Source: Gluconobacter cerinus (GTDB lineage Bacteria > Pseudomonadota > Alphaproteobacteria > Acetobacterales > Acetobacteraceae). Taken from it: DNA of 47,623 nucleotides. Where the stretch lies: the NCBI RefSeq assembly GCF_002723935.1, contig NZ_BEWM01000009.1, positions 1 to 47,623 of the forward strand, in the 5' to 3' direction. Each line of letters begins with the position of its first letter. The stretch's first letter is position 1. Positions 1 to 47,623 of the stretch are shown here, in pieces. The notes under the pieces were generated by a model. That model was not told where the DNA came from. It saw only the letters and a list, made by a program, of their open reading frames with translations, and ran no database searches. Position numbers and translations under genes: made by a program.

Positions 1-1452
1 AATATCCGCGATATGTTCGCGCACACCACCGCCAGTCGGATCGAACGGCCAGATCCCGCCGTCGGGCTTGCGAAAGAGGATGGAGCCTTGCGGGAAGGGT
101 GAGGCGCTTCGCATCCACGGCATCATGCTCATGGCATCGCCGAGAGGCGCAAGAGACGGGGTGGCCGTAGAGCCCAGAGAGAGCACGGGAACCGATCCCA
201 TGGCGGCCTCAAGCGGATCACCCGGTACCCGGGTCGTTTTGCAGCCGCCCCAGCTTTCAATGCCCTGAGACAGATCGGCCGCACGGCGACGCAGCAGCTT
301 GTCTTCGCCGACTGGTGCCCAGGTGCTGGCGGTCATCCGCATCCGGACGGAATTATGGTTTTCCGTCTCGCGCATACGTTTGATGGCCTGAAAGGCGCGC
401 GTGATGTCCTTGTTGCCCGGAAACATGCCGAGCATGGTGGCCCCCGTTTCCTTGATCGCGAACGCAGCCTTGCCGCCGCCTTCGAGGATCATGGAACTCC
501 GCCAGGGCAGACGCTTGCGGCCCAGAGTGTTGAGCAGTTCGGAGAACGGGCGCGGATCCTCGGGGCCGAGAAGCATGTCCACGGGCGCATAGGTGTAGTC
601 ACCGACCGTCACGAGCTGGCCGCCCTGATTTTCGGCATCTGCGTTGAAAATCTGATCGCGCAGGGACGGCCAGAGCAGGTTTTCGGTCTTTTTACTCTGC
701 TTTTCGTCATCCGGAAGACGCGGCATGACAGGGTCGCCCACCAGCGTCGGCTTCCAGCCGCTTCCGGCCGTCTCTCGGTAGAGCGTCTCACGCGCCAGCG
801 TGATGGATTCATCGGCGCGCAGCAGCGTCGTGGAAATGCCAAGATTGGACATGCTGTCCTGCACACGCGCGACAAAGGCGTCGTGACGACCGGCCATCAG
901 TTCAGAGCGCAGGGTGAAGCGCTGACCGCTCCCCGCTTTTGGCCAGGCCTTGACCTGATCTTTCCGCTCCGCCGCCACCTGTTTCTTTTCTTCGCGGGTC
1001 AGCACGGCGGGTCGGGTCCACAGGATGTAGCAGGCATCTTCCCATCGCATCACCTGAGGCCACCGCAGGCGGCGCTCGTTGATGATGTCGTGGAAGTCGG
1101 CGTTCATCATGCGTGAAATCTGCTCGCACCCGTTGAGCGCCAGCAGATCGACGGCCACGCGGGCCTGATCGGGGTCGGAGATGTACCAGCCTTCGATCGC
1201 ATGGCCGGTGCCTTCGAGAAGGCCTTGCAGCTCAATGCGCTGTTGCTCGGCGATGGCCTCAACGTCTGCACGCGAGCACATGGTGCGCAGACCGTTCACG
1301 CGCAGGACAGAGACGTACTCGCCCCGCAGCGTCACGAGCCGGTCCTGATGAACGGCATCCGTGTGATTGGTCTCGACATCACAAAAGGATTCGAGGGGCT
1401 GACGAAGGAAGAGGCTCGCGCTGGCAAGCAACTCGGTCAAAAAGCCAGACAT
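1..1452 (-). CDS. icmB: IcmB/DotO/TraU-like T4BSS ATPase (N-terminal part, cut by window edge)
   Basis: The minus frame is open for 484 codons from an ATG at 1452 to the left edge, with no stop. The N-terminus reads MSGFLTELLASASLFLRQPL. The identification rests mainly on synteny: it is the last gene in icmL-K-E-G-C-D-J-B order, where IcmB/DotO (R64 TraU) always follows IcmJ. IcmB is a VirB4-class inner-membrane-associated ATPase of about 1000 residues that powers the type IVB system. The window ends just before the expected Walker A, so no nucleotide-binding motif can be seen. The start lies 13 bp downstream of the icmJ stop, which implies co-transcription. The visible half looks intact. Confidence 0.82.
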   Translation of the reverse strand, partial: MSGFLTELLASASLFLRQPLESFCDVETNHTDAVHQDRLVTLRGEYVSVLRVNGLRTMCSRADVEAIAEQQRIELQGLLEGTGHAIEGWYISDPDQARVAVDLLALNGCEQISRMMNADFHDIINERRLRWPQVMRWEDACYILWTRPAVLTREEKKQVAAERKDQVKAWPKAGSGQRFTLRSELMAGRHDAFVARVQDSMSNLGISTTLLRADESITLARETLYRETAGSGWKPTLVGDPVMPRLPDDEKQSKKTENLLWPSLRDQIFNADAENQGGQLVTVGDYTYAPVDMLLGPEDPRPFSELLNTLGRKRLPWRSSMILEGGGKAAFAIKETGATMLGMFPGNKDITRAFQAIKRMRETENHNSVRMRMTASTWAPVGEDKLLRRRAADLSQGIESWGGCKTTRVPGDPLEAAMGSVPVLSLGSTATPSLAPLGDAMSMMPWMRSASPFPQGSILFRKPDGGIWPFDPTGGGVREHIADI

Positions 1453-1465
1453 TGGAAACTCCGCG

Positions 1466-2113
1466 TCAGGATGGGGTGAGAGCAAGGGCCTTGTCGAGAA
1501 AGGCCGGATAAACGTCAGCGCCAGCGTCGAGCAGTCTGCCGGTCGGCAGAATACGAAGGCCTGCGCGGAGCAGATCGAGATTGCGTCGGACGGCTTCATC
1601 GGCGCTGCCACACAGGCGCATGGCCGTTGTGACCTGACGGATGGAGCCCGATTGCAGCCGGTGCTCGGCTTCAGCGCGCCGACTTTCGAGCAGACGCAGG
1701 AGCGTCATGGGCGTGCGGAAGGAGGGGGAAAACTGCGTGCCAAGCAACGGGTCCGGGATAGCCTTGAGGATGTTCTCCCAGAACTGGAGGTCAGACTGAC
1801 CCTGTTGTCTGGCCATCAAGCGGAGTGTCTGGTGGGCCGTGCGAACAAGAAACATCAGGCGCGACTGAGACATTTCCGGCCACCAGACGAGCATGGCTTC
1901 GGCGTCGATAGCTGCCCGCGACGTATCCTGAAGAAGATTGCACACCTGACAGACCCGGAGACCGGCCCCTGAGGAGGGACCAGTCCATGGGAGACCTGCA
2001 CCGGGCGACAGCAAACCGCAGCACGAGCAGGTAAACGCGCCATCCGACCCGTCTTTCCCGGGCCGGATCTCCTGGTCGAGACCAGGCTGGAGGAAGAACG
2101 GATCGGAGGTCAT
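1466..2113 (-). CDS. icmJ: IcmJ/DotN/TraT-like T4BSS protein
   Basis: 215 residues. Near the N-terminus are two cysteine pairs, CSCC (about residue 29) and CQVC (about residue 55), which form a probable zinc site. The rest is helical and carries no signal peptide or membrane segment. IcmJ/DotN is a soluble zinc-containing protein of about 208 residues that belongs to the Dot/Icm coupling complex. Length, cysteine pairs and position between icmD and icmB all match. The gene starts 6 bp after icmD and ends 13 bp before icmB. Family assignment rests mostly on synteny and the cysteine pattern. Confidence 0.75.
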   Translation of the reverse strand: MTSDPFFLQPGLDQEIRPGKDGSDGAFTCSCCGLLSPGAGLPWTGPSSGAGLRVCQVCNLLQDTSRAAIDAEAMLVWWPEMSQSRLMFLVRTAHQTLRLMARQQGQSDLQFWENILKAIPDPLLGTQFSPSFRTPMTLLRLLESRRAEAEHRLQSGSIRQVTTAMRLCGSADEAVRRNLDLLRAGLRILPTGRLLDAGADVYPAFLDKALALTPS

Positions 2114-2119
2114 GTCGGC

Positions 2120-2551
2120 TTACTGGAACTGGTAGCTCTTGGCGGTATTGCTGATTTCAGCATTCCCGTTGGAGGCCGTGTTTGCAGAGTTGTTGATCCA
2201 CTTCGGACCCGTTGCCGCCACACCGGCCAGAACGAAGCAGACGACGCCGGCGATTGCCATGCCAGGGCGCTTCGTCTCTTCCTTCTGGGACTTGTAGAAC
2301 AGCACGATACCCGTCACGAGGGCGACAATGGCCAGAGCGTAAAGGGTTGCGGCAGACCCGACACCGATTGTGTCCGTGCCTTCCTGCGCCATGTTCTGGA
2401 TCTGATGGCCAAGACCGTTGCTGGAGGCTGTGCCCCCTGCGGCAGCAAGGGCTGTGCCAGCCATCACCATCGGCAGCATGGTTGCTGTTGCAACGGTTGC
2501 GCCGATCTTGGTGAGGGCGCGGGAAGAAGACGGGGCTGTCTGGGATGTCAT
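2120..2551 (-). CDS. icmD: IcmD/DotP/TraR-like small membrane protein
   Basis: 143 residues from ATG 2551, chosen because GGAG lies 9 nt upstream; an upstream in-frame start has no ribosome site. An N-terminal hydrophobic stretch containing LPMVMAGTALAAAGG looks like a signal peptide. Two membrane helices follow (around ATLYALAIVALVTGIVLFY and GMAIAGVVCFVLAGVAAT). IcmD is a small inner-membrane protein of about 130 residues needed for Dot/Icm function. Its place between icmC and icmJ agrees. A copy of the AGTCGCAGAT motif sits upstream, so this gene may head a sub-operon icmD-icmJ-icmB. Confidence 0.75.
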   Translation of the reverse strand: MTSQTAPSSSRALTKIGATVATATMLPMVMAGTALAAAGGTASSNGLGHQIQNMAQEGTDTIGVGSAATLYALAIVALVTGIVLFYKSQKEETKRPGMAIAGVVCFVLAGVAATGPKWINNSANTASNGNAEISNTAKSYQFQ

Positions 2552-2569
2552 GAGTTGTTTCTCCGTTGT

Positions 2570-2617
2570 GAGGGACAATCCCCTCTGCCGATGACTCTGA
2601 CCGCGCGATCTGCGACT
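2570..2617 (-). promoter_or_regulatory. Leader of icmD: AGTCGCAGAT motif and small hairpin
   Basis: On the minus strand the motif AGTCGCAGAT occupies 2617-2608 and reads toward icmD. It is followed by a hairpin with arms GAGGG/CCCTC at 2585-2570. The ribosome site GGAG (2564-2561) is outside the stem, so sequestration is not evident here. Confidence 0.55.
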
Positions 2618-2654
2618 GAGGCGGGAGAGGGGTATTTTTTTTCGTCAGTCCGTT

Positions 2655-3188
2655 TCAGGGCCAGAAAGAGAGGATCCAGGTGGCGTCCTTGACCGGATTG
2701 AGGAGCATGACGCCAAAGACGTACTGAATGCCGCAACCAAGGCGCTCGCGGTTCGATCGGCCTTTCTGGATGGCAAACCAGGTCAGGACGGCGAAAAAGC
2801 ACGTCCAGGCCCCGAACATCTGAAAGAACAGGGCAAAGTCTTTGACGATCGCCATGATCGCGTCTTTGGGGCCGGTGCCGGTAATCAGACTGTCGGCCGT
2901 GCTGTAACTGGTGGCAGCGTCGCCCAGAGTGACCTGCACGTCCGTTCCGGCCGAGGCGGTGCTTTTGGTGAGGATGACGTTGAACGAGGCGAAGACACCG
3001 CACAGGACGAGGGACAGATAGGGCAGCCAGGGCTTGTCCTGCAGGGCCTGAATGGTCGGGTGGTAATACTGGTAGATCCCGATCAGGCTGAAGATCAGGC
3101 AGGACACGGCCGCCGCATAGCAGGCCGTTGGCAGGAGCCAGCCCATGCCAACGGCGATTTCGTGGACGAGATTGACAAGGCCTTCCAT
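2655..3188 (-). CDS. icmC: IcmC/DotE/TraQ-like polytopic membrane protein
   Basis: 177 residues with about four hydrophobic segments: near residues 15-40 (MGWLLPTACYAAAVSCLIF), 52-72 (WLPYLSLVLCGVFASFNVIL), 110-140 (around FALFFQMFGAWTCFFAVLT) and the C-terminus (YVFGVMLLNPVKDATWILSF). IcmC/DotE is a four-helix inner-membrane protein of about 190 residues, and R64 TraQ is of similar size. The gene lies 10 bp after icmG and about 100 bp before icmD. Assignment is by topology, length and synteny. Confidence 0.75.
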   Translation of the reverse strand: MEGLVNLVHEIAVGMGWLLPTACYAAAVSCLIFSLIGIYQYYHPTIQALQDKPWLPYLSLVLCGVFASFNVILTKSTASAGTDVQVTLGDAATSYSTADSLITGTGPKDAIMAIVKDFALFFQMFGAWTCFFAVLTWFAIQKGRSNRERLGCGIQYVFGVMLLNPVKDATWILSFWP

Positions 3189-3198
3189 GCTGGCCTCC

Positions 3199-4392
3199 TC
3201 AGTTCAGGTCGCCATGAGCCGTGTGCAGAACCCAGGTGGCGCCCTGCTGGCTAATGGTCAGGACCGCGCCGTAGCCCGGGATGACCGTGCCAACACCCAC
3301 CTCGAACTGGCGGGCCTGCCCGCTTGGGGCCGCACTGTCCTCAATCATGGCGAGTTGCGGCGAGGCCGCGACGATCCGGTAGTGATGGACCCACTCAGGC
3401 TTTGGAGCCGGACCCGCCACGGCGGCCGGAGCGGGTGGGGCGGCTGAAGATGTTGCGGCCACTGTCGCAGGCTTGTTCATGGCAGCGCTCAGGGCCGCAC
3501 GTGCCTTTTCGGCGGCGGCATGGGCCTGGGCGGCTTCATCGGCACCGGAGTTCTCGGCACCTGTCACGGCGTGATTGGCTTCGACCAGAGAGACGCGCCG
3601 CGTCAGATCGTTCAGCCGGTCTTCTTCGGCCTTGCGCTGTCCGGCAAGGGACTGGCGCAGCTCTTCGACTTCGCCGCGCTCGCGTTCAATCACGCGGGCC
3701 TCAGCCGTGACGAGCTGAAGCACGTCGATCTGCTGCTGCGTCGCCATGGGCGCGGCCTGAAGGGTCTGGGCTGTCTTGACCGGATCGGCAGGCGGTGCGG
3801 GCGGCACAACGGCCGGAGCCTCAGTTCGGGGGGCGTCAGGCTGGGCTGACGCAGACTGCGATGCGGCTGACGGCGTTGCAACGACGGCCGCAGGCGGCGC
3901 TTTCGGGGACGTCGCAGTGTCGGGCGGGCTCGCAGCAGCTTTCGGATGGCCGAGGGTCTGCATTTCTGCAAGATCGGCGGTTGCAGGAGGGGCCGCTACC
4001 GGAGCGGGTTCGGGGGCCTGAGCCACGGGCGCTGCCGACTGATCCATGCCGACTTCCTGGCCAGGCGCGGAGACAGCGCGATGGTGGTGCCCACTTGTCG
4101 CCAGAATCCCCACGAGGAGAACGGCGCAGATCCCGAGGCCCGAACCGCCGTAGAGTTTCTGGCGGGGTGTCAGTGCCTCGTAGCGCGAGATGATGGGCGT
4201 GAGAAAAGAAGCAGAGCCGGACGATGCAGGGGCCGTCGTGTGATTGTCATCATGGCCCGTGGCTTCGGGGGTGTCCCCGTCCGGACCGTCAGACACCGTG
4301 TCGTGCTGGTGAGGCGGTGGGGGCGCTGCCGGGACGGGATCCATCCGGCGTGGCGTGACTTCGGTGTTCAGGTGGTGAACTGTGGAACTCAT
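3199..4392 (-). CDS. icmG: IcmG/DotF/TraP-like inner-membrane protein
   Basis: 397 residues. The first 75 are a polar cytoplasmic tail. One membrane helix follows (GLGICAVLLVGILATSG, about residues 83-99), then a Pro/Ala-rich periplasmic linker, a coiled coil (about residues 228-285, around VIERERGEVEELRQSLAGQR) and a C-terminal globular domain starting near HHYRIVAASPQLAMIEDS. This architecture is that of IcmG/DotF, which connects the inner-membrane and core parts of the Dot/Icm channel. The linker is longer than in Legionella (269 residues) but resembles plasmid TraP. A 12-bp hairpin with a T6 tract directly abuts the start codon and contains the ribosome site. Confidence 0.8.
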   Translation of the reverse strand: MSSTVHHLNTEVTPRRMDPVPAAPPPPHQHDTVSDGPDGDTPEATGHDDNHTTAPASSGSASFLTPIISRYEALTPRQKLYGGSGLGICAVLLVGILATSGHHHRAVSAPGQEVGMDQSAAPVAQAPEPAPVAAPPATADLAEMQTLGHPKAAASPPDTATSPKAPPAAVVATPSAASQSASAQPDAPRTEAPAVVPPAPPADPVKTAQTLQAAPMATQQQIDVLQLVTAEARVIERERGEVEELRQSLAGQRKAEEDRLNDLTRRVSLVEANHAVTGAENSGADEAAQAHAAAEKARAALSAAMNKPATVAATSSAAPPAPAAVAGPAPKPEWVHHYRIVAASPQLAMIEDSAAPSGQARQFEVGVGTVIPGYGAVLTISQQGATWVLHTAHGDLN

Positions 4393-4447
4393 AAAAAAGA
4401 TCCTTCTGGCTGAGACTGCCAGAAGGATCGGGGAACGATCTGCGACT
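4393..4447 (-). promoter_or_regulatory. Leader of icmG: AGTCGCAGAT motif and SD-containing terminator-like hairpin
   Basis: Minus strand. AGTCGCAGAT spans 4447-4438. A perfect 12-bp stem (GATCCTTCTGGC and GCCAGAAGGATC, 7-nt loop) spans 4429-4399, then comes a TTTTTT tract (4398-4393), then the ATG at 4392. The only plausible Shine-Dalgarno, AGAAGGA, is inside the 3' arm. The element looks like an intrinsic terminator or attenuator that also occludes ribosome binding. Confidence 0.7.
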
Positions 4448-4459
4448 GAGTGCGAAAAA

Positions 4460-5746
4460 TCAGGGCTTGTCGAGAACAGGATCCATGAACATCACACCCA
4501 CGTTCACGTTGGCGGCGAGGATGATCCGCGCGCGTGTTGGCGTGTCCTGTGTCAGGGCACTGTTGACGGCCGAGGCGGCACTTCCTGCGGCGACACCGAG
4601 CTGCTGACCCATGTTCAGGCGCTGGATATAGTTCATGCCGCCCAGGGCGCTGTAGCTGCCTTGGACATTGGACGTGGTTTCGATGGCCTGCCCAAGGCCC
4701 TGCACGAAGGCTGCGGCGGCAGGCATGACAAACCGCTGGAAAATCAGGGGATCAACGCTGGAGGCGACACCCTGCTTCATGGTGTCGGGCGCCATCACCA
4801 CGCCGTTGGTTGCGAGAGTGCGGCCCTGATGAATGATCTTGTTGACCTGCACGACCAGGAGCTGCTCGTTTCCGGGTGCCCGCGCAACCGTTGCAATCAT
4901 GCGGTCGCCCGCAATCGGGCCGCTATCGGCTTCCAGCACGATCTGCCCTGACAGGTCGCTGTCGGTCGCTGTGACGGTATGGGCATAAATCCCTCGACCG
5001 GCCGGAATGAGCGCTGGCGCGGCGGCTGTATCATGTGAGGCCGTGGCCGCTGCGGAGGCTCCTGCCGCACCACGCGAGGCCATGGCTTTCTCGGCCTGGG
5101 GCTGCGCCTCCTGCTCTGGCTTGAAGACGGCTTCCTGAAGATCCGAGACAGGCGGCCGGGTCTGAAGGCCGCTTTCGATGCGCGCGATCTCTGCGACATA
5201 GCGGGCACGGCGCTTCTCGCGCTCCTGCTGCTCGGCCTGAGACGTCTCACCATTCCCGGATGCGGAATAGGCGGGATCGGTCTGGACCAGCGGGGCTTCC
5301 GGCGCGTTTTCGATGTGTGGAGGCCTCGGTGGTGGAGCTGGCGACGGTATCGGAGCGCTGTAGCCGACTTCCTGGGGGTGAGGCGCTTCGGCTTCATGCG
5401 GAAGAACCGCATCCGTCCGCTCGCCCTTGGTGTTGCGTGTTACTGCGGGAGCGAGATCCGGGGTGTAGGATTTCCCGTCCCCCTCGGATTGCTGTGCGGC
5501 CTCAGTGTTTTGCATCTGGCGCAGGCGATCCTGCTCAGGGTTGGTATTGGTCCCACCGGGCAGAGCGTTCATCTCCACGATCTGCCCTGGATTGGATTTG
5601 GGCATCTGCTTGGTCTCATGATGTGAGACGAGAAGCACCAGAGCGATCACGGAGACGGCCGAGGCACCGAGCAGAATCAGGCGGCGGTTTCCTCCGCGTG
5701 TTGCGCTCGACAGAACGGATTTGAATTTGGGAAGCTTCGGGATCAT
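4460..5746 (-). CDS. icmE: IcmE/DotG/TraO-like, VirB10-type core protein
   Basis: 428 residues. A short cytoplasmic N-terminus and one membrane helix (RLILLGASAVSVIALVLLV, about residues 22-40) precede a Pro-rich periplasmic region and a C-terminal VirB10/TrbI-like domain starting near AGRGIYAHTVTATDSDLSGQ and including IVLEADSGPIAGDRM. IcmE/DotG forms the central channel. Legionella DotG is about 1048 residues because of a long repeat region; this one is plasmid-sized like R64 TraO (about 430). Its ATG overlaps the icmK stop by 4 bp (ATGA), giving translational coupling. Confidence 0.88.
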   Translation of the reverse strand: MIPKLPKFKSVLSSATRGGNRRLILLGASAVSVIALVLLVSHHETKQMPKSNPGQIVEMNALPGGTNTNPEQDRLRQMQNTEAAQQSEGDGKSYTPDLAPAVTRNTKGERTDAVLPHEAEAPHPQEVGYSAPIPSPAPPPRPPHIENAPEAPLVQTDPAYSASGNGETSQAEQQEREKRRARYVAEIARIESGLQTRPPVSDLQEAVFKPEQEAQPQAEKAMASRGAAGASAAATASHDTAAAPALIPAGRGIYAHTVTATDSDLSGQIVLEADSGPIAGDRMIATVARAPGNEQLLVVQVNKIIHQGRTLATNGVVMAPDTMKQGVASSVDPLIFQRFVMPAAAAFVQGLGQAIETTSNVQGSYSALGGMNYIQRLNMGQQLGVAAGSAASAVNSALTQDTPTRARIILAANVNVGVMFMDPVLDKP

Positions 5747-6720
5747 GGCGTCATGTCCTTGAGAGACGCGGACACGGTCCGACCGGAATCCGACAGGAGA
5801 ATGTAGGGGGTCTGGCGGAAGGCATAGAGGGTGTAGCCGTCTTCGCCACGCTCTGAGCTGTCCCAGGCAGGCGTCATGAGCGCCAGCCGCGTGCGGATGT
5901 AGAGTTCATTGCCCATGCGCCACGCCCGCACATCATCAGGAGAAAGACCCTCGACGCTCTGGGGAACGGCGGAGGCCGGAGCGATCCCGGACAGCATGGC
6001 ATTCATGAACGGCTCTGCCGTCCCGGGGGCGGCTTCCGGACCCATTTCCTGCTTTGCATTGGGGCCGTCTTCGTTCACGCGGACCGTCAGGTTGTCATCA
6101 TAGGTGCCGCGCCCTGCCAGAAGCAGGAAAGAGATCGGCTTGATTGCGCCCTTCAACGTGACGAGCAGGCCGCCACGCGGTGACAGCGACAGTGGCTCGA
6201 TGTTGATGGTGTTGCTGCCAGCATAGGGAACACAGGTGTAAAAGCCTGTGGTCTGCACGGCAGGCGATCCCCCTTTGCCACCGTCCGAGGAACAGTTCTT
6301 CAGACCGTCAGGATTGGCGGATGTGCTGGTCGTGTTCCAGGCAATCGGCCAGGGTGCGCCCGAGCGGTCCACAAAAGAGACGGCTGTGGGATAGCCCTTG
6401 GTCGTAAAAATCAGGGATGTCTGCTGACCGGGCGCGAAAGAGACGCGGATGGCCGGTCGGCTGGTCGGTGCGGCGACTTCCGTAGCAACATCTTCACGCG
6501 CCTTCTGGTTCTCTTTGAGGCGATTGCCGAGACGGCGGATCATCTCCGGTGTCAGGGGAATGGCTTCGTCCTCGGCAGCCTGCTGGTCCTGCTGCTCTGG
6601 AGAGAGGTGTGGCGCGGCTGGCGCGGCATCTGGAGCAGGTGCAACCGACTGTGCCATCGCGGTGAAGGGCAGGAGGCCCATGAGGCCGAGAAGGGCCAGC
6701 GAAAAAGAGCGGGTTTTCAT
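5743..6720 (-). CDS. icmK: IcmK/DotH/TraN-like outer-membrane core protein
   Basis: 325 residues from ATG 6720. I chose this start because it opens with a clear signal peptide (MKTRSFSLALLGLMGLLPFT followed by AMAQS); the longer reading frame upstream lies inside icmL. After a Pro/Gln-rich linker comes a beta-rich domain (around IRVSFAPGQQTSLIFTTKG and ISFLLLAGRGTYDDNLTV) typical of IcmK/DotH, the secretin-like outer-membrane component of the Dot/Icm core. DotH is about 360 residues. It lies 11 bp after icmL and overlaps icmE by 4 bp. Confidence 0.87.
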   Translation of the reverse strand: MKTRSFSLALLGLMGLLPFTAMAQSVAPAPDAAPAAPHLSPEQQDQQAAEDEAIPLTPEMIRRLGNRLKENQKAREDVATEVAAPTSRPAIRVSFAPGQQTSLIFTTKGYPTAVSFVDRSGAPWPIAWNTTSTSANPDGLKNCSSDGGKGGSPAVQTTGFYTCVPYAGSNTINIEPLSLSPRGGLLVTLKGAIKPISFLLLAGRGTYDDNLTVRVNEDGPNAKQEMGPEAAPGTAEPFMNAMLSGIAPASAVPQSVEGLSPDDVRAWRMGNELYIRTRLALMTPAWDSSERGEDGYTLYAFRQTPYILLSDSGRTVSASLKDMTP

Positions 6721-6731
6721 GGCGCGGATCC

Positions 6732-7361
6732 TCACTGCGGGCTGGCCACAAGCTGGGTGATGGCAATGCCGTCGGGGTGATCCTGATCTTCGACCCTTTC
6801 CACATGCACGGTTGCAATCAGGGTCTGCGAACTCTCCTGATTGACGTTCTCGCAGGTCTGAACGAACGGAAACTGCACGACATAATGGTGATGGCCGTTG
6901 ACCATGCTCTGCTGGCGAATGGTTGCGGCGCGCGTTGGCTGTGCATAGCAGAGCAGTTTGGCTTCTTTCATTTTCGCCAGATTGCCGTCCTGAACGAAGG
7001 ACTGCGCGAACGTATTCCAGCCATTGATGGTGAAATGCGAGCCTGCTGCGTTGAGCTGCGACGGATAATCCCGGTAATTGATGTTGTACGGCTTGAGCGA
7101 CCACTTGATGACCCAGGACAGGAAATCCTCCTGACTGAGGATCGGGCTGTTCAGCGCGATAGCCGGGCGAGGAGCGTTGATCCCGTCCACGAAGAAATAC
7201 TTCGGGTGCGGATGGTACGACCAGGCGCGGGCCAGGAGCACGGCCAGCACCACCACGACGGCGGCGAGGGCAATGGACGTCTGCAAGGAACGCTCAACGA
7301 TCTTACCCTGAAAATCAGGATCGGTCAGGCGTCGGCTCAGGGATCCCGAGGAGCGGCTCAT
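6732..7361 (-). CDS. icmL: IcmL/DotI/TraM-like inner-membrane protein
   Basis: 209 residues (IcmL is 212). One membrane helix near residues 27-46 (SIALAAVVVVLAVLLARAW) precedes a periplasmic NTF2-like domain with the family-typical stretch around INGWNTFAQSFVQDGNL and a central Gln/Ser-rich part. IcmL/DotI is a VirB8-like component of the inner-membrane complex. GGAG lies 10 nt upstream of the ATG. It is the first structural gene of the icmLKEGCDJB run and may be coupled to a 19-codon leader frame that overlaps its start. Confidence 0.88.
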   Translation of the reverse strand: MSRSSGSLSRRLTDPDFQGKIVERSLQTSIALAAVVVVLAVLLARAWSYHPHPKYFFVDGINAPRPAIALNSPILSQEDFLSWVIKWSLKPYNINYRDYPSQLNAAGSHFTINGWNTFAQSFVQDGNLAKMKEAKLLCYAQPTRAATIRQQSMVNGHHHYVVQFPFVQTCENVNQESSQTLIATVHVERVEDQDHPDGIAITQLVASPQ

Positions 7362-7417
7362 GGCGCGGTGTCTCCGTGGAACGACAGCGGGGCTGCGGAT
7401 GGCATTTCAAACCTCAT
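7358..7417 (-). CDS. Possible 19-codon leader peptide overlapping icmL
   Basis: A small frame from ATG 7417 encodes MRFEMPSAAPLSFHGDTAP and ends in TGA sharing ATGA with the icmL start. No good Shine-Dalgarno precedes it, and its ATG directly follows a GATGAC/GTCATC hairpin. It may be chance, or a coupling leader. Confidence 0.25.
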   Translation of the reverse strand: MRFEMPSAAPLSFHGDTAP

Positions 7418-7459
7418 GATGACTGTGTCATCGTCACCGTGACCCGTTGATCTGCGACT
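7418..7459 (-). promoter_or_regulatory. Leader of icmL operon: AGTCGCAGAT motif with hairpins
   Basis: Minus strand. AGTCGCAGAT spans 7459-7450. A 5-bp palindrome (GTCAC/GTGAC, 7443-7433) and a perfect GATGAC-ACA-GTCATC hairpin (7432-7418) follow. This is the 5' end of the icm transcription unit, so the promoter probably lies between here and the stop of the HTH gene at 7489. Confidence 0.55.
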
Positions 7460-7488
7460 GAAGCTGAAAAAACAGAGAAATTTGCGGA

Positions 7489-8535
7489 TTAATCGCCAGA
7501 GCGCATGACGGCGGTCTGTTGGTGCAAACGGCTGATCCGGCGGCCGTTACGGCGGGTGGTCCAGAAGTAGAACCCGGCCTTGCCGAGGCATTCGCGGCGC
7601 ACGTAATCCATCTTGTTCAGATAGACTTCATACAGGGCCGGTTCGAACGCCTTGCGCATGTCTTTCTTGGAACGGCGAGGCAGGTGCAGCCAGCCGGACT
7701 GACTGACGATAGTGCGATCCGTCAGGAGGAAGTCCTCTGCCACGGCATCAGGGGACTGGTGTGCAAAATGTCGCATGGCGAGCTCGTGCTGCATTTCTAC
7801 GGACCAGCGTGTGGTGCAGGCGTTCCGGCTGAAGCCGATGACCAACCCGGAGGGTGAGTTTCGGACCTGCCATCTGCGGCCCCGACGCTCTTCCGGTGTC
7901 AGGCGGGACGCCTGTTCCCAGGTGAGAATGACGGATGGATCAGCGGGAATAGCAGTGGAGTCAGGGGTAGGGCGGAGACTAACGAGCTTACGCTGGAGAC
8001 TACGGACACTGCGGCCCATCTGTTTCGCAATGCGTTGGAGCCCGATGCGCCGCTCACGGTGGGCCAGAAGAGTGGCAACGTCGGCGTCCGTCCAGACCAC
8101 CTCGGCATAACGCTCCCGGGCAGGCAGGCCGAGGGCGGCGCGTTTCTTGCGCACGGCCATGACGGTGCGATCGAGGCGCTTTGCGATAGTGGGAAGGTCT
8201 TCGCCCTCGGCCCATGCGCGGCTGAGGCGGCTGATATCGAGGAGAGACCATGCCCGAGGGCCATTCCTGAGCGGAGTGCGCTTGAGAACAAGTCCTTCCT
8301 CTCGCGCAATGGCCTCTATTTCGAGACGGCTTATGAAAAGTGCAGCCGCGATGTACGCGACGTTCACACCCTGAACGATCATCTTTTTTAAGAGGGAACG
8401 TGCTTGTTCAGGAGCTCCGAACGGCGAGAGACCAGACGACCGAAAAGCATCTTCGTTTTTACTGTGAAGCTGCATCCCTGAAGCCAGATTGGCCTGGGTA
8501 GACAGGGCAAACGACGGTTGAAGAGCAGCAAGCAT
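7489..8535 (-). CDS. DNA-binding protein with repeated HTH segments (unknown family)
   Basis: 348 residues. The middle has at least two helix-turn-helix or Myb-like units: around ISRLSRAWAEGEDLPTIAKR (followed by LDRTVMAVRKKRAALGL) and around IGLQRIAKQMGRSVRSLQRK. The C-terminal third is basic and aromatic. No signal peptide or membrane segment. It sits between the icm operon and a tandem-HTH regulator and is a good candidate for a plasmid regulator. No Shine-Dalgarno is visible before ATG 8535; initiation at internal Met21 or a leaderless transcript is possible. I do not recognise the family. Confidence 0.7.
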   Translation of the reverse strand: MLAALQPSFALSTQANLASGMQLHSKNEDAFRSSGLSPFGAPEQARSLLKKMIVQGVNVAYIAAALFISRLEIEAIAREEGLVLKRTPLRNGPRAWSLLDISRLSRAWAEGEDLPTIAKRLDRTVMAVRKKRAALGLPARERYAEVVWTDADVATLLAHRERRIGLQRIAKQMGRSVRSLQRKLVSLRPTPDSTAIPADPSVILTWEQASRLTPEERRGRRWQVRNSPSGLVIGFSRNACTTRWSVEMQHELAMRHFAHQSPDAVAEDFLLTDRTIVSQSGWLHLPRRSKKDMRKAFEPALYEVYLNKMDYVRRECLGKAGFYFWTTRRNGRRISRLHQQTAVMRSGD

Positions 8536-8630
8536 CGCTAGAAATACCGTTATTGTTGCAGACGGTATCCTTATCTAGCGACGATAGCTTATATGCAAGA
8601 AAAAACTTCCTTAAACGATAAGATTATCGT
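8536..8630. promoter_or_regulatory. Operator-like palindromes between two regulator genes
   Basis: An AT-rich interval upstream of the HTH gene and just past the stop of the XRE gene. It contains an imperfect nested inverted repeat (CGCTAGA 8536-8542 with TCTAGCG 8574-8580; ATACCGT 8544-8550 with ACGGTAT 8562-8568) and a perfect 16-bp palindrome, ACGATAAGATTATCGT, at 8615-8630. Another partial copy, GACGATA, lies near 8580. These look like repressor sites. Confidence 0.5.
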
Positions 8631-8634
8631 CTAG

Positions 8635-9408
8635 TCAGTTTATTATATCTTTCGTGACGCGTTGAAGAACGTCCAGTTTATCGAACAATATCCTTGCCTG
8701 TTCGGATGTGGAGAGGATTCCGCTGTAGAGGCCCCGAACACGAAAGAGAGCAAAAAAAGTGGCGTCTACCCTTGGAAAGCCTGCGAATAGCAAGGCTGTC
8801 GGAACACGTAGGGCCGCTGCAATCTTCAAGAGGGTGTCGAGATTGGGGTTTCGCATTCCTATCTCGATAAGGTGGATTGCTGGCGCGTGAAGGCCGCTGG
8901 CGGCAGCCAGATCGGCACCGCTCAGCCCTCTGGCCAGACGAATGTCGCGTATTCGTTCGCCGAGTTCTACGAGAACTGGCTGTCTCTTGTCGGGCGGAAC
9001 CTTTTTGCCCTCGTTAAGAGTGTGGTCTGTCTTAATCCTCTCCACTTCCGAAAGGATTTCCAGCAATGATTCCCTGTTCTTTTCGAATATCTTACTGAGC
9101 GAAAGGCATATCTGTAGTTCGTCGTCAGACGCCTGACCTTCCAAAGGTAATATTTCGTGCCTATCGGGAGGTAATATGTTGTCAGGAACTTCTTCAAGAC
9201 CCTGAATAAGCTTCCATAGAGAGTTGTAGGCAGGCGCCTTACCTTTCTCCATGTTCTGAACTGTATTCACAGATAGTCCACTCATAAAGCAGACCCGAAC
9301 AACATTTAGTTCCCGTTTCTCCCGAACCTCGCGTACTCTATCGCCTAACTCAGTCAGATATCCTTCAACAGAAGCATCATTTGCCTGCGTCTCTGTTTTC
9401 TTGTTCAT
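8635..9408 (-). CDS. Tandem XRE-type HTH transcriptional regulator
   Basis: 257 residues with two Cro/C1-type HTH domains. The first is at about residues 17-75 (LGDRVREVREKRELNVVRVC, SGLSVNTVQNMEKGKAPAYN), the second at about 150-205 (LGERIRDIRLARGLSGADLA, SGLHAPAIHLIEIGMRNPNL). They are separated by an acidic/helical linker, and a hydrophobic C-terminal tail follows. Such duplicated-HTH proteins usually repress or control lysogeny-like or transfer regulons. The gene is at the divergence point between the minus-strand icm operon and plus-strand transfer genes, so it is a prime candidate controller of both. It is AT-richer than its neighbours. Confidence 0.8.
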   Translation of the reverse strand: MNKKTETQANDASVEGYLTELGDRVREVREKRELNVVRVCFMSGLSVNTVQNMEKGKAPAYNSLWKLIQGLEEVPDNILPPDRHEILPLEGQASDDELQICLSLSKIFEKNRESLLEILSEVERIKTDHTLNEGKKVPPDKRQPVLVELGERIRDIRLARGLSGADLAAASGLHAPAIHLIEIGMRNPNLDTLLKIAAALRVPTALLFAGFPRVDATFFALFRVRGLYSGILSTSEQARILFDKLDVLQRVTKDIIN

Positions 9409-9439
9409 GGCTAGTTCTCTTTCTCGGCAGGCTTACGCA

Positions 9440-9540
9440 CCGGACTTCGGGTCCGGATACTGCAAAATACCCACGAGAGCGCCCCTGACAACTGAGTTCG
9501 TATTTAACATTTCTCCTCAGTCGCATGTTGATCTGCGATT
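9440..9540 (+). promoter_or_regulatory. Leader of the TcpQ-like gene: hairpin and paired AGTCGCA / TGCGATT motif
   Basis: A CCGGAC-TTCGG-GTCCGG hairpin lies at 9440-9456 with no following T tract. AGTCGCAT (9519-9526) and ATCTGCGATT (9531-9540) form an inverted pair of the plasmid-wide motif, 45 and 31 nt before the gene start. Candidate control region. Confidence 0.45.
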
Positions 9541-9571
9541 TAGAATTTTAAGTTATTTCAGGAGAAACCGA

Positions 9572-9988
9572 ATGTTTGTAATCTTGCCTCCCGCCCATGT
9601 GCAACCAGCTCCAACGACGCCTAAGTCTTTGCTGACGGAAGCGGCTTTTGAGATCAGTCATGCGCCTCCACCTCTTCCCTCGCCTGTCCCCACGGGGCCA
9701 GTCTCGCTGGCACCGTCCGCAGAGCTACCCGCTCCATCCGAACAGCCAAAGGTGGTTCATCACTTCCGCATGACCGCCGGATATGGGCATCAGGTGCCGT
9801 TGTCGTTCGCCGTCAGGCAGATCGTGCCATCCGGTGTCCGTGTCACTTACGGCGCAGGCGTTGATCCAGGTGAGGCCGTGGACTGGCAGGGCGGCCGGGA
9901 ATGGAACAAGGTTCTGGCCACCACAGTCGGTCCACTCGGCGAGCGTATCGAGGTCGGGCGTGCACACGTCACTATTTTGAAGAAATAA
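9572..9988 (+). CDS. TcpQ/PilL C-terminal domain-like periplasmic protein
   Basis: 138 residues from ATG 9572 (AGGAG 9 nt upstream). The upstream part of the open frame overlaps the divergent regulator and is discarded. The first 60 residues are Pro-rich. The C-terminal 75 (around VPLSFAVRQIVPSGVRVTYG, GAGVDPGEAVDWQGGREWNK and LGERIEVGRAHVTI) match the toxin-coregulated-pilus Q / PilL-type domain that accompanies secretins and transfer systems. No clear signal peptide is seen. It probably acts in the periplasm with the outer-membrane core. Family call is by pattern recognition. Confidence 0.6.
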   Translation: MFVILPPAHVQPAPTTPKSLLTEAAFEISHAPPPLPSPVPTGPVSLAPSAELPAPSEQPKVVHHFRMTAGYGHQVPLSFAVRQIVPSGVRVTYGAGVDPGEAVDWQGGREWNKVLATTVGPLGERIEVGRAHVTILKK

Positions 9989-9993
9989 GCGTT

Positions 9994-10039
9994 AGTCGCA
10001 GATCGAGCTGCTTCTCTGCTGGGACTTACCCAGGAGAGA
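9994..10039 (+). promoter_or_regulatory. Leader of 10043 operon: AGTCGCAGATC motif and SD-sequestering hairpin
   Basis: AGTCGCAGATC spans 9994-10004. A stem with 10 of 11 pairs (TCTCTGCTGGG 10013-10023, CCCAGGAGAGA 10029-10039, 5-nt loop) contains the AGGAG ribosome site of the gene starting at 10043. Confidence 0.65.
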
Positions 10040-10042
10040 GGC

Positions 10043-10429
10043 ATGTCACCAGACGATCAAACACCGCACAGGGAAACCCCCCCGAGTTCTCTGGCTCCCA
10101 ATCTCGCTCTCGCACGCCACAATCTGCTTGAGCATTTTCGTGTCCGGAATGGACACACGTTCGGCACCGACGGGGCGGTCGTCGCCTCTCTGGCCGACCT
10201 TCTTGCGTCCCTGCCCAATGAGGAGCGACGGACCCTTGTTGCCGAGGTGATCTCAACCGTGGCCGGTGGAGAGGATCTTGTGGCAGCCGCTGTTGCCAGC
10301 CGTACTGACCTTGTCACCTGGACCGACAGTCAGAAGCGGGCAGAACTCTCTGGCCGGGTTTTCTCAGAGGACCGTCTGGCGCTTTTGCGCGATCTTCTCG
10401 CTCCTGAAGAAGAAAGGGCGGTCGCATGA
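10043..10429 (+). CDS. Hypothetical soluble protein, first gene of the DotA-side transfer operon
   Basis: 128 residues, not recognised. No signal peptide and no membrane segment; predicted helical with an acidic C-terminus (LLRDLLAPEEERAVA). The ATG lies just after a hairpin carrying AGGAGAG. The stop overlaps the next gene by 4 bp (ATGA), so it is co-translated with the exported protein at 10426. Its place at the head of the dotA-containing operon suggests a role in transfer or its control; function unknown. Confidence 0.65.
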   Translation: MSPDDQTPHRETPPSSLAPNLALARHNLLEHFRVRNGHTFGTDGAVVASLADLLASLPNEERRTLVAEVISTVAGGEDLVAAAVASRTDLVTWTDSQKRAELSGRVFSEDRLALLRDLLAPEEERAVA

Positions 10430-10968
10430 AACGGGCACCCTTTCTATTTATCGCGGCTGCCTTGTCGCTTCCCGTAGGTGCCTCTGCCGCAACACAGGGC
10501 AGTCAGGCCTGCGCCACCCTGACACAGGCCGCAGCGGACGCCGTCAACGGGCGGATCAAGGCCAACAATGCCTACGAAAAGCAGCCTGAAAGCGTCAGTG
10601 GCCTGTCGTGTCTCGACAAATTCTTTAACGGGACCGGCCTCAATCTCCTGACAAACATCGCCAACCCTGCGGCACTGATCAACGATGTTGTCGGGCAGGT
10701 CGAAGGAGAGATCTGTTCTGCGGCCCAGAGTGAGTGGAACAACACCGTCGGGGCCGCGCAGCAGTGTGGCCTGAGTTTGAACGGTGTGAATGTCGGTCTT
10801 GGCCTGTCAGGCGGGAATGGCCTGATGTGCCCCTCTCTGAATTTTGGCGGCAATCGTCCCCAGCTCGCGGCCGGAAGTCTCGGGAATGGGGATTCCAATG
10901 GCTACGTGCGCGGTGAGCCACGCTTACCGACCGGGTACACAAGCACACCGTTGGATGGGGTATTCTGA
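10426..10968 (+). CDS. Secreted conjugation-associated protein, unknown
   Basis: 180 residues with a clear signal peptide (MKRAPFLFIAAALSLPVGAS followed by AA). The mature part has several cysteines (near SQACATL, GLSCLDK, EGEICSA, AAQQCGLSL, GLMCPSL) that could form disulfides, and a Gly/Asn-rich C-terminus. It overlaps the preceding gene (ATGA), and the next gene starts at its stop codon (TGATG). A DsbC/G-like protein encoded 6 kb downstream could act on it. Likely a periplasmic or surface component of the transfer apparatus; no family recognised. Confidence 0.65.
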   Translation: MKRAPFLFIAAALSLPVGASAATQGSQACATLTQAAADAVNGRIKANNAYEKQPESVSGLSCLDKFFNGTGLNLLTNIANPAALINDVVGQVEGEICSAAQSEWNNTVGAAQQCGLSLNGVNVGLGLSGGNGLMCPSLNFGGNRPQLAAGSLGNGDSNGYVRGEPRLPTGYTSTPLDGVF

Positions 10969-12161
10969 TGAAGATCCGCCTCAAGCCAACAATCGCAACG
11001 ATGCTCCTCTGCACGACCGTTCTTATCGCGATGCCGAAGCCTGCGAATGCGTTCATTGGTGAAGCAGCCGTGGTCGCGGCCATCAGTGCCCTGCAGAAGT
11101 TTACGGGCAGTGCGCTGTCGTCGATGACCAAGACCCTGACTTCTCAGTTGAATAATTCGATGGACAGCCTGACGAACCCGAACTCCGTCAGTTCCATGCT
11201 GAACAAGGGCTTCACCCAGCTAAGTAACTACGAGAAGGCAGGTGTTGCGGCCGAGCAACGCATCGCGGATGCGTCCAATACAGCCATGGCGGAGTTCGCT
11301 CGCCGCCAGCAGGACACCACGATCCGCGATGAGCACATGATGAACCCCGAGTTCTGCACGGGGATCGACGGGTCGCAGGCCACCCAGGGCGCGTCTCAGT
11401 CGGCAAGGACGGCGACACGGGCCATTGCGACGATTACGGACAGTCGGGGAGAAGCCGACGCAGGAACGCCGTCTTACTACGGCAAGGGCCAGGGCGTGGC
11501 ATCGAGCATGGCGCTGCACGGGCGGCGGTATTGCTCACAGGAAGACGTCACGGCCGGTCTCTGCTCGGCTCTCTCTCGACTGCCCAATGCAGACCAACGG
11601 GCCATTTCGCTATTTGGGCAGGATACTCTGTCGGCTGACGGCGGTGTGGACGCTGCCAACGATTACAGCACCACACTCATTCAACCCGTGGCTCCGGCTG
11701 CGCTGCGCGGGGAGCAGCTCACGTCCACGTCCGGCCGCGAAGCCGCGCTGCGTCGGCGTGCCTACAACGCCCGCATGTCGCTCTCGCGCTACGTCATGAA
11801 TTTCATCACTTCGCTTGAGATACCGTCGATCAATCTGACGGATGTGCAGAAAACCGAGATGCAGGCTGAAGGAATGGCCGTCTCGGATCAGGCCTCGTGG
11901 CTGACGTCGATGAGCCTTGAGGTCAACCGTCGTGTCTCTGGTGTGACCTGGAACAAGAACCTTCAGCAGATGCCACCCGCCACAGTGATGCGTGAGCTGG
12001 CCATTGAGCAGGCGCAGGCCAACTACCTCGCCCTACAGAATTACCGCCTCGGCCTTTTTCAGTCCTCGCTCGCCGCTACGCAGGTGGCGCAGCACGAAGA
12101 GGAAAGCGAGGCCAAAAGACTTGCCCCCATCCCATCTCCCAACGTCAATCCCGGAGGCTGA
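10968..12161 (+). CDS. Exported helical conjugal transfer protein (TraW-like, tentative)
   Basis: 397 residues. Signal peptide about 29 residues (MKIRLKPTIATMLLCTTVLI then AMPKPANA). The mature protein is mostly helical with Ser/Gln-rich stretches, two pairs of Cys (EFCTGID; RRYCSQED and AGLCSAL), and a long C-terminal helix. In R64 the gene traW, of comparable size, precedes traX and traY; order and size suggest an analogous role, but similarity to a TrbJ/VirB5-type protein is also possible. It starts at the stop codon of the preceding gene and is followed 1 bp later by the next ATG. Confidence 0.55.
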   Translation: MKIRLKPTIATMLLCTTVLIAMPKPANAFIGEAAVVAAISALQKFTGSALSSMTKTLTSQLNNSMDSLTNPNSVSSMLNKGFTQLSNYEKAGVAAEQRIADASNTAMAEFARRQQDTTIRDEHMMNPEFCTGIDGSQATQGASQSARTATRAIATITDSRGEADAGTPSYYGKGQGVASSMALHGRRYCSQEDVTAGLCSALSRLPNADQRAISLFGQDTLSADGGVDAANDYSTTLIQPVAPAALRGEQLTSTSGREAALRRRAYNARMSLSRYVMNFITSLEIPSINLTDVQKTEMQAEGMAVSDQASWLTSMSLEVNRRVSGVTWNKNLQQMPPATVMRELAIEQAQANYLALQNYRLGLFQSSLAATQVAQHEEESEAKRLAPIPSPNVNPGG

Positions 12162-12162
12162 C

Positions 12163-13701
12163 ATGGCCCAGAATGATACGCAGATCCCTGCCCTTGCGGA
12201 CGTCTTCCAGAGCCTGGAGCGCGTGCGGCCTCAACTTGAGAAGGATGCGCCCCAACTGGCCGGGCAGATCACCCTGCTGGCGCAGAAGCATCAGGATCCG
12301 GACCTTGCGGCCAATGAGCGGTTTCGGACCAACGTGGCCTATATGCTTCAGGACGCCGAACGTCTGGTTGGGCCTGTTCTGCCGCAGGAGAGCGGGCTAC
12401 GCGAAGAGATGACGCAACGCGCCATGACCGTGCCCGGCCTGACGTCCGAGACCCTCAAAGGCTTCATGGGTCAAACCCCGGATCTGATGGATCAGCGACT
12501 GGTTGACACCGTCCGCTCCGTTTCCGAGCAGGTGGCCTCCATGGGGGCTGACCAGCAGGGCAATCCGGAGATTGACGAGGTTCTGCACTCGCTAACAGAT
12601 CGGGTCGCCAACGCCGCACGGTTCTCCACGCATGACCCTGACGTGCAGGCCGTTACACAGGACGAACAGGCAGACGTAAGACCTGTGGAACCGGCCTCCG
12701 AATTTGATGGCAGTCCTGAGCCACCACCTTTCGATGATATTCCGGACGCTCCTGCGCCAGAGGACAGTGAGGATCCACGCGTGCAAGAGGGTGAAGCCCC
12801 AACTCATCCCTCGGAAGAAAAGGCTGATCCACGGATGCATGCCTCTCCTGGCGGAGGCGATCCGGGTGCAGATCACCCACAGGCCCAACGTCCCGGGCGG
12901 CCGCCCGGGACTGAGGCGAAAGAGAAAGCGGCTCCTGAAACCCCAGACAACGGAAAGGCTGGCTCGAAGGCGAAGGCCAAACCTGGGCCGGAAAAGGAAG
13001 AAGCAAAAACTCCGGAAGACGAAGCGAAGGAACAAGTTGTCTATCAGGTGCGCGGCCCGGGTCTCTTTACCCGTCTCGCACAGGCCATTCGTCCCGAGGC
13101 TGTGCAGCAGACCGTCACGCCCGGGTCCAACTGGATGGCCAAGGCCCAGACGATGAATGCGGCCCATGGGCAGCAGGCCGATGCCAATCATCTGGATCAG
13201 ACCGAGGCCCTGGGCCTGAAGGCGCAGAGTGCTCTGGAGGCCGTGCAGAATACTCCGGCGTCTTCGGTGATGCGCGAAATCGCTGAGGCCGCAAAATCTG
13301 AGCCAAATGGCATGGATGATGTGTTGAGCGAAATGCGGCCGGGAGGTCGGCATGAAGGCCTGCAATCGCGATTTCAAGCCGAGCGGAGCACCAACCAGGC
13401 GTTCGCAGCGCAACTAAAGGAAGCGGGTGAAGCCGTCGCGGCCTATGGTGCTCATCGTGAGAAAGCCGCCGATATTGGGGTGCAGCGTGGGACAGAGGCT
13501 CAGGTCGAGCAGCGCTTCAACGGCCTGGACAGCAAGATTGGCGAACTCGCCAAGGGGGTGCCGGGAAAGGAGGCCGGGACCAGCATGGTCGAAGATCTCT
13601 CAGAGAAGGCGCGTGAACTGGTGAAAAAGGCGGTTGAGGCCGTCGCCTCTGTCTTCCGGCCGTCTCCATCCGCATCCGCCAGCGCAAGCCCAGGAATGTA
13701 A
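12163..13701 (+). CDS. Acidic, low-complexity cytoplasmic protein of the transfer operon, unknown
   Basis: 512 residues from ATG 12163 (GGAGG 7 nt upstream). I rejected an earlier in-frame start because it lies inside the preceding gene. A helical N-terminal domain (1-160) is followed by a Pro/Glu/Asp/Lys-rich linker (about 165-290), then a helical C-terminal region that may form coiled coil (around QLKEAGEAVAAYGAHREKAA). No signal peptide or membrane helix. Base composition in the linker is very GC-rich and includes a perfect 22-bp palindrome at 12890-12911. It lies between the exported protein and dotA; function unknown. Confidence 0.6.
   Translation: MAQNDTQIPALADVFQSLERVRPQLEKDAPQLAGQITLLAQKHQDPDLAANERFRTNVAYMLQDAERLVGPVLPQESGLREEMTQRAMTVPGLTSETLKGFMGQTPDLMDQRLVDTVRSVSEQVASMGADQQGNPEIDEVLHSLTDRVANAARFSTHDPDVQAVTQDEQADVRPVEPASEFDGSPEPPPFDDIPDAPAPEDSEDPRVQEGEAPTHPSEEKADPRMHASPGGGDPGADHPQAQRPGRPPGTEAKEKAAPETPDNGKAGSKAKAKPGPEKEEAKTPEDEAKEQVVYQVRGPGLFTRLAQAIRPEAVQQTVTPGSNWMAKAQTMNAAHGQQADANHLDQTEALGLKAQSALEAVQNTPASSVMREIAEAAKSEPNGMDDVLSEMRPGGRHEGLQSRFQAERSTNQAFAAQLKEAGEAVAAYGAHREKAADIGVQRGTEAQVEQRFNGLDSKIGELAKGVPGKEAGTSMVEDLSEKARELVKKAVEAVASVFRPSPSASASASPGM
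12890..12911. repeat. Perfect 22-bp palindrome in coding sequence
   Basis: Half-site GTCCCGGGCGG followed by its exact complement; contains a GCGGCCGC core. It encodes the RPGRPPG part of the low-complexity linker. Confidence 0.8.
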
Positions 13702-13704
13702 CTG

Positions 13705-16047
13705 ATGACCTTCTTTAAACGGTTCAGCAGAACAGGCGGGGCGCTCTGCGCCCTGCCCCTCCTTTTTGCAGCAGGGATAGCTCACGCACAGTCGGTCACA
13801 GGCAACTCGACGTCCGGGAACTCCACCTACGGCGTGACCTGGAACATGCTCGATCCTGGTGACGACTGGGCTGCGACGATGATCAAGTCCGTCTTTCCGG
13901 TGTTCGGATCGTCCTCGACCTCCACAGGCACCGAGGCCACGGTTATCGGAACCATGCTGGGCGATCTGTCCGGTTTCGTCATGGCGCTGGCCATGGCGTT
14001 CGTCTCATACGTCATGATGATGAACATGCACCGCTCGGCCGAGACGTCGAAGGTGCTTGGATCCAATCAGACCTCCATGAGTATCGTGCGGATGGCCTTT
14101 GGCGCCATCATGATGCTTCCGGTGGCAGGTGGTTTCAGTGCTGGTCAGGCCGCGTTCGTTCAGGGTTCGCTCTGGGGTGTTGGCATGGCGAAGACGGTCT
14201 ATTCCTCCGCCGTGCAGGCGATTGGTCCGGACGGAAAAACCATCGCACAGCCCATGGTACCGGGTACGAAAACCATTGTGGCTGGCTTGATCGCCAATGA
14301 AATGTGCCGGGATCTGGTCAATCTTGCCTCGTCCAATTCCAGCCTTGTACCGGCACCGACCGGGAGAACTGTGAAGGCCGTATCCGGCTCCGATCTGGGT
14401 ATGATTACTTATCCGTATCAGATGACGACGGGAGACGGGCAGCCCGTTTGTGGGTCCGTGACCATCCAGGCGCCACGTACCGCGACGAAGATCCTGGGCG
14501 TTACGGTCGATACGGCCGCTATGCAGCAGCAAATTCTGGATAGCGTTCTGGTGGGCGAGATCCGGCCTCAGGTCCAGCAAGTTGCGAACCAGTTCTGGCA
14601 GACCAAAAAGTCGTCCAGCCTGGCACCCCTTGTTGATCTGATGACGCAAGCGACAAACGATTATACCAGCAAGCTCACGACAAAGGCGGCGAGTATCCGC
14701 CAGCAGGTTCAGGCCGCCGTCACGAAACGGAGCACCAGCTTCCAGGCATGGGACAGCGGAACCAACGGAGACGCTGCCAATACCAAGGGCCGTCTCGACA
14801 ATCTCGGCTGGACGGGCGCGGGCGCCTATTATCTTGAGTTTGCCCGTCTTAACGGGGAAACCATGTCGCTGATGGCGTCCACGCCGACTGTGAGCGCCCC
14901 GACCTACGTTGGATTGGGCGAAGACGTTCATGGCGATATTGCGCCGATGATGCAGTCCATTGGCGCACTTCTGGCCAACATCTCCAACATGGTTGCGACG
15001 CAGGACGGCATGAACGCTCCAGGTGGCAGCAGTGATCTTTATGCCGGTGTAACCCCAAGTGGTGACGGCGCTGGCGTGCTGTCACAGGTTGCCCGCTCTC
15101 TTCACCTGAGTGACTACACGCTTCAGACGGTCATGGCGTTCATCGAGCCGTCTGGTGCTGAGGGCTACTGGACGGATCCGTTCGGGAACCTCATGGGGCT
15201 TGGAAACTGGATGATCACCACGGCCCTTCTGGTCATGGCGTCCGCAGCGCTCCTCAGCTCGGACGCGGGATCGGCAGTCACAGCGGCTGGCGCGGCTCTA
15301 ACTGGCAATTTCGCGGGGGCTGCTGGCATTGGTGTGGGGCATGTCGTCGTGCAGTTCCTCAGCACGCCAATCCTCACAGGCGCAATGGCGCTTCTGCTTC
15401 CGGGCCTTACACTCGCGTTCGTGCTGCCGATGATTCCCTGGGTGATGTGGATGGCGGGCGTTGCTGGCTGGCTCATTCTGGTGTGCGAAGGCGTAATCGC
15501 TGTCCCGCTCTGGATGCTGGCCCACATGACAATGTCCGGAGAAGGCCTGCATGGGCACGCGAAAGCAGGATATGCCCTGATCTTCAACGTCCTTTTCCGA
15601 CCGACCCTGATGCTGTTCGGGCTTTTCCTGGGCTACTTCGTGTTTGATGCCATGTCCTGGCTGATCCACCAGACATTCGGCGTAGCCGCAGGGTTCGTAC
15701 TGTCACATGGCTGGATCGTGACCAATCTCATCGGCGTTGTCGTCATGCTCGGCATGTACGTCACGGTCCATATCACGCTTGCTCTCATGTGCTTCAGGCT
15801 GATTGCGATCCTGCCAGAACGTGTTCCTGCCATGATCGGCTTCCATGAAGGGAACCGTGTCGATCTGGATCAGTTTTCAAGAGATGCGGCTGTTGTTGGT
15901 ATGGCGGGTACATTACAAGGCATCCAAAGATCACTGGCTCCGCAAAAAGGTTCTAATGATGGACAGCGACCTTCAGCACAGTTAGTGAATGGGGTACGTA
16001 ATTCTGCCGCTGGTGGTAACGACACGACCATGCAGCGCATTACTTGA
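13705..16047 (+). CDS. dotA: DotA/TraY-like integral membrane protein
   Basis: 780 residues (R64 TraY is about 745). A signal-like N-terminus (ALCALPLLFAAGIAHAQS) is followed by membrane helices near residues 90-115 (GDLSGFVMALAMAFVSYVMM) and 130-160 (MAFGAIMMLPVAGGFSAGQA), a large periplasmic region (about 170-480), and a cluster of helices from about residue 490 to 710 (for example WMITTALLVMASAALLSSDA, VLPMIPWVMWMAGVAGWLIL). This is the DotA/TraY topology, an inner-membrane protein needed for type IVB transfer. It is the largest gene of the plus-strand transfer operon. Confidence 0.88.
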   Translation: MTFFKRFSRTGGALCALPLLFAAGIAHAQSVTGNSTSGNSTYGVTWNMLDPGDDWAATMIKSVFPVFGSSSTSTGTEATVIGTMLGDLSGFVMALAMAFVSYVMMMNMHRSAETSKVLGSNQTSMSIVRMAFGAIMMLPVAGGFSAGQAAFVQGSLWGVGMAKTVYSSAVQAIGPDGKTIAQPMVPGTKTIVAGLIANEMCRDLVNLASSNSSLVPAPTGRTVKAVSGSDLGMITYPYQMTTGDGQPVCGSVTIQAPRTATKILGVTVDTAAMQQQILDSVLVGEIRPQVQQVANQFWQTKKSSSLAPLVDLMTQATNDYTSKLTTKAASIRQQVQAAVTKRSTSFQAWDSGTNGDAANTKGRLDNLGWTGAGAYYLEFARLNGETMSLMASTPTVSAPTYVGLGEDVHGDIAPMMQSIGALLANISNMVATQDGMNAPGGSSDLYAGVTPSGDGAGVLSQVARSLHLSDYTLQTVMAFIEPSGAEGYWTDPFGNLMGLGNWMITTALLVMASAALLSSDAGSAVTAAGAALTGNFAGAAGIGVGHVVVQFLSTPILTGAMALLLPGLTLAFVLPMIPWVMWMAGVAGWLILVCEGVIAVPLWMLAHMTMSGEGLHGHAKAGYALIFNVLFRPTLMLFGLFLGYFVFDAMSWLIHQTFGVAAGFVLSHGWIVTNLIGVVVMLGMYVTVHITLALMCFRLIAILPERVPAMIGFHEGNRVDLDQFSRDAAVVGMAGTLQGIQRSLAPQKGSNDGQRPSAQLVNGVRNSAAGGNDTTMQRIT

Positions 16048-16058
16048 AGGTGAAGGCA

Positions 16059-16481
16059 ATGGCTGAAAGTGAGGGCATGGGAGCGTTAGCAGGCTATATG
16101 CTTGGTCGCGCTTCGGTACAGCAGGACCAGTTCATAGAGAGCTGGTCTTCCCGACTGCGCAGACGGTCCGGTCCAACTTTTGAGCAGCTTACTCACGAGC
16201 TGCTCGCCCAAAGAGATACCCTGAATAGCATGGTAGCTAATTTGCGCGAGAAGCTGGAGCACTCATCTCGAAGAGAAGGTGCTTTAGTTGCCGAGCTGTC
16301 ACAAGCGCGCTACGACTACGAGCGTCAGCAAGCGCTAACAAAGCAGTGGCAGGATTTTGGCGATAAGTCGGAGGCTAACTACGACGAGCTGAAGGCTTGG
16401 GCGGAAAAGGCCGAGGTTTCACTCAAACAGTATCGCGCCCTCTACGGCCCTCTTCCAGACGCTCCAAAAAGCAGCTCTTAG
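16059..16481 (+). CDS. Small coiled-coil protein, unknown
   Basis: 140 residues from ATG 16059, preceded by GAAGG; a TTG five codons earlier is possible but overlaps the dotA stop. Residues about 40-125 are a charged coiled coil (around LTHELLAQRDTLNSMVANLR and ARYDYERQQALTKQWQ). A short hydrophobic or Gly/Ala patch is at the N-terminus (GMGALAGYMLGRASV). It is probably the last gene of the operon begun at 10043. The sequence after it carries the next motif copy at its very stop codon. Function not recognised. Confidence 0.6.
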   Translation: MAESEGMGALAGYMLGRASVQQDQFIESWSSRLRRRSGPTFEQLTHELLAQRDTLNSMVANLREKLEHSSRREGALVAELSQARYDYERQQALTKQWQDFGDKSEANYDELKAWAEKAEVSLKQYRALYGPLPDAPKSSS

Positions 16482-16526
16482 TCGCATCTCACCCCGATAG
16501 GGTCTCCTTAATTCTTCAGGAGACCC
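16480..16526 (+). promoter_or_regulatory. Leader of the DsbC/G-like gene: AGTCGCATCTC motif and SD-sequestering hairpin
   Basis: The motif variant AGTCGCATCTC spans 16480-16490, overlapping the preceding stop codon. A perfect 9-bp stem (GGGTCTCCT 16500-16508, AGGAGACCC 16518-16526, 9-nt loop) holds the AGGAG site 4-8 nt before the ATG at 16530. Confidence 0.65.
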
Positions 16527-16529
16527 TTC

Positions 16530-17543
16530 ATGCGTTCTCGTACTTCTCTTTATCTCGCCGGATCGCTGTTCCTGGCAGCACCGGCAATGGCGCAGACCCA
16601 ATGCGCCGTTCCTTCCTCGCCTGCCCAAACATCAGCACCTCCAAAAACCGCTCCGCTCGGGCCTCAGCCGACTGACGCGATCCAGCGACTGGTACAGGCA
16701 GGCAGCGAGATTCTATGGGCAGAGCCGCAGCACGGACTACAGACAGGTGTTGCTCATGGCGATAACCAGCTTCTGGTATTCTTCACGCCTGAAAATCACA
16801 GCTTCATTATTGGCGGGACGCTCATTCCCGTTCCCTATGACCGCCTTCACGAGCTGATGGGCAAACGGGCGACGGATCTTGAGGTCTGGCGCGGAACCAA
16901 AGGCATGTTTGTGCGCAATGGCGACCGCTTCCAAGTAGTTTATGCGACGCCAGACGGTCAGGCCGCGATCGCCGGCACGGTGTGGGACACCGCAGGCAAA
17001 AACATCACAAGACAGCAGATCCGCTACATTCCAGGGGCCGTTCCCACGGTTCGGATCGACGTCCCGGGAGGCGGAAAGGCCTCGGCCGGGTCGTTGTCCG
17101 AGCAGATCTATGCTGGTGTGATCGGCCAGAAGGGCGCGCCGGAAGTGGTCATGTTCATTGATCCGCGCTGCACGTTCTCGATCCGGGCCATGCAGCTCCT
17201 TCAGCCCGCCGTTGATAGCGGCAAGCTGCGTCTAAGGGTCGTGCCGCTTTCGCTCCTGGATTATGAGGATGGAGGCGCAAGTACCCGTTACGCTAAGGCC
17301 ATGACCTCGCTGCCTGAGGATGCAAGTATGGTTCAGGCCTGGACGTCTGGAGGCCTTTCGACTGCTCTGGATCAGCCTTCTGCCGAAGCACAGTCACGAC
17401 TTAACGCGAACATGGCCGCCGCGAAGGCGGTATCGCTAACAGGCACTCCGACCTTCTTCTGGAAGCACCATGACGGATCTCTGGGACGTCTCGATGGCGT
17501 GCCGCCCGATCTGAACAAGTTCCTTGCGGACGTCAGCCAGTGA
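16530..17543 (+). CDS. DsbC/DsbG-like periplasmic thioredoxin-fold protein with CxxS active site
   Basis: 337 residues. Signal peptide MRSRTSLYLAGSLFLAAPAM followed by AQ. An N-terminal dimerisation-like domain is followed by a thioredoxin fold: MFIDPRCTFSIRAMQLLQP (near residue 210) and the cis-proline loop TGTPTFFW (near residue 305). DsbC/G proteins normally have CPYC or similar; here the site is CTFS, so the resolving cysteine is replaced by serine. A monothiol enzyme could isomerise disulfides or act as a chaperone but could not be a standard dithiol oxidase. IncI and F plasmids carry a comparable gene (trbB). The stop overlaps the next gene's GTG. Confidence 0.8.
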   Translation: MRSRTSLYLAGSLFLAAPAMAQTQCAVPSSPAQTSAPPKTAPLGPQPTDAIQRLVQAGSEILWAEPQHGLQTGVAHGDNQLLVFFTPENHSFIIGGTLIPVPYDRLHELMGKRATDLEVWRGTKGMFVRNGDRFQVVYATPDGQAAIAGTVWDTAGKNITRQQIRYIPGAVPTVRIDVPGGGKASAGSLSEQIYAGVIGQKGAPEVVMFIDPRCTFSIRAMQLLQPAVDSGKLRLRVVPLSLLDYEDGGASTRYAKAMTSLPEDASMVQAWTSGGLSTALDQPSAEAQSRLNANMAAAKAVSLTGTPTFFWKHHDGSLGRLDGVPPDLNKFLADVSQ

Positions 17544-18067
17544 GCGGGGCGAGCGAAAAGAAGGGAGTCCTGGCTAAAACAGGCCGGGCCGCCCGGTTTG
17601 TTGTGGGCTCTCCATCTGTCGCAGTCGGGGCCACGAGTATCCGTGACGGATACAGTCTGCTTCGGACGCTCTGGGGCATCGTCCGGAGAAAGCCTGAGGC
17701 GGAGGACGGGTTTCAGGTGGATGAGTCGGGTCGCATCGACCTGGTTGCGACGGCAGAAGTGTATGATGTCAGTCCGGCCGCAGTCGAGATCTATCTCCAG
17801 AATCAGCAGGCCAAGACGTATCAGCGCGCCTGGGCCGCCGCCCTCATCGGGGCTATTCTGCTCGCAGCTTGGATCATCGTAGGCCTCAGCGGCTTGTGGC
17901 ATAGCCAGACTCTCGTGACAGCGATCGAGATGATGCCGTTCTGGTTCGCTCTGGGGCTTTATATTCTGCAGAATGGCTGGCTGAACTGGCAATTTCGCCA
18001 GCGGCGAAAGGTCGGGATGTTGGCCTATATCAGAGAGGCCGACACCCTTTTCCCTCGACGTCCCTGA
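17540..18067 (+). CDS. IcmV/TraX-like inner-membrane protein (tentative)
   Basis: 175 residues from GTG 17540, overlapping the preceding stop (GTGA). A basic N-terminus is followed by a cytoplasmic domain and two adjacent membrane helices (WAAALIGAILLAAWIIVGLS and TAIEMMPFWFALGLYILQ), then a basic tail (WQFRQRRKVGMLAYIREAD). IcmV in Legionella is a 151-residue, two-helix protein next to dotA; topology, size and the C-terminal basic pattern agree. R64 traX is the positional counterpart. It ends at a likely terminator. Confidence 0.55.
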   Translation: MSGASEKKGVLAKTGRAARFVVGSPSVAVGATSIRDGYSLLRTLWGIVRRKPEAEDGFQVDESGRIDLVATAEVYDVSPAAVEIYLQNQQAKTYQRAWAAALIGAILLAAWIIVGLSGLWHSQTLVTAIEMMPFWFALGLYILQNGWLNWQFRQRRKVGMLAYIREADTLFPRRP

Positions 18068-18073
18068 AACAGG

Positions 18074-18102
18074 AAGCGGCCCAGACGGACCGCTTTTCTT
18101 TT
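18074..18102 (+). terminator. Rho-independent terminator after the IcmV-like gene
   Basis: Arms AAGCGG (18074-18079) and CCGCTT (18090-18095), extendable by CC/GG pairing in the loop, followed by TTCTTTT. It lies between two convergent genes and may work in both directions. Confidence 0.6.
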
Positions 18103-18400
18103 AGAAGGTTCCAGGGGGATGCGTGGAGTTATTGTTGGGGCCACCAACGGCCCAGCCCGCGTGCTCATAGTCTTCACGGTCCCCCGAGTTACGGGGATCT
18201 TCGATTTTTACGATGTGGCCCTGCCGGTCGTAGACAGGCGGTGCCCAGACGGCTCTTGACGACCCGTAGGCCGCGCCCGGCTCATAGCGAGCATGTTTGA
18301 GCGGAGGCGGCTTGGGGCCATGGCCGTGATCGGCCGTGACGTTGCCTGAGCAGGCGGTCAGGACAAGCAGTCCTGTAACCGATAAAAGACGCACAATCAT
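18101..18400 (-). CDS. Small lipoprotein, unknown
   Basis: 99 residues. The N-terminus MIVRLLSVTGLLVLTACSGN has a lipobox (LTAC) with the lipidated Cys at residue 17. The mature part is rich in Pro, Gly, His and Asn. Its role may be in mating-pair formation, entry exclusion or envelope adaptation; none can be proven. Convergent with the transfer operon. AGGAG 8 nt upstream of the ATG lies inside a perfect hairpin. Confidence 0.65.
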   Translation of the reverse strand: MIVRLLSVTGLLVLTACSGNVTADHGHGPKPPPLKHARYEPGAAYGSSRAVWAPPVYDRQGHIVKIEDPRNSGDREDYEHAGWAVGGPNNNSTHPPGTF

Positions 18401-18405
18401 ATCTA

Positions 18406-18450
18406 GATCTCCTGAATGGAGATCATAGAATTGCGCCGGCTTCTGCGACT
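18406..18450 (-). promoter_or_regulatory. Leader of the lipoprotein gene: AGTCGCAGAA motif and SD-sequestering hairpin
   Basis: Minus strand. AGTCGCAGAA spans 18450-18441. A perfect 7-bp stem, GATCTCC (18424-18418) and GGAGATC (18412-18406) with a 5-nt loop, contains the ribosome site; the ATG follows 5 nt later at 18400. Confidence 0.65.
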
Positions 18451-18468
18451 TAACGAAAAACCTTTCGC

Positions 18469-18795
18469 TTAGTCAGGCAGGGAACCAACGTCTTCCTCTT
18501 CGATGCACAAACCTGCTTCGAGAATAGCAAGACAGTTTAGGCACTCGCGTTTCAATTTTTCGCTCTCAGCATTCTCGAATGAAAGCGACGTAACTTGGAC
18601 TGAAAGTCTACGAGCATTGGAAAAGCATTGATAAATCTTCTGAATGTCAGAAGCCGCAATGGCGAAGGAGCAGGAGAGCTCTTTTGACTGTTCTTTGATC
18701 AGCATTAAGCAACTATGGAAGTCTTTCAGTATTTCTCGTGAGTTATAATCACGAAAACTTGTAGGAGTATTGGCTGAAGGAACTGTCGAACCCAT
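18469..18795 (-). CDS. Hypothetical small protein
   Basis: 108 residues, not recognised. Mostly helical and with several cysteines (SCLML, LSCSF, YQCFS, RECLNC, GLCIEE); acidic C-terminus. No membrane segment or signal peptide. AT-richer than the conjugation genes. AAGGTG precedes the ATG, and a degenerate motif copy (AGTCGCAAA) ends 8 nt before it, an unusually short spacing. Confidence 0.5.
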   Translation of the reverse strand: MGSTVPSANTPTSFRDYNSREILKDFHSCLMLIKEQSKELSCSFAIAASDIQKIYQCFSNARRLSVQVTSLSFENAESEKLKRECLNCLAILEAGLCIEEEDVGSLPD

Positions 18796-18803
18796 CTTGC
18801 ACC

Positions 18804-18812
18804 TTTGCGACT
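18804..18812 (-). promoter_or_regulatory. AGTCGCAAA motif copy before the 18795 gene
   Basis: Minus-strand AGTCGCAAA overlaps the AAGG ribosome site region of the hypothetical gene. Weakest match of the series, with no hairpin between it and the start. Confidence 0.35.
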
Positions 18813-19017
18813 ACAGAACGCTCCGAGAGATAGAGGCAAAACCGGCATACATTATCAAGTTTAACTTTGCCTTTATCTTATCTCTTGTTTGCTCGTAGCA
18901 CGGGCCTGCGCAAAGAAAAAAGGTTTCATTAACGAATTGTGAAAAAAAATTACTAAAGGCCGCTTTTGTTCTCATCGGCAGCTTGCGAGTGTGGAACGGA
19001 GTCATGTTACAGATGAA

Positions 19018-19362
19018 AGTCGCAGATCCCTGTGGCGATCTCTGAGCGGCCGAGAGACTCTGAAAAGGGCCTTTCTTTCTCGCTACAGGAGAAGCATAAA
19101 GGCAAATCGCCTATTTGGGCTTGAAGAAGGAATTGTTTGAGTGAGTTAGCCAGAGCCCAGATACGTTTAAGGCCCCGCTTTCACGAGGCCCTAGAACGTA
19201 GTCCCATCGGTCACCAAACCGATTGAACTGGATTGAAAATTTCAGTGCTGATTTTTCAATCCTACATTTCAGCTTCGAATGCAAGAGTTTCTTGCAAACG
19301 GGAGGGGCTTGTTTGAAGGGTTGGAGAGCAGGGCTTCGGAAATCCCGAAATCCTGAGAAGTT
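19018..19362 (+). promoter_or_regulatory. repC leader: AGTCGCAGATC motif and several inverted repeats (candidate copy-control region)
   Basis: AGTCGCAGATC at 19018-19028. Downstream are GAGAG-type stem-loops near 19040-19060, a GGCC...GGCC hairpin near 19170-19190, a perfect GGATTGAAAA/TTTTCAATCC inverted repeat (19230-19262) and a GCAAGA-GTT-TCTTGC hairpin (19281-19295), then repC at 19367. In repABC plasmids an antisense RNA upstream of repC controls copy number; this leader could hold its counterpart. An AGGAG near 19090 is followed by AUA rather than AUG. Confidence 0.45.
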
Positions 19363-19366
19363 TTCC

Positions 19367-20611
19367 ATGACCTATTCTCTTTCGCATGACCCCCGTCAGG
19401 CCGGGGTGAGACGCATTACCCCGGCCATGATCCTCGCGGAGATGCAGTGCGAAGCTCTCCCGCGAAGTGGTGCCAGCAAGGCGCAGATTCTCAGTGCGTT
19501 GCACACAGAGCCTCGTGCGCTTGGCCTTCAGCCGCGCCAGTCCGATCTGCTTGGCTTTCTAATCAGCCGCACGAAGCCGGTGGACTGGGAGGACGACAAC
19601 CTCACAATCTGCGCCGTGCGCAATCGTGACATCTGCGAGCGGTTCGGCATCGAGAGGTCCACGGTCAAACGCTGGTTACGCGGCCTCAGCGAGTTAGGCT
19701 GGATCATCATGCGCGATAGTCCGAATCAACAGCGCTGGTTGAGACGTGACGGCCGCAATGGGGCCATCCTTGAGGGATACGGGTTCGATCTGTCGCCGCT
19801 GTCTCGGCGCTACGACGAAATGCTCCAACGCGTTGAGGCCTTCAGAGAGCGGGAGCGCGAAGGAAAGCGCCTGCACAAGCGCGCCATGATCCTGAGCCGC
19901 CGCATCACGGCCCTTTCCGCCACGGCCCTTGAGACGGTCGGGGATAAGGCAGAGGTCATGAGCATCCAGCAGAACGGGCATCAGCTCCTGGCGCTGCGTG
20001 GCAATGACCACGATGTGGACATCCTGTCGCCATTGGTTGAGCAGATGGAGGGATTGGTCGAGCGTCTGGAGGCCCTGATCGCAGGCGTTGACCCTGTGGA
20101 AATGGACCCCATGGGGCGCACTGATGGACCCCATAATACTGATACAAACCCAAATACGATAACTAAAGTTACTGTAAGCGGAGCCGGCTGCGCCGGCGTT
20201 GGCATAGACGAAGGAGTAGTTGGGTCTGACAGTGCCTCCCCTGCCAAGGCCTCGCCGCTTCGGGGCTTCAAGGCCGGACCGAACTTCCTCCTTCAGCTCG
20301 TCCCGGATCTGCGCGATCTCTGCACCAGCAGCCGTCCCCATGAGGCCGAACTGATCGAGGCCGTGGAGATGCTCACTGGCTCTCTGGGGATTTCGTCTCA
20401 TGCCTGGCGTCAGGCTTGCAGTGTGATGGGCCGATATGAGGCGGCTGTCGCGGTGTGCGTCATTTCCGCCAAGGCGCGAAAGGGCAAGGTCAGGTCGGCC
20501 GGTGGGCTGCTACGGGCCATGATCGAGCGCCACCTCGACGGTACGTTGGCTCTGGACCGGACCCTCTATGGCCTGGCGTCAGATCTTTCGGCCGACCGCA
20601 CCTACCATTGA
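19367..20611 (+). CDS. repC: RepC-family plasmid replication initiator
   Basis: 414 residues from ATG 19367 (GAGAAG 6 nt upstream, first start with the family-typical length). The N-terminal winged-helix part contains ICAVRNRDICERFGIERSTV and KRWLRGLSELGWIIMRDSPN (family-typical pattern of strand-recognition helices), followed by GYGFDLSPLSRR. A helical middle, a variable linker (about residues 250-300) and a conserved C-terminal domain (GISSHAWRQACSVMGRYEAA, VRSAGGLLRAMIERH) follow. RepC is the initiator of alphaproteobacterial repABC plasmids. Here repA and repB are not adjacent; the only partition genes in view are of another type at 46.4-47.4 kb. Confidence 0.87.
   Translation: MTYSLSHDPRQAGVRRITPAMILAEMQCEALPRSGASKAQILSALHTEPRALGLQPRQSDLLGFLISRTKPVDWEDDNLTICAVRNRDICERFGIERSTVKRWLRGLSELGWIIMRDSPNQQRWLRRDGRNGAILEGYGFDLSPLSRRYDEMLQRVEAFREREREGKRLHKRAMILSRRITALSATALETVGDKAEVMSIQQNGHQLLALRGNDHDVDILSPLVEQMEGLVERLEALIAGVDPVEMDPMGRTDGPHNTDTNPNTITKVTVSGAGCAGVGIDEGVVGSDSASPAKASPLRGFKAGPNFLLQLVPDLRDLCTSSRPHEAELIEAVEMLTGSLGISSHAWRQACSVMGRYEAAVAVCVISAKARKGKVRSAGGLLRAMIERHLDGTLALDRTLYGLASDLSADRTYH
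20126..20197. other. Putative origin of replication inside repC
   Basis: An AT-rich stretch (about 20130-20176) in an otherwise GC-rich gene is followed by a perfect GCCGGC-TGC-GCCGGC hairpin (20183-20197). In RepC replicons the origin is known to lie in an AT-rich segment within repC; this position fits that rule. Confidence 0.5.
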
Positions 20612-20617
20612 GGTGTC

Positions 20618-20638
20618 AGTCGCAGATGGGATCTGCAG
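20618..20638 (+). promoter_or_regulatory. Leader of the GapR-like gene: AGTCGCAGATG motif
   Basis: AGTCGCAGATG at 20618-20628. The motif itself forms a small hairpin, GCAGAT-GGG-ATCTGC (20622-20636). The ribosome site AAAGGAG is outside it; the gene starts at 20664. Confidence 0.5.
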
Positions 20639-20663
20639 AATGGGCGAGTGAAAGGAGAATTGT

Positions 20664-20948
20664 ATGTTGGCACATGAGGAACAGGACGTAGCACCTGCCG
20701 AGACAGCAGCTCAGACCGGAGGAATTGCGGCCGATCGTCTCAGATCCATTATCGAGCGTGTCGAGCGACTGGAAGAAGAGCGAAAGGCACTGGCTGGCGA
20801 CATCAAAGACATCTTCAGCGAGGCCAAGTCGGCTGGCTTCGACGTCAAGATCATCAAACAGATCCTGAAACTTCGGAAAATGGAGCCCGCCCAGGTCGAG
20901 GAGCAGGAGACCCTTCTGGACATCTATCGCCGTGCTCTGGGAATGTGA
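20664..20948 (+). CDS. GapR-like (DUF2312) nucleoid-associated protein
   Basis: 94 residues. From residue 22 the sequence DRLRSIIERVERLEEERKAL continues through DIKDIFSEAKSAGFDVKIIK and QILKLRKM to the end, the hallmark of DUF2312/GapR. GapR of Caulobacter is a small coiled-coil protein that clamps overtwisted AT-rich DNA ahead of replication and transcription. A plasmid copy directly after repC suggests a role in plasmid replication, segregation or silencing. AAAGGAG lies 7 nt upstream. The N-terminal 20 residues are variable. Confidence 0.85.
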   Translation: MLAHEEQDVAPAETAAQTGGIAADRLRSIIERVERLEEERKALAGDIKDIFSEAKSAGFDVKIIKQILKLRKMEPAQVEEQETLLDIYRRALGM

Positions 20949-20954
20949 ATCAAT

Positions 20955-20977
20955 GGTGTGTCCATTGCGGACACACC
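20955..20977 (+). promoter_or_regulatory. Perfect hairpin before the small membrane protein
   Basis: GGTGTGTCC (20955-20963), 5-nt loop, GGACACACC (20969-20977). It overlaps the first codons of the long frame and precedes an AGGAG at 20982-20986, so it is probably leader rather than coding. Confidence 0.5.
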
Positions 20978-21209
20978 CTTTAGGAGAGAGCGAATTTCTA
21001 CGCCAACAGTTGCGGCCTTATCCTACCGTGTGGCCATGGTGTCCGGAGCCGTTGGAATCAGCCTGATTCTCGCGGGATATGCGCGGCTAAAATATCTTCG
21101 GTCTCACCCAACCTCACCTGGACTGTCGGCCGCGACGACCGAGCGGCTTCTTCTGATCGTATTCTGCGGGGCGATCCTGAATATTGCCGTCGGTTTTCTC
21201 GTTCTCTGA
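20958..21209 (+). CDS. Small two-helix membrane protein, uncertain start
   Basis: The frame from GTG 20958 encodes 83 residues with two membrane helices (VAMVSGAVGISLILAGYA and LLLIVFCGAILNIAVGFLVL). The GTG has no ribosome site and lies in a hairpin arm. A better-placed AGGAG (20982-20986) points to an ATT codon at 20994 in frame, which would be a rare AUU start giving 71 residues; an ATG at 21039 would give about 57. It follows the GapR-like gene by 9 bp. Its 3' end overlaps the convergent resolvase gene by 96 bp. Function unknown. Confidence 0.45.
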   Translation: MSIADTPFRRERISTPTVAALSYRVAMVSGAVGISLILAGYARLKYLRSHPTSPGLSAATTERLLLIVFCGAILNIAVGFLVL

Positions 21210-21782
21210 AGGCGGTTGCCATCCAATCCGTTCCAGAGTGTTCAACAGGGTGGTGCGAGGAATCTGGAAGCTGCGGGCGACGGACATTTTGCTCGCTCCC
21301 TTCTTCAGGGCTTCAAGGGCCATTTCCAGCTTTTCCTGATTTATCGCAGGCGGCCTTCCTCCCTTACGGCCTCGACGTTTCGCAGCGGCAAGCCCTGCCA
21401 TGACCCGTTCATGAATCAGAGCCCGCTCGTATTGCGCTAGGGCGCCGAAGAGCGAGAACATCAGTTCACCATGTGGCGTCGTGGTGTCCATTTGCTCTGT
21501 CAACGACCGAAAGGAGACAGATTTCTCCTTGAGACCCGCGATGATTGACAGGAGATGCGGAAGAGATCGGCCCAGGCGATCCAGCTTCCAGACCACGAGA
21601 ACGTCTCCACTCTTTATATAAGAGAGACATTCTTTCAGACCCGGTCTGTCGTCGCGTGTTCCCGAGGCCTTGTCCTGGAAGATATTCCGTTCGTCCACCC
21701 CCGCCGCGAGAAGGGCGTCGCGCTGGAGGTCGACAGACTGACGCTCATCGAGCGAAGAAACACGCATGTAACCGATCAGCAT
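21114..21782 (-). CDS. Serine recombinase (resolvase/invertase family)
   Basis: 222 residues from ATG 21782 (start at the family-typical MLIGYMRVSS; an upstream in-frame ATG at 21815 is possible). Catalytic Ser is in YMRVSSLDERQ; the conserved Arg motif is KLDRLGRSLPHL; a C-terminal HTH domain follows (KKGASKMSVARSFQIPRTTL). The C-terminal extension is charged. It resembles Tn3-type TnpR or Hin-like invertases. No partner transposase of Tn3 type is seen. It marks the edge between plasmid backbone and accessory DNA. Confidence 0.88.
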   Translation of the reverse strand: MLIGYMRVSSLDERQSVDLQRDALLAAGVDERNIFQDKASGTRDDRPGLKECLSYIKSGDVLVVWKLDRLGRSLPHLLSIIAGLKEKSVSFRSLTEQMDTTTPHGELMFSLFGALAQYERALIHERVMAGLAAAKRRGRKGGRPPAINQEKLEMALEALKKGASKMSVARSFQIPRTTLLNTLERIGWQPPSENEKTDGNIQDRPAEYDQKKPLGRRGRQSR

Positions 21783-21912
21783 GTCGGAAAACCCCGTTTT
21801 TTGTGTTTTGGTCACTTACACCAAAGCGACGGGGTTTGTCGTCAGTTTTCACTTCATTTTAGGCTAGGAGGCCTCATGAGCGTGATCCGAAACGTAGGTC
21901 ATGTCGGAAAAC
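21780..21912. repeat. Two copies of CATGTCGGAAAAC upstream of the resolvase
   Basis: Direct 13-bp repeats at 21780-21792 (over the start codon) and 21900-21912. Their position just upstream of a resolvase gene suggests res-site half-sites or an operator. Confidence 0.45.
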
Positions 21913-22029
21913 AGATGATTCCCGACAGGGGGGAATGCCAGTCTGGCGCGCTCGCATGTTTGTAGATGTTCACGCTAAATGGCCGGTTTTTGATCACGGT
22001 ATATGGCCACCTACAGGCAGCAATGGGGG

Positions 22030-23553
22030 GATAGTGTTGAAAAAGTCGCGCTTGCTTTGAGAGTGAAGCACTGATTCATTCTTCGCAGGAGGACCCTGCA
22101 AATGATGGGTGATCGAACGAAAATACAGGAGGAACTGTTCTACGAGTTCCGTCTTGAAGATCATGTGCCAGCTGGCCACCTTTTGCGTTCAATTGATCGC
22201 TTTGTTGATCTGGACGGCCTGCGTGAGCATCTTCGCCCATTTTACAGCGGCACGGGGCGGCCTTCGATCGATCCCGAGCTGATCATCAGGATGTTAATCG
22301 TTGGCTACGTGATGGGTATTCGATCCGAGCGACGGTTATGTGAAGAAGTCCATCTTAACCTGGCCTACCGGTGGTTCTGCGGCCTTGGTCTCAACGGCCC
22401 TGTACCTGATCATTCGACATTCTCGAAAAACCGGCACGGACGCTTCCGGGAGAGTGATCTGCTTCGCCAAATGTTTGAAATGACCGTCCGACAGTGCATC
22501 GCCAAGGGACTAGTGGGCGGTGAAGGCTTTGCGGTCGATGCCAGCACGATCAAGGCCGACGCTAATCGGCAGCGTAGTGTTCCGAGCCCAGACAAGCTGC
22601 CAATCGAGGCCGCCCATCGTGCTGTGCGGGAGTATTTCTCGGTGCTGGACGATGCTGCATTTGGGTCTGCTACGCCCGTACAACCAAAATATATCTCTCC
22701 GGTCGATCCTGCGGCACGTTGGAACGCTGCAAGCGGTGGCCTTGCTTATTATGCCTACTGCACAAATTACCTCATCGACCTTAAATCGGCTGTCATCATG
22801 GATGTAGAAACCACGACAGCCATCCGGCAGGCCGAGGTTACGGCGCAACGCCGAATGATAGAGCGTACTCAGGAAACATTTGGAATATGGCCCGAAAAGC
22901 TTGCTGCGGATACAGCTTATGGCTCCGCTGAAAACCTTGCGTGGCTGGTTCATGAGCGTGGCATAGAACCTCACATTCCGGTTTTCGACAAATCTGCCCG
23001 GCAGGACGGGACTTTCGAACGCCGAGATTTCACATATGACCACGTGCACGATCTTTACGTCTGTCCTGGCGGACAGGAACTGAAGCAGCAGTGGCGCAAG
23101 ATCAACTCGGATCGACCAAACGCCCCTCCCGACAACCTACTTCGATACCGTTCGTCGAAACTCGCGTGCGACGTATGCACTCTCAAACCGAAATGCTGCC
23201 CCGATCAGCCCAGTCGTAAGGTCCTGCGCTCCGTCCATGAAGGCGCTCGTGATCTGGCCCGCGACATTGCCTTAACTGACGCCTATATCGTCTCCAGACG
23301 AGAACGAAAGAAGGTCGAAATGCTGTTTGCTCACCTCAAGCGCATTTTGAAGATCGATCGGTTGAGGCTCAGAGGACCAAACGGCGCCCGTGATGAGTTC
23401 CATCTCGCCGCAGCTGCCCAAAATCTCCGCAAAATGGCGAAACTGATACCTCCCGGAGCGCCTGCCTTGTCCACCTGAGGCAAGAAAGCTGCACCTATGC
23501 CGAAGTGGTTTGGCAACACTTTCACTCTTCACCATGAGTTTTTCAACACTATC
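22030..23553 (+). mobile_element. IS1182-family insertion sequence
   Basis: About 1524 bp. Terminal inverted repeats: left GATAGTGTTGAAAAAGTC (22030-22047), right the complement GATAGTGTTGAAAAACTC (23553-23536), 17 of 18 identical. Runs of G on both sides (GGGG) are a possible 4-bp target duplication. Contains one transposase gene. Confidence 0.85.
22102..23478 (+). CDS. IS1182-family DDE transposase
   Basis: 458 residues from ATG 22102 with AGGAGG 9 nt upstream (ATG 22105 is an alternative). The N-terminal domain has RSIDRFVDLDGLREHLRPFY and GRPSIDPELIIRMLIVGYVM; the catalytic triad is seen as AVDASTIKAD, AADTAYGSAENL and the Glu in ERKKVEMLFAHLKRILKI. A four-Cys cluster (CDVCTLKPKCC) precedes the last motif. 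The open frame is complete, so the element may be active. Confidence 0.9.
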   Translation: MMGDRTKIQEELFYEFRLEDHVPAGHLLRSIDRFVDLDGLREHLRPFYSGTGRPSIDPELIIRMLIVGYVMGIRSERRLCEEVHLNLAYRWFCGLGLNGPVPDHSTFSKNRHGRFRESDLLRQMFEMTVRQCIAKGLVGGEGFAVDASTIKADANRQRSVPSPDKLPIEAAHRAVREYFSVLDDAAFGSATPVQPKYISPVDPAARWNAASGGLAYYAYCTNYLIDLKSAVIMDVETTTAIRQAEVTAQRRMIERTQETFGIWPEKLAADTAYGSAENLAWLVHERGIEPHIPVFDKSARQDGTFERRDFTYDHVHDLYVCPGGQELKQQWRKINSDRPNAPPDNLLRYRSSKLACDVCTLKPKCCPDQPSRKVLRSVHEGARDLARDIALTDAYIVSRRERKKVEMLFAHLKRILKIDRLRLRGPNGARDEFHLAAAAQNLRKMAKLIPPGAPALST

Positions 23554-23671
23554 GGGGGAAAGCAGAACGTCCGCTATCTGTGCTCGAACGCAAAACAACA
23601 GACGTTCCTACTCGCCTAAAATATGTATCGAACGATATTAACGCCTTCGTCTGGCAGGACTGGGGAAGCGA

Positions 23672-24397
23672 TCAACCGGCTTCACTGGTAATTTTAGCGA
23701 GTTCCGATGTGCGTTGCGCTTTCCAGCGTTGAAGCAGTCGGGTGCGAGGCTCACCTATCTTCTTATCCAGAATTTCTACCGCCTGTATTCGGTCCGTGCG
23801 GAAATGACGAAAGTCCTGCCTCAGCTCGCACCAGGCGATCAACATGCACGTGGTGTCCGAATAACCGAGAACAACCGGCCATACTGTACGCTCGGTAACC
23901 TCCCCCTGTTGATCCCGATAATGCAGATGTAGCTTTGTTCCGGCACGGATTGCCGCTCGAAGGTTCGTCCTGTCATCTTTGTCTTGTGATGCGTCCAGAG
24001 GCAGCTTTGTCGCTGTGCTTGGAACGCTGATAAACGGCTGCAAGGCCGGGGGGACAACCGCGGCAACCTTGGCGAGCACGTCCAATGCGGCGCGTGACAG
24101 CTCCTTTTCGCCATGGGCCGCCACCCACTGTGCTCCCAGAACGATTGCTTCAAGCTCAGCCGGGAGCAGTGCGAGGGGTGGCATGTCATATCCAGTTCCC
24201 AGAACGTATCCAACGCCAGCTTCTCCTGAAATAGGCACGCGCTGCCCGATCAAATGTGCGATGTCGCGGTAGATCGTACGGATGGAGACTTCCAGTTCTT
24301 CGGCCAGAGCCCTTGCCGTAACGGGGCGAGACGACCGACGCAGGATTTGGATGATCTGAAAAAGGCGATCGGTGCTACGCAAAGCTTCTGCAATCAT
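23672..24397 (-). CDS. YafY-type HTH regulator with WYL domain
   Basis: 241 residues. An N-terminal winged helix (VTARALAEELEVSIRTIYRD) is followed by a WYL-type ligand domain (KLHLHYRDQQGEVTERTVWP; AWCELRQDFRHFRTDRI). Members are usually repressors or activators of a divergent neighbour. Here the divergent neighbour is a VOC-family protein starting 69 bp away. A perfect 10-bp inverted repeat overlaps its start codon, consistent with autoregulation. Confidence 0.87.
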   Translation of the reverse strand: MIAEALRSTDRLFQIIQILRRSSRPVTARALAEELEVSIRTIYRDIAHLIGQRVPISGEAGVGYVLGTGYDMPPLALLPAELEAIVLGAQWVAAHGEKELSRAALDVLAKVAAVVPPALQPFISVPSTATKLPLDASQDKDDRTNLRAAIRAGTKLHLHYRDQQGEVTERTVWPVVLGYSDTTCMLIAWCELRQDFRHFRTDRIQAVEILDKKIGEPRTRLLQRWKAQRTSELAKITSEAG

Positions 24398-24420
24398 GCT
24401 GACAGGATGTTGTCAGCATG
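24395..24420. promoter_or_regulatory. Operator-like inverted repeat for the WYL regulator
   Basis: Perfect arms CATGCTGACA (24395-24404) and TGTCAGCATG (24411-24420), 6-bp spacer, in the divergent intergenic region and overlapping the regulator's ATG. Confidence 0.65.
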
Positions 24421-24465
24421 ATTGTGCCAAAAGGTTGGGAGCACAACCTGAGCAGGAACTGCCCG

Positions 24466-24864
24466 ATGACGTTTACCTCTATCCGCCTGATCGCCTCCGA
24501 CATCACGACGATGGTGGCCTTTTACGAACTGGTGACGGGACAGTCTGCCGAATGGCTTGCACCCCAGTTTGCCGAAATCCTAACTCCTGGCGCGACACTT
24601 GCGATCGGGAGTGCTGAGACGGTAGCACTGTTTATGGAAGGGAGTGCCGAACCAGGTGCCAATCGCACGGCCATTCTGGAATTCAGGGTCGACGACGTGG
24701 ATGCCGAGTTTACGCGCCTGAAAGACAAGGTAGACGTTGTGATCGAACCCAAACTGCTGCCGTGGGGTAACCGTACGGCCCAGTTCCGCGATCCCGAAGG
24801 CACGATCATCAGCCTGTTCACGCCGGTAACTGAAGCCGCCAGAGCCCGTTTCGGGAGCCGGTAA
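24466..24864 (+). CDS. Glyoxalase/bleomycin-resistance-type (VOC) protein
   Basis: 132 residues from ATG 24466 (AGGA upstream); a longer frame from 24418 runs through the operator and is less likely. The sequence has the VOC pattern: IRLIASDITTMVAFYELVTG at the start, ILEFRVDDVDAEFTRLKDK in the middle and RTAQFRDPEGTIISLFTPV at the end, with the terminal metal-ligand position near EGTIISLF. It may detoxify or bind a small molecule that also signals to the WYL regulator. Substrate unknown. Confidence 0.8.
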   Translation: MTFTSIRLIASDITTMVAFYELVTGQSAEWLAPQFAEILTPGATLAIGSAETVALFMEGSAEPGANRTAILEFRVDDVDAEFTRLKDKVDVVIEPKLLPWGNRTAQFRDPEGTIISLFTPVTEAARARFGSR

Positions 24865-25100
24865 CAAAGCACCGGATGATCTCCGATGATGAGCTACACG
24901 TCGTGTTTTGTATTAGGTAAGTAGTACGCATAAATGCGGCGAATACCGCTGTCGAGAACCACTCTCCCGCGATACATCCCCCGTTTTCTTCGTAGACTGC
25001 TATCAATGTCTTCTTTACGTTCCGTTTTAGCAGTACGCTGACGTCTGAGACGTCGACAGAAGTGTTCGGACAAACGCTCGACTTTGCAGAATGGATGAAA

Positions 25101-25748
25101 TTAGGGGGCTATCTCCACGGTGCCTGATGGCGCACCAATGCAGGCATCATCAAAGGCGACTGTCCTAAAAACGCCGGCAATACCGACCGAAACACGCCGC
25201 CTTGCCGTCAATTCATTGTCCCCGAACCGGTCTATGGCCCAGGACAATGCCACGACGAGTTCGAACACTTCTGCCGCTGTCACAGTATCCACAGTGTTTC
25301 CGGACAGGGTTGCCTGACGGAGAAATGCCCCCGTTCGATCAATCAGCGCAGCGCACGCAGAAGCCATGGACGATTGCGGGTCTGCCTGAGCGGAGGCAAC
25401 ACAGGTCGGCAGGTCATGCCAGATGCGCAGTGTCCATGCGAGCCGGATCAGCCATTCTGCCAGTGCCTCTTTCGGCGCGAGTGATATGGACAGCGCATCA
25501 GCTTCGGCCAGAGCAGCCTCGATGCTGACCGAAGCCACGGCGGCAAGCAAATCGTCCCGCGTCGGAAAGTTCCGATACAGCGTCGCATTTCCCACTCCTG
25601 CACGTAGGGCGATGCCGTCAAGGGAGGCGAGAACGCCTTCTTCCTCGAATGTGGCACGTGCGGCCGTAAGGATCGCATCACGGTTACGCCGCGCATCGGC
25701 GCGCATGGGGCGCGGCGCGGCTGAACGTATTTCCCGCTCAGCGGTCAT
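25101..25748 (-). CDS. TetR-family transcriptional repressor
   Basis: 215 residues. An N-terminal TetR HTH (RDAILTAARATFEEEGVLAS then LDGIALRAGVGNATLYRNFP) is followed by a helical ligand domain typical of SACE_7040-like TetR proteins. It is divergent from the SDR gene 25828, with inverted repeats and a promoter between them, so it most likely represses that gene and itself. Ligand unknown. Confidence 0.88.
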   Translation of the reverse strand: MTAEREIRSAAPRPMRADARRNRDAILTAARATFEEEGVLASLDGIALRAGVGNATLYRNFPTRDDLLAAVASVSIEAALAEADALSISLAPKEALAEWLIRLAWTLRIWHDLPTCVASAQADPQSSMASACAALIDRTGAFLRQATLSGNTVDTVTAAEVFELVVALSWAIDRFGDNELTARRRVSVGIAGVFRTVAFDDACIGAPSGTVEIAP

Positions 25749-25760
25749 AAATATCCTCCC

Positions 25761-25799
25761 TTGACGAATCGGGGATAGTCCCCGGATAGTGTTCCGGGG
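25761..25799 (+). promoter_or_regulatory. Promoter and TetR operator before the SDR gene
   Basis: TTGACG (25761-25766) and GATAGT (25785-25790) with an 18-bp spacer resemble -35/-10. GGGGA-TAG-TCCCC (25771-25783) and CCCCGGA-TAGTGT-TCCGGGG (25780-25799) are overlapping inverted repeats covering the -10 region. Confidence 0.55.
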
Positions 25800-25827
25800 A
25801 AAATCCCCACTTTCGGAGAACTATAGA

Positions 25828-26577
25828 ATGACGCAGGCAATCGACAAGACCAACCGTAATCTGGAGGATCGGGTCGTTCTCGTAACGGGTGCCAATGGGG
25901 GGCTCGGGGAAGAATTCGTCCAACAGGCCATTCAGCGTGGCGCTCGCCGCGTTTATGCCGCAGCGCGAAAACCCAAAGTCTGGAATGACGCTCGTATCGT
26001 GCCGCTAACGCTCGACATTACGAAAGCCGAGGACATCGCACGCGCTGTTGCGACTGCGCAAGACTGTGACCTGCTCATCAACAACGCGGCCATCGCACCG
26101 GAAGCCGATGTCTTACTTCAGCCCGAGATGGAAACACGGCGAATCTTTGACACGAATTTCTTCGGCACGCTGAACGTCGCCAACGCCTTTACACCGGTCC
26201 TCGGTGCCAATGGCGGCGGGACAATGCTCAATATTCTGTCCGTTGCGGCTTGGGTCAGTATACCGACGGCCTATGCCGCATCGAAGGCCGCGTTGTGGTC
26301 CGCGACCAACGGTTTGCGTATGGCGCTTGAGGGACAAAACACGCAGGTCATCGGGCTGCTGGTCGGTATGATCGACACGCCGATGACGAAAAACTGGACT
26401 ATTCCGAAGAGCAGCGCGGCGAGCGTCGTGACAGAAGCTTATGTCGGTATTGCCGCCGGTGCTCTGGAAATTTTGGCCGATGATACGACGCGCGACCTGA
26501 AGTCGAGACTCAACACGAAGGGCGAGGAACTCTATCCGTGGGTCCATGCCCAGCTCCGAACGCTGATGGCCTCGTAA
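25828..26577 (+). CDS. Short-chain dehydrogenase/reductase
   Basis: 249 residues from ATG 25828 (GGAG 9 nt upstream). Rossmann motif VTGANGGLG (residues about 17-25), NNAA motif (DLLINNAAIAP), Ser of the triad in ILSVAAWVS and YAASKAAL (Y-x3-K). These are the features of a classical SDR using NAD(P)H. It is regulated by the divergent TetR gene. Substrate cannot be told from sequence. Confidence 0.9.
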   Translation: MTQAIDKTNRNLEDRVVLVTGANGGLGEEFVQQAIQRGARRVYAAARKPKVWNDARIVPLTLDITKAEDIARAVATAQDCDLLINNAAIAPEADVLLQPEMETRRIFDTNFFGTLNVANAFTPVLGANGGGTMLNILSVAAWVSIPTAYAASKAALWSATNGLRMALEGQNTQVIGLLVGMIDTPMTKNWTIPKSSAASVVTEAYVGIAAGALEILADDTTRDLKSRLNTKGEELYPWVHAQLRTLMAS

Positions 26578-26975
26578 CCCGAGCTGACATAAGAGGGTGA
26601 AGCTGAGTTGATGACTGTCCCTGTCTGATTCAACGTCTTTGAACAGACAGGCAGTTCAGGGGGGTGAACGGAATGTCCGCTTCTCGAAAAAAACGGGAGA
26701 AGCGGCAATAGAAGCTCAAACTTACGGGTAGCTTCACAATGGTGGACAGTCTGACGACACAACCTTATCAAACCAATTTCTCAACAATTTTAGGTATGCA
26801 TAAAGAAAGTTTCATGCACGACCCAAAAAAGCAGCACGCCCTCAGAGCGTAATAAGCATTTCTATTTTGATGTTGGCGGAGCCCCGGACACTTGCAAGCA
26901 GAGGTGAACCGGGGCCACGTTTGACAGTCTAGAAAATTTCGCTCATTAATTCAATACCATGCGAGGAGGAAAATT
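26578..26975. other. Intergenic stretch without gene
   Basis: No convincing reading frame. It contains a GCCCCGG/CCGGGGC inverted repeat (26881-26915) and fragments with GTCCGCTT that recur in other accessory spacers. It is followed by a strong AGGAGG before the Abi gene. Confidence 0.4.
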
Positions 26976-27749
26976 GTGGCACAATGTTTTTCTCCGGCGG
27001 AGATAACAGAGTTTGAAAAAATTCTATCTCGCGAGAGAATAGATTATTGGAAAGCCATAGCAAATGATCAAAGACTGGCTACATGGCGATCCCGAATTAA
27101 ATGTCCGGTTCCTGTAGACGATAGTCATGCAATTTTGTTGCACGAATGGAATTTCGCGCTGTCGTCAGCGTTTTTAGCAACTTTGCAGCCGTTCGAGTTG
27201 AGCATCCGCAATCACATGCATTCCGCGATGTCCAATTATTTAAAGACGGACCATTGGTGGGGTAAACACGGGAACAATAAATGGGAGGCGTCCGACAATA
27301 TTGTTGGTAATTATAAAGAAGCCGTAAATGATGCAATAGCTATTGCAAGTAGGCGCGCTAAAGGTGTTACGTCCGGCGGCGTAATATCTGAGTTGTCATT
27401 TGGTTTCTGGTTATCCCTGCTTGGACCGTCCTATGATAACCCAAATAGCCACCCTTATTGGAGACAATGCTTTCATTCTGTTTTTGATAAACTGGGACCT
27501 TCGAGGCGAAAAGATGTCTATTTTGATCTGGAGCGTATTATTCGTTTAAGAAATAAATGTGCACACTTAGATCCCATAGTGAAAATGGATTTACAGAACG
27601 AATTTAATCATATCATTTATTTTTGCAAAAAATTTAGCCCGGAAACAGCTAAATGGATTGAAGATACTAGTTTACTTCCGGGCCTCTTAAATCGTGACTG
27701 GATTTCTGCTTTAAAAAAATGTGGGAGACTAATTGGAAGCGCTCCCTAA
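26976..27749 (+). CDS. Abi-like (AbiD/F, Abi_2-type) HEPN protein
   Basis: 257 residues from GTG 26976 preceded by AGGAGG. The C-terminal part holds RIIRLRNKCAHLDPI, where RNKCAH fits the HEPN ribonuclease motif R-N-x3-H (Rx4-6H). SELSFGFWLSLLG and HPYWRQCFHSVFDKL match Abi_2 proteins, which cause abortive infection against phage. The gene is much AT-richer than the backbone, evidence of transfer. Its stop codon TAA is also the left copy of the target duplication of an IS5-type element, so the protein remains full-length. Confidence 0.75.
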   Translation: MAQCFSPAEITEFEKILSRERIDYWKAIANDQRLATWRSRIKCPVPVDDSHAILLHEWNFALSSAFLATLQPFELSIRNHMHSAMSNYLKTDHWWGKHGNNKWEASDNIVGNYKEAVNDAIAIASRRAKGVTSGGVISELSFGFWLSLLGPSYDNPNSHPYWRQCFHSVFDKLGPSRRKDVYFDLERIIRLRNKCAHLDPIVKMDLQNEFNHIIYFCKKFSPETAKWIEDTSLLPGLLNRDWISALKKCGRLIGSAP

Positions 27750-28654
27750 GAGCCCTTTTGGAAATTCAGCATGATGGGTTTTCAGGGCGTGTCGCGCGTG
27801 ATTCAAGCTCTTGATGTGGACGCCCGAGCAGAGAGGCCGAATAGCCGATATTACTCGCAGGACGAAACGCTATCCGTCTGACCTGACAGATGAGGAATGG
27901 GAACGCCTAGCGCCTCTGATGCCGCCTGCGAACCGACGTGGTCGGAAACGGGCAACCGATTTTCGTGAGATCATCAATGCTCTGTGCTATCTCGTGCGCT
28001 CAGGTTGCGGCTGGGAGATGCTTCCGGTTCATTTTGGCCCGTGGCAGACGGTTTACTGGTGGTTTCGCCGGCTGATGCGCCGTTTCCTGTTCCAGACCAT
28101 TCATGGCATTTGTCTGATGCTCGATCGTGAAGCGGCAGGACGTGAAGCCAGTCCATCGGGCAGCGTCATTGATAGCCAGGGTATCAAGGCGCCTCATGCA
28201 AAGACGCGTGGTTATGACGCAGGCAAGAAGATCGTCGGTCGAAAACGCCACATCGCAGTTGATACGGATGGCCGGCTTCTCTTGGTCCGGCTGACAACAG
28301 CCGATATTTCGGACAGCGCAGGGGGACAGATGATCCTTGATGCCATTCGTAAACGCTGGCCTTGGGTGAAGCACCTGTTTGCCGATGGAACCTATGATCG
28401 CCTCCAGTTGATGGATAAGGCCGCTTTTCTCGACTTCACAGTCGAGGTCGTCCGGCGATCAGATACAGCGAAAGGGTTTGAAGTCCTACCGCGTCGATGG
28501 GTCGTTGAACCGACCTTCGGCTGGAGGATCCGCTGGCGTCGTCTTGTGAAGGATTACGAGCAACGGATCGACGTTGCCGAGGCCATGATCCACATCGCCA
28601 TGGGAAGCCTCATGCTACGCAGAAACGCTCATCCTTGGATTTCCAAAAGGGCTC
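27750..28654 (+). mobile_element. IS5-family (IS1031-like) insertion sequence
   Basis: 905 bp. Terminal inverted repeats GAGCCCTTTTGGAAAT (left, from 27750) and ATTTCCAAAAGGGCTC (right, to 28654) are perfect. TAA flanks both ends (27747-27749, 28655-28657), a 3-bp target duplication. IS1031-type elements are common in acetic acid bacteria. Confidence 0.9.
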
Positions 28655-28746
28655 TAAGCGCAAGCCGTTATGTAATAAATCCGTTATTTAATCTCAATTA
28701 TAAGCGACAGCAGAAACATGTCCGCTTTCGGGAGACCAATACATAA
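27814..28746 (+). CDS. IS5-family transposase reading through the right end of the IS
   Basis: 310 residues from ATG 27814 (a TTG directly before is possible). DDE motif: VIDSQGIKA, LFADGTYDR and the Glu in RRWVVEPTFGWRIRWRRL. The frame has no stop inside the element: it crosses the right inverted repeat (encoding ISKRAL) and ends 92 bp beyond it, adding about 30 foreign residues. Activity of the extended product is uncertain. Confidence 0.87.
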   Translation: MWTPEQRGRIADITRRTKRYPSDLTDEEWERLAPLMPPANRRGRKRATDFREIINALCYLVRSGCGWEMLPVHFGPWQTVYWWFRRLMRRFLFQTIHGICLMLDREAAGREASPSGSVIDSQGIKAPHAKTRGYDAGKKIVGRKRHIAVDTDGRLLLVRLTTADISDSAGGQMILDAIRKRWPWVKHLFADGTYDRLQLMDKAAFLDFTVEVVRRSDTAKGFEVLPRRWVVEPTFGWRIRWRRLVKDYEQRIDVAEAMIHIAMGSLMLRRNAHPWISKRALSASRYVINPLFNLNYKRQQKHVRFRETNT

Positions 28747-28752
28747 TTTGAA

Positions 28753-28773
28753 TGTCGGATATGTAGGCGGAAG
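28753..28773 (+). repeat. 21-bp direct repeat, copy 1
   Basis: Begins TGTCGGATATGTAGG and is identical over 21 bp to 31232-31252. It lies left of the HEPN-like plus nuclease module. Confidence 0.8.
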
Positions 28774-28998
28774 GAGCCATCCCCCAACGATCTGGGTAGT
28801 CTGTTACGATTTAATTGCTTTTTAGCCTGCGAGGACGGAATTTTTTGCCTTGCGTTCGGCAAGGGATTCCAAGGGGCTGGAAAGCCCGGTGTCCGGCGAG
28901 TTATCCTCATATTCTGGAATTTTCCTATTGGCTTTCGGGTCGTATTTCTTACCTCCCACAAAGAGATTTAGTTTGTCGGTGCTAGATGGAGGATGTAA

Positions 28999-29577
28999 TT
29001 GGAAAAAAACATAAAAGATGGTGACGCAGAACAACTACTGCCGCGGCAGATCAGGTTGGTTCAGTCCCTCGCTGATTTCCAGATGGCATGCAGTGCCATG
29101 GAATTTATATGTGAACTTGACGAAGATCGCCTCGTTACTCGCGTTGAGCGACGGCGCTATCGATGTTTTGAAGACACCGCTGTAATTGCCTATGGGCGCG
29201 CCTTCACAAATGCTAATAATTTGCCTTTGCTTAGTTTTAAACAGATCAAGATTAGCCCCAGCTCTGACGAACGTGCTCTGCATGAGCGACTGTTAGAGCG
29301 GCGCAACAAGGTCATAGCTCACTCCGATGCTGATCGGCAGCGCATTACCTTCACAACCGAATGCTTCAGTTTGGAAAACAAGCTGGTAATGATGCCACGT
29401 TGGGACTTCGACGATGCGCTGGAATTTTTTGCTGAGCGGGAGGCGTTGGCTGCGTGGTTCGGCACCCTTATATCGGCGACTAGCAAACGTCTATTTGAAC
29501 AAGTGCAAAGCATGTCGGAGATACGCTTCGTTCGTGATCATACTTTGATTGTAAGTTCCGGTGCAGAAGAGGGCTAG
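28999..29577 (+). CDS. HEPN-like protein, possible toxin or defence gene
   Basis: 192 residues from TTG 28999 (GGAGG 8 nt upstream). The middle contains LHERLLERRNKVIAHSDADR, where RNKVIAH fits the HEPN R-x5-H motif seen in AbiU2-like and other RNase toxins. The rest is helical without membrane segment. Its base composition is lower in GC than the backbone. It lies with a nuclease-like gene between two 21-bp direct repeats. No antitoxin partner is recognisable. Confidence 0.6.
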   Translation: MEKNIKDGDAEQLLPRQIRLVQSLADFQMACSAMEFICELDEDRLVTRVERRRYRCFEDTAVIAYGRAFTNANNLPLLSFKQIKISPSSDERALHERLLERRNKVIAHSDADRQRITFTTECFSLENKLVMMPRWDFDDALEFFAEREALAAWFGTLISATSKRLFEQVQSMSEIRFVRDHTLIVSSGAEEG

Positions 29578-30059
29578 GATTCAAAGGTGCTATGTATTCG
29601 CCTACGGACTAAGATCACTAATTAATCGGGCACAAGGCCAATACGTTACCAAAATCCTAAACCTCGCGTGAGGAAATGTAATAGATCACAGCGGGGTGTG
29701 AGCCGCCTCTCGGCAGAAAGAAGTAATGCGGGTGTTGCTCGCCAATATCCCCAGCTACTTTATGATGGTCGTAACGGGGCTGCGTGTCCGGTCGTAAACG
29801 AAAGTCCGCTTTTAAGACGGGCTCCAAAGAGCTTGAGCGTCCGGCATGAAGGCGCATCCCGTCTGTCCGCTTCATATTCGTTGAGCGGACAGGCAACTTA
29901 CGGAGCTAGCGGAACGTCCAGATTCAACGGGATAGTACAAACGAACACTCACTACACCAAAATAGATAAACCCAAAAAATTACAAATTAAGCTCCATATT
30001 TGGCGACAATTCACAATGGATACCTGTTCTGAAGACCAAGCAATCTGGACAAATACCAT
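29578..30059. other. Intergenic stretch without convincing gene
   Basis: Several short open frames have no ribosome site or family likeness. It holds inverted fragments of GTCCGCTT/AAGCGGAC type around 29805-29900, possibly a decayed mobile end. Confidence 0.4.
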
Positions 30060-31076
30060 TTACCGAGGAAGCGTCAGGAGGAAATTATCTGCCAAATCGA
30101 ACAGATAATCTGTAGGATCCTCGCCGCGCTCTTTCATATGTAGCATCTCGCATACCTTATCATCATCTAGAATGAGCATAAGTTTACCTGATTCTCGCAT
30201 CGCTCCCTGAGTCATCGTCACCGCATTTTTGTCAGCACCATCTCGACTAAAAATAATGGCAACACGCCTTAGAGCTTTTTCCAATAAATATTTCTCTGTC
30301 GTAAGAATTTGTCCTTGCTTTATTTTTCCTGTATAATTTTTAAATTCGAAAATTACGTATCGACTATCCAAGTGTTGTACAATAAATTGCCAAAACTCAG
30401 TGGTGGATTGGATGCGGCAAACAGAATCGTAACGGTTTAATCCATCATCAGTTCGTTTTTGATCATGCCAGCCATAAAGATCATTAGGAAATAAATATTT
30501 TAGTATTCTCACGCACAGTTTTTCATAGTCAGGCCAATGTTTTTTGCCTCGATTAAGCTTTTTAAGCTCTTGACACAGTTCAGTGCCTTTAGAGTCTTCT
30601 TGAGGTGGCGCCTGGTTCAATGGCGTCTCGTTTAATTTTGGTTCTGATGTTGTATCACCGTCTTGTGTCAGATCATTGGACGGTATCCCAAGAATTGATT
30701 GGAGTTTTCCAAGAATCTCAGTATTTTTTGCAGACCAATTTATTAGATCGGCGCGGTCTATGAAGGTCAAATTAAAGCTCGTCTCTAGGTAAAGACGCAA
30801 TTCGGCGGGAAGATAGCAGGATACGACTAGCATACCTTTTGTGACTCGCGCTTTAACACCTTCGTGGTTCAGTCGGATAGCTGCATTTTCAATAAGTCCT
30901 GCTTGAGCACGTGGGGTCCTATAAAATTTGACTTCAATCGCCCATTTTTCGTTGCCAAGCGTTGCATGGAAATCGAATTTATTATTTGTCTCCGGTAAAG
31001 AAGGAGAAATAATAAAATTATTAATCTCTAGTATATTTCCAACCAGATTTTCAAATTCTACCGCTTGATCTTCCAT
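30060..31076 (-). CDS. Two-domain PD-(D/E)xK-like restriction endonuclease-type protein
   Basis: 338 residues from ATG 31076. The N-terminal domain has KFDFHATLGNEKWAIEVKFY, giving D and ExK spacing of an endonuclease core. After a polar linker (about residues 135-175) a second domain has YDSVCRI followed by YVIFEFKNYTGKIKQGQI, again with an E-x-K. Two tandem nuclease-like cores in one chain are uncommon; each could also be a DNA-binding mrr-like relic. AT-rich, with transferred character. It faces the HEPN-like gene (convergent) and shares the direct-repeat-bounded segment. Confidence 0.6.
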   Translation of the reverse strand: MEDQAVEFENLVGNILEINNFIISPSLPETNNKFDFHATLGNEKWAIEVKFYRTPRAQAGLIENAAIRLNHEGVKARVTKGMLVVSCYLPAELRLYLETSFNLTFIDRADLINWSAKNTEILGKLQSILGIPSNDLTQDGDTTSEPKLNETPLNQAPPQEDSKGTELCQELKKLNRGKKHWPDYEKLCVRILKYLFPNDLYGWHDQKRTDDGLNRYDSVCRIQSTTEFWQFIVQHLDSRYVIFEFKNYTGKIKQGQILTTEKYLLEKALRRVAIIFSRDGADKNAVTMTQGAMRESGKLMLILDDDKVCEMLHMKERGEDPTDYLFDLADNFLLTLPR

Positions 31077-31231
31077 ATTTCCCCACAAAAGTGACAGAAG
31101 AAAAGTCTTCTACATTTGCCAAAATATTATCTGTTATTTTAAATCTAATAATCCGTTTGCACAACGGCATTCATAAAATGATTTTGAGTGATGTCCGTGA
31201 TTGCTTTTGCATTGTGGGGAAAACCTGATGG

Positions 31232-31252
31232 TGTCGGATATGTAGGCGGAAG
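31232..31252 (+). repeat. 21-bp direct repeat, copy 2
   Basis: Identical to 28753-28773. It lies 11 bp beyond the stop codon of the second serine recombinase. Confidence 0.8.
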
Positions 31253-31263
31253 CGGAACTACCG

Positions 31264-31857
31264 CTATAGAGAGCCGGAAGGAAAGCTCTCAGACCGAACC
31301 CGCATAATGGTCTGCCGACTTGTGGAGAATTTTCTGGCAAGTGCAGAAACGCTCATACCCTCCGCCAGGTCCTTGAGGACGCCTTGCTTCTCACCTTCTG
31401 ACAGTGTGGAAGGCCGCCCCAGGGTCTTCCCTTCTGACTTTGCCCGCCTGAGACCAGACTGCGTGCGCTCAATCAGCAGATCCCGCTCGAACTGTGCGAC
31501 AGCATTCAGAACCTGCATCGTCATTGTGCCGGAGGAACTGGTCAAATCAGCACCGCCAAGTGCGAGGCAGTAAACCTTCACTCCCATGGCTCCCAGCATT
31601 TTAACCGTGGTGCTGACATCCATCGCATCGCGACCAAGACGATCAAGCTTGGTCACGATCAGAACATCTCCAGCTTCCAGTCTATCCATAAGGCGAGCAA
31701 AGCCACGCCGTTGCGCGATGGATGTACTCCCGGAAATTGTTTCGGTAACGACGCGACGCGGCTCAACCCGAAAACCGGCTGCTTCAATTTCCTGAATTTG
31801 GTTTTCGGTCGTCTGCCCGACTGTAGAGACGCGAACATAGGCAAAGGTGCGTGGCAT
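31264..31857 (-). CDS. Serine recombinase (resolvase family)
   Basis: 197 residues from ATG 31857, the family-typical MPRTFAYVRVST start (ATG 31866 adds three residues). Catalytic Ser in YVRVSTVGQ, Arg motif TKLDRLGRDAMDV, C-terminal HTH (AEGMSVSALARKFSTSRQTI). Resembles TnpR of Tn3-type elements. The upstream region has repeated TGTCCGAA and a perfect 26-bp palindrome, a plausible res site. Only distantly similar to the recombinase at 21.1 kb. Confidence 0.88.
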   Translation of the reverse strand: MPRTFAYVRVSTVGQTTENQIQEIEAAGFRVEPRRVVTETISGSTSIAQRRGFARLMDRLEAGDVLIVTKLDRLGRDAMDVSTTVKMLGAMGVKVYCLALGGADLTSSSGTMTMQVLNAVAQFERDLLIERTQSGLRRAKSEGKTLGRPSTLSEGEKQGVLKDLAEGMSVSALARKFSTSRQTIMRVRSESFPSGSL

Positions 31858-31867
31858 GGGGCTCATT

Positions 31868-31972
31868 TCGTCCGAATAGGATGTCCGAAATATGAACTAT
31901 GTCCGAAACACTGTAAAGGTAATTTGCGGACAGATTGGTTTGCCCCTGTCCGAAAACGATCGTTTTCGGACA
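31868..31972. promoter_or_regulatory. Putative res/operator region of the second recombinase
   Basis: TGTCCGAAA-type sequences occur near 31882 and 31899, a variant near 31869, GCGGACAG near 31925, and a perfect 26-bp palindrome with half-site TGTCCGAAAACGA at 31947-31972. Confidence 0.55.
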
Positions 31973-32065
31973 CCCGAATGTTATGGCATCAAAAATAAAA
32001 ATGACCTAAACACAGAAAATGACTCAAACTAAGAATGCAACCTTCTTGGATAGGAGATCAGTTAC

Positions 32066-32332
32066 ATGATTCGTGTCAACGTTATGCCGAATGGTCGACT
32101 TGTTCTGCCGGTTGGCTTGCGTAAGTCGCTTGGCGTCGAAAAAGGCGGCCAGCTCATGGCGGAGATCGTAGATGGGCAGGTTCGCTTAATGACGCCTGAT
32201 GCCTCGCTTGATCGGGCAAGAGCACTGTTCCGAAAATATGTCCCGGCCGGCACCTCGATTGCGGACGAAGTCATTGCTGAGCGACGCGCTGAAAATGCGC
32301 TCGACAGCCATGACGATGGGGTGAAGCGCTGA
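32066..32332 (+). CDS. vapB: VapB-type antitoxin (AbrB-like)
   Basis: 88 residues. An N-terminal SpoVT/AbrB-like swapped-hairpin domain (VNVMPNGRLVLPVGLRKSLG then VEKGGQLMAEIVDGQVRLM) is followed by a helical toxin-binding tail. AGGAG lies about 9 nt upstream. Its TGA overlaps the toxin ATG. It probably neutralises VapC and represses the operon. Confidence 0.85.
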   Translation: MIRVNVMPNGRLVLPVGLRKSLGVEKGGQLMAEIVDGQVRLMTPDASLDRARALFRKYVPAGTSIADEVIAERRAENALDSHDDGVKR

Positions 32333-32721
32333 TGCCGATTTGCGTCATTGACACATCCGCTGTCTTTGCGGACCTGAACGAGGAAACAGGAGCTGAAGAA
32401 GCTCGGTACTGGCTGCGCGATGCAGCCATTTCCGCGATCAACCTGCAGGAGATCGTTTCTAAAGCTGTTGATAAAGGCGTCCCGGCCGAAGGAATATCCG
32501 AACTTATCTCAGCTTTGCGCCTAGACGTGCGGCCTCTTGATCAGAACCTGGCTCTCGCGGCCGGATTGATGCGCGATGCGACCAAGCGGGTTGGTCTCAG
32601 TCACGGAGACCGTGCCTGTCTGGCGCTAGCCAAAAAAATGGGTCTCCCCGCGGTCACGGCCGATCGGGCATGGGCTGAAATTGCGGACGCAATCGGAGTT
32701 GAGGTGGTTCTCATTCGATAG
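32332..32721 (+). CDS. vapC: VapC-type PIN-domain toxin
   Basis: 129 residues. PIN acidic residues: Asp in VIDTSAVFADL, Glu in INLQEIVSK, Asp in LSHGDRACLALAKK, and Asp in AVTADRAW. PIN toxins of this class are metal-dependent RNases that often cut tRNA or rRNA. It overlaps vapB by one base, a normal TA arrangement. It likely serves plasmid or region maintenance. Confidence 0.88.
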   Translation: MPICVIDTSAVFADLNEETGAEEARYWLRDAAISAINLQEIVSKAVDKGVPAEGISELISALRLDVRPLDQNLALAAGLMRDATKRVGLSHGDRACLALAKKMGLPAVTADRAWAEIADAIGVEVVLIR

Positions 32722-32988
32722 TCGTACGCAGTGTAAACCCTATGCAGGTTTTCTGTTCCACGGCTGCTTGCCCCCCCAGAAGGAGCCGCTCGAAATAAGC
32801 GGATCTTCCGGTTTCGCCTCATCTCAGACGTAGAAGATTCGAAAAGAGGAATCGAATAGCGGACAAGACTTATGAAAGAGCAGACCATAAAATGGGTTCA
32901 AAATCGGGTCAGTCGTTTTCAATTTCTTCTGGTTGCACTCCATGCATTACATACAAAAACTCATTATGAGACAGGATGATCCTCCCAG

Positions 32989-33792
32989 TCATGCAAGCGC
33001 ACGATTCTTCGCTTTTTCATGATTTTTCAAAAGCCCATGAACATGTTGATACGCGGTCTCAATCTCAGAAGGAATTTCAACATGTGGGATAAAACCCCGT
33101 CCACACGGGCCGTAACCGTTCTCATCATCTCGCAACCGGGGAATTTCTCCCATGATCAGAGACAGGAACCGCTCCGGGCTCCATAGTCGCGAAGGGAGCT
33201 CCTCAGCATACGTCACGATTCCGTCTCGTATCTCGAGACGCGGAACAAAAGTCGGACAGCTATAAAAAACAGTTGCACATGATGCCTCCTGCCAGACTTT
33301 CTGGAAGGTGACGAAAGTTCGTAACTGCATGGCCGGATCCTGAAATAGGATAGTAGAGCAGGGTTCCAGCCCGAGTTCCGAGAGCAGTAATTTTGTAAAG
33401 CTCGCGTTCTCGCCGCAATTGGTGGAGCGCGTTTCCAGAACCAATTTTTCTTTGGGAAAACTCCAGACTTCCGAAGCCAAAGTGCCAAAAATCTCGGCTT
33501 CGGATCTGTCTTTCAGGTATATTTCTGGTAGCAGGTTTTCTGATCTGACAGTCTCTACAAGAAGAGTGGTAGAGTGCCCGATGCCCCCTGAAAAAAGCAG
33601 GTGACAGTTGGCTTCACGTGCAGCCTCACAGGCTGCATGAGCCGTCTCAAGGATGGCATTTCCGGCGTGGATCACCAGATCCACTGAAGCACTGTCAGCC
33701 TGAGGCATGTCATTGAGGGCCAGAAAAGCTGATATCGCATTGACTGCATCAATATCGTTCTGCGCTTTAAGATAGGTATTGAAATCAGACAT
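32989..33792 (-). CDS. ydcF: YdcF-like DUF218 protein
   Basis: 267 residues, same length as E. coli YdcF (266). Diagnostic segments: HLLFSGGIGHSTTLLVETVR, STNCGENASFT, LFQDPAMQLRTFVTFQKVW and IMGEIPRLRDDENGYGPCGR. YdcF is a DUF218 (SanA/ElyC-type) protein reported to bind SAM; its exact reaction is unknown. A plasmid copy in an accessory region is unusual. It is flanked by VapBC and the beta-lactamase fossil. Confidence 0.85.
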   Translation of the reverse strand: MSDFNTYLKAQNDIDAVNAISAFLALNDMPQADSASVDLVIHAGNAILETAHAACEAAREANCHLLFSGGIGHSTTLLVETVRSENLLPEIYLKDRSEAEIFGTLASEVWSFPKEKLVLETRSTNCGENASFTKLLLSELGLEPCSTILFQDPAMQLRTFVTFQKVWQEASCATVFYSCPTFVPRLEIRDGIVTYAEELPSRLWSPERFLSLIMGEIPRLRDDENGYGPCGRGFIPHVEIPSEIETAYQHVHGLLKNHEKAKNRALA

Positions 33793-33822
33793 ATTATTCT
33801 CTTTATCTCACCGAAGGCCGCC

Positions 33823-34055
33823 CTACACAGGACATAATGTCTCTACCGTAATGCGCCCGATTTCGGAAAATACCTCAAAAAAAAGTTTTTCATCAGGGTG
33901 ACCGCCACGGGTATAGGCGCAGACGATGGGCGTTGCTTCCGACCTTGGTCATGCACGGCTATATCTTCGGCAGCATCCTTACCATTATTGCCGGTTTTGT
34001 CGCCCGCAGCCCAAGTGGTTGGAAACCTTGCATGTAATCTTCTGCTGACCTTCAC
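33823..34055 (-). pseudogene. Fossil of a class A beta-lactamase C-terminus
   Basis: In one minus frame TTWAAGDKTGNNGKDAAEDI carries the KTG motif in family-typical context. After a -1 type frame change near 33942 the reading continues as EATPIVCAYTRGGHPDEKLF and VFSEIGRI, the usual C-terminus, to a stop at 33823. The N-terminal two thirds, including the SxxK and SDN motifs, are missing. A non-functional remnant. Confidence 0.7.
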
Positions 34056-34072
34056 TTACGGTCGTTTTTAAA

Positions 34073-34119
34073 TGTCTGCTTATTGATGGCAAACGCTAAA
34101 AAGCAGACAGTCGCAAATC
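34073..34119. repeat. Inverted repeat with a motif copy next to the beta-lactamase fossil
   Basis: TGTCTGCTT (34073-34081) and AAGCAGACA (34101-34109) form 9-bp arms. AGTCGCAAATC follows at 34109-34119, a copy of the backbone motif outside the backbone. The rest of 34120-34274 shows no gene. Confidence 0.45.
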
Positions 34120-34274
34120 CCCCCAGAGCTGCCTGAGAGACACCACGCAGGCGGCCAGATACCGTGATGAGAAACTGGGGCATTTAATGTGAAGATTTAT
34201 ACAACGCACACGAAAGTGCATTTTACGTACGCGTGGGGTGAGCACCGTTAGAATTCGTGTCATCGCTCCACGCC

Positions 34275-35480
34275 TCAGTTCGGTACGATTTTCTGCGTCG
34301 CCACATCGTAGTGGAAGAGATGTAGCTGCCCGTCCTCGATCAGTTTAACGGCTTGGCCAACGTGTTCTGGCAGCACATAAAACCACTCTTTTGGCGAGAT
34401 CTTCTTTCCAAGACGATCCACGACGAATAATTCGGCAGGGCGTGCGGATACGAAAAAGCGATGCAGAAGATCCTCAACTTTATGGCGGGAGAGGTTCTTG
34501 AGGCTGTATGTGGCGACGATATCCACTGGAGCTAGTAGAAATGTTGGATCGTTACGGGCATCAGCTACACGGCGGGCAACGTCCTGACTGGTCACACCAA
34601 TTTTGTGTAAGATCATCCGCTGCTCACGAATGGCAGGATCCTCTGAGCGCGACCGAGCGACATAGATTGTGCCAGATAGTTCAAGCTGATCACTCTCCCA
34701 TTCTGGGTCAACCGGGCCAAGTCCCACCTTCTGCACGGTGCGCGCAGTCTTGTCTTCCGATAAGGACTTCCGGAAGGAAGACATTAAAGGGTCGCTCTCT
34801 GTCCCGTTCGAAAAAATGATCCGCAACCGATGATCCCGAGAACCGCCGCGTGAGGTCATCTCTGACTTCTCCGCAATCATGGCGAGCAGGCCGTTACGAA
34901 TGAAAAAATCGCCTTCGATAGGCTCAATAATGGCCCATTTTTTTACAGCCCTTGCTTTTCTCTCTCCCGTCTCAAGAGCGCGCTGAACGATCTCGAAGCG
35001 CTCACGAAATTTCTCAAAATCCCGGCAGGGTACAAACTCAGCGCGATGATCGGGTGTCACCCGTTCGCTTGAGGGGGTTGTGTGTTGGAAGGTGACGAGT
35101 GAGGGATCAACCTCCAGTTCGTCATCATCAAAGATGTCATCGAGACTTTCCGGGATAGCCTCCTCAGGGACTTCGTCTTTCCACGAACGAGGCGGGGCGA
35201 TTGACTTTTCGTCCAGAAGACCTAGGCGATCGGCTGCTATCATTTTCTCGGTTGGTGAAGTTTTTACAGCGCCCCACGTCATCGCCAGCTTCATCTCGTC
35301 ATGAGACAGTGCCTCTGGATCTGGCAAGCGGCCGTTCTGCTCGACAAAACAGGTAACGTCCAGCAACACCGCGACGCCACGATCTGTGGCGCTTCCACTT
35401 CGGGTGCCACGTTGTTTGAGATCCAGAAGACCAAACTCGTCGTGTTCGCTGTAGATGTCATCCAGAGAGGGGCGCGCCAT
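34275..35480 (-). CDS. T5orf172 / GIY-YIG-type protein (YeeC-like)
   Basis: 401 residues. The N-terminal part is acidic with a helical segment; the C-terminal domain includes GTIYVARSRSEDPAIREQRM, LHKIGVTSQDVARRVADARN and PVDIVATYSLKNLSRHKVED, the pattern of T5orf172/MUG113 GIY-YIG-like nucleases. Its ATG overlaps the helicase stop (TAATG). In B. subtilis the third gene of the yeeABC run is of this type. Likely the nuclease arm of a restriction or phage-defence system. Confidence 0.75.
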   Translation of the reverse strand: MARPSLDDIYSEHDEFGLLDLKQRGTRSGSATDRGVAVLLDVTCFVEQNGRLPDPEALSHDEMKLAMTWGAVKTSPTEKMIAADRLGLLDEKSIAPPRSWKDEVPEEAIPESLDDIFDDDELEVDPSLVTFQHTTPSSERVTPDHRAEFVPCRDFEKFRERFEIVQRALETGERKARAVKKWAIIEPIEGDFFIRNGLLAMIAEKSEMTSRGGSRDHRLRIIFSNGTESDPLMSSFRKSLSEDKTARTVQKVGLGPVDPEWESDQLELSGTIYVARSRSEDPAIREQRMILHKIGVTSQDVARRVADARNDPTFLLAPVDIVATYSLKNLSRHKVEDLLHRFFVSARPAELFVVDRLGKKISPKEWFYVLPEHVGQAVKLIEDGQLHLFHYDVATQKIVPN

Positions 35481-37573
35481 TATTGTGCCGCCTCGCGCAG
35501 ACGCTTGGCTTTTTCGGCTTTCAGCCAGGCAAGCGCTTCGGCCATGCGTTTCTCCAGTGTGTTAGCGGAGTTCACATTGGGCTCGCGGCCTTCTGTCGCG
35601 CGAAATGCTTTAATGCGCGGCCATAAAGTCCGTGCTTCGTCTCCACTCATATTCACCCGCAAGGCGACCATGGCGGATTGCACATGCGCGAGGATCTCAG
35701 CATTCAAGGACTTAGACGCGACTTCGAAGCGTTCCTGAAAGACGTTGATGCTATCAATCAACTCAATATCGATGTCCCGAACATTGATAAATTTCTTCAC
35801 CATGGCCAGCAGAGTGTTCGGAGCACTGTCAGGTGTCTCCTCACCACCATCGTTCGCTTCGCCTGTTGTGGGGGCACCTTCGGTTGGTGGAGCACCAAGC
35901 ACGGATTGCGCGCCCGTAATATCCTGCTCGGCTTGCTTGCGGGCCAATGTCAGGACGTTCATATGCGCAGCCAGATGCTGGCGAACGGATTCAGCCTCTT
36001 CTGTGTCCAACGTCTCGTAACGTCTTTCGATGATATCCGTCAGAACCATCTGCGTTGCGACTTCAGGTGCGGTTTCCGGTGACAGCACACGGCGGTCCAT
36101 TTCCTGATAGGCCGTCGCCATCAGATCGTTCATGTCCTTTTCACAAATCGCCCGCGCGCGGTCTGTGGGTGGCTCCATGAGGCCTTTAATCCCGATGGTG
36201 ACATTACCTTCATCATCCGTGCCAATCGGTGCACGAACATCCCCATCTTCCCGCCGGTAGAATTTCAGGTTCGGAGCGAGGACCTGCTCCATCAGCAATG
36301 AACCCGAGATCGCTTTCAGCATATCATTCACAGCATCAGTGACGACGCCCGTTTCAACCCCGGGCTCAGCGACAAGGTTTGTGAACAAGGCGCGAGGCTT
36401 CCCGGGCGCATCACGGGTTGCACGACCGATGATTTGCACGATCTCAGTCAAGGAGGAGCGGTAGCCGATGGTCAGAGCGTGTTCACACCATACCCAATCA
36501 AAGCCTTCCTTAGCCATGCCAAGGGCGATGATGATATCGACTTTGGCTCTGTCAGCGTCATCATCACGCTTACCATCCGCTCCTCTAATCTCATGGGATA
36601 GAGCGGTCTTCACGTTGTTGCGGCCCGGACCATCATCTACCAGATCAGCAATCTTCAGAAGCCGTCCTTCTGCTGTGCGGACCAAATCAAAGCCGGTCTC
36701 AGGGTCTCGACCTTCATGCTTTCCTAAGAAATCAAGGATCCGACCAACCTCGTTGTATTTGTCATCAAACGCTTCAGACGAGCCGCGATGCGGGATATGG
36801 ATAATCGTCTTTTGATTGGGGTTCAGAACGCCCTCAAGGCCGTTGATGTAATTCCCTTTATAGAAATCGTAATTGATGCCGAGTGCTTTGAGGAAGGCGT
36901 AGCTCTCCAATTGCTCGTAATAGCTGTAGGTAATCTTGGTGAAGCGGTCTTCGTCTTCCTCCCGGAGAACCGGATCTGAATCTCCCCGGAAATAGCTGCC
37001 CGTCATAGCCATGATATGACAGGCGTCCCGGGTAATCAGGTTCCGAAGAATAACGCCGAGACGGTTGTTGTCTGATGCCGAGACGTGATGGAACTCGTCT
37101 ATCGCAATGAAGCATCGATCAAACGCTTCGATACCACTGGTCTCAATGACAGCATCAACGCCAAAACGGAATGTCGCATGGGTGCAGACCAGAACCTTTG
37201 CGTCGCTTTGCAGAAAAGCCTGAAACGCCTTGACCTTTTCTTTGCTCGCGTCATCGCCCGTCAGGCAGAGGTTCCAGCGCGGCTCAACCTCCCAATTTGC
37301 CTCAAAGCCGTAGCTCATCAGATTGGTAGAGCGAAAAGAGCCACCGATTGACGTTTCAGGAACGCAAACGATCACCTTCTCCAGCCCCTGATGTAGTAGT
37401 TTATCAAGTGCCACGAACATGAGTGCGCGGCTTTTACCCGCAGCCGGGGGGGCTTTGAGAAGGAGAAACTGCGCGGCACGGGCATCGTAGGTGCGGGCCT
37501 GCATCGGGCGTTGGCCTAATGCGTTCGTCTTGGCTGTTGACGTGCCATAGGTGACGTTGAGCATCTCAACCAT
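35480..37573 (-). CDS. DExH-box helicase (YeeB-like)
   Basis: 697 residues. Walker A in LLLKAPPAAGKSRALMFVAL (near residue 40), DExH box IAIDEFHHVS (near residue 150), motif III MTGSYF, and motif VI IVQIIGRATRD. An SF2 helicase as in type III restriction enzymes, but without an evident nuclease motif; the C-terminal 200 residues are a helical accessory region. It begins 3 bp after the methyltransferase stop. It could translocate on or unwind DNA for the methyltransferase and nuclease partners. Confidence 0.85.
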   Translation of the reverse strand: MVEMLNVTYGTSTAKTNALGQRPMQARTYDARAAQFLLLKAPPAAGKSRALMFVALDKLLHQGLEKVIVCVPETSIGGSFRSTNLMSYGFEANWEVEPRWNLCLTGDDASKEKVKAFQAFLQSDAKVLVCTHATFRFGVDAVIETSGIEAFDRCFIAIDEFHHVSASDNNRLGVILRNLITRDACHIMAMTGSYFRGDSDPVLREEDEDRFTKITYSYYEQLESYAFLKALGINYDFYKGNYINGLEGVLNPNQKTIIHIPHRGSSEAFDDKYNEVGRILDFLGKHEGRDPETGFDLVRTAEGRLLKIADLVDDGPGRNNVKTALSHEIRGADGKRDDDADRAKVDIIIALGMAKEGFDWVWCEHALTIGYRSSLTEIVQIIGRATRDAPGKPRALFTNLVAEPGVETGVVTDAVNDMLKAISGSLLMEQVLAPNLKFYRREDGDVRAPIGTDDEGNVTIGIKGLMEPPTDRARAICEKDMNDLMATAYQEMDRRVLSPETAPEVATQMVLTDIIERRYETLDTEEAESVRQHLAAHMNVLTLARKQAEQDITGAQSVLGAPPTEGAPTTGEANDGGEETPDSAPNTLLAMVKKFINVRDIDIELIDSINVFQERFEVASKSLNAEILAHVQSAMVALRVNMSGDEARTLWPRIKAFRATEGREPNVNSANTLEKRMAEALAWLKAEKAKRLREAAQ

Positions 37574-37576
37574 GGG

Positions 37577-40282
37577 TCAGGCCTTTTTCTTTTTGCTGGC
37601 AGTTTCTAGCGTTTTGATCTTGGCCGCATAGAGCTTGAAGAGTGTTTCCAGGCGTTCCGTATCATTGCGGAAGGGGCGGCCGATATACATGCTCTCCAGC
37701 AAGTCATCGTTTTCCTTATGCACCGCACGAAGGTCGTCAGGCATTTTGTCTGGATCGTATAAATCCGCGATTGTTTTGGGGTAGTGGGAATAGCGGCATT
37801 TCAGGATGCGGCGCGCTGAAGCCGAGAGGGCTTCCAACTGCTCGTCCGTGAACTTCGGGACTGGGAAGGTGTTCCAGCCGAGCGTGTTGGAATAACGGAA
37901 ATCGGACTTCAGTTTGCCGCAGACAGTGGCGATCCAGACAAGATGCAGACGTGACGCAATGAGCGCGATGCACCATTCAGGGGCGTCATAGAGTACCTGA
38001 TTGAGGTCCGATGAAATCACGTCAGCTCCCACTCGCTCCACTGGAAGGTACGGGCGGCGCTCTGAAGTAACGCGGGGGACGAGGATGGCGTGGGTTTTGG
38101 TTTCTGGTCCTGTAAACCAAAACTTATACGGGGTTGCAGCAGTTGGGCGTGTAACAGGATTACTGCTCTCGGTCCTAAACTGACGGACCGCGTCTATTCG
38201 TTTTTGGAATGGTGGGTACTGATATGCGTCTGATGCTTCTTGGTCCTTGATCCACATGCAATAGCGAACCTGTCCACGAACGACCTCCTGGGACCCAAGA
38301 TACTTACGGATGAATCGGTTCGAATCTGGATATAATTGAACGATTTCGTCTCTTTCTTCAGTCGATAATATAAGGTTTCCGCCATCAGCTGGCTTTGACC
38401 CATAGTCCATGCGGGGAAGACCAAATATAGATTTTCCAGAACCTTCTACATATACAGGAGGAATTGGTATTAAATACGGACTGATAGAGGATACATCGCT
38501 AATTACTTTTCCATCAAATAATTTTGCTCCAGAAATATATTTAGGGCACAAACCAATTATAACGCAGATAACTGCTGCATTTGACGATGCATTATTTCTC
38601 CACTGAAATGACGTATGTGCAAATCTTATTTTTTGATTTTCAAGTATCCGAGGCCAAAATGAAGGTACCTGACGACCTTGCGTAATTGAATTTGTCGACA
38701 CAAAGGCGAAATTCGTTCGACAGAATGCTTCTGCGTATAGTGTTGCCAAATAAAACCACGATGCTACGTAATCTAAATTCTTATAAGATTTAAAATCACT
38801 CTTAAATAGTTCGCTTCGATCGCTCTTTTGCTCTGATGTTTGAAAATTTGATCCCACAAACGGCGGATTCCCCGCAATAAAAATCTCCTCATCATTGTTG
38901 GGAGGTGGGCATACGGCCTCCCACTCAATCTCTAGAGCATTACCTCTGTGAATACGGGCAGCATCTCGCAAAGGTAGAGCCGCAGGACATCGTCCAAAAA
39001 TGGCTTTAAAACTCGCATTAGCCTGATATTCAGCGATGAAGAGTGCAAGTTTTGCTGTTTCAGCTGCGAAATCCGAGATCTCAATCCCGTAGAAATGGTC
39101 GATCTTGATGCGCGAGAACATCTCGCTCGTACCCATGGCATTACGTCCATCAAGCTCTTCCAGGCGCTGCATGATACGCGTCTCGCGTGCCCGGAGTTCT
39201 CGATAAGACACAACAAGGAAGTTCCCCGATCCGCAGGCGGGGTCAAACACACGGATGTGCGACATACGACCCAGAGTTTGCTGAAGTGCACGAGCACGAT
39301 CCCAACCCTTATGGATCTCCGCGTCCAGATCATCGAGAAAAAGAGGCCCGATAACCTTCATGATATTCGGAACCGAGGTGTAATGCATTCCCAGTTCAGA
39401 GCGTTGCTTTGGATCCGCAACGGACTGGATCATCGAACCGAAAATGTCCGGATTGATCTTACCCCAATCCAACCCACAGGCCTCACGCAGATAGCGGAAG
39501 GCAATAGTATCGAATTTCGGTGCATCAATGGTGCCAGCGAAGAGACCACCATTCACGTAGTCCAACTCACCGGTCCATGCGGGCAGACCTGTTCGTTCGT
39601 GCGTGGGAAGGTTCATCGCCCGGAAGGCTGCAATAATGGCCTTATGGGCTTCCTCCCCCTTATCGCCTGCATAGGTGAAAATCAGGCGGGAGAATTGTTG
39701 CTCTGGAAAAATACCGACGTCTTCGGCAAACATACAGAAGATCAGTCGCATCATGAGTTGGTTCATCTCATGACGACGTGCATCTGTTCCCCAGTCGGGA
39801 TTTGCCCTGATTAACGCGTCATAAAGCTTGGCGAGCTTACCCGTCGCCTTCACATCAACCGGGTTTTCCTCAACAGCACGATATCGCTCCTTACCCGCAG
39901 CGGGAAGGAAGAAGCCGAACTGATCCCCCAACTCTTTGAAGGCGCAATGGAGTGTTTCGCCCGAAGCAGTATGTTCCGCCGCAATCATCTCACCATCCGT
40001 TGCGAGCAGAATGGCGGGTTTGGAGGATTTGGTTTTCTTCGATGCTCTCAACTGCTCAAGAGTAGTGTCGCTCTTTCCGGTTGTGGCCGGTGCATAATGA
40101 AATCGCCTGCCAAACAAGACCCCGCCCGGAAGGTCAGATTTATTGGTCGACCCGTTGCGAAGCTTTGAAATTGCCGCCTGTGAAGCATCTGTTGCTTCAG
40201 CAAACGAGAAGGGAAATTCCTCTGCGTCAAAGGATGCCTCCGCGATCTGGGATAGGGCATCATAGATTTCAGTCGGGTTCAT
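37577..40282 (-). CDS. Large class I DNA adenine methyltransferase (YeeA/MmeI-like)
   Basis: 901 residues from ATG 40282 (AAGG upstream; an earlier in-frame start is less likely). Motif I FDPACGSGNFL at residues 346-356 and catalytic motif IV NPPF at 472-475, as in N6-adenine methyltransferases. The N-terminal 330 residues resemble the helical and nuclease-like region of MmeI/YeeA-type proteins, but I see no clear PD-ExK motif. The C-terminal 400 residues would contain the target-recognition domain (around VPRVTSERRPYLPVERVGAD). It heads a tight operon with helicase and GIY-YIG-like genes. Confidence 0.85.
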   Translation of the reverse strand: MNPTEIYDALSQIAEASFDAEEFPFSFAEATDASQAAISKLRNGSTNKSDLPGGVLFGRRFHYAPATTGKSDTTLEQLRASKKTKSSKPAILLATDGEMIAAEHTASGETLHCAFKELGDQFGFFLPAAGKERYRAVEENPVDVKATGKLAKLYDALIRANPDWGTDARRHEMNQLMMRLIFCMFAEDVGIFPEQQFSRLIFTYAGDKGEEAHKAIIAAFRAMNLPTHERTGLPAWTGELDYVNGGLFAGTIDAPKFDTIAFRYLREACGLDWGKINPDIFGSMIQSVADPKQRSELGMHYTSVPNIMKVIGPLFLDDLDAEIHKGWDRARALQQTLGRMSHIRVFDPACGSGNFLVVSYRELRARETRIMQRLEELDGRNAMGTSEMFSRIKIDHFYGIEISDFAAETAKLALFIAEYQANASFKAIFGRCPAALPLRDAARIHRGNALEIEWEAVCPPPNNDEEIFIAGNPPFVGSNFQTSEQKSDRSELFKSDFKSYKNLDYVASWFYLATLYAEAFCRTNFAFVSTNSITQGRQVPSFWPRILENQKIRFAHTSFQWRNNASSNAAVICVIIGLCPKYISGAKLFDGKVISDVSSISPYLIPIPPVYVEGSGKSIFGLPRMDYGSKPADGGNLILSTEERDEIVQLYPDSNRFIRKYLGSQEVVRGQVRYCMWIKDQEASDAYQYPPFQKRIDAVRQFRTESSNPVTRPTAATPYKFWFTGPETKTHAILVPRVTSERRPYLPVERVGADVISSDLNQVLYDAPEWCIALIASRLHLVWIATVCGKLKSDFRYSNTLGWNTFPVPKFTDEQLEALSASARRILKCRYSHYPKTIADLYDPDKMPDDLRAVHKENDDLLESMYIGRPFRNDTERLETLFKLYAAKIKTLETASKKKKA

Positions 40283-40596
40283 GTCGGGCCTTGGGGTGCA
40301 GCAGAGTTCAGCAGGATCAAACAACTGGCGATATTACTGCAACCGTGTGTCACATATGACAAGGTAAGGCCGGGACGTCAGGAGAAGGACGCCTATGTTT
40401 GTGTATCACTGCTTTTGGCTATACCGGCATGAGCCGCCCATGGACTTATGGACAGCCGCTCCGCGGTCGCTCGCGTCCTGATGGACAGCCCTGCCGGCTG
40501 ACCACAGGGTGCGGCTCTGCCCACAACTCCACAGGTTCAACACCAACAACAATGTCTTCATTCATAAAATAAGTTCGCTCGAAGCGGCGCTCTTCC
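40283..40596. other. Intergenic stretch without gene
   Basis: No convincing frame. It holds the promoter region of the methyltransferase operon (minus strand) and the 3' flank of dnaE2, including a small CAGCC/GGCTG hairpin near 40486-40500. Confidence 0.4.
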
Positions 40597-43500
40597 CTAC
40601 CGGAAGTCCCGTGCCTTCAGCAGCTCCGAGCCCTGAAGCAATGGTGTCTGGTCTTCCAGACTGAGCACAACGACATGGATCACATCGCCTTCCTTCTGAA
40701 GCCTCCCCTTGCAGGCCAAAAGACGGGACGCCAGAAGAGGACGGCGGTGCTTCTCCTGCACATCCTTCCAGACAATCAGATTGGCTGTGCCGGTTTCGTC
40801 CTCGATCGTGACGAACATGGTGCCGTTGGCCGTCCCTGGCCGCTGCCGCATCAGCACAAGACCCGTAAGCTGGATCCGGCGCCCATCCCGTAGATAAGGA
40901 AGATCCCCGCAACGAATAATCCCTTCTTTTCGCAGTCCCTCCCTCAGAAACGCGACGGGATGACCTGTCAGACTGAGGCCAGTGGCCCGGTAATCCTCAT
41001 GCACCGACGCCCGCTCTGACATCTGCGGCAGGACAATCTCCGGCTCGATCACCTCCGGCAGCGGAAAGTTCCGACCCCGATCCGCCGCTTCAAACAGCGG
41101 CAGCGCCGTGTCCGCGAGCCCCTTGATTGACCAGAGCGCAGCACGGCGCATCTGTCCGAATACCCGGAAGGCGTCCGCTTCCGCCAGACATTCCAGGGCC
41201 GAGACCGGCACATCCGCACGCCGCCACACATCGTCAATACTCTCATAATCCGGCATCCGAGCTGCAATCAGGGCCGCGCCGTGCCCGTTTGCAAGCCCGC
41301 GCACCATACGAAAGCCCATCCTTACGGCTTTACGTAAAGACGTACCGCTACGTTCCAGTGTGCAATCCCATCGTGAGGCATTGATACAGATCGGCCGGAC
41401 CTCGACCCCATGGCGTTGCGCGTCCTGAACAATCTGCGAAGGCGCATAAAACCCCATGGGCTGACTGTTCAGCAGGGCGGCACAGAACACATCCGGGTAA
41501 TGGCATTTCATCCAGGCGGACGCATAGGCGATCAGGGCAAAGGAGGCGGCGTGACTTTCGGGAAAGCCATAGCTGCCAAACCCTTCGAGCTGGCTGAACG
41601 TCTGTTCGGCAAATTCCTGCTCATAGCCATTGGCCAGCATCCCGTTCACCAGCTTGTCGCGGAACGGCGAGACCCCGCCTGTCGCTTTGAACGTGGCCAT
41701 GGCGCGACGGAGCTGATCCGCCTCGCCTGGCGTAAAGCCCGCGCAGTGGATCGCGACCTGCATTGCCTGCTCCTGGAACAGCGGGACACCGAGTGTTTTC
41801 CCCAGAATGCCGCGCAGGGTCTCGGACGGGTAGGTGACAGGCTCCAGTTTCTCTCTTCTGCGGAGATAGGGATGGACCATATCCCCCTGGATTGGTCCCG
41901 GCCGGACGATCGCCACCTGAATCACCAGATCATAAAAGGTCCGGGGCTTCATGCGCGGCAGCATCGACATCTGCGCCCGGCTTTCGATCTGGAATGTGCC
42001 GAGTGTGTCAGCCTGCTGGATCATGCGATAGGTCTTCGGATCCTCGGCCGGGATCGAAGCGAGATCCATACGGGTCTGATACACGGTGTGCAGCAATTCG
42101 AACCCGCGACGCAGGCAGCCCAACATTCCCAAACCCAGAACATCCACCTTCATGAAGCGCAGCACGTCAATGTCGTCTTTGTCCCAGACGATGATCTGCC
42201 GCCCGTCCATAGCGGTTGGCATCAGGGGGACGAGTTCGTCCAGGCGATCCTCGGTCAGCACAAATCCGCCCGGATGCGTCCCAAACTGGCGCGGGAAGCC
42301 GAGAAGCTGGCGGGCAAGATGATAGGTGAGGCTGAGGCGGCGATCTTTCAGGTTCAGGCCAAGATCGGCCGAACGCGCCTTGCACAGATCAGGATCCGCG
42401 AGAGAGGAGGCGATGTGTCTGGAAAGCTGACCCGTCAGATCCTCCGGTAGCCCGAGTACCTTGCCAACTTCTCGCAATGCGCCTTTGGGCTGATAGCGCT
42501 GCACGGTCGCGCACAGGGCCGCGCGGTGGCGGCCATAGTGCCGGTAAATCCACTGGATGACTTCTTCGCGGCGGTCACTCTCGAAATCCACGTCGATGTC
42601 GGGCGGTTCCTGCCGTTCGGCCGAGATGAACCGCTCGAACAGCAGGCCCGAGCGAACCGGATCAATACTCGTGATGCCCAAAACGTAGCAGACGGCCGAG
42701 TTCGCGGCAGATCCGCGCCCCTGACAGACAATCCCGAGTGAGCGGGCATGACGCACAATCGTATTCACAGTCAGGAAATATGGCGCGTAGGACAGAGAGC
42801 CGATCAGCCTCAGCTCATGGGCGATCTGCGCCTCGACCTCAGGGGGCGTCCCGGCCGGATAGCGTCGCGGCAGTGCGGCCTGGACCAGACGTGTCAGGGT
42901 GCCCTGCGCGCTTTCGCCCGTTCTCTCGGTTTCGGTCGGATACTGATAGGTGAGATCATCCAGACTGAAGGCGCAGGCCTCGGCAATTCGCCGTGTGTTG
43001 GCCACGGCGTCCGGAAAAGCGGCGAAGAGGCGTGCCTGTTCTTCCGGGGCTTTCAGGTGGCGATCGGCATGAACGTGCCGACGGTGGCCGAGAGCATCGA
43101 CCGTGCAGCCTTCTCGGATCGCCGTGACGACGTCCTGAAAAACGTGCCGGCGCGCATCGTGGTAAAGAACATCTCCCGTCGCCACGCAGGCCAGACCGCG
43201 CGATGTGCAGAAGGCGACAATCGCATGAAGACGCGCCAGATCCCCGGGCTGCCGTAGCAGCGTCAGCGCGAGAAACCGGCTCTCTTCTTCGGCTGCCCTT
43301 TGTCCGGGCAGATCCAGCAGGCTCTGAACGTGCTCCGGGAGTGTCGCCAGATCCTCGGGCGGCAACAGGATCAGGAGGAGGTCTGGTGCTGCTGCGACGA
43401 GATCCTCCCACCCCAGAAGAAACACGTCCCGCTCGCCCCGGTGATGACCAAGCGTCAAAAGCTGGCAGAGACCTGCCCAGCCCGCACGGTTGCGAGGATA

Positions 43501-43737
43501 GGCCAGGAGCGCACTGCCATCGCGTAGAGCCAGACGGCATCCGGGTAGAAGACGAAGACCGGCCTCCCGCGCCGCCAGATGCGCGCGGATCACGCCAGCC
43601 ACAGTATTCCAGTCGGTCAGGCCGATTGTGTCATAGCCCAGGGCTTTCGCCTGGAAGATCAGTTCATCCGGCTGGCTGCCCGAGCGCAGGAACGAAAACG
43701 AGGACGTGACCTGCAGTTCGACATAAGGCGCGCTCAT
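40597..43737 (-). CDS. dnaE2: Error-prone DNA polymerase DnaE2 (ImuC)
   Basis: 1046 residues, typical of DnaE2. N-terminal PHP domain ([40 protein letters not shown]). Palm-domain aspartates in [22 protein letters not shown]-terminal OB fold ([40 protein letters not shown]). It is a C-family polymerase that performs SOS mutagenic translesion synthesis with ImuA and ImuB. The start lies 3 bp after the 77-residue gene. Co-regulated by the LexA box before imuA. Confidence 0.93.
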
Positions 43738-43740
43738 GGC

Positions 43741-43974
43741 TTAGCGGCGGTGGGGATGGGGGTGCCGGCTGCTATCAGGCGCGTTGCTGGTGGGCGCGCG
43801 CATGACCACGAAGCCGGAGCGTTCGAGATAAGCGACCAGACGCTCGGCTACGAGACGCGCCATCAGCTCGGCGGCGTCATGCGTTCGCCTGCGTCCGTCG
43901 TAACACAGCGCGTGCATCAGGACTTCGGCCACATCCGAGGTGCTGGCCGGGATCAGATCATCGCGGGGGTCCAT
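43741..43974 (-). CDS. Small hypothetical protein between imuB and dnaE2
   Basis: 77 residues, soluble, His-rich at the C-terminus. Its ATG overlaps the imuB stop (TAATG) and its stop is 3 bp before dnaE2, so it is clearly translated as part of the operon. The N-terminus is helical (around DVAEVLMHALCYDGRRRTHD). Role in the mutasome is unknown; it may be an adaptor. Confidence 0.65.
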   Translation of the reverse strand: MDPRDDLIPASTSDVAEVLMHALCYDGRRRTHDAAELMARLVAERLVAYLERSGFVVMRAPTSNAPDSSRHPHPHRR

Positions 43975-45503
43975 TAGAACATCCCCTGTAGAAACCAGTC
44001 ACCTGAACCGGACCAGCCGTGGACTCCGTCGCCTTTGCGAAACAGCCACAGGCGCAGGCCGGTCGTGGTCTCGACCTGCCAGTAGTCGCGGATCGCGCCG
44101 TAACTTTCGGGCGTCTGCCACCATTCGCCCAGCAGTCGTTCGGGGCCATCGGCCGCCGCAATGCGATGCGTCTGTCGCTTCAGGACGAACTGGCGGGGCG
44201 CACCGTCCGGAAGCAGGGCAGTCACCTGCACCCGGACGGGCAGATCGAACAGAATGTTCGGCCGCGCCCAGAGCATCTGGCCCGCGAAAGGCGGTTTTGC
44301 CATGTCGCCTGGAGAAACGCGAGACTGCCCGTCTTCCGGCCAGGCGGAAAACCGGGGCGCGAGCTGGTGAACCGAAACCACGCCCGGACGATTCAGTAAC
44401 CGGTCGATCAGAGAGGCCGGGAGGCCCGTTTCAGAGGATCCTGCTTCGTCTGGCAAGACAGACCGCTCGGGCCCGGCTTCCAGCGGTTCGTTCGCGCTCA
44501 CGGTCAGGATGACGGTTTCAATTCCAAACTCTGGCGCGATCTGCGGGATCTGGTCCTTCAGCAGGCGCGTCAGACGCGTGATGTCAGCCGTGGGATCGGA
44601 CGTCCCCACGCGGACGGCCTGGATGGATCCGTCCACGCGAACACAGAGAAAGTCGAGCTGCCGTGCCCCCTCCCCGCGTGCCATCAGCCTTTCGCAAACA
44701 ACCGGCACAAGGGCTGCAATCACTGTAGCAATGGCCTCCGGCGTGCTGATCGGCTCGACCAGAGAGCGGGTCAGGGAGATCCGGTCCACAGGTTGAAACA
44801 CGCTGAGCGGGCGGACCTGCCGTCCCAGAGCCTCATCGAGACAGGTCAGAAGCTCTGCCCCAAAACGCTTGGCTAGAGGTGCGCGCGGGAGGTCCGCCAG
44901 CGCGCCGATCGTGTTTAGGCCGAGACGGCTAAGGCGGGATAGCGTCTGTTCCGGCAAAGGAAGCGCTGAACAGGGCAACGGCTGCAGCGCCTGTTTCTGC
45001 TGACCGGGAGGCACGAGACAGATCCGGTCGATCGCCGAGCGGGCCAAGGCGCGTGAGGCAGCGGCCGTATCGCTCAGCGCCACAGAGCAGGAATGCCCCC
45101 TCGCCTTCAGGCGTTCCCTGACGAGATCCAACATGGCCGTCTCACCCCCGTAAAGATGGGCGCATCCGGTGGTATCGCTGTAGAGCCCGTCCGGAGCGTC
45201 GAACGCGGGCAGCGGCGACAGCCAGATCAACCATGAGCACAGATTAGTCAGCGCGACCCTCTGTGCGTCGGCGTCCTCTTCTGCGGTCAGAAGATCCGGC
45301 ACCAGGGAGCGGGCCTGCGCTAGCGGCATTCCGGGTGTCAGTCCGGCTGCGAGCGCAGCCGGACTGACACCAGTGACGGTGTGGCGGTTATGTGCCAGCG
45401 CGTGCACAACGAGCGGCCTGTCGGGCGGGAAGTCTTCCGGGCGGGAGAGCTGGAGGCGCTCGGTGCGCCAGAAGGGCATCCAGAGAGCGAGAAAGCGGCG
45501 CAT
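43974..45503 (-). CDS. imuB: ImuB, Y-family polymerase-like mutasome subunit
   Basis: 509 residues. The N-terminus MRRFLALWMPFWRTERLQLS and YSDTTGCAHLYGGETAMLDL, then HhH-type segments (LPEQTLSRLSRLGLNTIGAL; LPRAPLAKRFGAELLTCLDE), match ImuB. These proteins lack the complete Y-family catalytic triad and act as clamp-binding hubs for DnaE2; the acidic triad is indeed not obvious here. The first 116 bp overlap the end of imuA in another frame. A perfect 38-bp inverted repeat lies at codons about 45-57. Confidence 0.88.
   Translation of the reverse strand: MRRFLALWMPFWRTERLQLSRPEDFPPDRPLVVHALAHNRHTVTGVSPAALAAGLTPGMPLAQARSLVPDLLTAEEDADAQRVALTNLCSWLIWLSPLPAFDAPDGLYSDTTGCAHLYGGETAMLDLVRERLKARGHSCSVALSDTAAASRALARSAIDRICLVPPGQQKQALQPLPCSALPLPEQTLSRLSRLGLNTIGALADLPRAPLAKRFGAELLTCLDEALGRQVRPLSVFQPVDRISLTRSLVEPISTPEAIATVIAALVPVVCERLMARGEGARQLDFLCVRVDGSIQAVRVGTSDPTADITRLTRLLKDQIPQIAPEFGIETVILTVSANEPLEAGPERSVLPDEAGSSETGLPASLIDRLLNRPGVVSVHQLAPRFSAWPEDGQSRVSPGDMAKPPFAGQMLWARPNILFDLPVRVQVTALLPDGAPRQFVLKRQTHRIAAADGPERLLGEWWQTPESYGAIRDYWQVETTTGLRLWLFRKGDGVHGWSGSGDWFLQGMF
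45334..45371. repeat. 38-bp perfect inverted repeat within imuB
   Basis: Arms of 18 bp (45334-45351 and 45354-45371) beginning GGTGTCAGTCCGG, separated by 2 bp. It lies 17 bp downstream of the imuA stop codon. No T tract follows in the minus direction. Confidence 0.85.
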
Positions 45504-46179
45504 GATCGGTGCAGTCGAGGATCCAGTGAGCAGGGCGGCCTCCCCTCACCCGCAGCAGCGCGGCAGAAAGGCGTCGGGAACCGGGAAGCGGCATGGCCAG
45601 TCCCGGAAAAAATCGTGGTGATGAGGGATGAGAGAGGATCCGCCAGCGCGTGGCGCACGCGCAGGGATCTTTCCCGGGAGCGCGCGCGAGCGGTGCAAAG
45701 CGCAGGAAGAAGCCTGTGTTGCCACTCGCTTCCACTGCCAGATTGAGGCGACGGATTTCCTTAAGGGTTGGAACTTGGCTGCCAGTGATGACGGCCAATG
45801 CGCGCTCTGGTCCGCGCAACACGTCTTCGGCGACAGCGAGCAGGCTGGTCGGGTCCGTTTCAATGCAGACCAGACGTTCTAGTGAAACGCCGGACTGATG
45901 CAGCCCGCAGGCGTTCAGTTCGGCAGGTGTATCGCTGATCCAGAAGATAGGCCCCCTGCCCTCTTTCAGGATGGGCAGCAGCATGGCGAGACTGGCTCCG
46001 ATTTCCAGAGGATCGGAGATCAGGAAGTCATGCAGGCTACCCGTTTTGAGGCCACCGCCGAGATGGTCATCGACGGCAGAATGCCCGGTAGGCAGCGTGT
46101 CAGTATGGGAATGAGGAAGGCTTCGACGCTCCAGGCGTCGGACCTGCTCGCGCAGTCGCGCCACGGCGTCCGTTGTCAT
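45388..46179 (-). CDS. imuA: ImuA, RecA-like SOS mutasome subunit
   Basis: 263 residues from ATG 46179 (AAGGAG upstream). Contains LPTGHSAVDDHLGGGLKTGS, LHDFL and ALAVITGSQVPTLKEIRRLN plus VEASGNTGFFLRF, the ImuA/SulA-like pattern of RecA-fold proteins. ImuA supports ImuB/DnaE2 translesion synthesis. A LexA box lies 19 bp before the start. The C-terminal end overlaps imuB by 116 bp, longer than the few bases usual for coupled genes, and is Ala/Arg/Pro-rich. Confidence 0.87.
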   Translation of the reverse strand: MTTDAVARLREQVRRLERRSLPHSHTDTLPTGHSAVDDHLGGGLKTGSLHDFLISDPLEIGASLAMLLPILKEGRGPIFWISDTPAELNACGLHQSGVSLERLVCIETDPTSLLAVAEDVLRGPERALAVITGSQVPTLKEIRRLNLAVEASGNTGFFLRFAPLARAPGKDPCACATRWRILSHPSSPRFFPGLAMPLPGSRRLSAALLRVRGGRPAHWILDCTDHAPLSRSLDALLAHRAPPALPPGRLPARQAARCARAGT

Positions 46180-46197
46180 CTTTATTCTCCTTAACGA

Positions 46198-46212
46198 GAA
46201 CATAAAGAGAAC
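46198..46212 (-). promoter_or_regulatory. LexA box (GTTC-N7-GTTC) of the imuA-imuB-dnaE2 operon
   Basis: On the minus strand GTTC, 7 bases, GTTC exactly matches the alphaproteobacterial SOS operator. It lies 19 bp upstream of imuA. Confidence 0.85.
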
Positions 46213-46320
46213 AAAGTGACCTCTAAAGCAAGATCAATCTTTTCGCCGAGTGCCCCCTGTGAAAGCCAAGAGTAACGGAATTAGCCATAGTCTCGGTAGA
46301 GCAGAGTGCATGAAAGTGCA

Positions 46321-46353
46321 TGCTACCGGTTGCATGCAGTGCTACCGGTAGCA
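46321..46353. repeat. Partition-type palindromic repeats downstream of the parA operon
   Basis: TGCTACCGGTTGCA (46321-46334) and the perfect palindrome TGCTACCGGTAGCA (46340-46353), the same repeat family as upstream of parA. Confidence 0.75.
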
Positions 46354-46361
46354 TTCTACTT

Positions 46362-46676
46362 TCAGACTTTAGCGCGGTCCATCAGTTCCCGAATGCCTTC
46401 CCAGTAGGCAAGACGGTTCGCATCACAAAACTCAATGAACCTCTCAGCAACGTCTTCTGGAACTCTGGTGTTTATCGTCACAGTCGGTCCAACCGACTTC
46501 TTCCTGCGAGGAACCAATCGCGCGCCCGCTTCGCGGCTTGTAAATCCAGCGCTACGCCCCGCCTGATCAATGCGCTCAAGGTCATCGCGGCCTAATGCGC
46601 TTGGTTCACGCGGTGTTATCGCAGCCAATTTTGAAGTGACTTTTTTCGGTTTGAAGCCGAATGCGTCGTCGTTCAT
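46362..46676 (-). CDS. Small partition partner / ribbon-helix-helix-like protein
   Basis: 104 residues, basic N-terminus ([16 protein letters not shown]) and a C-terminal [20 protein letters not shown] followed by [15 protein letters not shown], which looks like a ribbon-helix-helix fold. Its ATG overlaps the parA stop (ATGA). Small RHH proteins act as centromere-binding ParB substitutes (ParG, ParR type). The repeats on both sides of the operon are its likely binding sites. Confidence 0.7.
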
Positions 46677-47362
46677 GCTGAGATTTCCTCGGTGTCTGAT
46701 GTCTCGACGAATGATGAGATAAGTTCTTCCGCTACGGCTTCTGCGTTCCTCAGTGCTTCTGGCAGACCATTAACATCTGTCGGGTCCAACTCTTGAAGGG
46801 CCAGTCGCCTTACGAAGATCGCCTTGTAAGCCTGACGCTCGTTGAGCGCGTTTGCAAATAGCGGCAATTCGGCCTGTTTCAAGCCCGCGAGTATCTCGCG
46901 CTCAATGCGCGTTTTTATCACCGGGCTGGTACGAGTGAGAATGATGCGGAATGGAATCTCGTGACCGCGCAGAGCCTCTTCTTCTTCGTGGATTAGGTCG
47001 ATGGCTCGGCTTGCCTGGCGTGCATCGACGCCGCTGGCTTGGAGCGGTACTACTACCAGATCTGCATGGCTAATCGCGCGAGAGACGAGACGGCTGGCTG
47101 TTCCTTCCAGATCAACAAATACGAATTGCTTTTGACGGGCAGCCTCGACGATTTGGCGGATAACGGTTCCTTCCTTCACGTCGGAAATCACTTCGAAATC
47201 AGCCTGTGAATTACCCGTGCGCCAATCGGCAATCGGCTTATTAGGATCGGCGTCGATTACGGTGACGCTTGCTCCCATTGCTGTCAGGGTCTGTGCCATC
47301 ACGAGAGTGAAGGTACTCTTCCCGGCGCCCCCTTTCGGGTTGGCTGTAACAATTACTGGCAT
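46673..47362 (-). CDS. parA: ParA-family partition ATPase
   Basis: 229 residues from ATG 47362 (AGGAG 6 nt upstream). I chose this start because [17 protein letters not shown] begins the domain; the upstream frame runs through the repeat array. Deviant Walker [10 protein letters not shown], Walker A' region [13 protein letters not shown], Walker [12 protein letters not shown]. No N-terminal HTH, so it is a short (type Ib-like) ParA and autoregulation must come from the partner protein. Confidence 0.9.
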
Positions 47363-47418
47363 CAGAACTCCTAGCGGCAACGCATATAATATTGGTTGCA
47401 TGTCGTGCTGTTGAATGC

Positions 47419-47585
47419 TTCTGGTAGCACTACATGCAACCGGTTGCAACTGGTTGCAAGGCAACCAACTGCATGCACGAAAATGCCTGCTGCCAGAAAG
47501 CACTGGAATAATGCCAGATTATTGGGGATTTCGTGCAAAAAGGAAGGTCAGAATATATGGTTGCTACTGGTAGCAATCGGTAGCA
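47419..47585. repeat. Partition-type repeats upstream of parA
   Basis: Copies of NNCYGGTWGCA at 47419-47429, 47438-47448, 47448-47458, 47565-47575 and 47575-47585; two pairs overlap by one base. TGCAACCGGTTGCA (47435-47448) is a perfect palindrome. They occupy the parA promoter region, as expected for a parS/operator. Confidence 0.75.
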
Positions 47586-47623
47586 GACAACAAAAACGAC
47601 AAGATTTGAAGAAGGAAAAAGAC

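Follow-up and report, generated by a model that had tools for sequence, protein, structure and literature searches.

A directional leader motif on a Gluconobacter cerinus plasmid as the probable upstream half of an activator-dependent promoter

Why should many gene groups of one plasmid share a short leader element that always reads toward the gene? In the DNA analysed here (the window, 47,623 nt of Gluconobacter cerinus contig NZ_BEWM01000009.1), a sequence-only reading had placed such a motif ahead of almost every backbone gene group, and had proposed that it linked transfer, replication and nucleoid genes through one undescribed regulator or an RNA-level mechanism. The motif proved to be real, directional and conserved. 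We assign a probability of roughly 0.7 to the reading that a sigma70 promoter in need of an activator has this motif as its upstream half, with a plasmid-encoded protein, likely a multi-HTH protein, as reader, and with a lock on read-through RNA added at many sites. The motif, its spacing, the -10 statistics, lineage uniformity, conservation and pairing statistics were computed.

Motif copies in the window and in relatives

Exact copies of the 11-mer AGTCGCAGATC were found at 2607-2617(-), 4437-4447(-), 7449-7459(-), 9994-10004(+) and 19018-19028(+); the minus-strand coordinates given earlier were one base short. Copies with one mismatch lie at 20618(+) and 9530-9540(-), copies with two mismatches at 16480(+) and 18440-18450(-), and direct reading at 9519(+) and 18812(-) yielded just AGTCGCA. 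A scan of the whole window allowing up to two mismatches gave 27 matches versus 17.2 +/- 4.3 expected, a count reached by 2/100 shuffles, and the loose motif is therefore weak on its own. The exact 11-mer has 14 copies in the 3.58-Mb genome, and the reversed-pattern control has none. The top 8-mer of 21 backbone leaders, AGTCGCAG/GTCGCAGA, was present in 6/21, as high as in none of 300 dinucleotide shuffles, with no antisense occurrence.

Conservation in related plasmids was observed: among Gluconobacter loci with locatable leaders, the window included, the core was kept in 12/12 for each of the icmL, h2, dsb and u leaders. A de novo 8-mer test was significant in six of eight plasmids, those of K. 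xylinus (L114) and Beijerinckia (L112) giving no significant result. The Beijerinckia plasmid was the sole member of this set with antisense motif copies. Orientation was strict, and sites often lay just 3' of a stop codon.

A -10 element at fixed spacing

Alignment on TCGC of 75 copies from 12 related plasmids (leaders with a motif match only, five extra A. tropicalis plasmid stretches included) revealed A at +17 in 67/75 and T at +21 in 64/75. These bases represent a sigma70-type -10 element (nAnnnT) at a fixed 11-bp spacing from the motif. In a thinned set of 50 sites from nine plasmids, with the motif ending 30-66 nt ahead of the start, 41 sites carried both -10 bases; the next-best offset reached 8 and the mean was 2.8. 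With motif and spacing left free (60 shuffles each for 64 of the 66 loci, the other two having <5 leaders), 14 loci scored above all shuffles and all 14 returned the same element at the same spacing, while 50/64 genome loci were individually not significant. Across the 66 loci, the rule yielded 304 sites, compared with 16 in reversed sequence.

Other plasmids gave concordant counts. For the pGOX1 type of motif, GCACTCACA, both -10 bases were found in 15/17 distinct contexts, the remaining two lying antisense in dotA, and on the pGOX1 record 13/14 matches were followed by a CAnnnT box. The -10 was present at 5/5 motif sites of the Roseomonas plasmid CP099477. Exact Gluconobacter 11-mers occurred in 88 contexts (identical contexts merged; sites <40 nt from a locus start or <30 nt from its end removed, as for the pGOX1 type): 23 had both -10 bases, each ahead of a gene or open frame, 19 were h2/repC leader contexts with the T only, and none of the remaining 46 had both.

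In the window, GTCGCA occurs 35 times, and nine copies satisfy the -10 rule, six in leaders and three intragenic. Among the sites listed earlier, six qualify by this rule as full promoters (icmD, icmG, icmL leader, dsb, lipoprotein and gapR). Three of the nine gene-associated sites (u at 9519, h2 at 9994 and repC at 19018) have just a single -10 base and match the rule in part, and the further sites listed at 18812, 9540 and 34109 fail it. The gene-associated sites are as follows.

2594..2619, minus: predicted promoter of the icmD-like gene; motif 2607-2619, -10 CAGAGT 2594-2599, predicted start 2587, gene start 2551
4399..4449, minus: predicted promoter of the icmG-like gene; motif 4437-4449, -10 GATCCT 4424-4429, predicted start 4417, gene start 4392
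7436..7461, minus: predicted icmL block promoter; motif 7449-7461, -10 CACGGT 7436-7441, predicted start 7429
start 7405, minus: icmL leader ORF of 15 residues, 3' of the icmL block promoter
9517..9542, plus: partial site u, ahead of the 9572 gene; motif TCAGTCGCATGTT 9517-9529, -10 position GATTTA (A present, T absent)
9992..10038, plus: partial site h2, ahead of the 10043 gene; motif 9992-10004, -10 position TTCTCT (T present, A absent)
16478..16526, plus: predicted promoter of the DsbC/G-like gene; motif 16478-16490, -10 TAGGGT 16498-16503, predicted start 16510, gene start 16530
18406..18452, minus: predicted promoter of the lipoprotein gene; motif 18440-18452, -10 AATTCT 18427-18432, predicted start 18420, gene start 18400
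19016..19041, plus: partial site of repC; exact motif, conserved among relatives, CGATCT at the -10 position (T present, A absent), repC start 19367
20616..20641, plus: predicted promoter of the GapR-like gene; motif 20616-20628, -10 CAGAAT 20636-20641, predicted start 20648, gene start 20664

No conserved -35 hexamer was found at p-7 to p-2 of the 75-copy alignment, and a consensus promoter scan gave 3 hits versus 5.1 expected, with none at the leader sites. An A/T-rich tract lies just 5' of the motif, at about -42 to -39. Since the -10 follows the motif at a fixed spacing, the motif should be upstream of the predicted transcription start; it would occupy about -32 to -20 of the predicted promoter, taking the place of a -35.

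Lineage-specific motifs and the candidate reader

The motif letters were mostly uniform inside one plasmid and different among lineages: 6-mer identity within a locus was 0.69 versus 0.29 in shuffled sequence (28 chosen loci of 66). Motif types included GTCGCAGATC and GCACTCACA (pGOX1), with the core variants GTCGCA, TTCGCA, TTCGCG and TTTGCA in addition to the GCACTCACA type. G. thailandicus HD924 harbours both types in one strain, on two plasmids. Such different codes within one host suggest that the reader is probably a plasmid-encoded activator protein. Both regulators proposed earlier are encoded in the window.

7489..8535, minus: GcrA-related multi-HTH protein, 348 aa, proposed motif-reading activator
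8635..9408, minus: second candidate reader, an XRE-type regulator (two HTH_3 stretches)

The multi-HTH protein is the most likely reader. Its gene lies directly upstream of icmL in 61/63 loci, and the loci failing this position rule (L192, L196) still contain an HTH gene. The family profile matched GcrA structures (7ye1, E=1.4e-8; 5yiu, E=5.7e-7), and 13/27 family members matched Pfam GcrA (PF07750) at E<=0.01, with no such match for the window's own protein. The 7ye1 alignment covered chain residues 2-83 of 173 only, and a whole-model fold search gave no matches at E<=0.001. We class the family, by sequence similarity of its DNA-binding domain, as GcrA-related, and not as GcrA, because the motif consensus lacks GANTC. 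The record of Roseomonas plasmid CP099477, which carries the motif, contained no GcrA-like gene. Inspection by eye showed no clear recognition-helix residues tracking the motif class. In A. tropicalis, GTCGCAT stands ahead of the HTH0 gene, so that the HTH-gene leader sometimes has the core; a search for a conventional TTGACA/TATAAT promoter of the HTH gene reached an unconvincing 7-9 of 12 at best in 11 leaders.

The promoter element could also be read by the XRE-type protein, with the GcrA-like protein acting elsewhere. Its gene is as widespread, occurring in 62/63 loci and adjoining the HTH gene, and the protein diverges strongly too. However, the XRE profile is general and its matches need not be orthologues, and on pGOX1 of G. 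oxydans 621H, which shows promoters of this kind, the GcrA-like gene (GOX_RS00540) has no XRE gene annotated next to it. A direct search of five records with the window XRE protein was uninformative, missing a known Lichenicola copy as well. On balance, we consider this assignment unlikely.

Direct recognition of both boxes by a plasmid-encoded alternative sigma factor would agree with two boxes at fixed spacing and with a weak Sigma70_r4_2 match in 9/27 HTH proteins. The usual box gap of sigma70-family promoters is 16-18 bp, though, and the 11-bp gap seen here falls far below it; moreover, the -10 retains the sigma70 A..T pattern and no sigma region 2 model was found among the HTH protein families. 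Such a factor is very improbable.

Predicted translation lock and comparison with known systems

Many sites have, from the -10 to the gene start, DNA complementary to their ribosome-binding site. Inverted repeats were found at four leaders of the window, and little folding was seen in those of gapR, icmD and u.

4399-4429, minus: icmG leader inverted repeat, spanning the ribosome-binding site, loop at predicted start
about 10014-10038, plus: h2 leader inverted repeat, over the ribosome-binding site
16500-16526, plus: dsb leader inverted repeat
about 18406-18424, minus: lipoprotein leader inverted repeat

For RNA beginning at the predicted start, ribosome-binding-site accessibility rose from 0.33 to 0.52 (control 0.42 to 0.47) in the thinned set and from 0.34 to 0.47 (control 0.40 to 0.44) in 27 chosen genome loci of 66; the gains, calculated with predicted starts, were 0.18 versus 0.06 and 0.135 versus 0.036, respectively. 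The pairing partners lay mostly upstream of the predicted start (1056/1815 pairs at p8-27; control 740/2624). Shine-Dalgarno pairing showed just a small excess in motif leaders (0.66 vs 0.59 and 0.60), and an Rfam search gave nothing above threshold. According to these folding predictions, at many sites a 5' arm lies upstream of the predicted start and a 3' arm over the ribosome-binding site. As the upstream DNA pairs with this site, read-through RNA would be locked.

Could the transcribed motif itself be the signal, serving as the binding site of a hairpin-opening protein or small RNA? Strict orientation, the position just past stop codons and the many leaders with hairpins over the start would suit this RNA-level reading. 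We abandoned it in view of the -10 columns: the fixed A..T pair at +17/+21 downstream of the motif is a -10 pattern, one pGOX1 gene (L119) has its ATG exactly at the predicted start, and the pairing partners are mostly upstream of that start. Little chance is left for it, and RNA could instead enter as a second layer, through a hairpin formed by read-through RNA only. Processive antitermination by a NusG paralogue (RfaH/ActX type) at an ops-like site can practically be dismissed: despite a directional element and one terminator-like hairpin (4399-4429), the sole NusG-domain gene of the genome is on contig C6, not on plasmid contig C9, and the T run is lost in other genera. Pairing with the 16S rRNA 3' end, judged by eye, does not agree with the presence of different motifs on two plasmids in a single host strain, and we discarded it. 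As to a small RNA acting in trans, we noticed just one near copy of the anti-motif in the window, the partner at 9530-9540, and this can fold locally into a hairpin.

In the activator-dependent promoter reading, the core GTCGCA would stand 11 bp ahead of a degenerate nAnnnT -10 with no recognisable -35, and a plasmid-encoded protein bound there would aid initiation by the host sigma70 RNA polymerase. Transfer blocks and gapR would fire jointly through this shared element; the proposed common regulation is supported for transfer and nucleoid genes, and perhaps for replication. Read-through RNA from an upstream gene would fold over the ribosome-binding site and be translated poorly, and RNA from the local promoter, without the 5' arm, would leave it free. 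Transcription start, activator dependence, activator identity and the effect on translation we infer.

At roughly even odds, we extend this to alphaproteobacterial T4BSS-type conjugative plasmids: each may have a private code, in which a multi-HTH sigma70 activator derived from GcrA and its cognate box, substituting for the -35 at the transfer blocks, drift together, with a translation lock silencing read-through at many such sites. If so, plasmids in one cell would not activate each other's transfer genes, and inner starts in long, tightly packed transfer operons with silent read-through would be explained. The scheme offers a rule by which the transfer regulon could be located in a large and little-studied family of plasmids, points to one protein as the candidate master activator and provides a natural activator/site series for studying co-evolution of a sigma70 cofactor and its box.

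The transfer apparatus is of the same type as in IncI/IncM plasmids (MPF_I typing), and to our knowledge no such shared multi-site promoter motif is known for their transfer regulators. GcrA of Caulobacter, in the passages concerned of PMC7403470, is a sigma70 cofactor that acts on sigma2. The candidate reader is related to its DNA-binding domain; it differs in its four predicted HTH units and in a match confined to the DNA-binding end, the sigma-binding domain not being recognised, and the plasmid motif lacks the GANTC methylation site. For T4 gene e, part of PMC3014915 describes a hairpin in read-through RNA that hides the ribosome-binding site, and a locally started RNA without the 5' arm. 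The plasmid leaders have, by prediction only, the same arm layout, whereas here the predicted lock would concern many genes, across a family of plasmids. In T4 middle promoters (MotA/AsiA), as outlined in a section of PMC2988021, the -35 is replaced by a MotA box that has its centre near -30 and stands 12 +/- 1 bp ahead of a sigma70 -10. The plasmid box similarly stands in place of the -35, 11 bp ahead of the -10, but its letters are other and vary by lineage, and its -10 is weak while that of T4 is strong. If the private-code extension is true, the system would be to plasmids what middle-gene takeover is to phages.

A directional word in the backbone leaders

The backbone of the window, contig C9 of its genome and a conjugative plasmid that encodes RepC and a GapR-like protein and whose near relatives are typed as MPF_I (dot/icm-like), contained five exact copies of AGTCGCAGATC, and a window scan found the word with one or two mismatches in most other listed leaders.

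Exact copies of AGTCGCAGATC in the window backbone
2607, minus strand
4437, minus strand
7449, minus strand
9994, plus strand
19018, plus strand

An 8-mer of this sequence was the top word of the 21 backbone leaders (6/21; 0/300 shuffles; 0 antisense), and the whole genome held 14 exact copies of AGTCGCAGATC and none of the reversed pattern. The motif that the sequence-only reading placed before the backbone genes is real; its coordinates required small corrections, and its members at 18812, 9540 and 34109 had to be dropped. Related plasmids had been proposed as a check, and Gluconobacter relatives indeed retain the sites before the same genes. Distant plasmids lacked the 11-mer AGTCGCAGATC and exhibited a different directional word in the same leaders.

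Leader words of distant plasmids
Kozakia and Acetobacter plasmids: GGTCGCATCAT
Lichenicola and Roseomonas plasmids: CCGTTCGC
Methylocapsa plasmid: ATTCGCGC
pGOX1 of G. oxydans 621H: GCACTCACA

A de novo leader-word test was significant for six of eight plasmids, K. xylinus and Beijerinckia being the two that were not. TCGC is common to all lineage words except that of pGOX1; by direct reading, GCACTCACA and TCAGTCGCA are identical at 6/9 positions when aligned by distance to the -10.

A probable -10 half of the element

The two key bases of the sigma70 -10 element are an A and a T, four bases apart. With TCGC as the anchor (p0 = T), an alignment of 75 sites drawn from 12 plasmids revealed, besides the motif, two conserved columns, namely A at +17 (67 sites) and T at +21 (64 sites), as well as an A/T-rich tract (0.69-0.81) at -14 to -11 relative to p0. 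After thinning, A17 and T21 occurred together in 41 of 50 sites; the next best offset pair reached 8 and the mean was 2.8.

Sites with both -10 bases in the thinned set
Window: 6/8
L012: 1/1
Kozakia: 5/9
K. xylinus: 1/2
A. tropicalis: 6/8
Lichenicola: 8/8
Methylocapsa: 5/5
Beijerinckia: 4/4
Roseomonas: 5/5

For pGOX1 and a relative, the pair was present in 15 of 17 contexts (all 14 pGOX1 matches plus three further distinct ones from the fetched stretch of the relative), and CATACT, TATTTT and TATTAT are among its hexamers; both contexts that lack it are antisense within dotA. Exact Gluconobacter 11-mers showed the pair in 23/88 contexts, which belong to icmL, icmD, icmG, dotD, a ParA-like gene located on other contigs and one further open frame. 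Another 19, from the leaders of repC and of the gene starting at 10043, had the T and no A, and none of the remaining 46 had both bases. The same promoter, motif plus a CATCAT -10, precedes a GTG-started gene on the own-genome contigs C18, C19 and C16 (loci L069, L070 and L071); this gene (L069:438-1280) is ParA-like by eye and has related copies in other Gluconobacter genomes.

An IcmL search of bacterial genomes yielded 66 loci for an independent test. With automatically called leaders and any 6-mer at any spacing from 11 to 23 allowed, 14 of 64 loci scored above the reach of all 60 shuffles, and all 14 shared the identical element and spacing (the 6-mer precedes the A by 18 when it is GTCGCA, TTCGCA or TTCGCG, and by 19 when it is GTTCGC). 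Taken singly, the remaining 50 did not reach significance; in Gluconobacter loci, the automatically assigned starts may be located upstream of the sites. A rule combining box, A17, T21, ribosome site and open frame returned 304 sites in the 66 loci, compared with 16 in reversed sequences. We consider motif and -10 together to be a promoter element (probability about 0.93).

If +21 is taken as -7, the core TCGCA would span -28 to -24 and the A/T tract would occupy -42 to -39, which is the place of the UP element, with the predicted start at p28. This start lies 16-25 nt before the start codon for seven window genes, 36 nt for icmD and 319 nt for repC. A consensus -35/-10 scan gave three sites vs 5.1 expected, none of them in motif leaders. 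On pGOX1, the annotated GTG of a VirB9-like gene (L116, 4398 region, minus strand; L119) is internal to a longer frame, and the predicted start coincides with the A of that frame's ATG, so that a leaderless transcript of a lipoprotein is predicted. For G. oxydans 621H, 2449 transcription starts have been reported, and that paper's main text does not mention "pGOX1" (PMC5756330).

Candidate readers of the motif

Within loci, 0.69 of site pairs had identical 6-mers (28 loci, 164 sites) vs 0.29 with labels shuffled among loci (highest of 1000 shuffles, 0.36); such uniformity is the trace expected from one reader per plasmid. G. thailandicus HD924 harbours two plasmids, L009 and L117, which between them carry both motif types, and a single-specificity host factor thus cannot read both. 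The reader is very probably encoded by the plasmid itself.

Candidate readers and further features of the window
7489-8535, minus strand: multi-HTH protein
8635-9408, minus strand: XRE protein
9433-9510, minus strand: leader ORF of 25 residues that has a good ribosome site, ahead of the XRE gene (direct reading)
7358-7405, minus strand: 15-residue leader ORF (MPSAAPLSFHGDTAP) whose end overlaps the icmL start as ATGA; start region conserved in the 12 located Gluconobacter loci
34275-40324, minus strand: cassette of a T5orf172/MUG113-type protein, a DEAD-type helicase and an MmeI-type restriction-modification enzyme
40597-43737, minus strand: plasmid-borne DNA polymerase III alpha gene of the error-prone type; an error-prone polymerase is also annotated on pGOX1 and L117

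Of the 63 loci with sufficient sequence, 61 have a multi-HTH gene directly upstream of icmL and the other two have one elsewhere in the locus; 62 of the 63 contain an XRE-type gene. The HTH family profile matched solved structures of GcrA (7ye1, E=1.4e-8; 5yiu, E=5.7e-7), and Pfam GcrA matched 13/27 family members at E<=0.01, the window's own protein not being among them. Scanned singly, four of seven HTH proteins matched GcrA (6e-6 to 6e-5), one above the curated cut-off. By these profile matches, the family is one of GcrA relatives. The confident predicted model of the HTH protein (mean pLDDT 86, pTM 0.55) comprises four three-helix units (about 42-80, 98-135, 150-187 and 246-282), and a fold search with it returned no match at E<=0.001. 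GcrA is a sigma70 cofactor, binding both DNA and sigma2 and aiding open-complex formation (PMC7403470), and such a protein suits a promoter that has no -35. On pGOX1 there is a GcrA-like gene with no annotated XRE gene beside it. Against the GcrA-like candidate, the record of the Roseomonas plasmid L113 (CP099477) lacks a GcrA-like gene though uniform CGTTCGCACC promoters are kept; its transfer region is broken up by other genes, and the missing reader half may reside on another plasmid of the strain. The GcrA-like protein is our favoured candidate and, more likely than not, the reader. A search mostly outside subscription literature found no paper on a motif of this kind and none in which these plasmids have a GcrA-like regulator.

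A predicted read-through lock and parallels in known systems

Many sites carry inverted repeats in which the 5' arm follows the -10 and precedes the predicted start, the 3' arm containing the Shine-Dalgarno. In read-through RNA such a hairpin would hide the ribosome-binding site, and locally started RNA would lack the 5' arm.

Inverted repeats, window examples
4399-4429
16500-16526

Compared with their own shuffles, motif leaders folded most strongly of three leader classes (mean z -2.46, n=52), against -0.22 for other backbone leaders (n=133, p=3e-9) and -0.55 for accessory leaders (n=43, p=1.5e-5). Shine-Dalgarno pairing was nearly alike (0.66, 0.59 and 0.60, respectively). Folding was strong in most dotA, lipoprotein, DsbC/G-like and icmG leaders and weak in those of icmD, of the gene that starts at 9572 in the window and of the window's GapR-like gene. 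From read-through RNA to RNA from the predicted start, ribosome-site openness rose from 0.33 to 0.52 (n=50; controls 0.42 to 0.47, n=128), and in 27 genome loci from 0.34 to 0.47 (n=159) vs 0.40 to 0.44 (n=257; p=4.6e-12). When p8-27 was shuffled in these loci, read-through openness went up to 0.41. The stem sequences vary from gene to gene and thus do not represent a single operator. Given the predicted starts, the lock has probably been selected as a feature.

A read-through lock is known from T4 gene e (PMC3014915). The nearest parallel to the plasmid element is the T4 middle promoter, where a MotA box 12 +/- 1 bp from the -10 replaces the -35 (PMC2988021). The individual steps each have a known parallel, and it is their combination, the private codes and the spread over the plasmid family that appear to be new.
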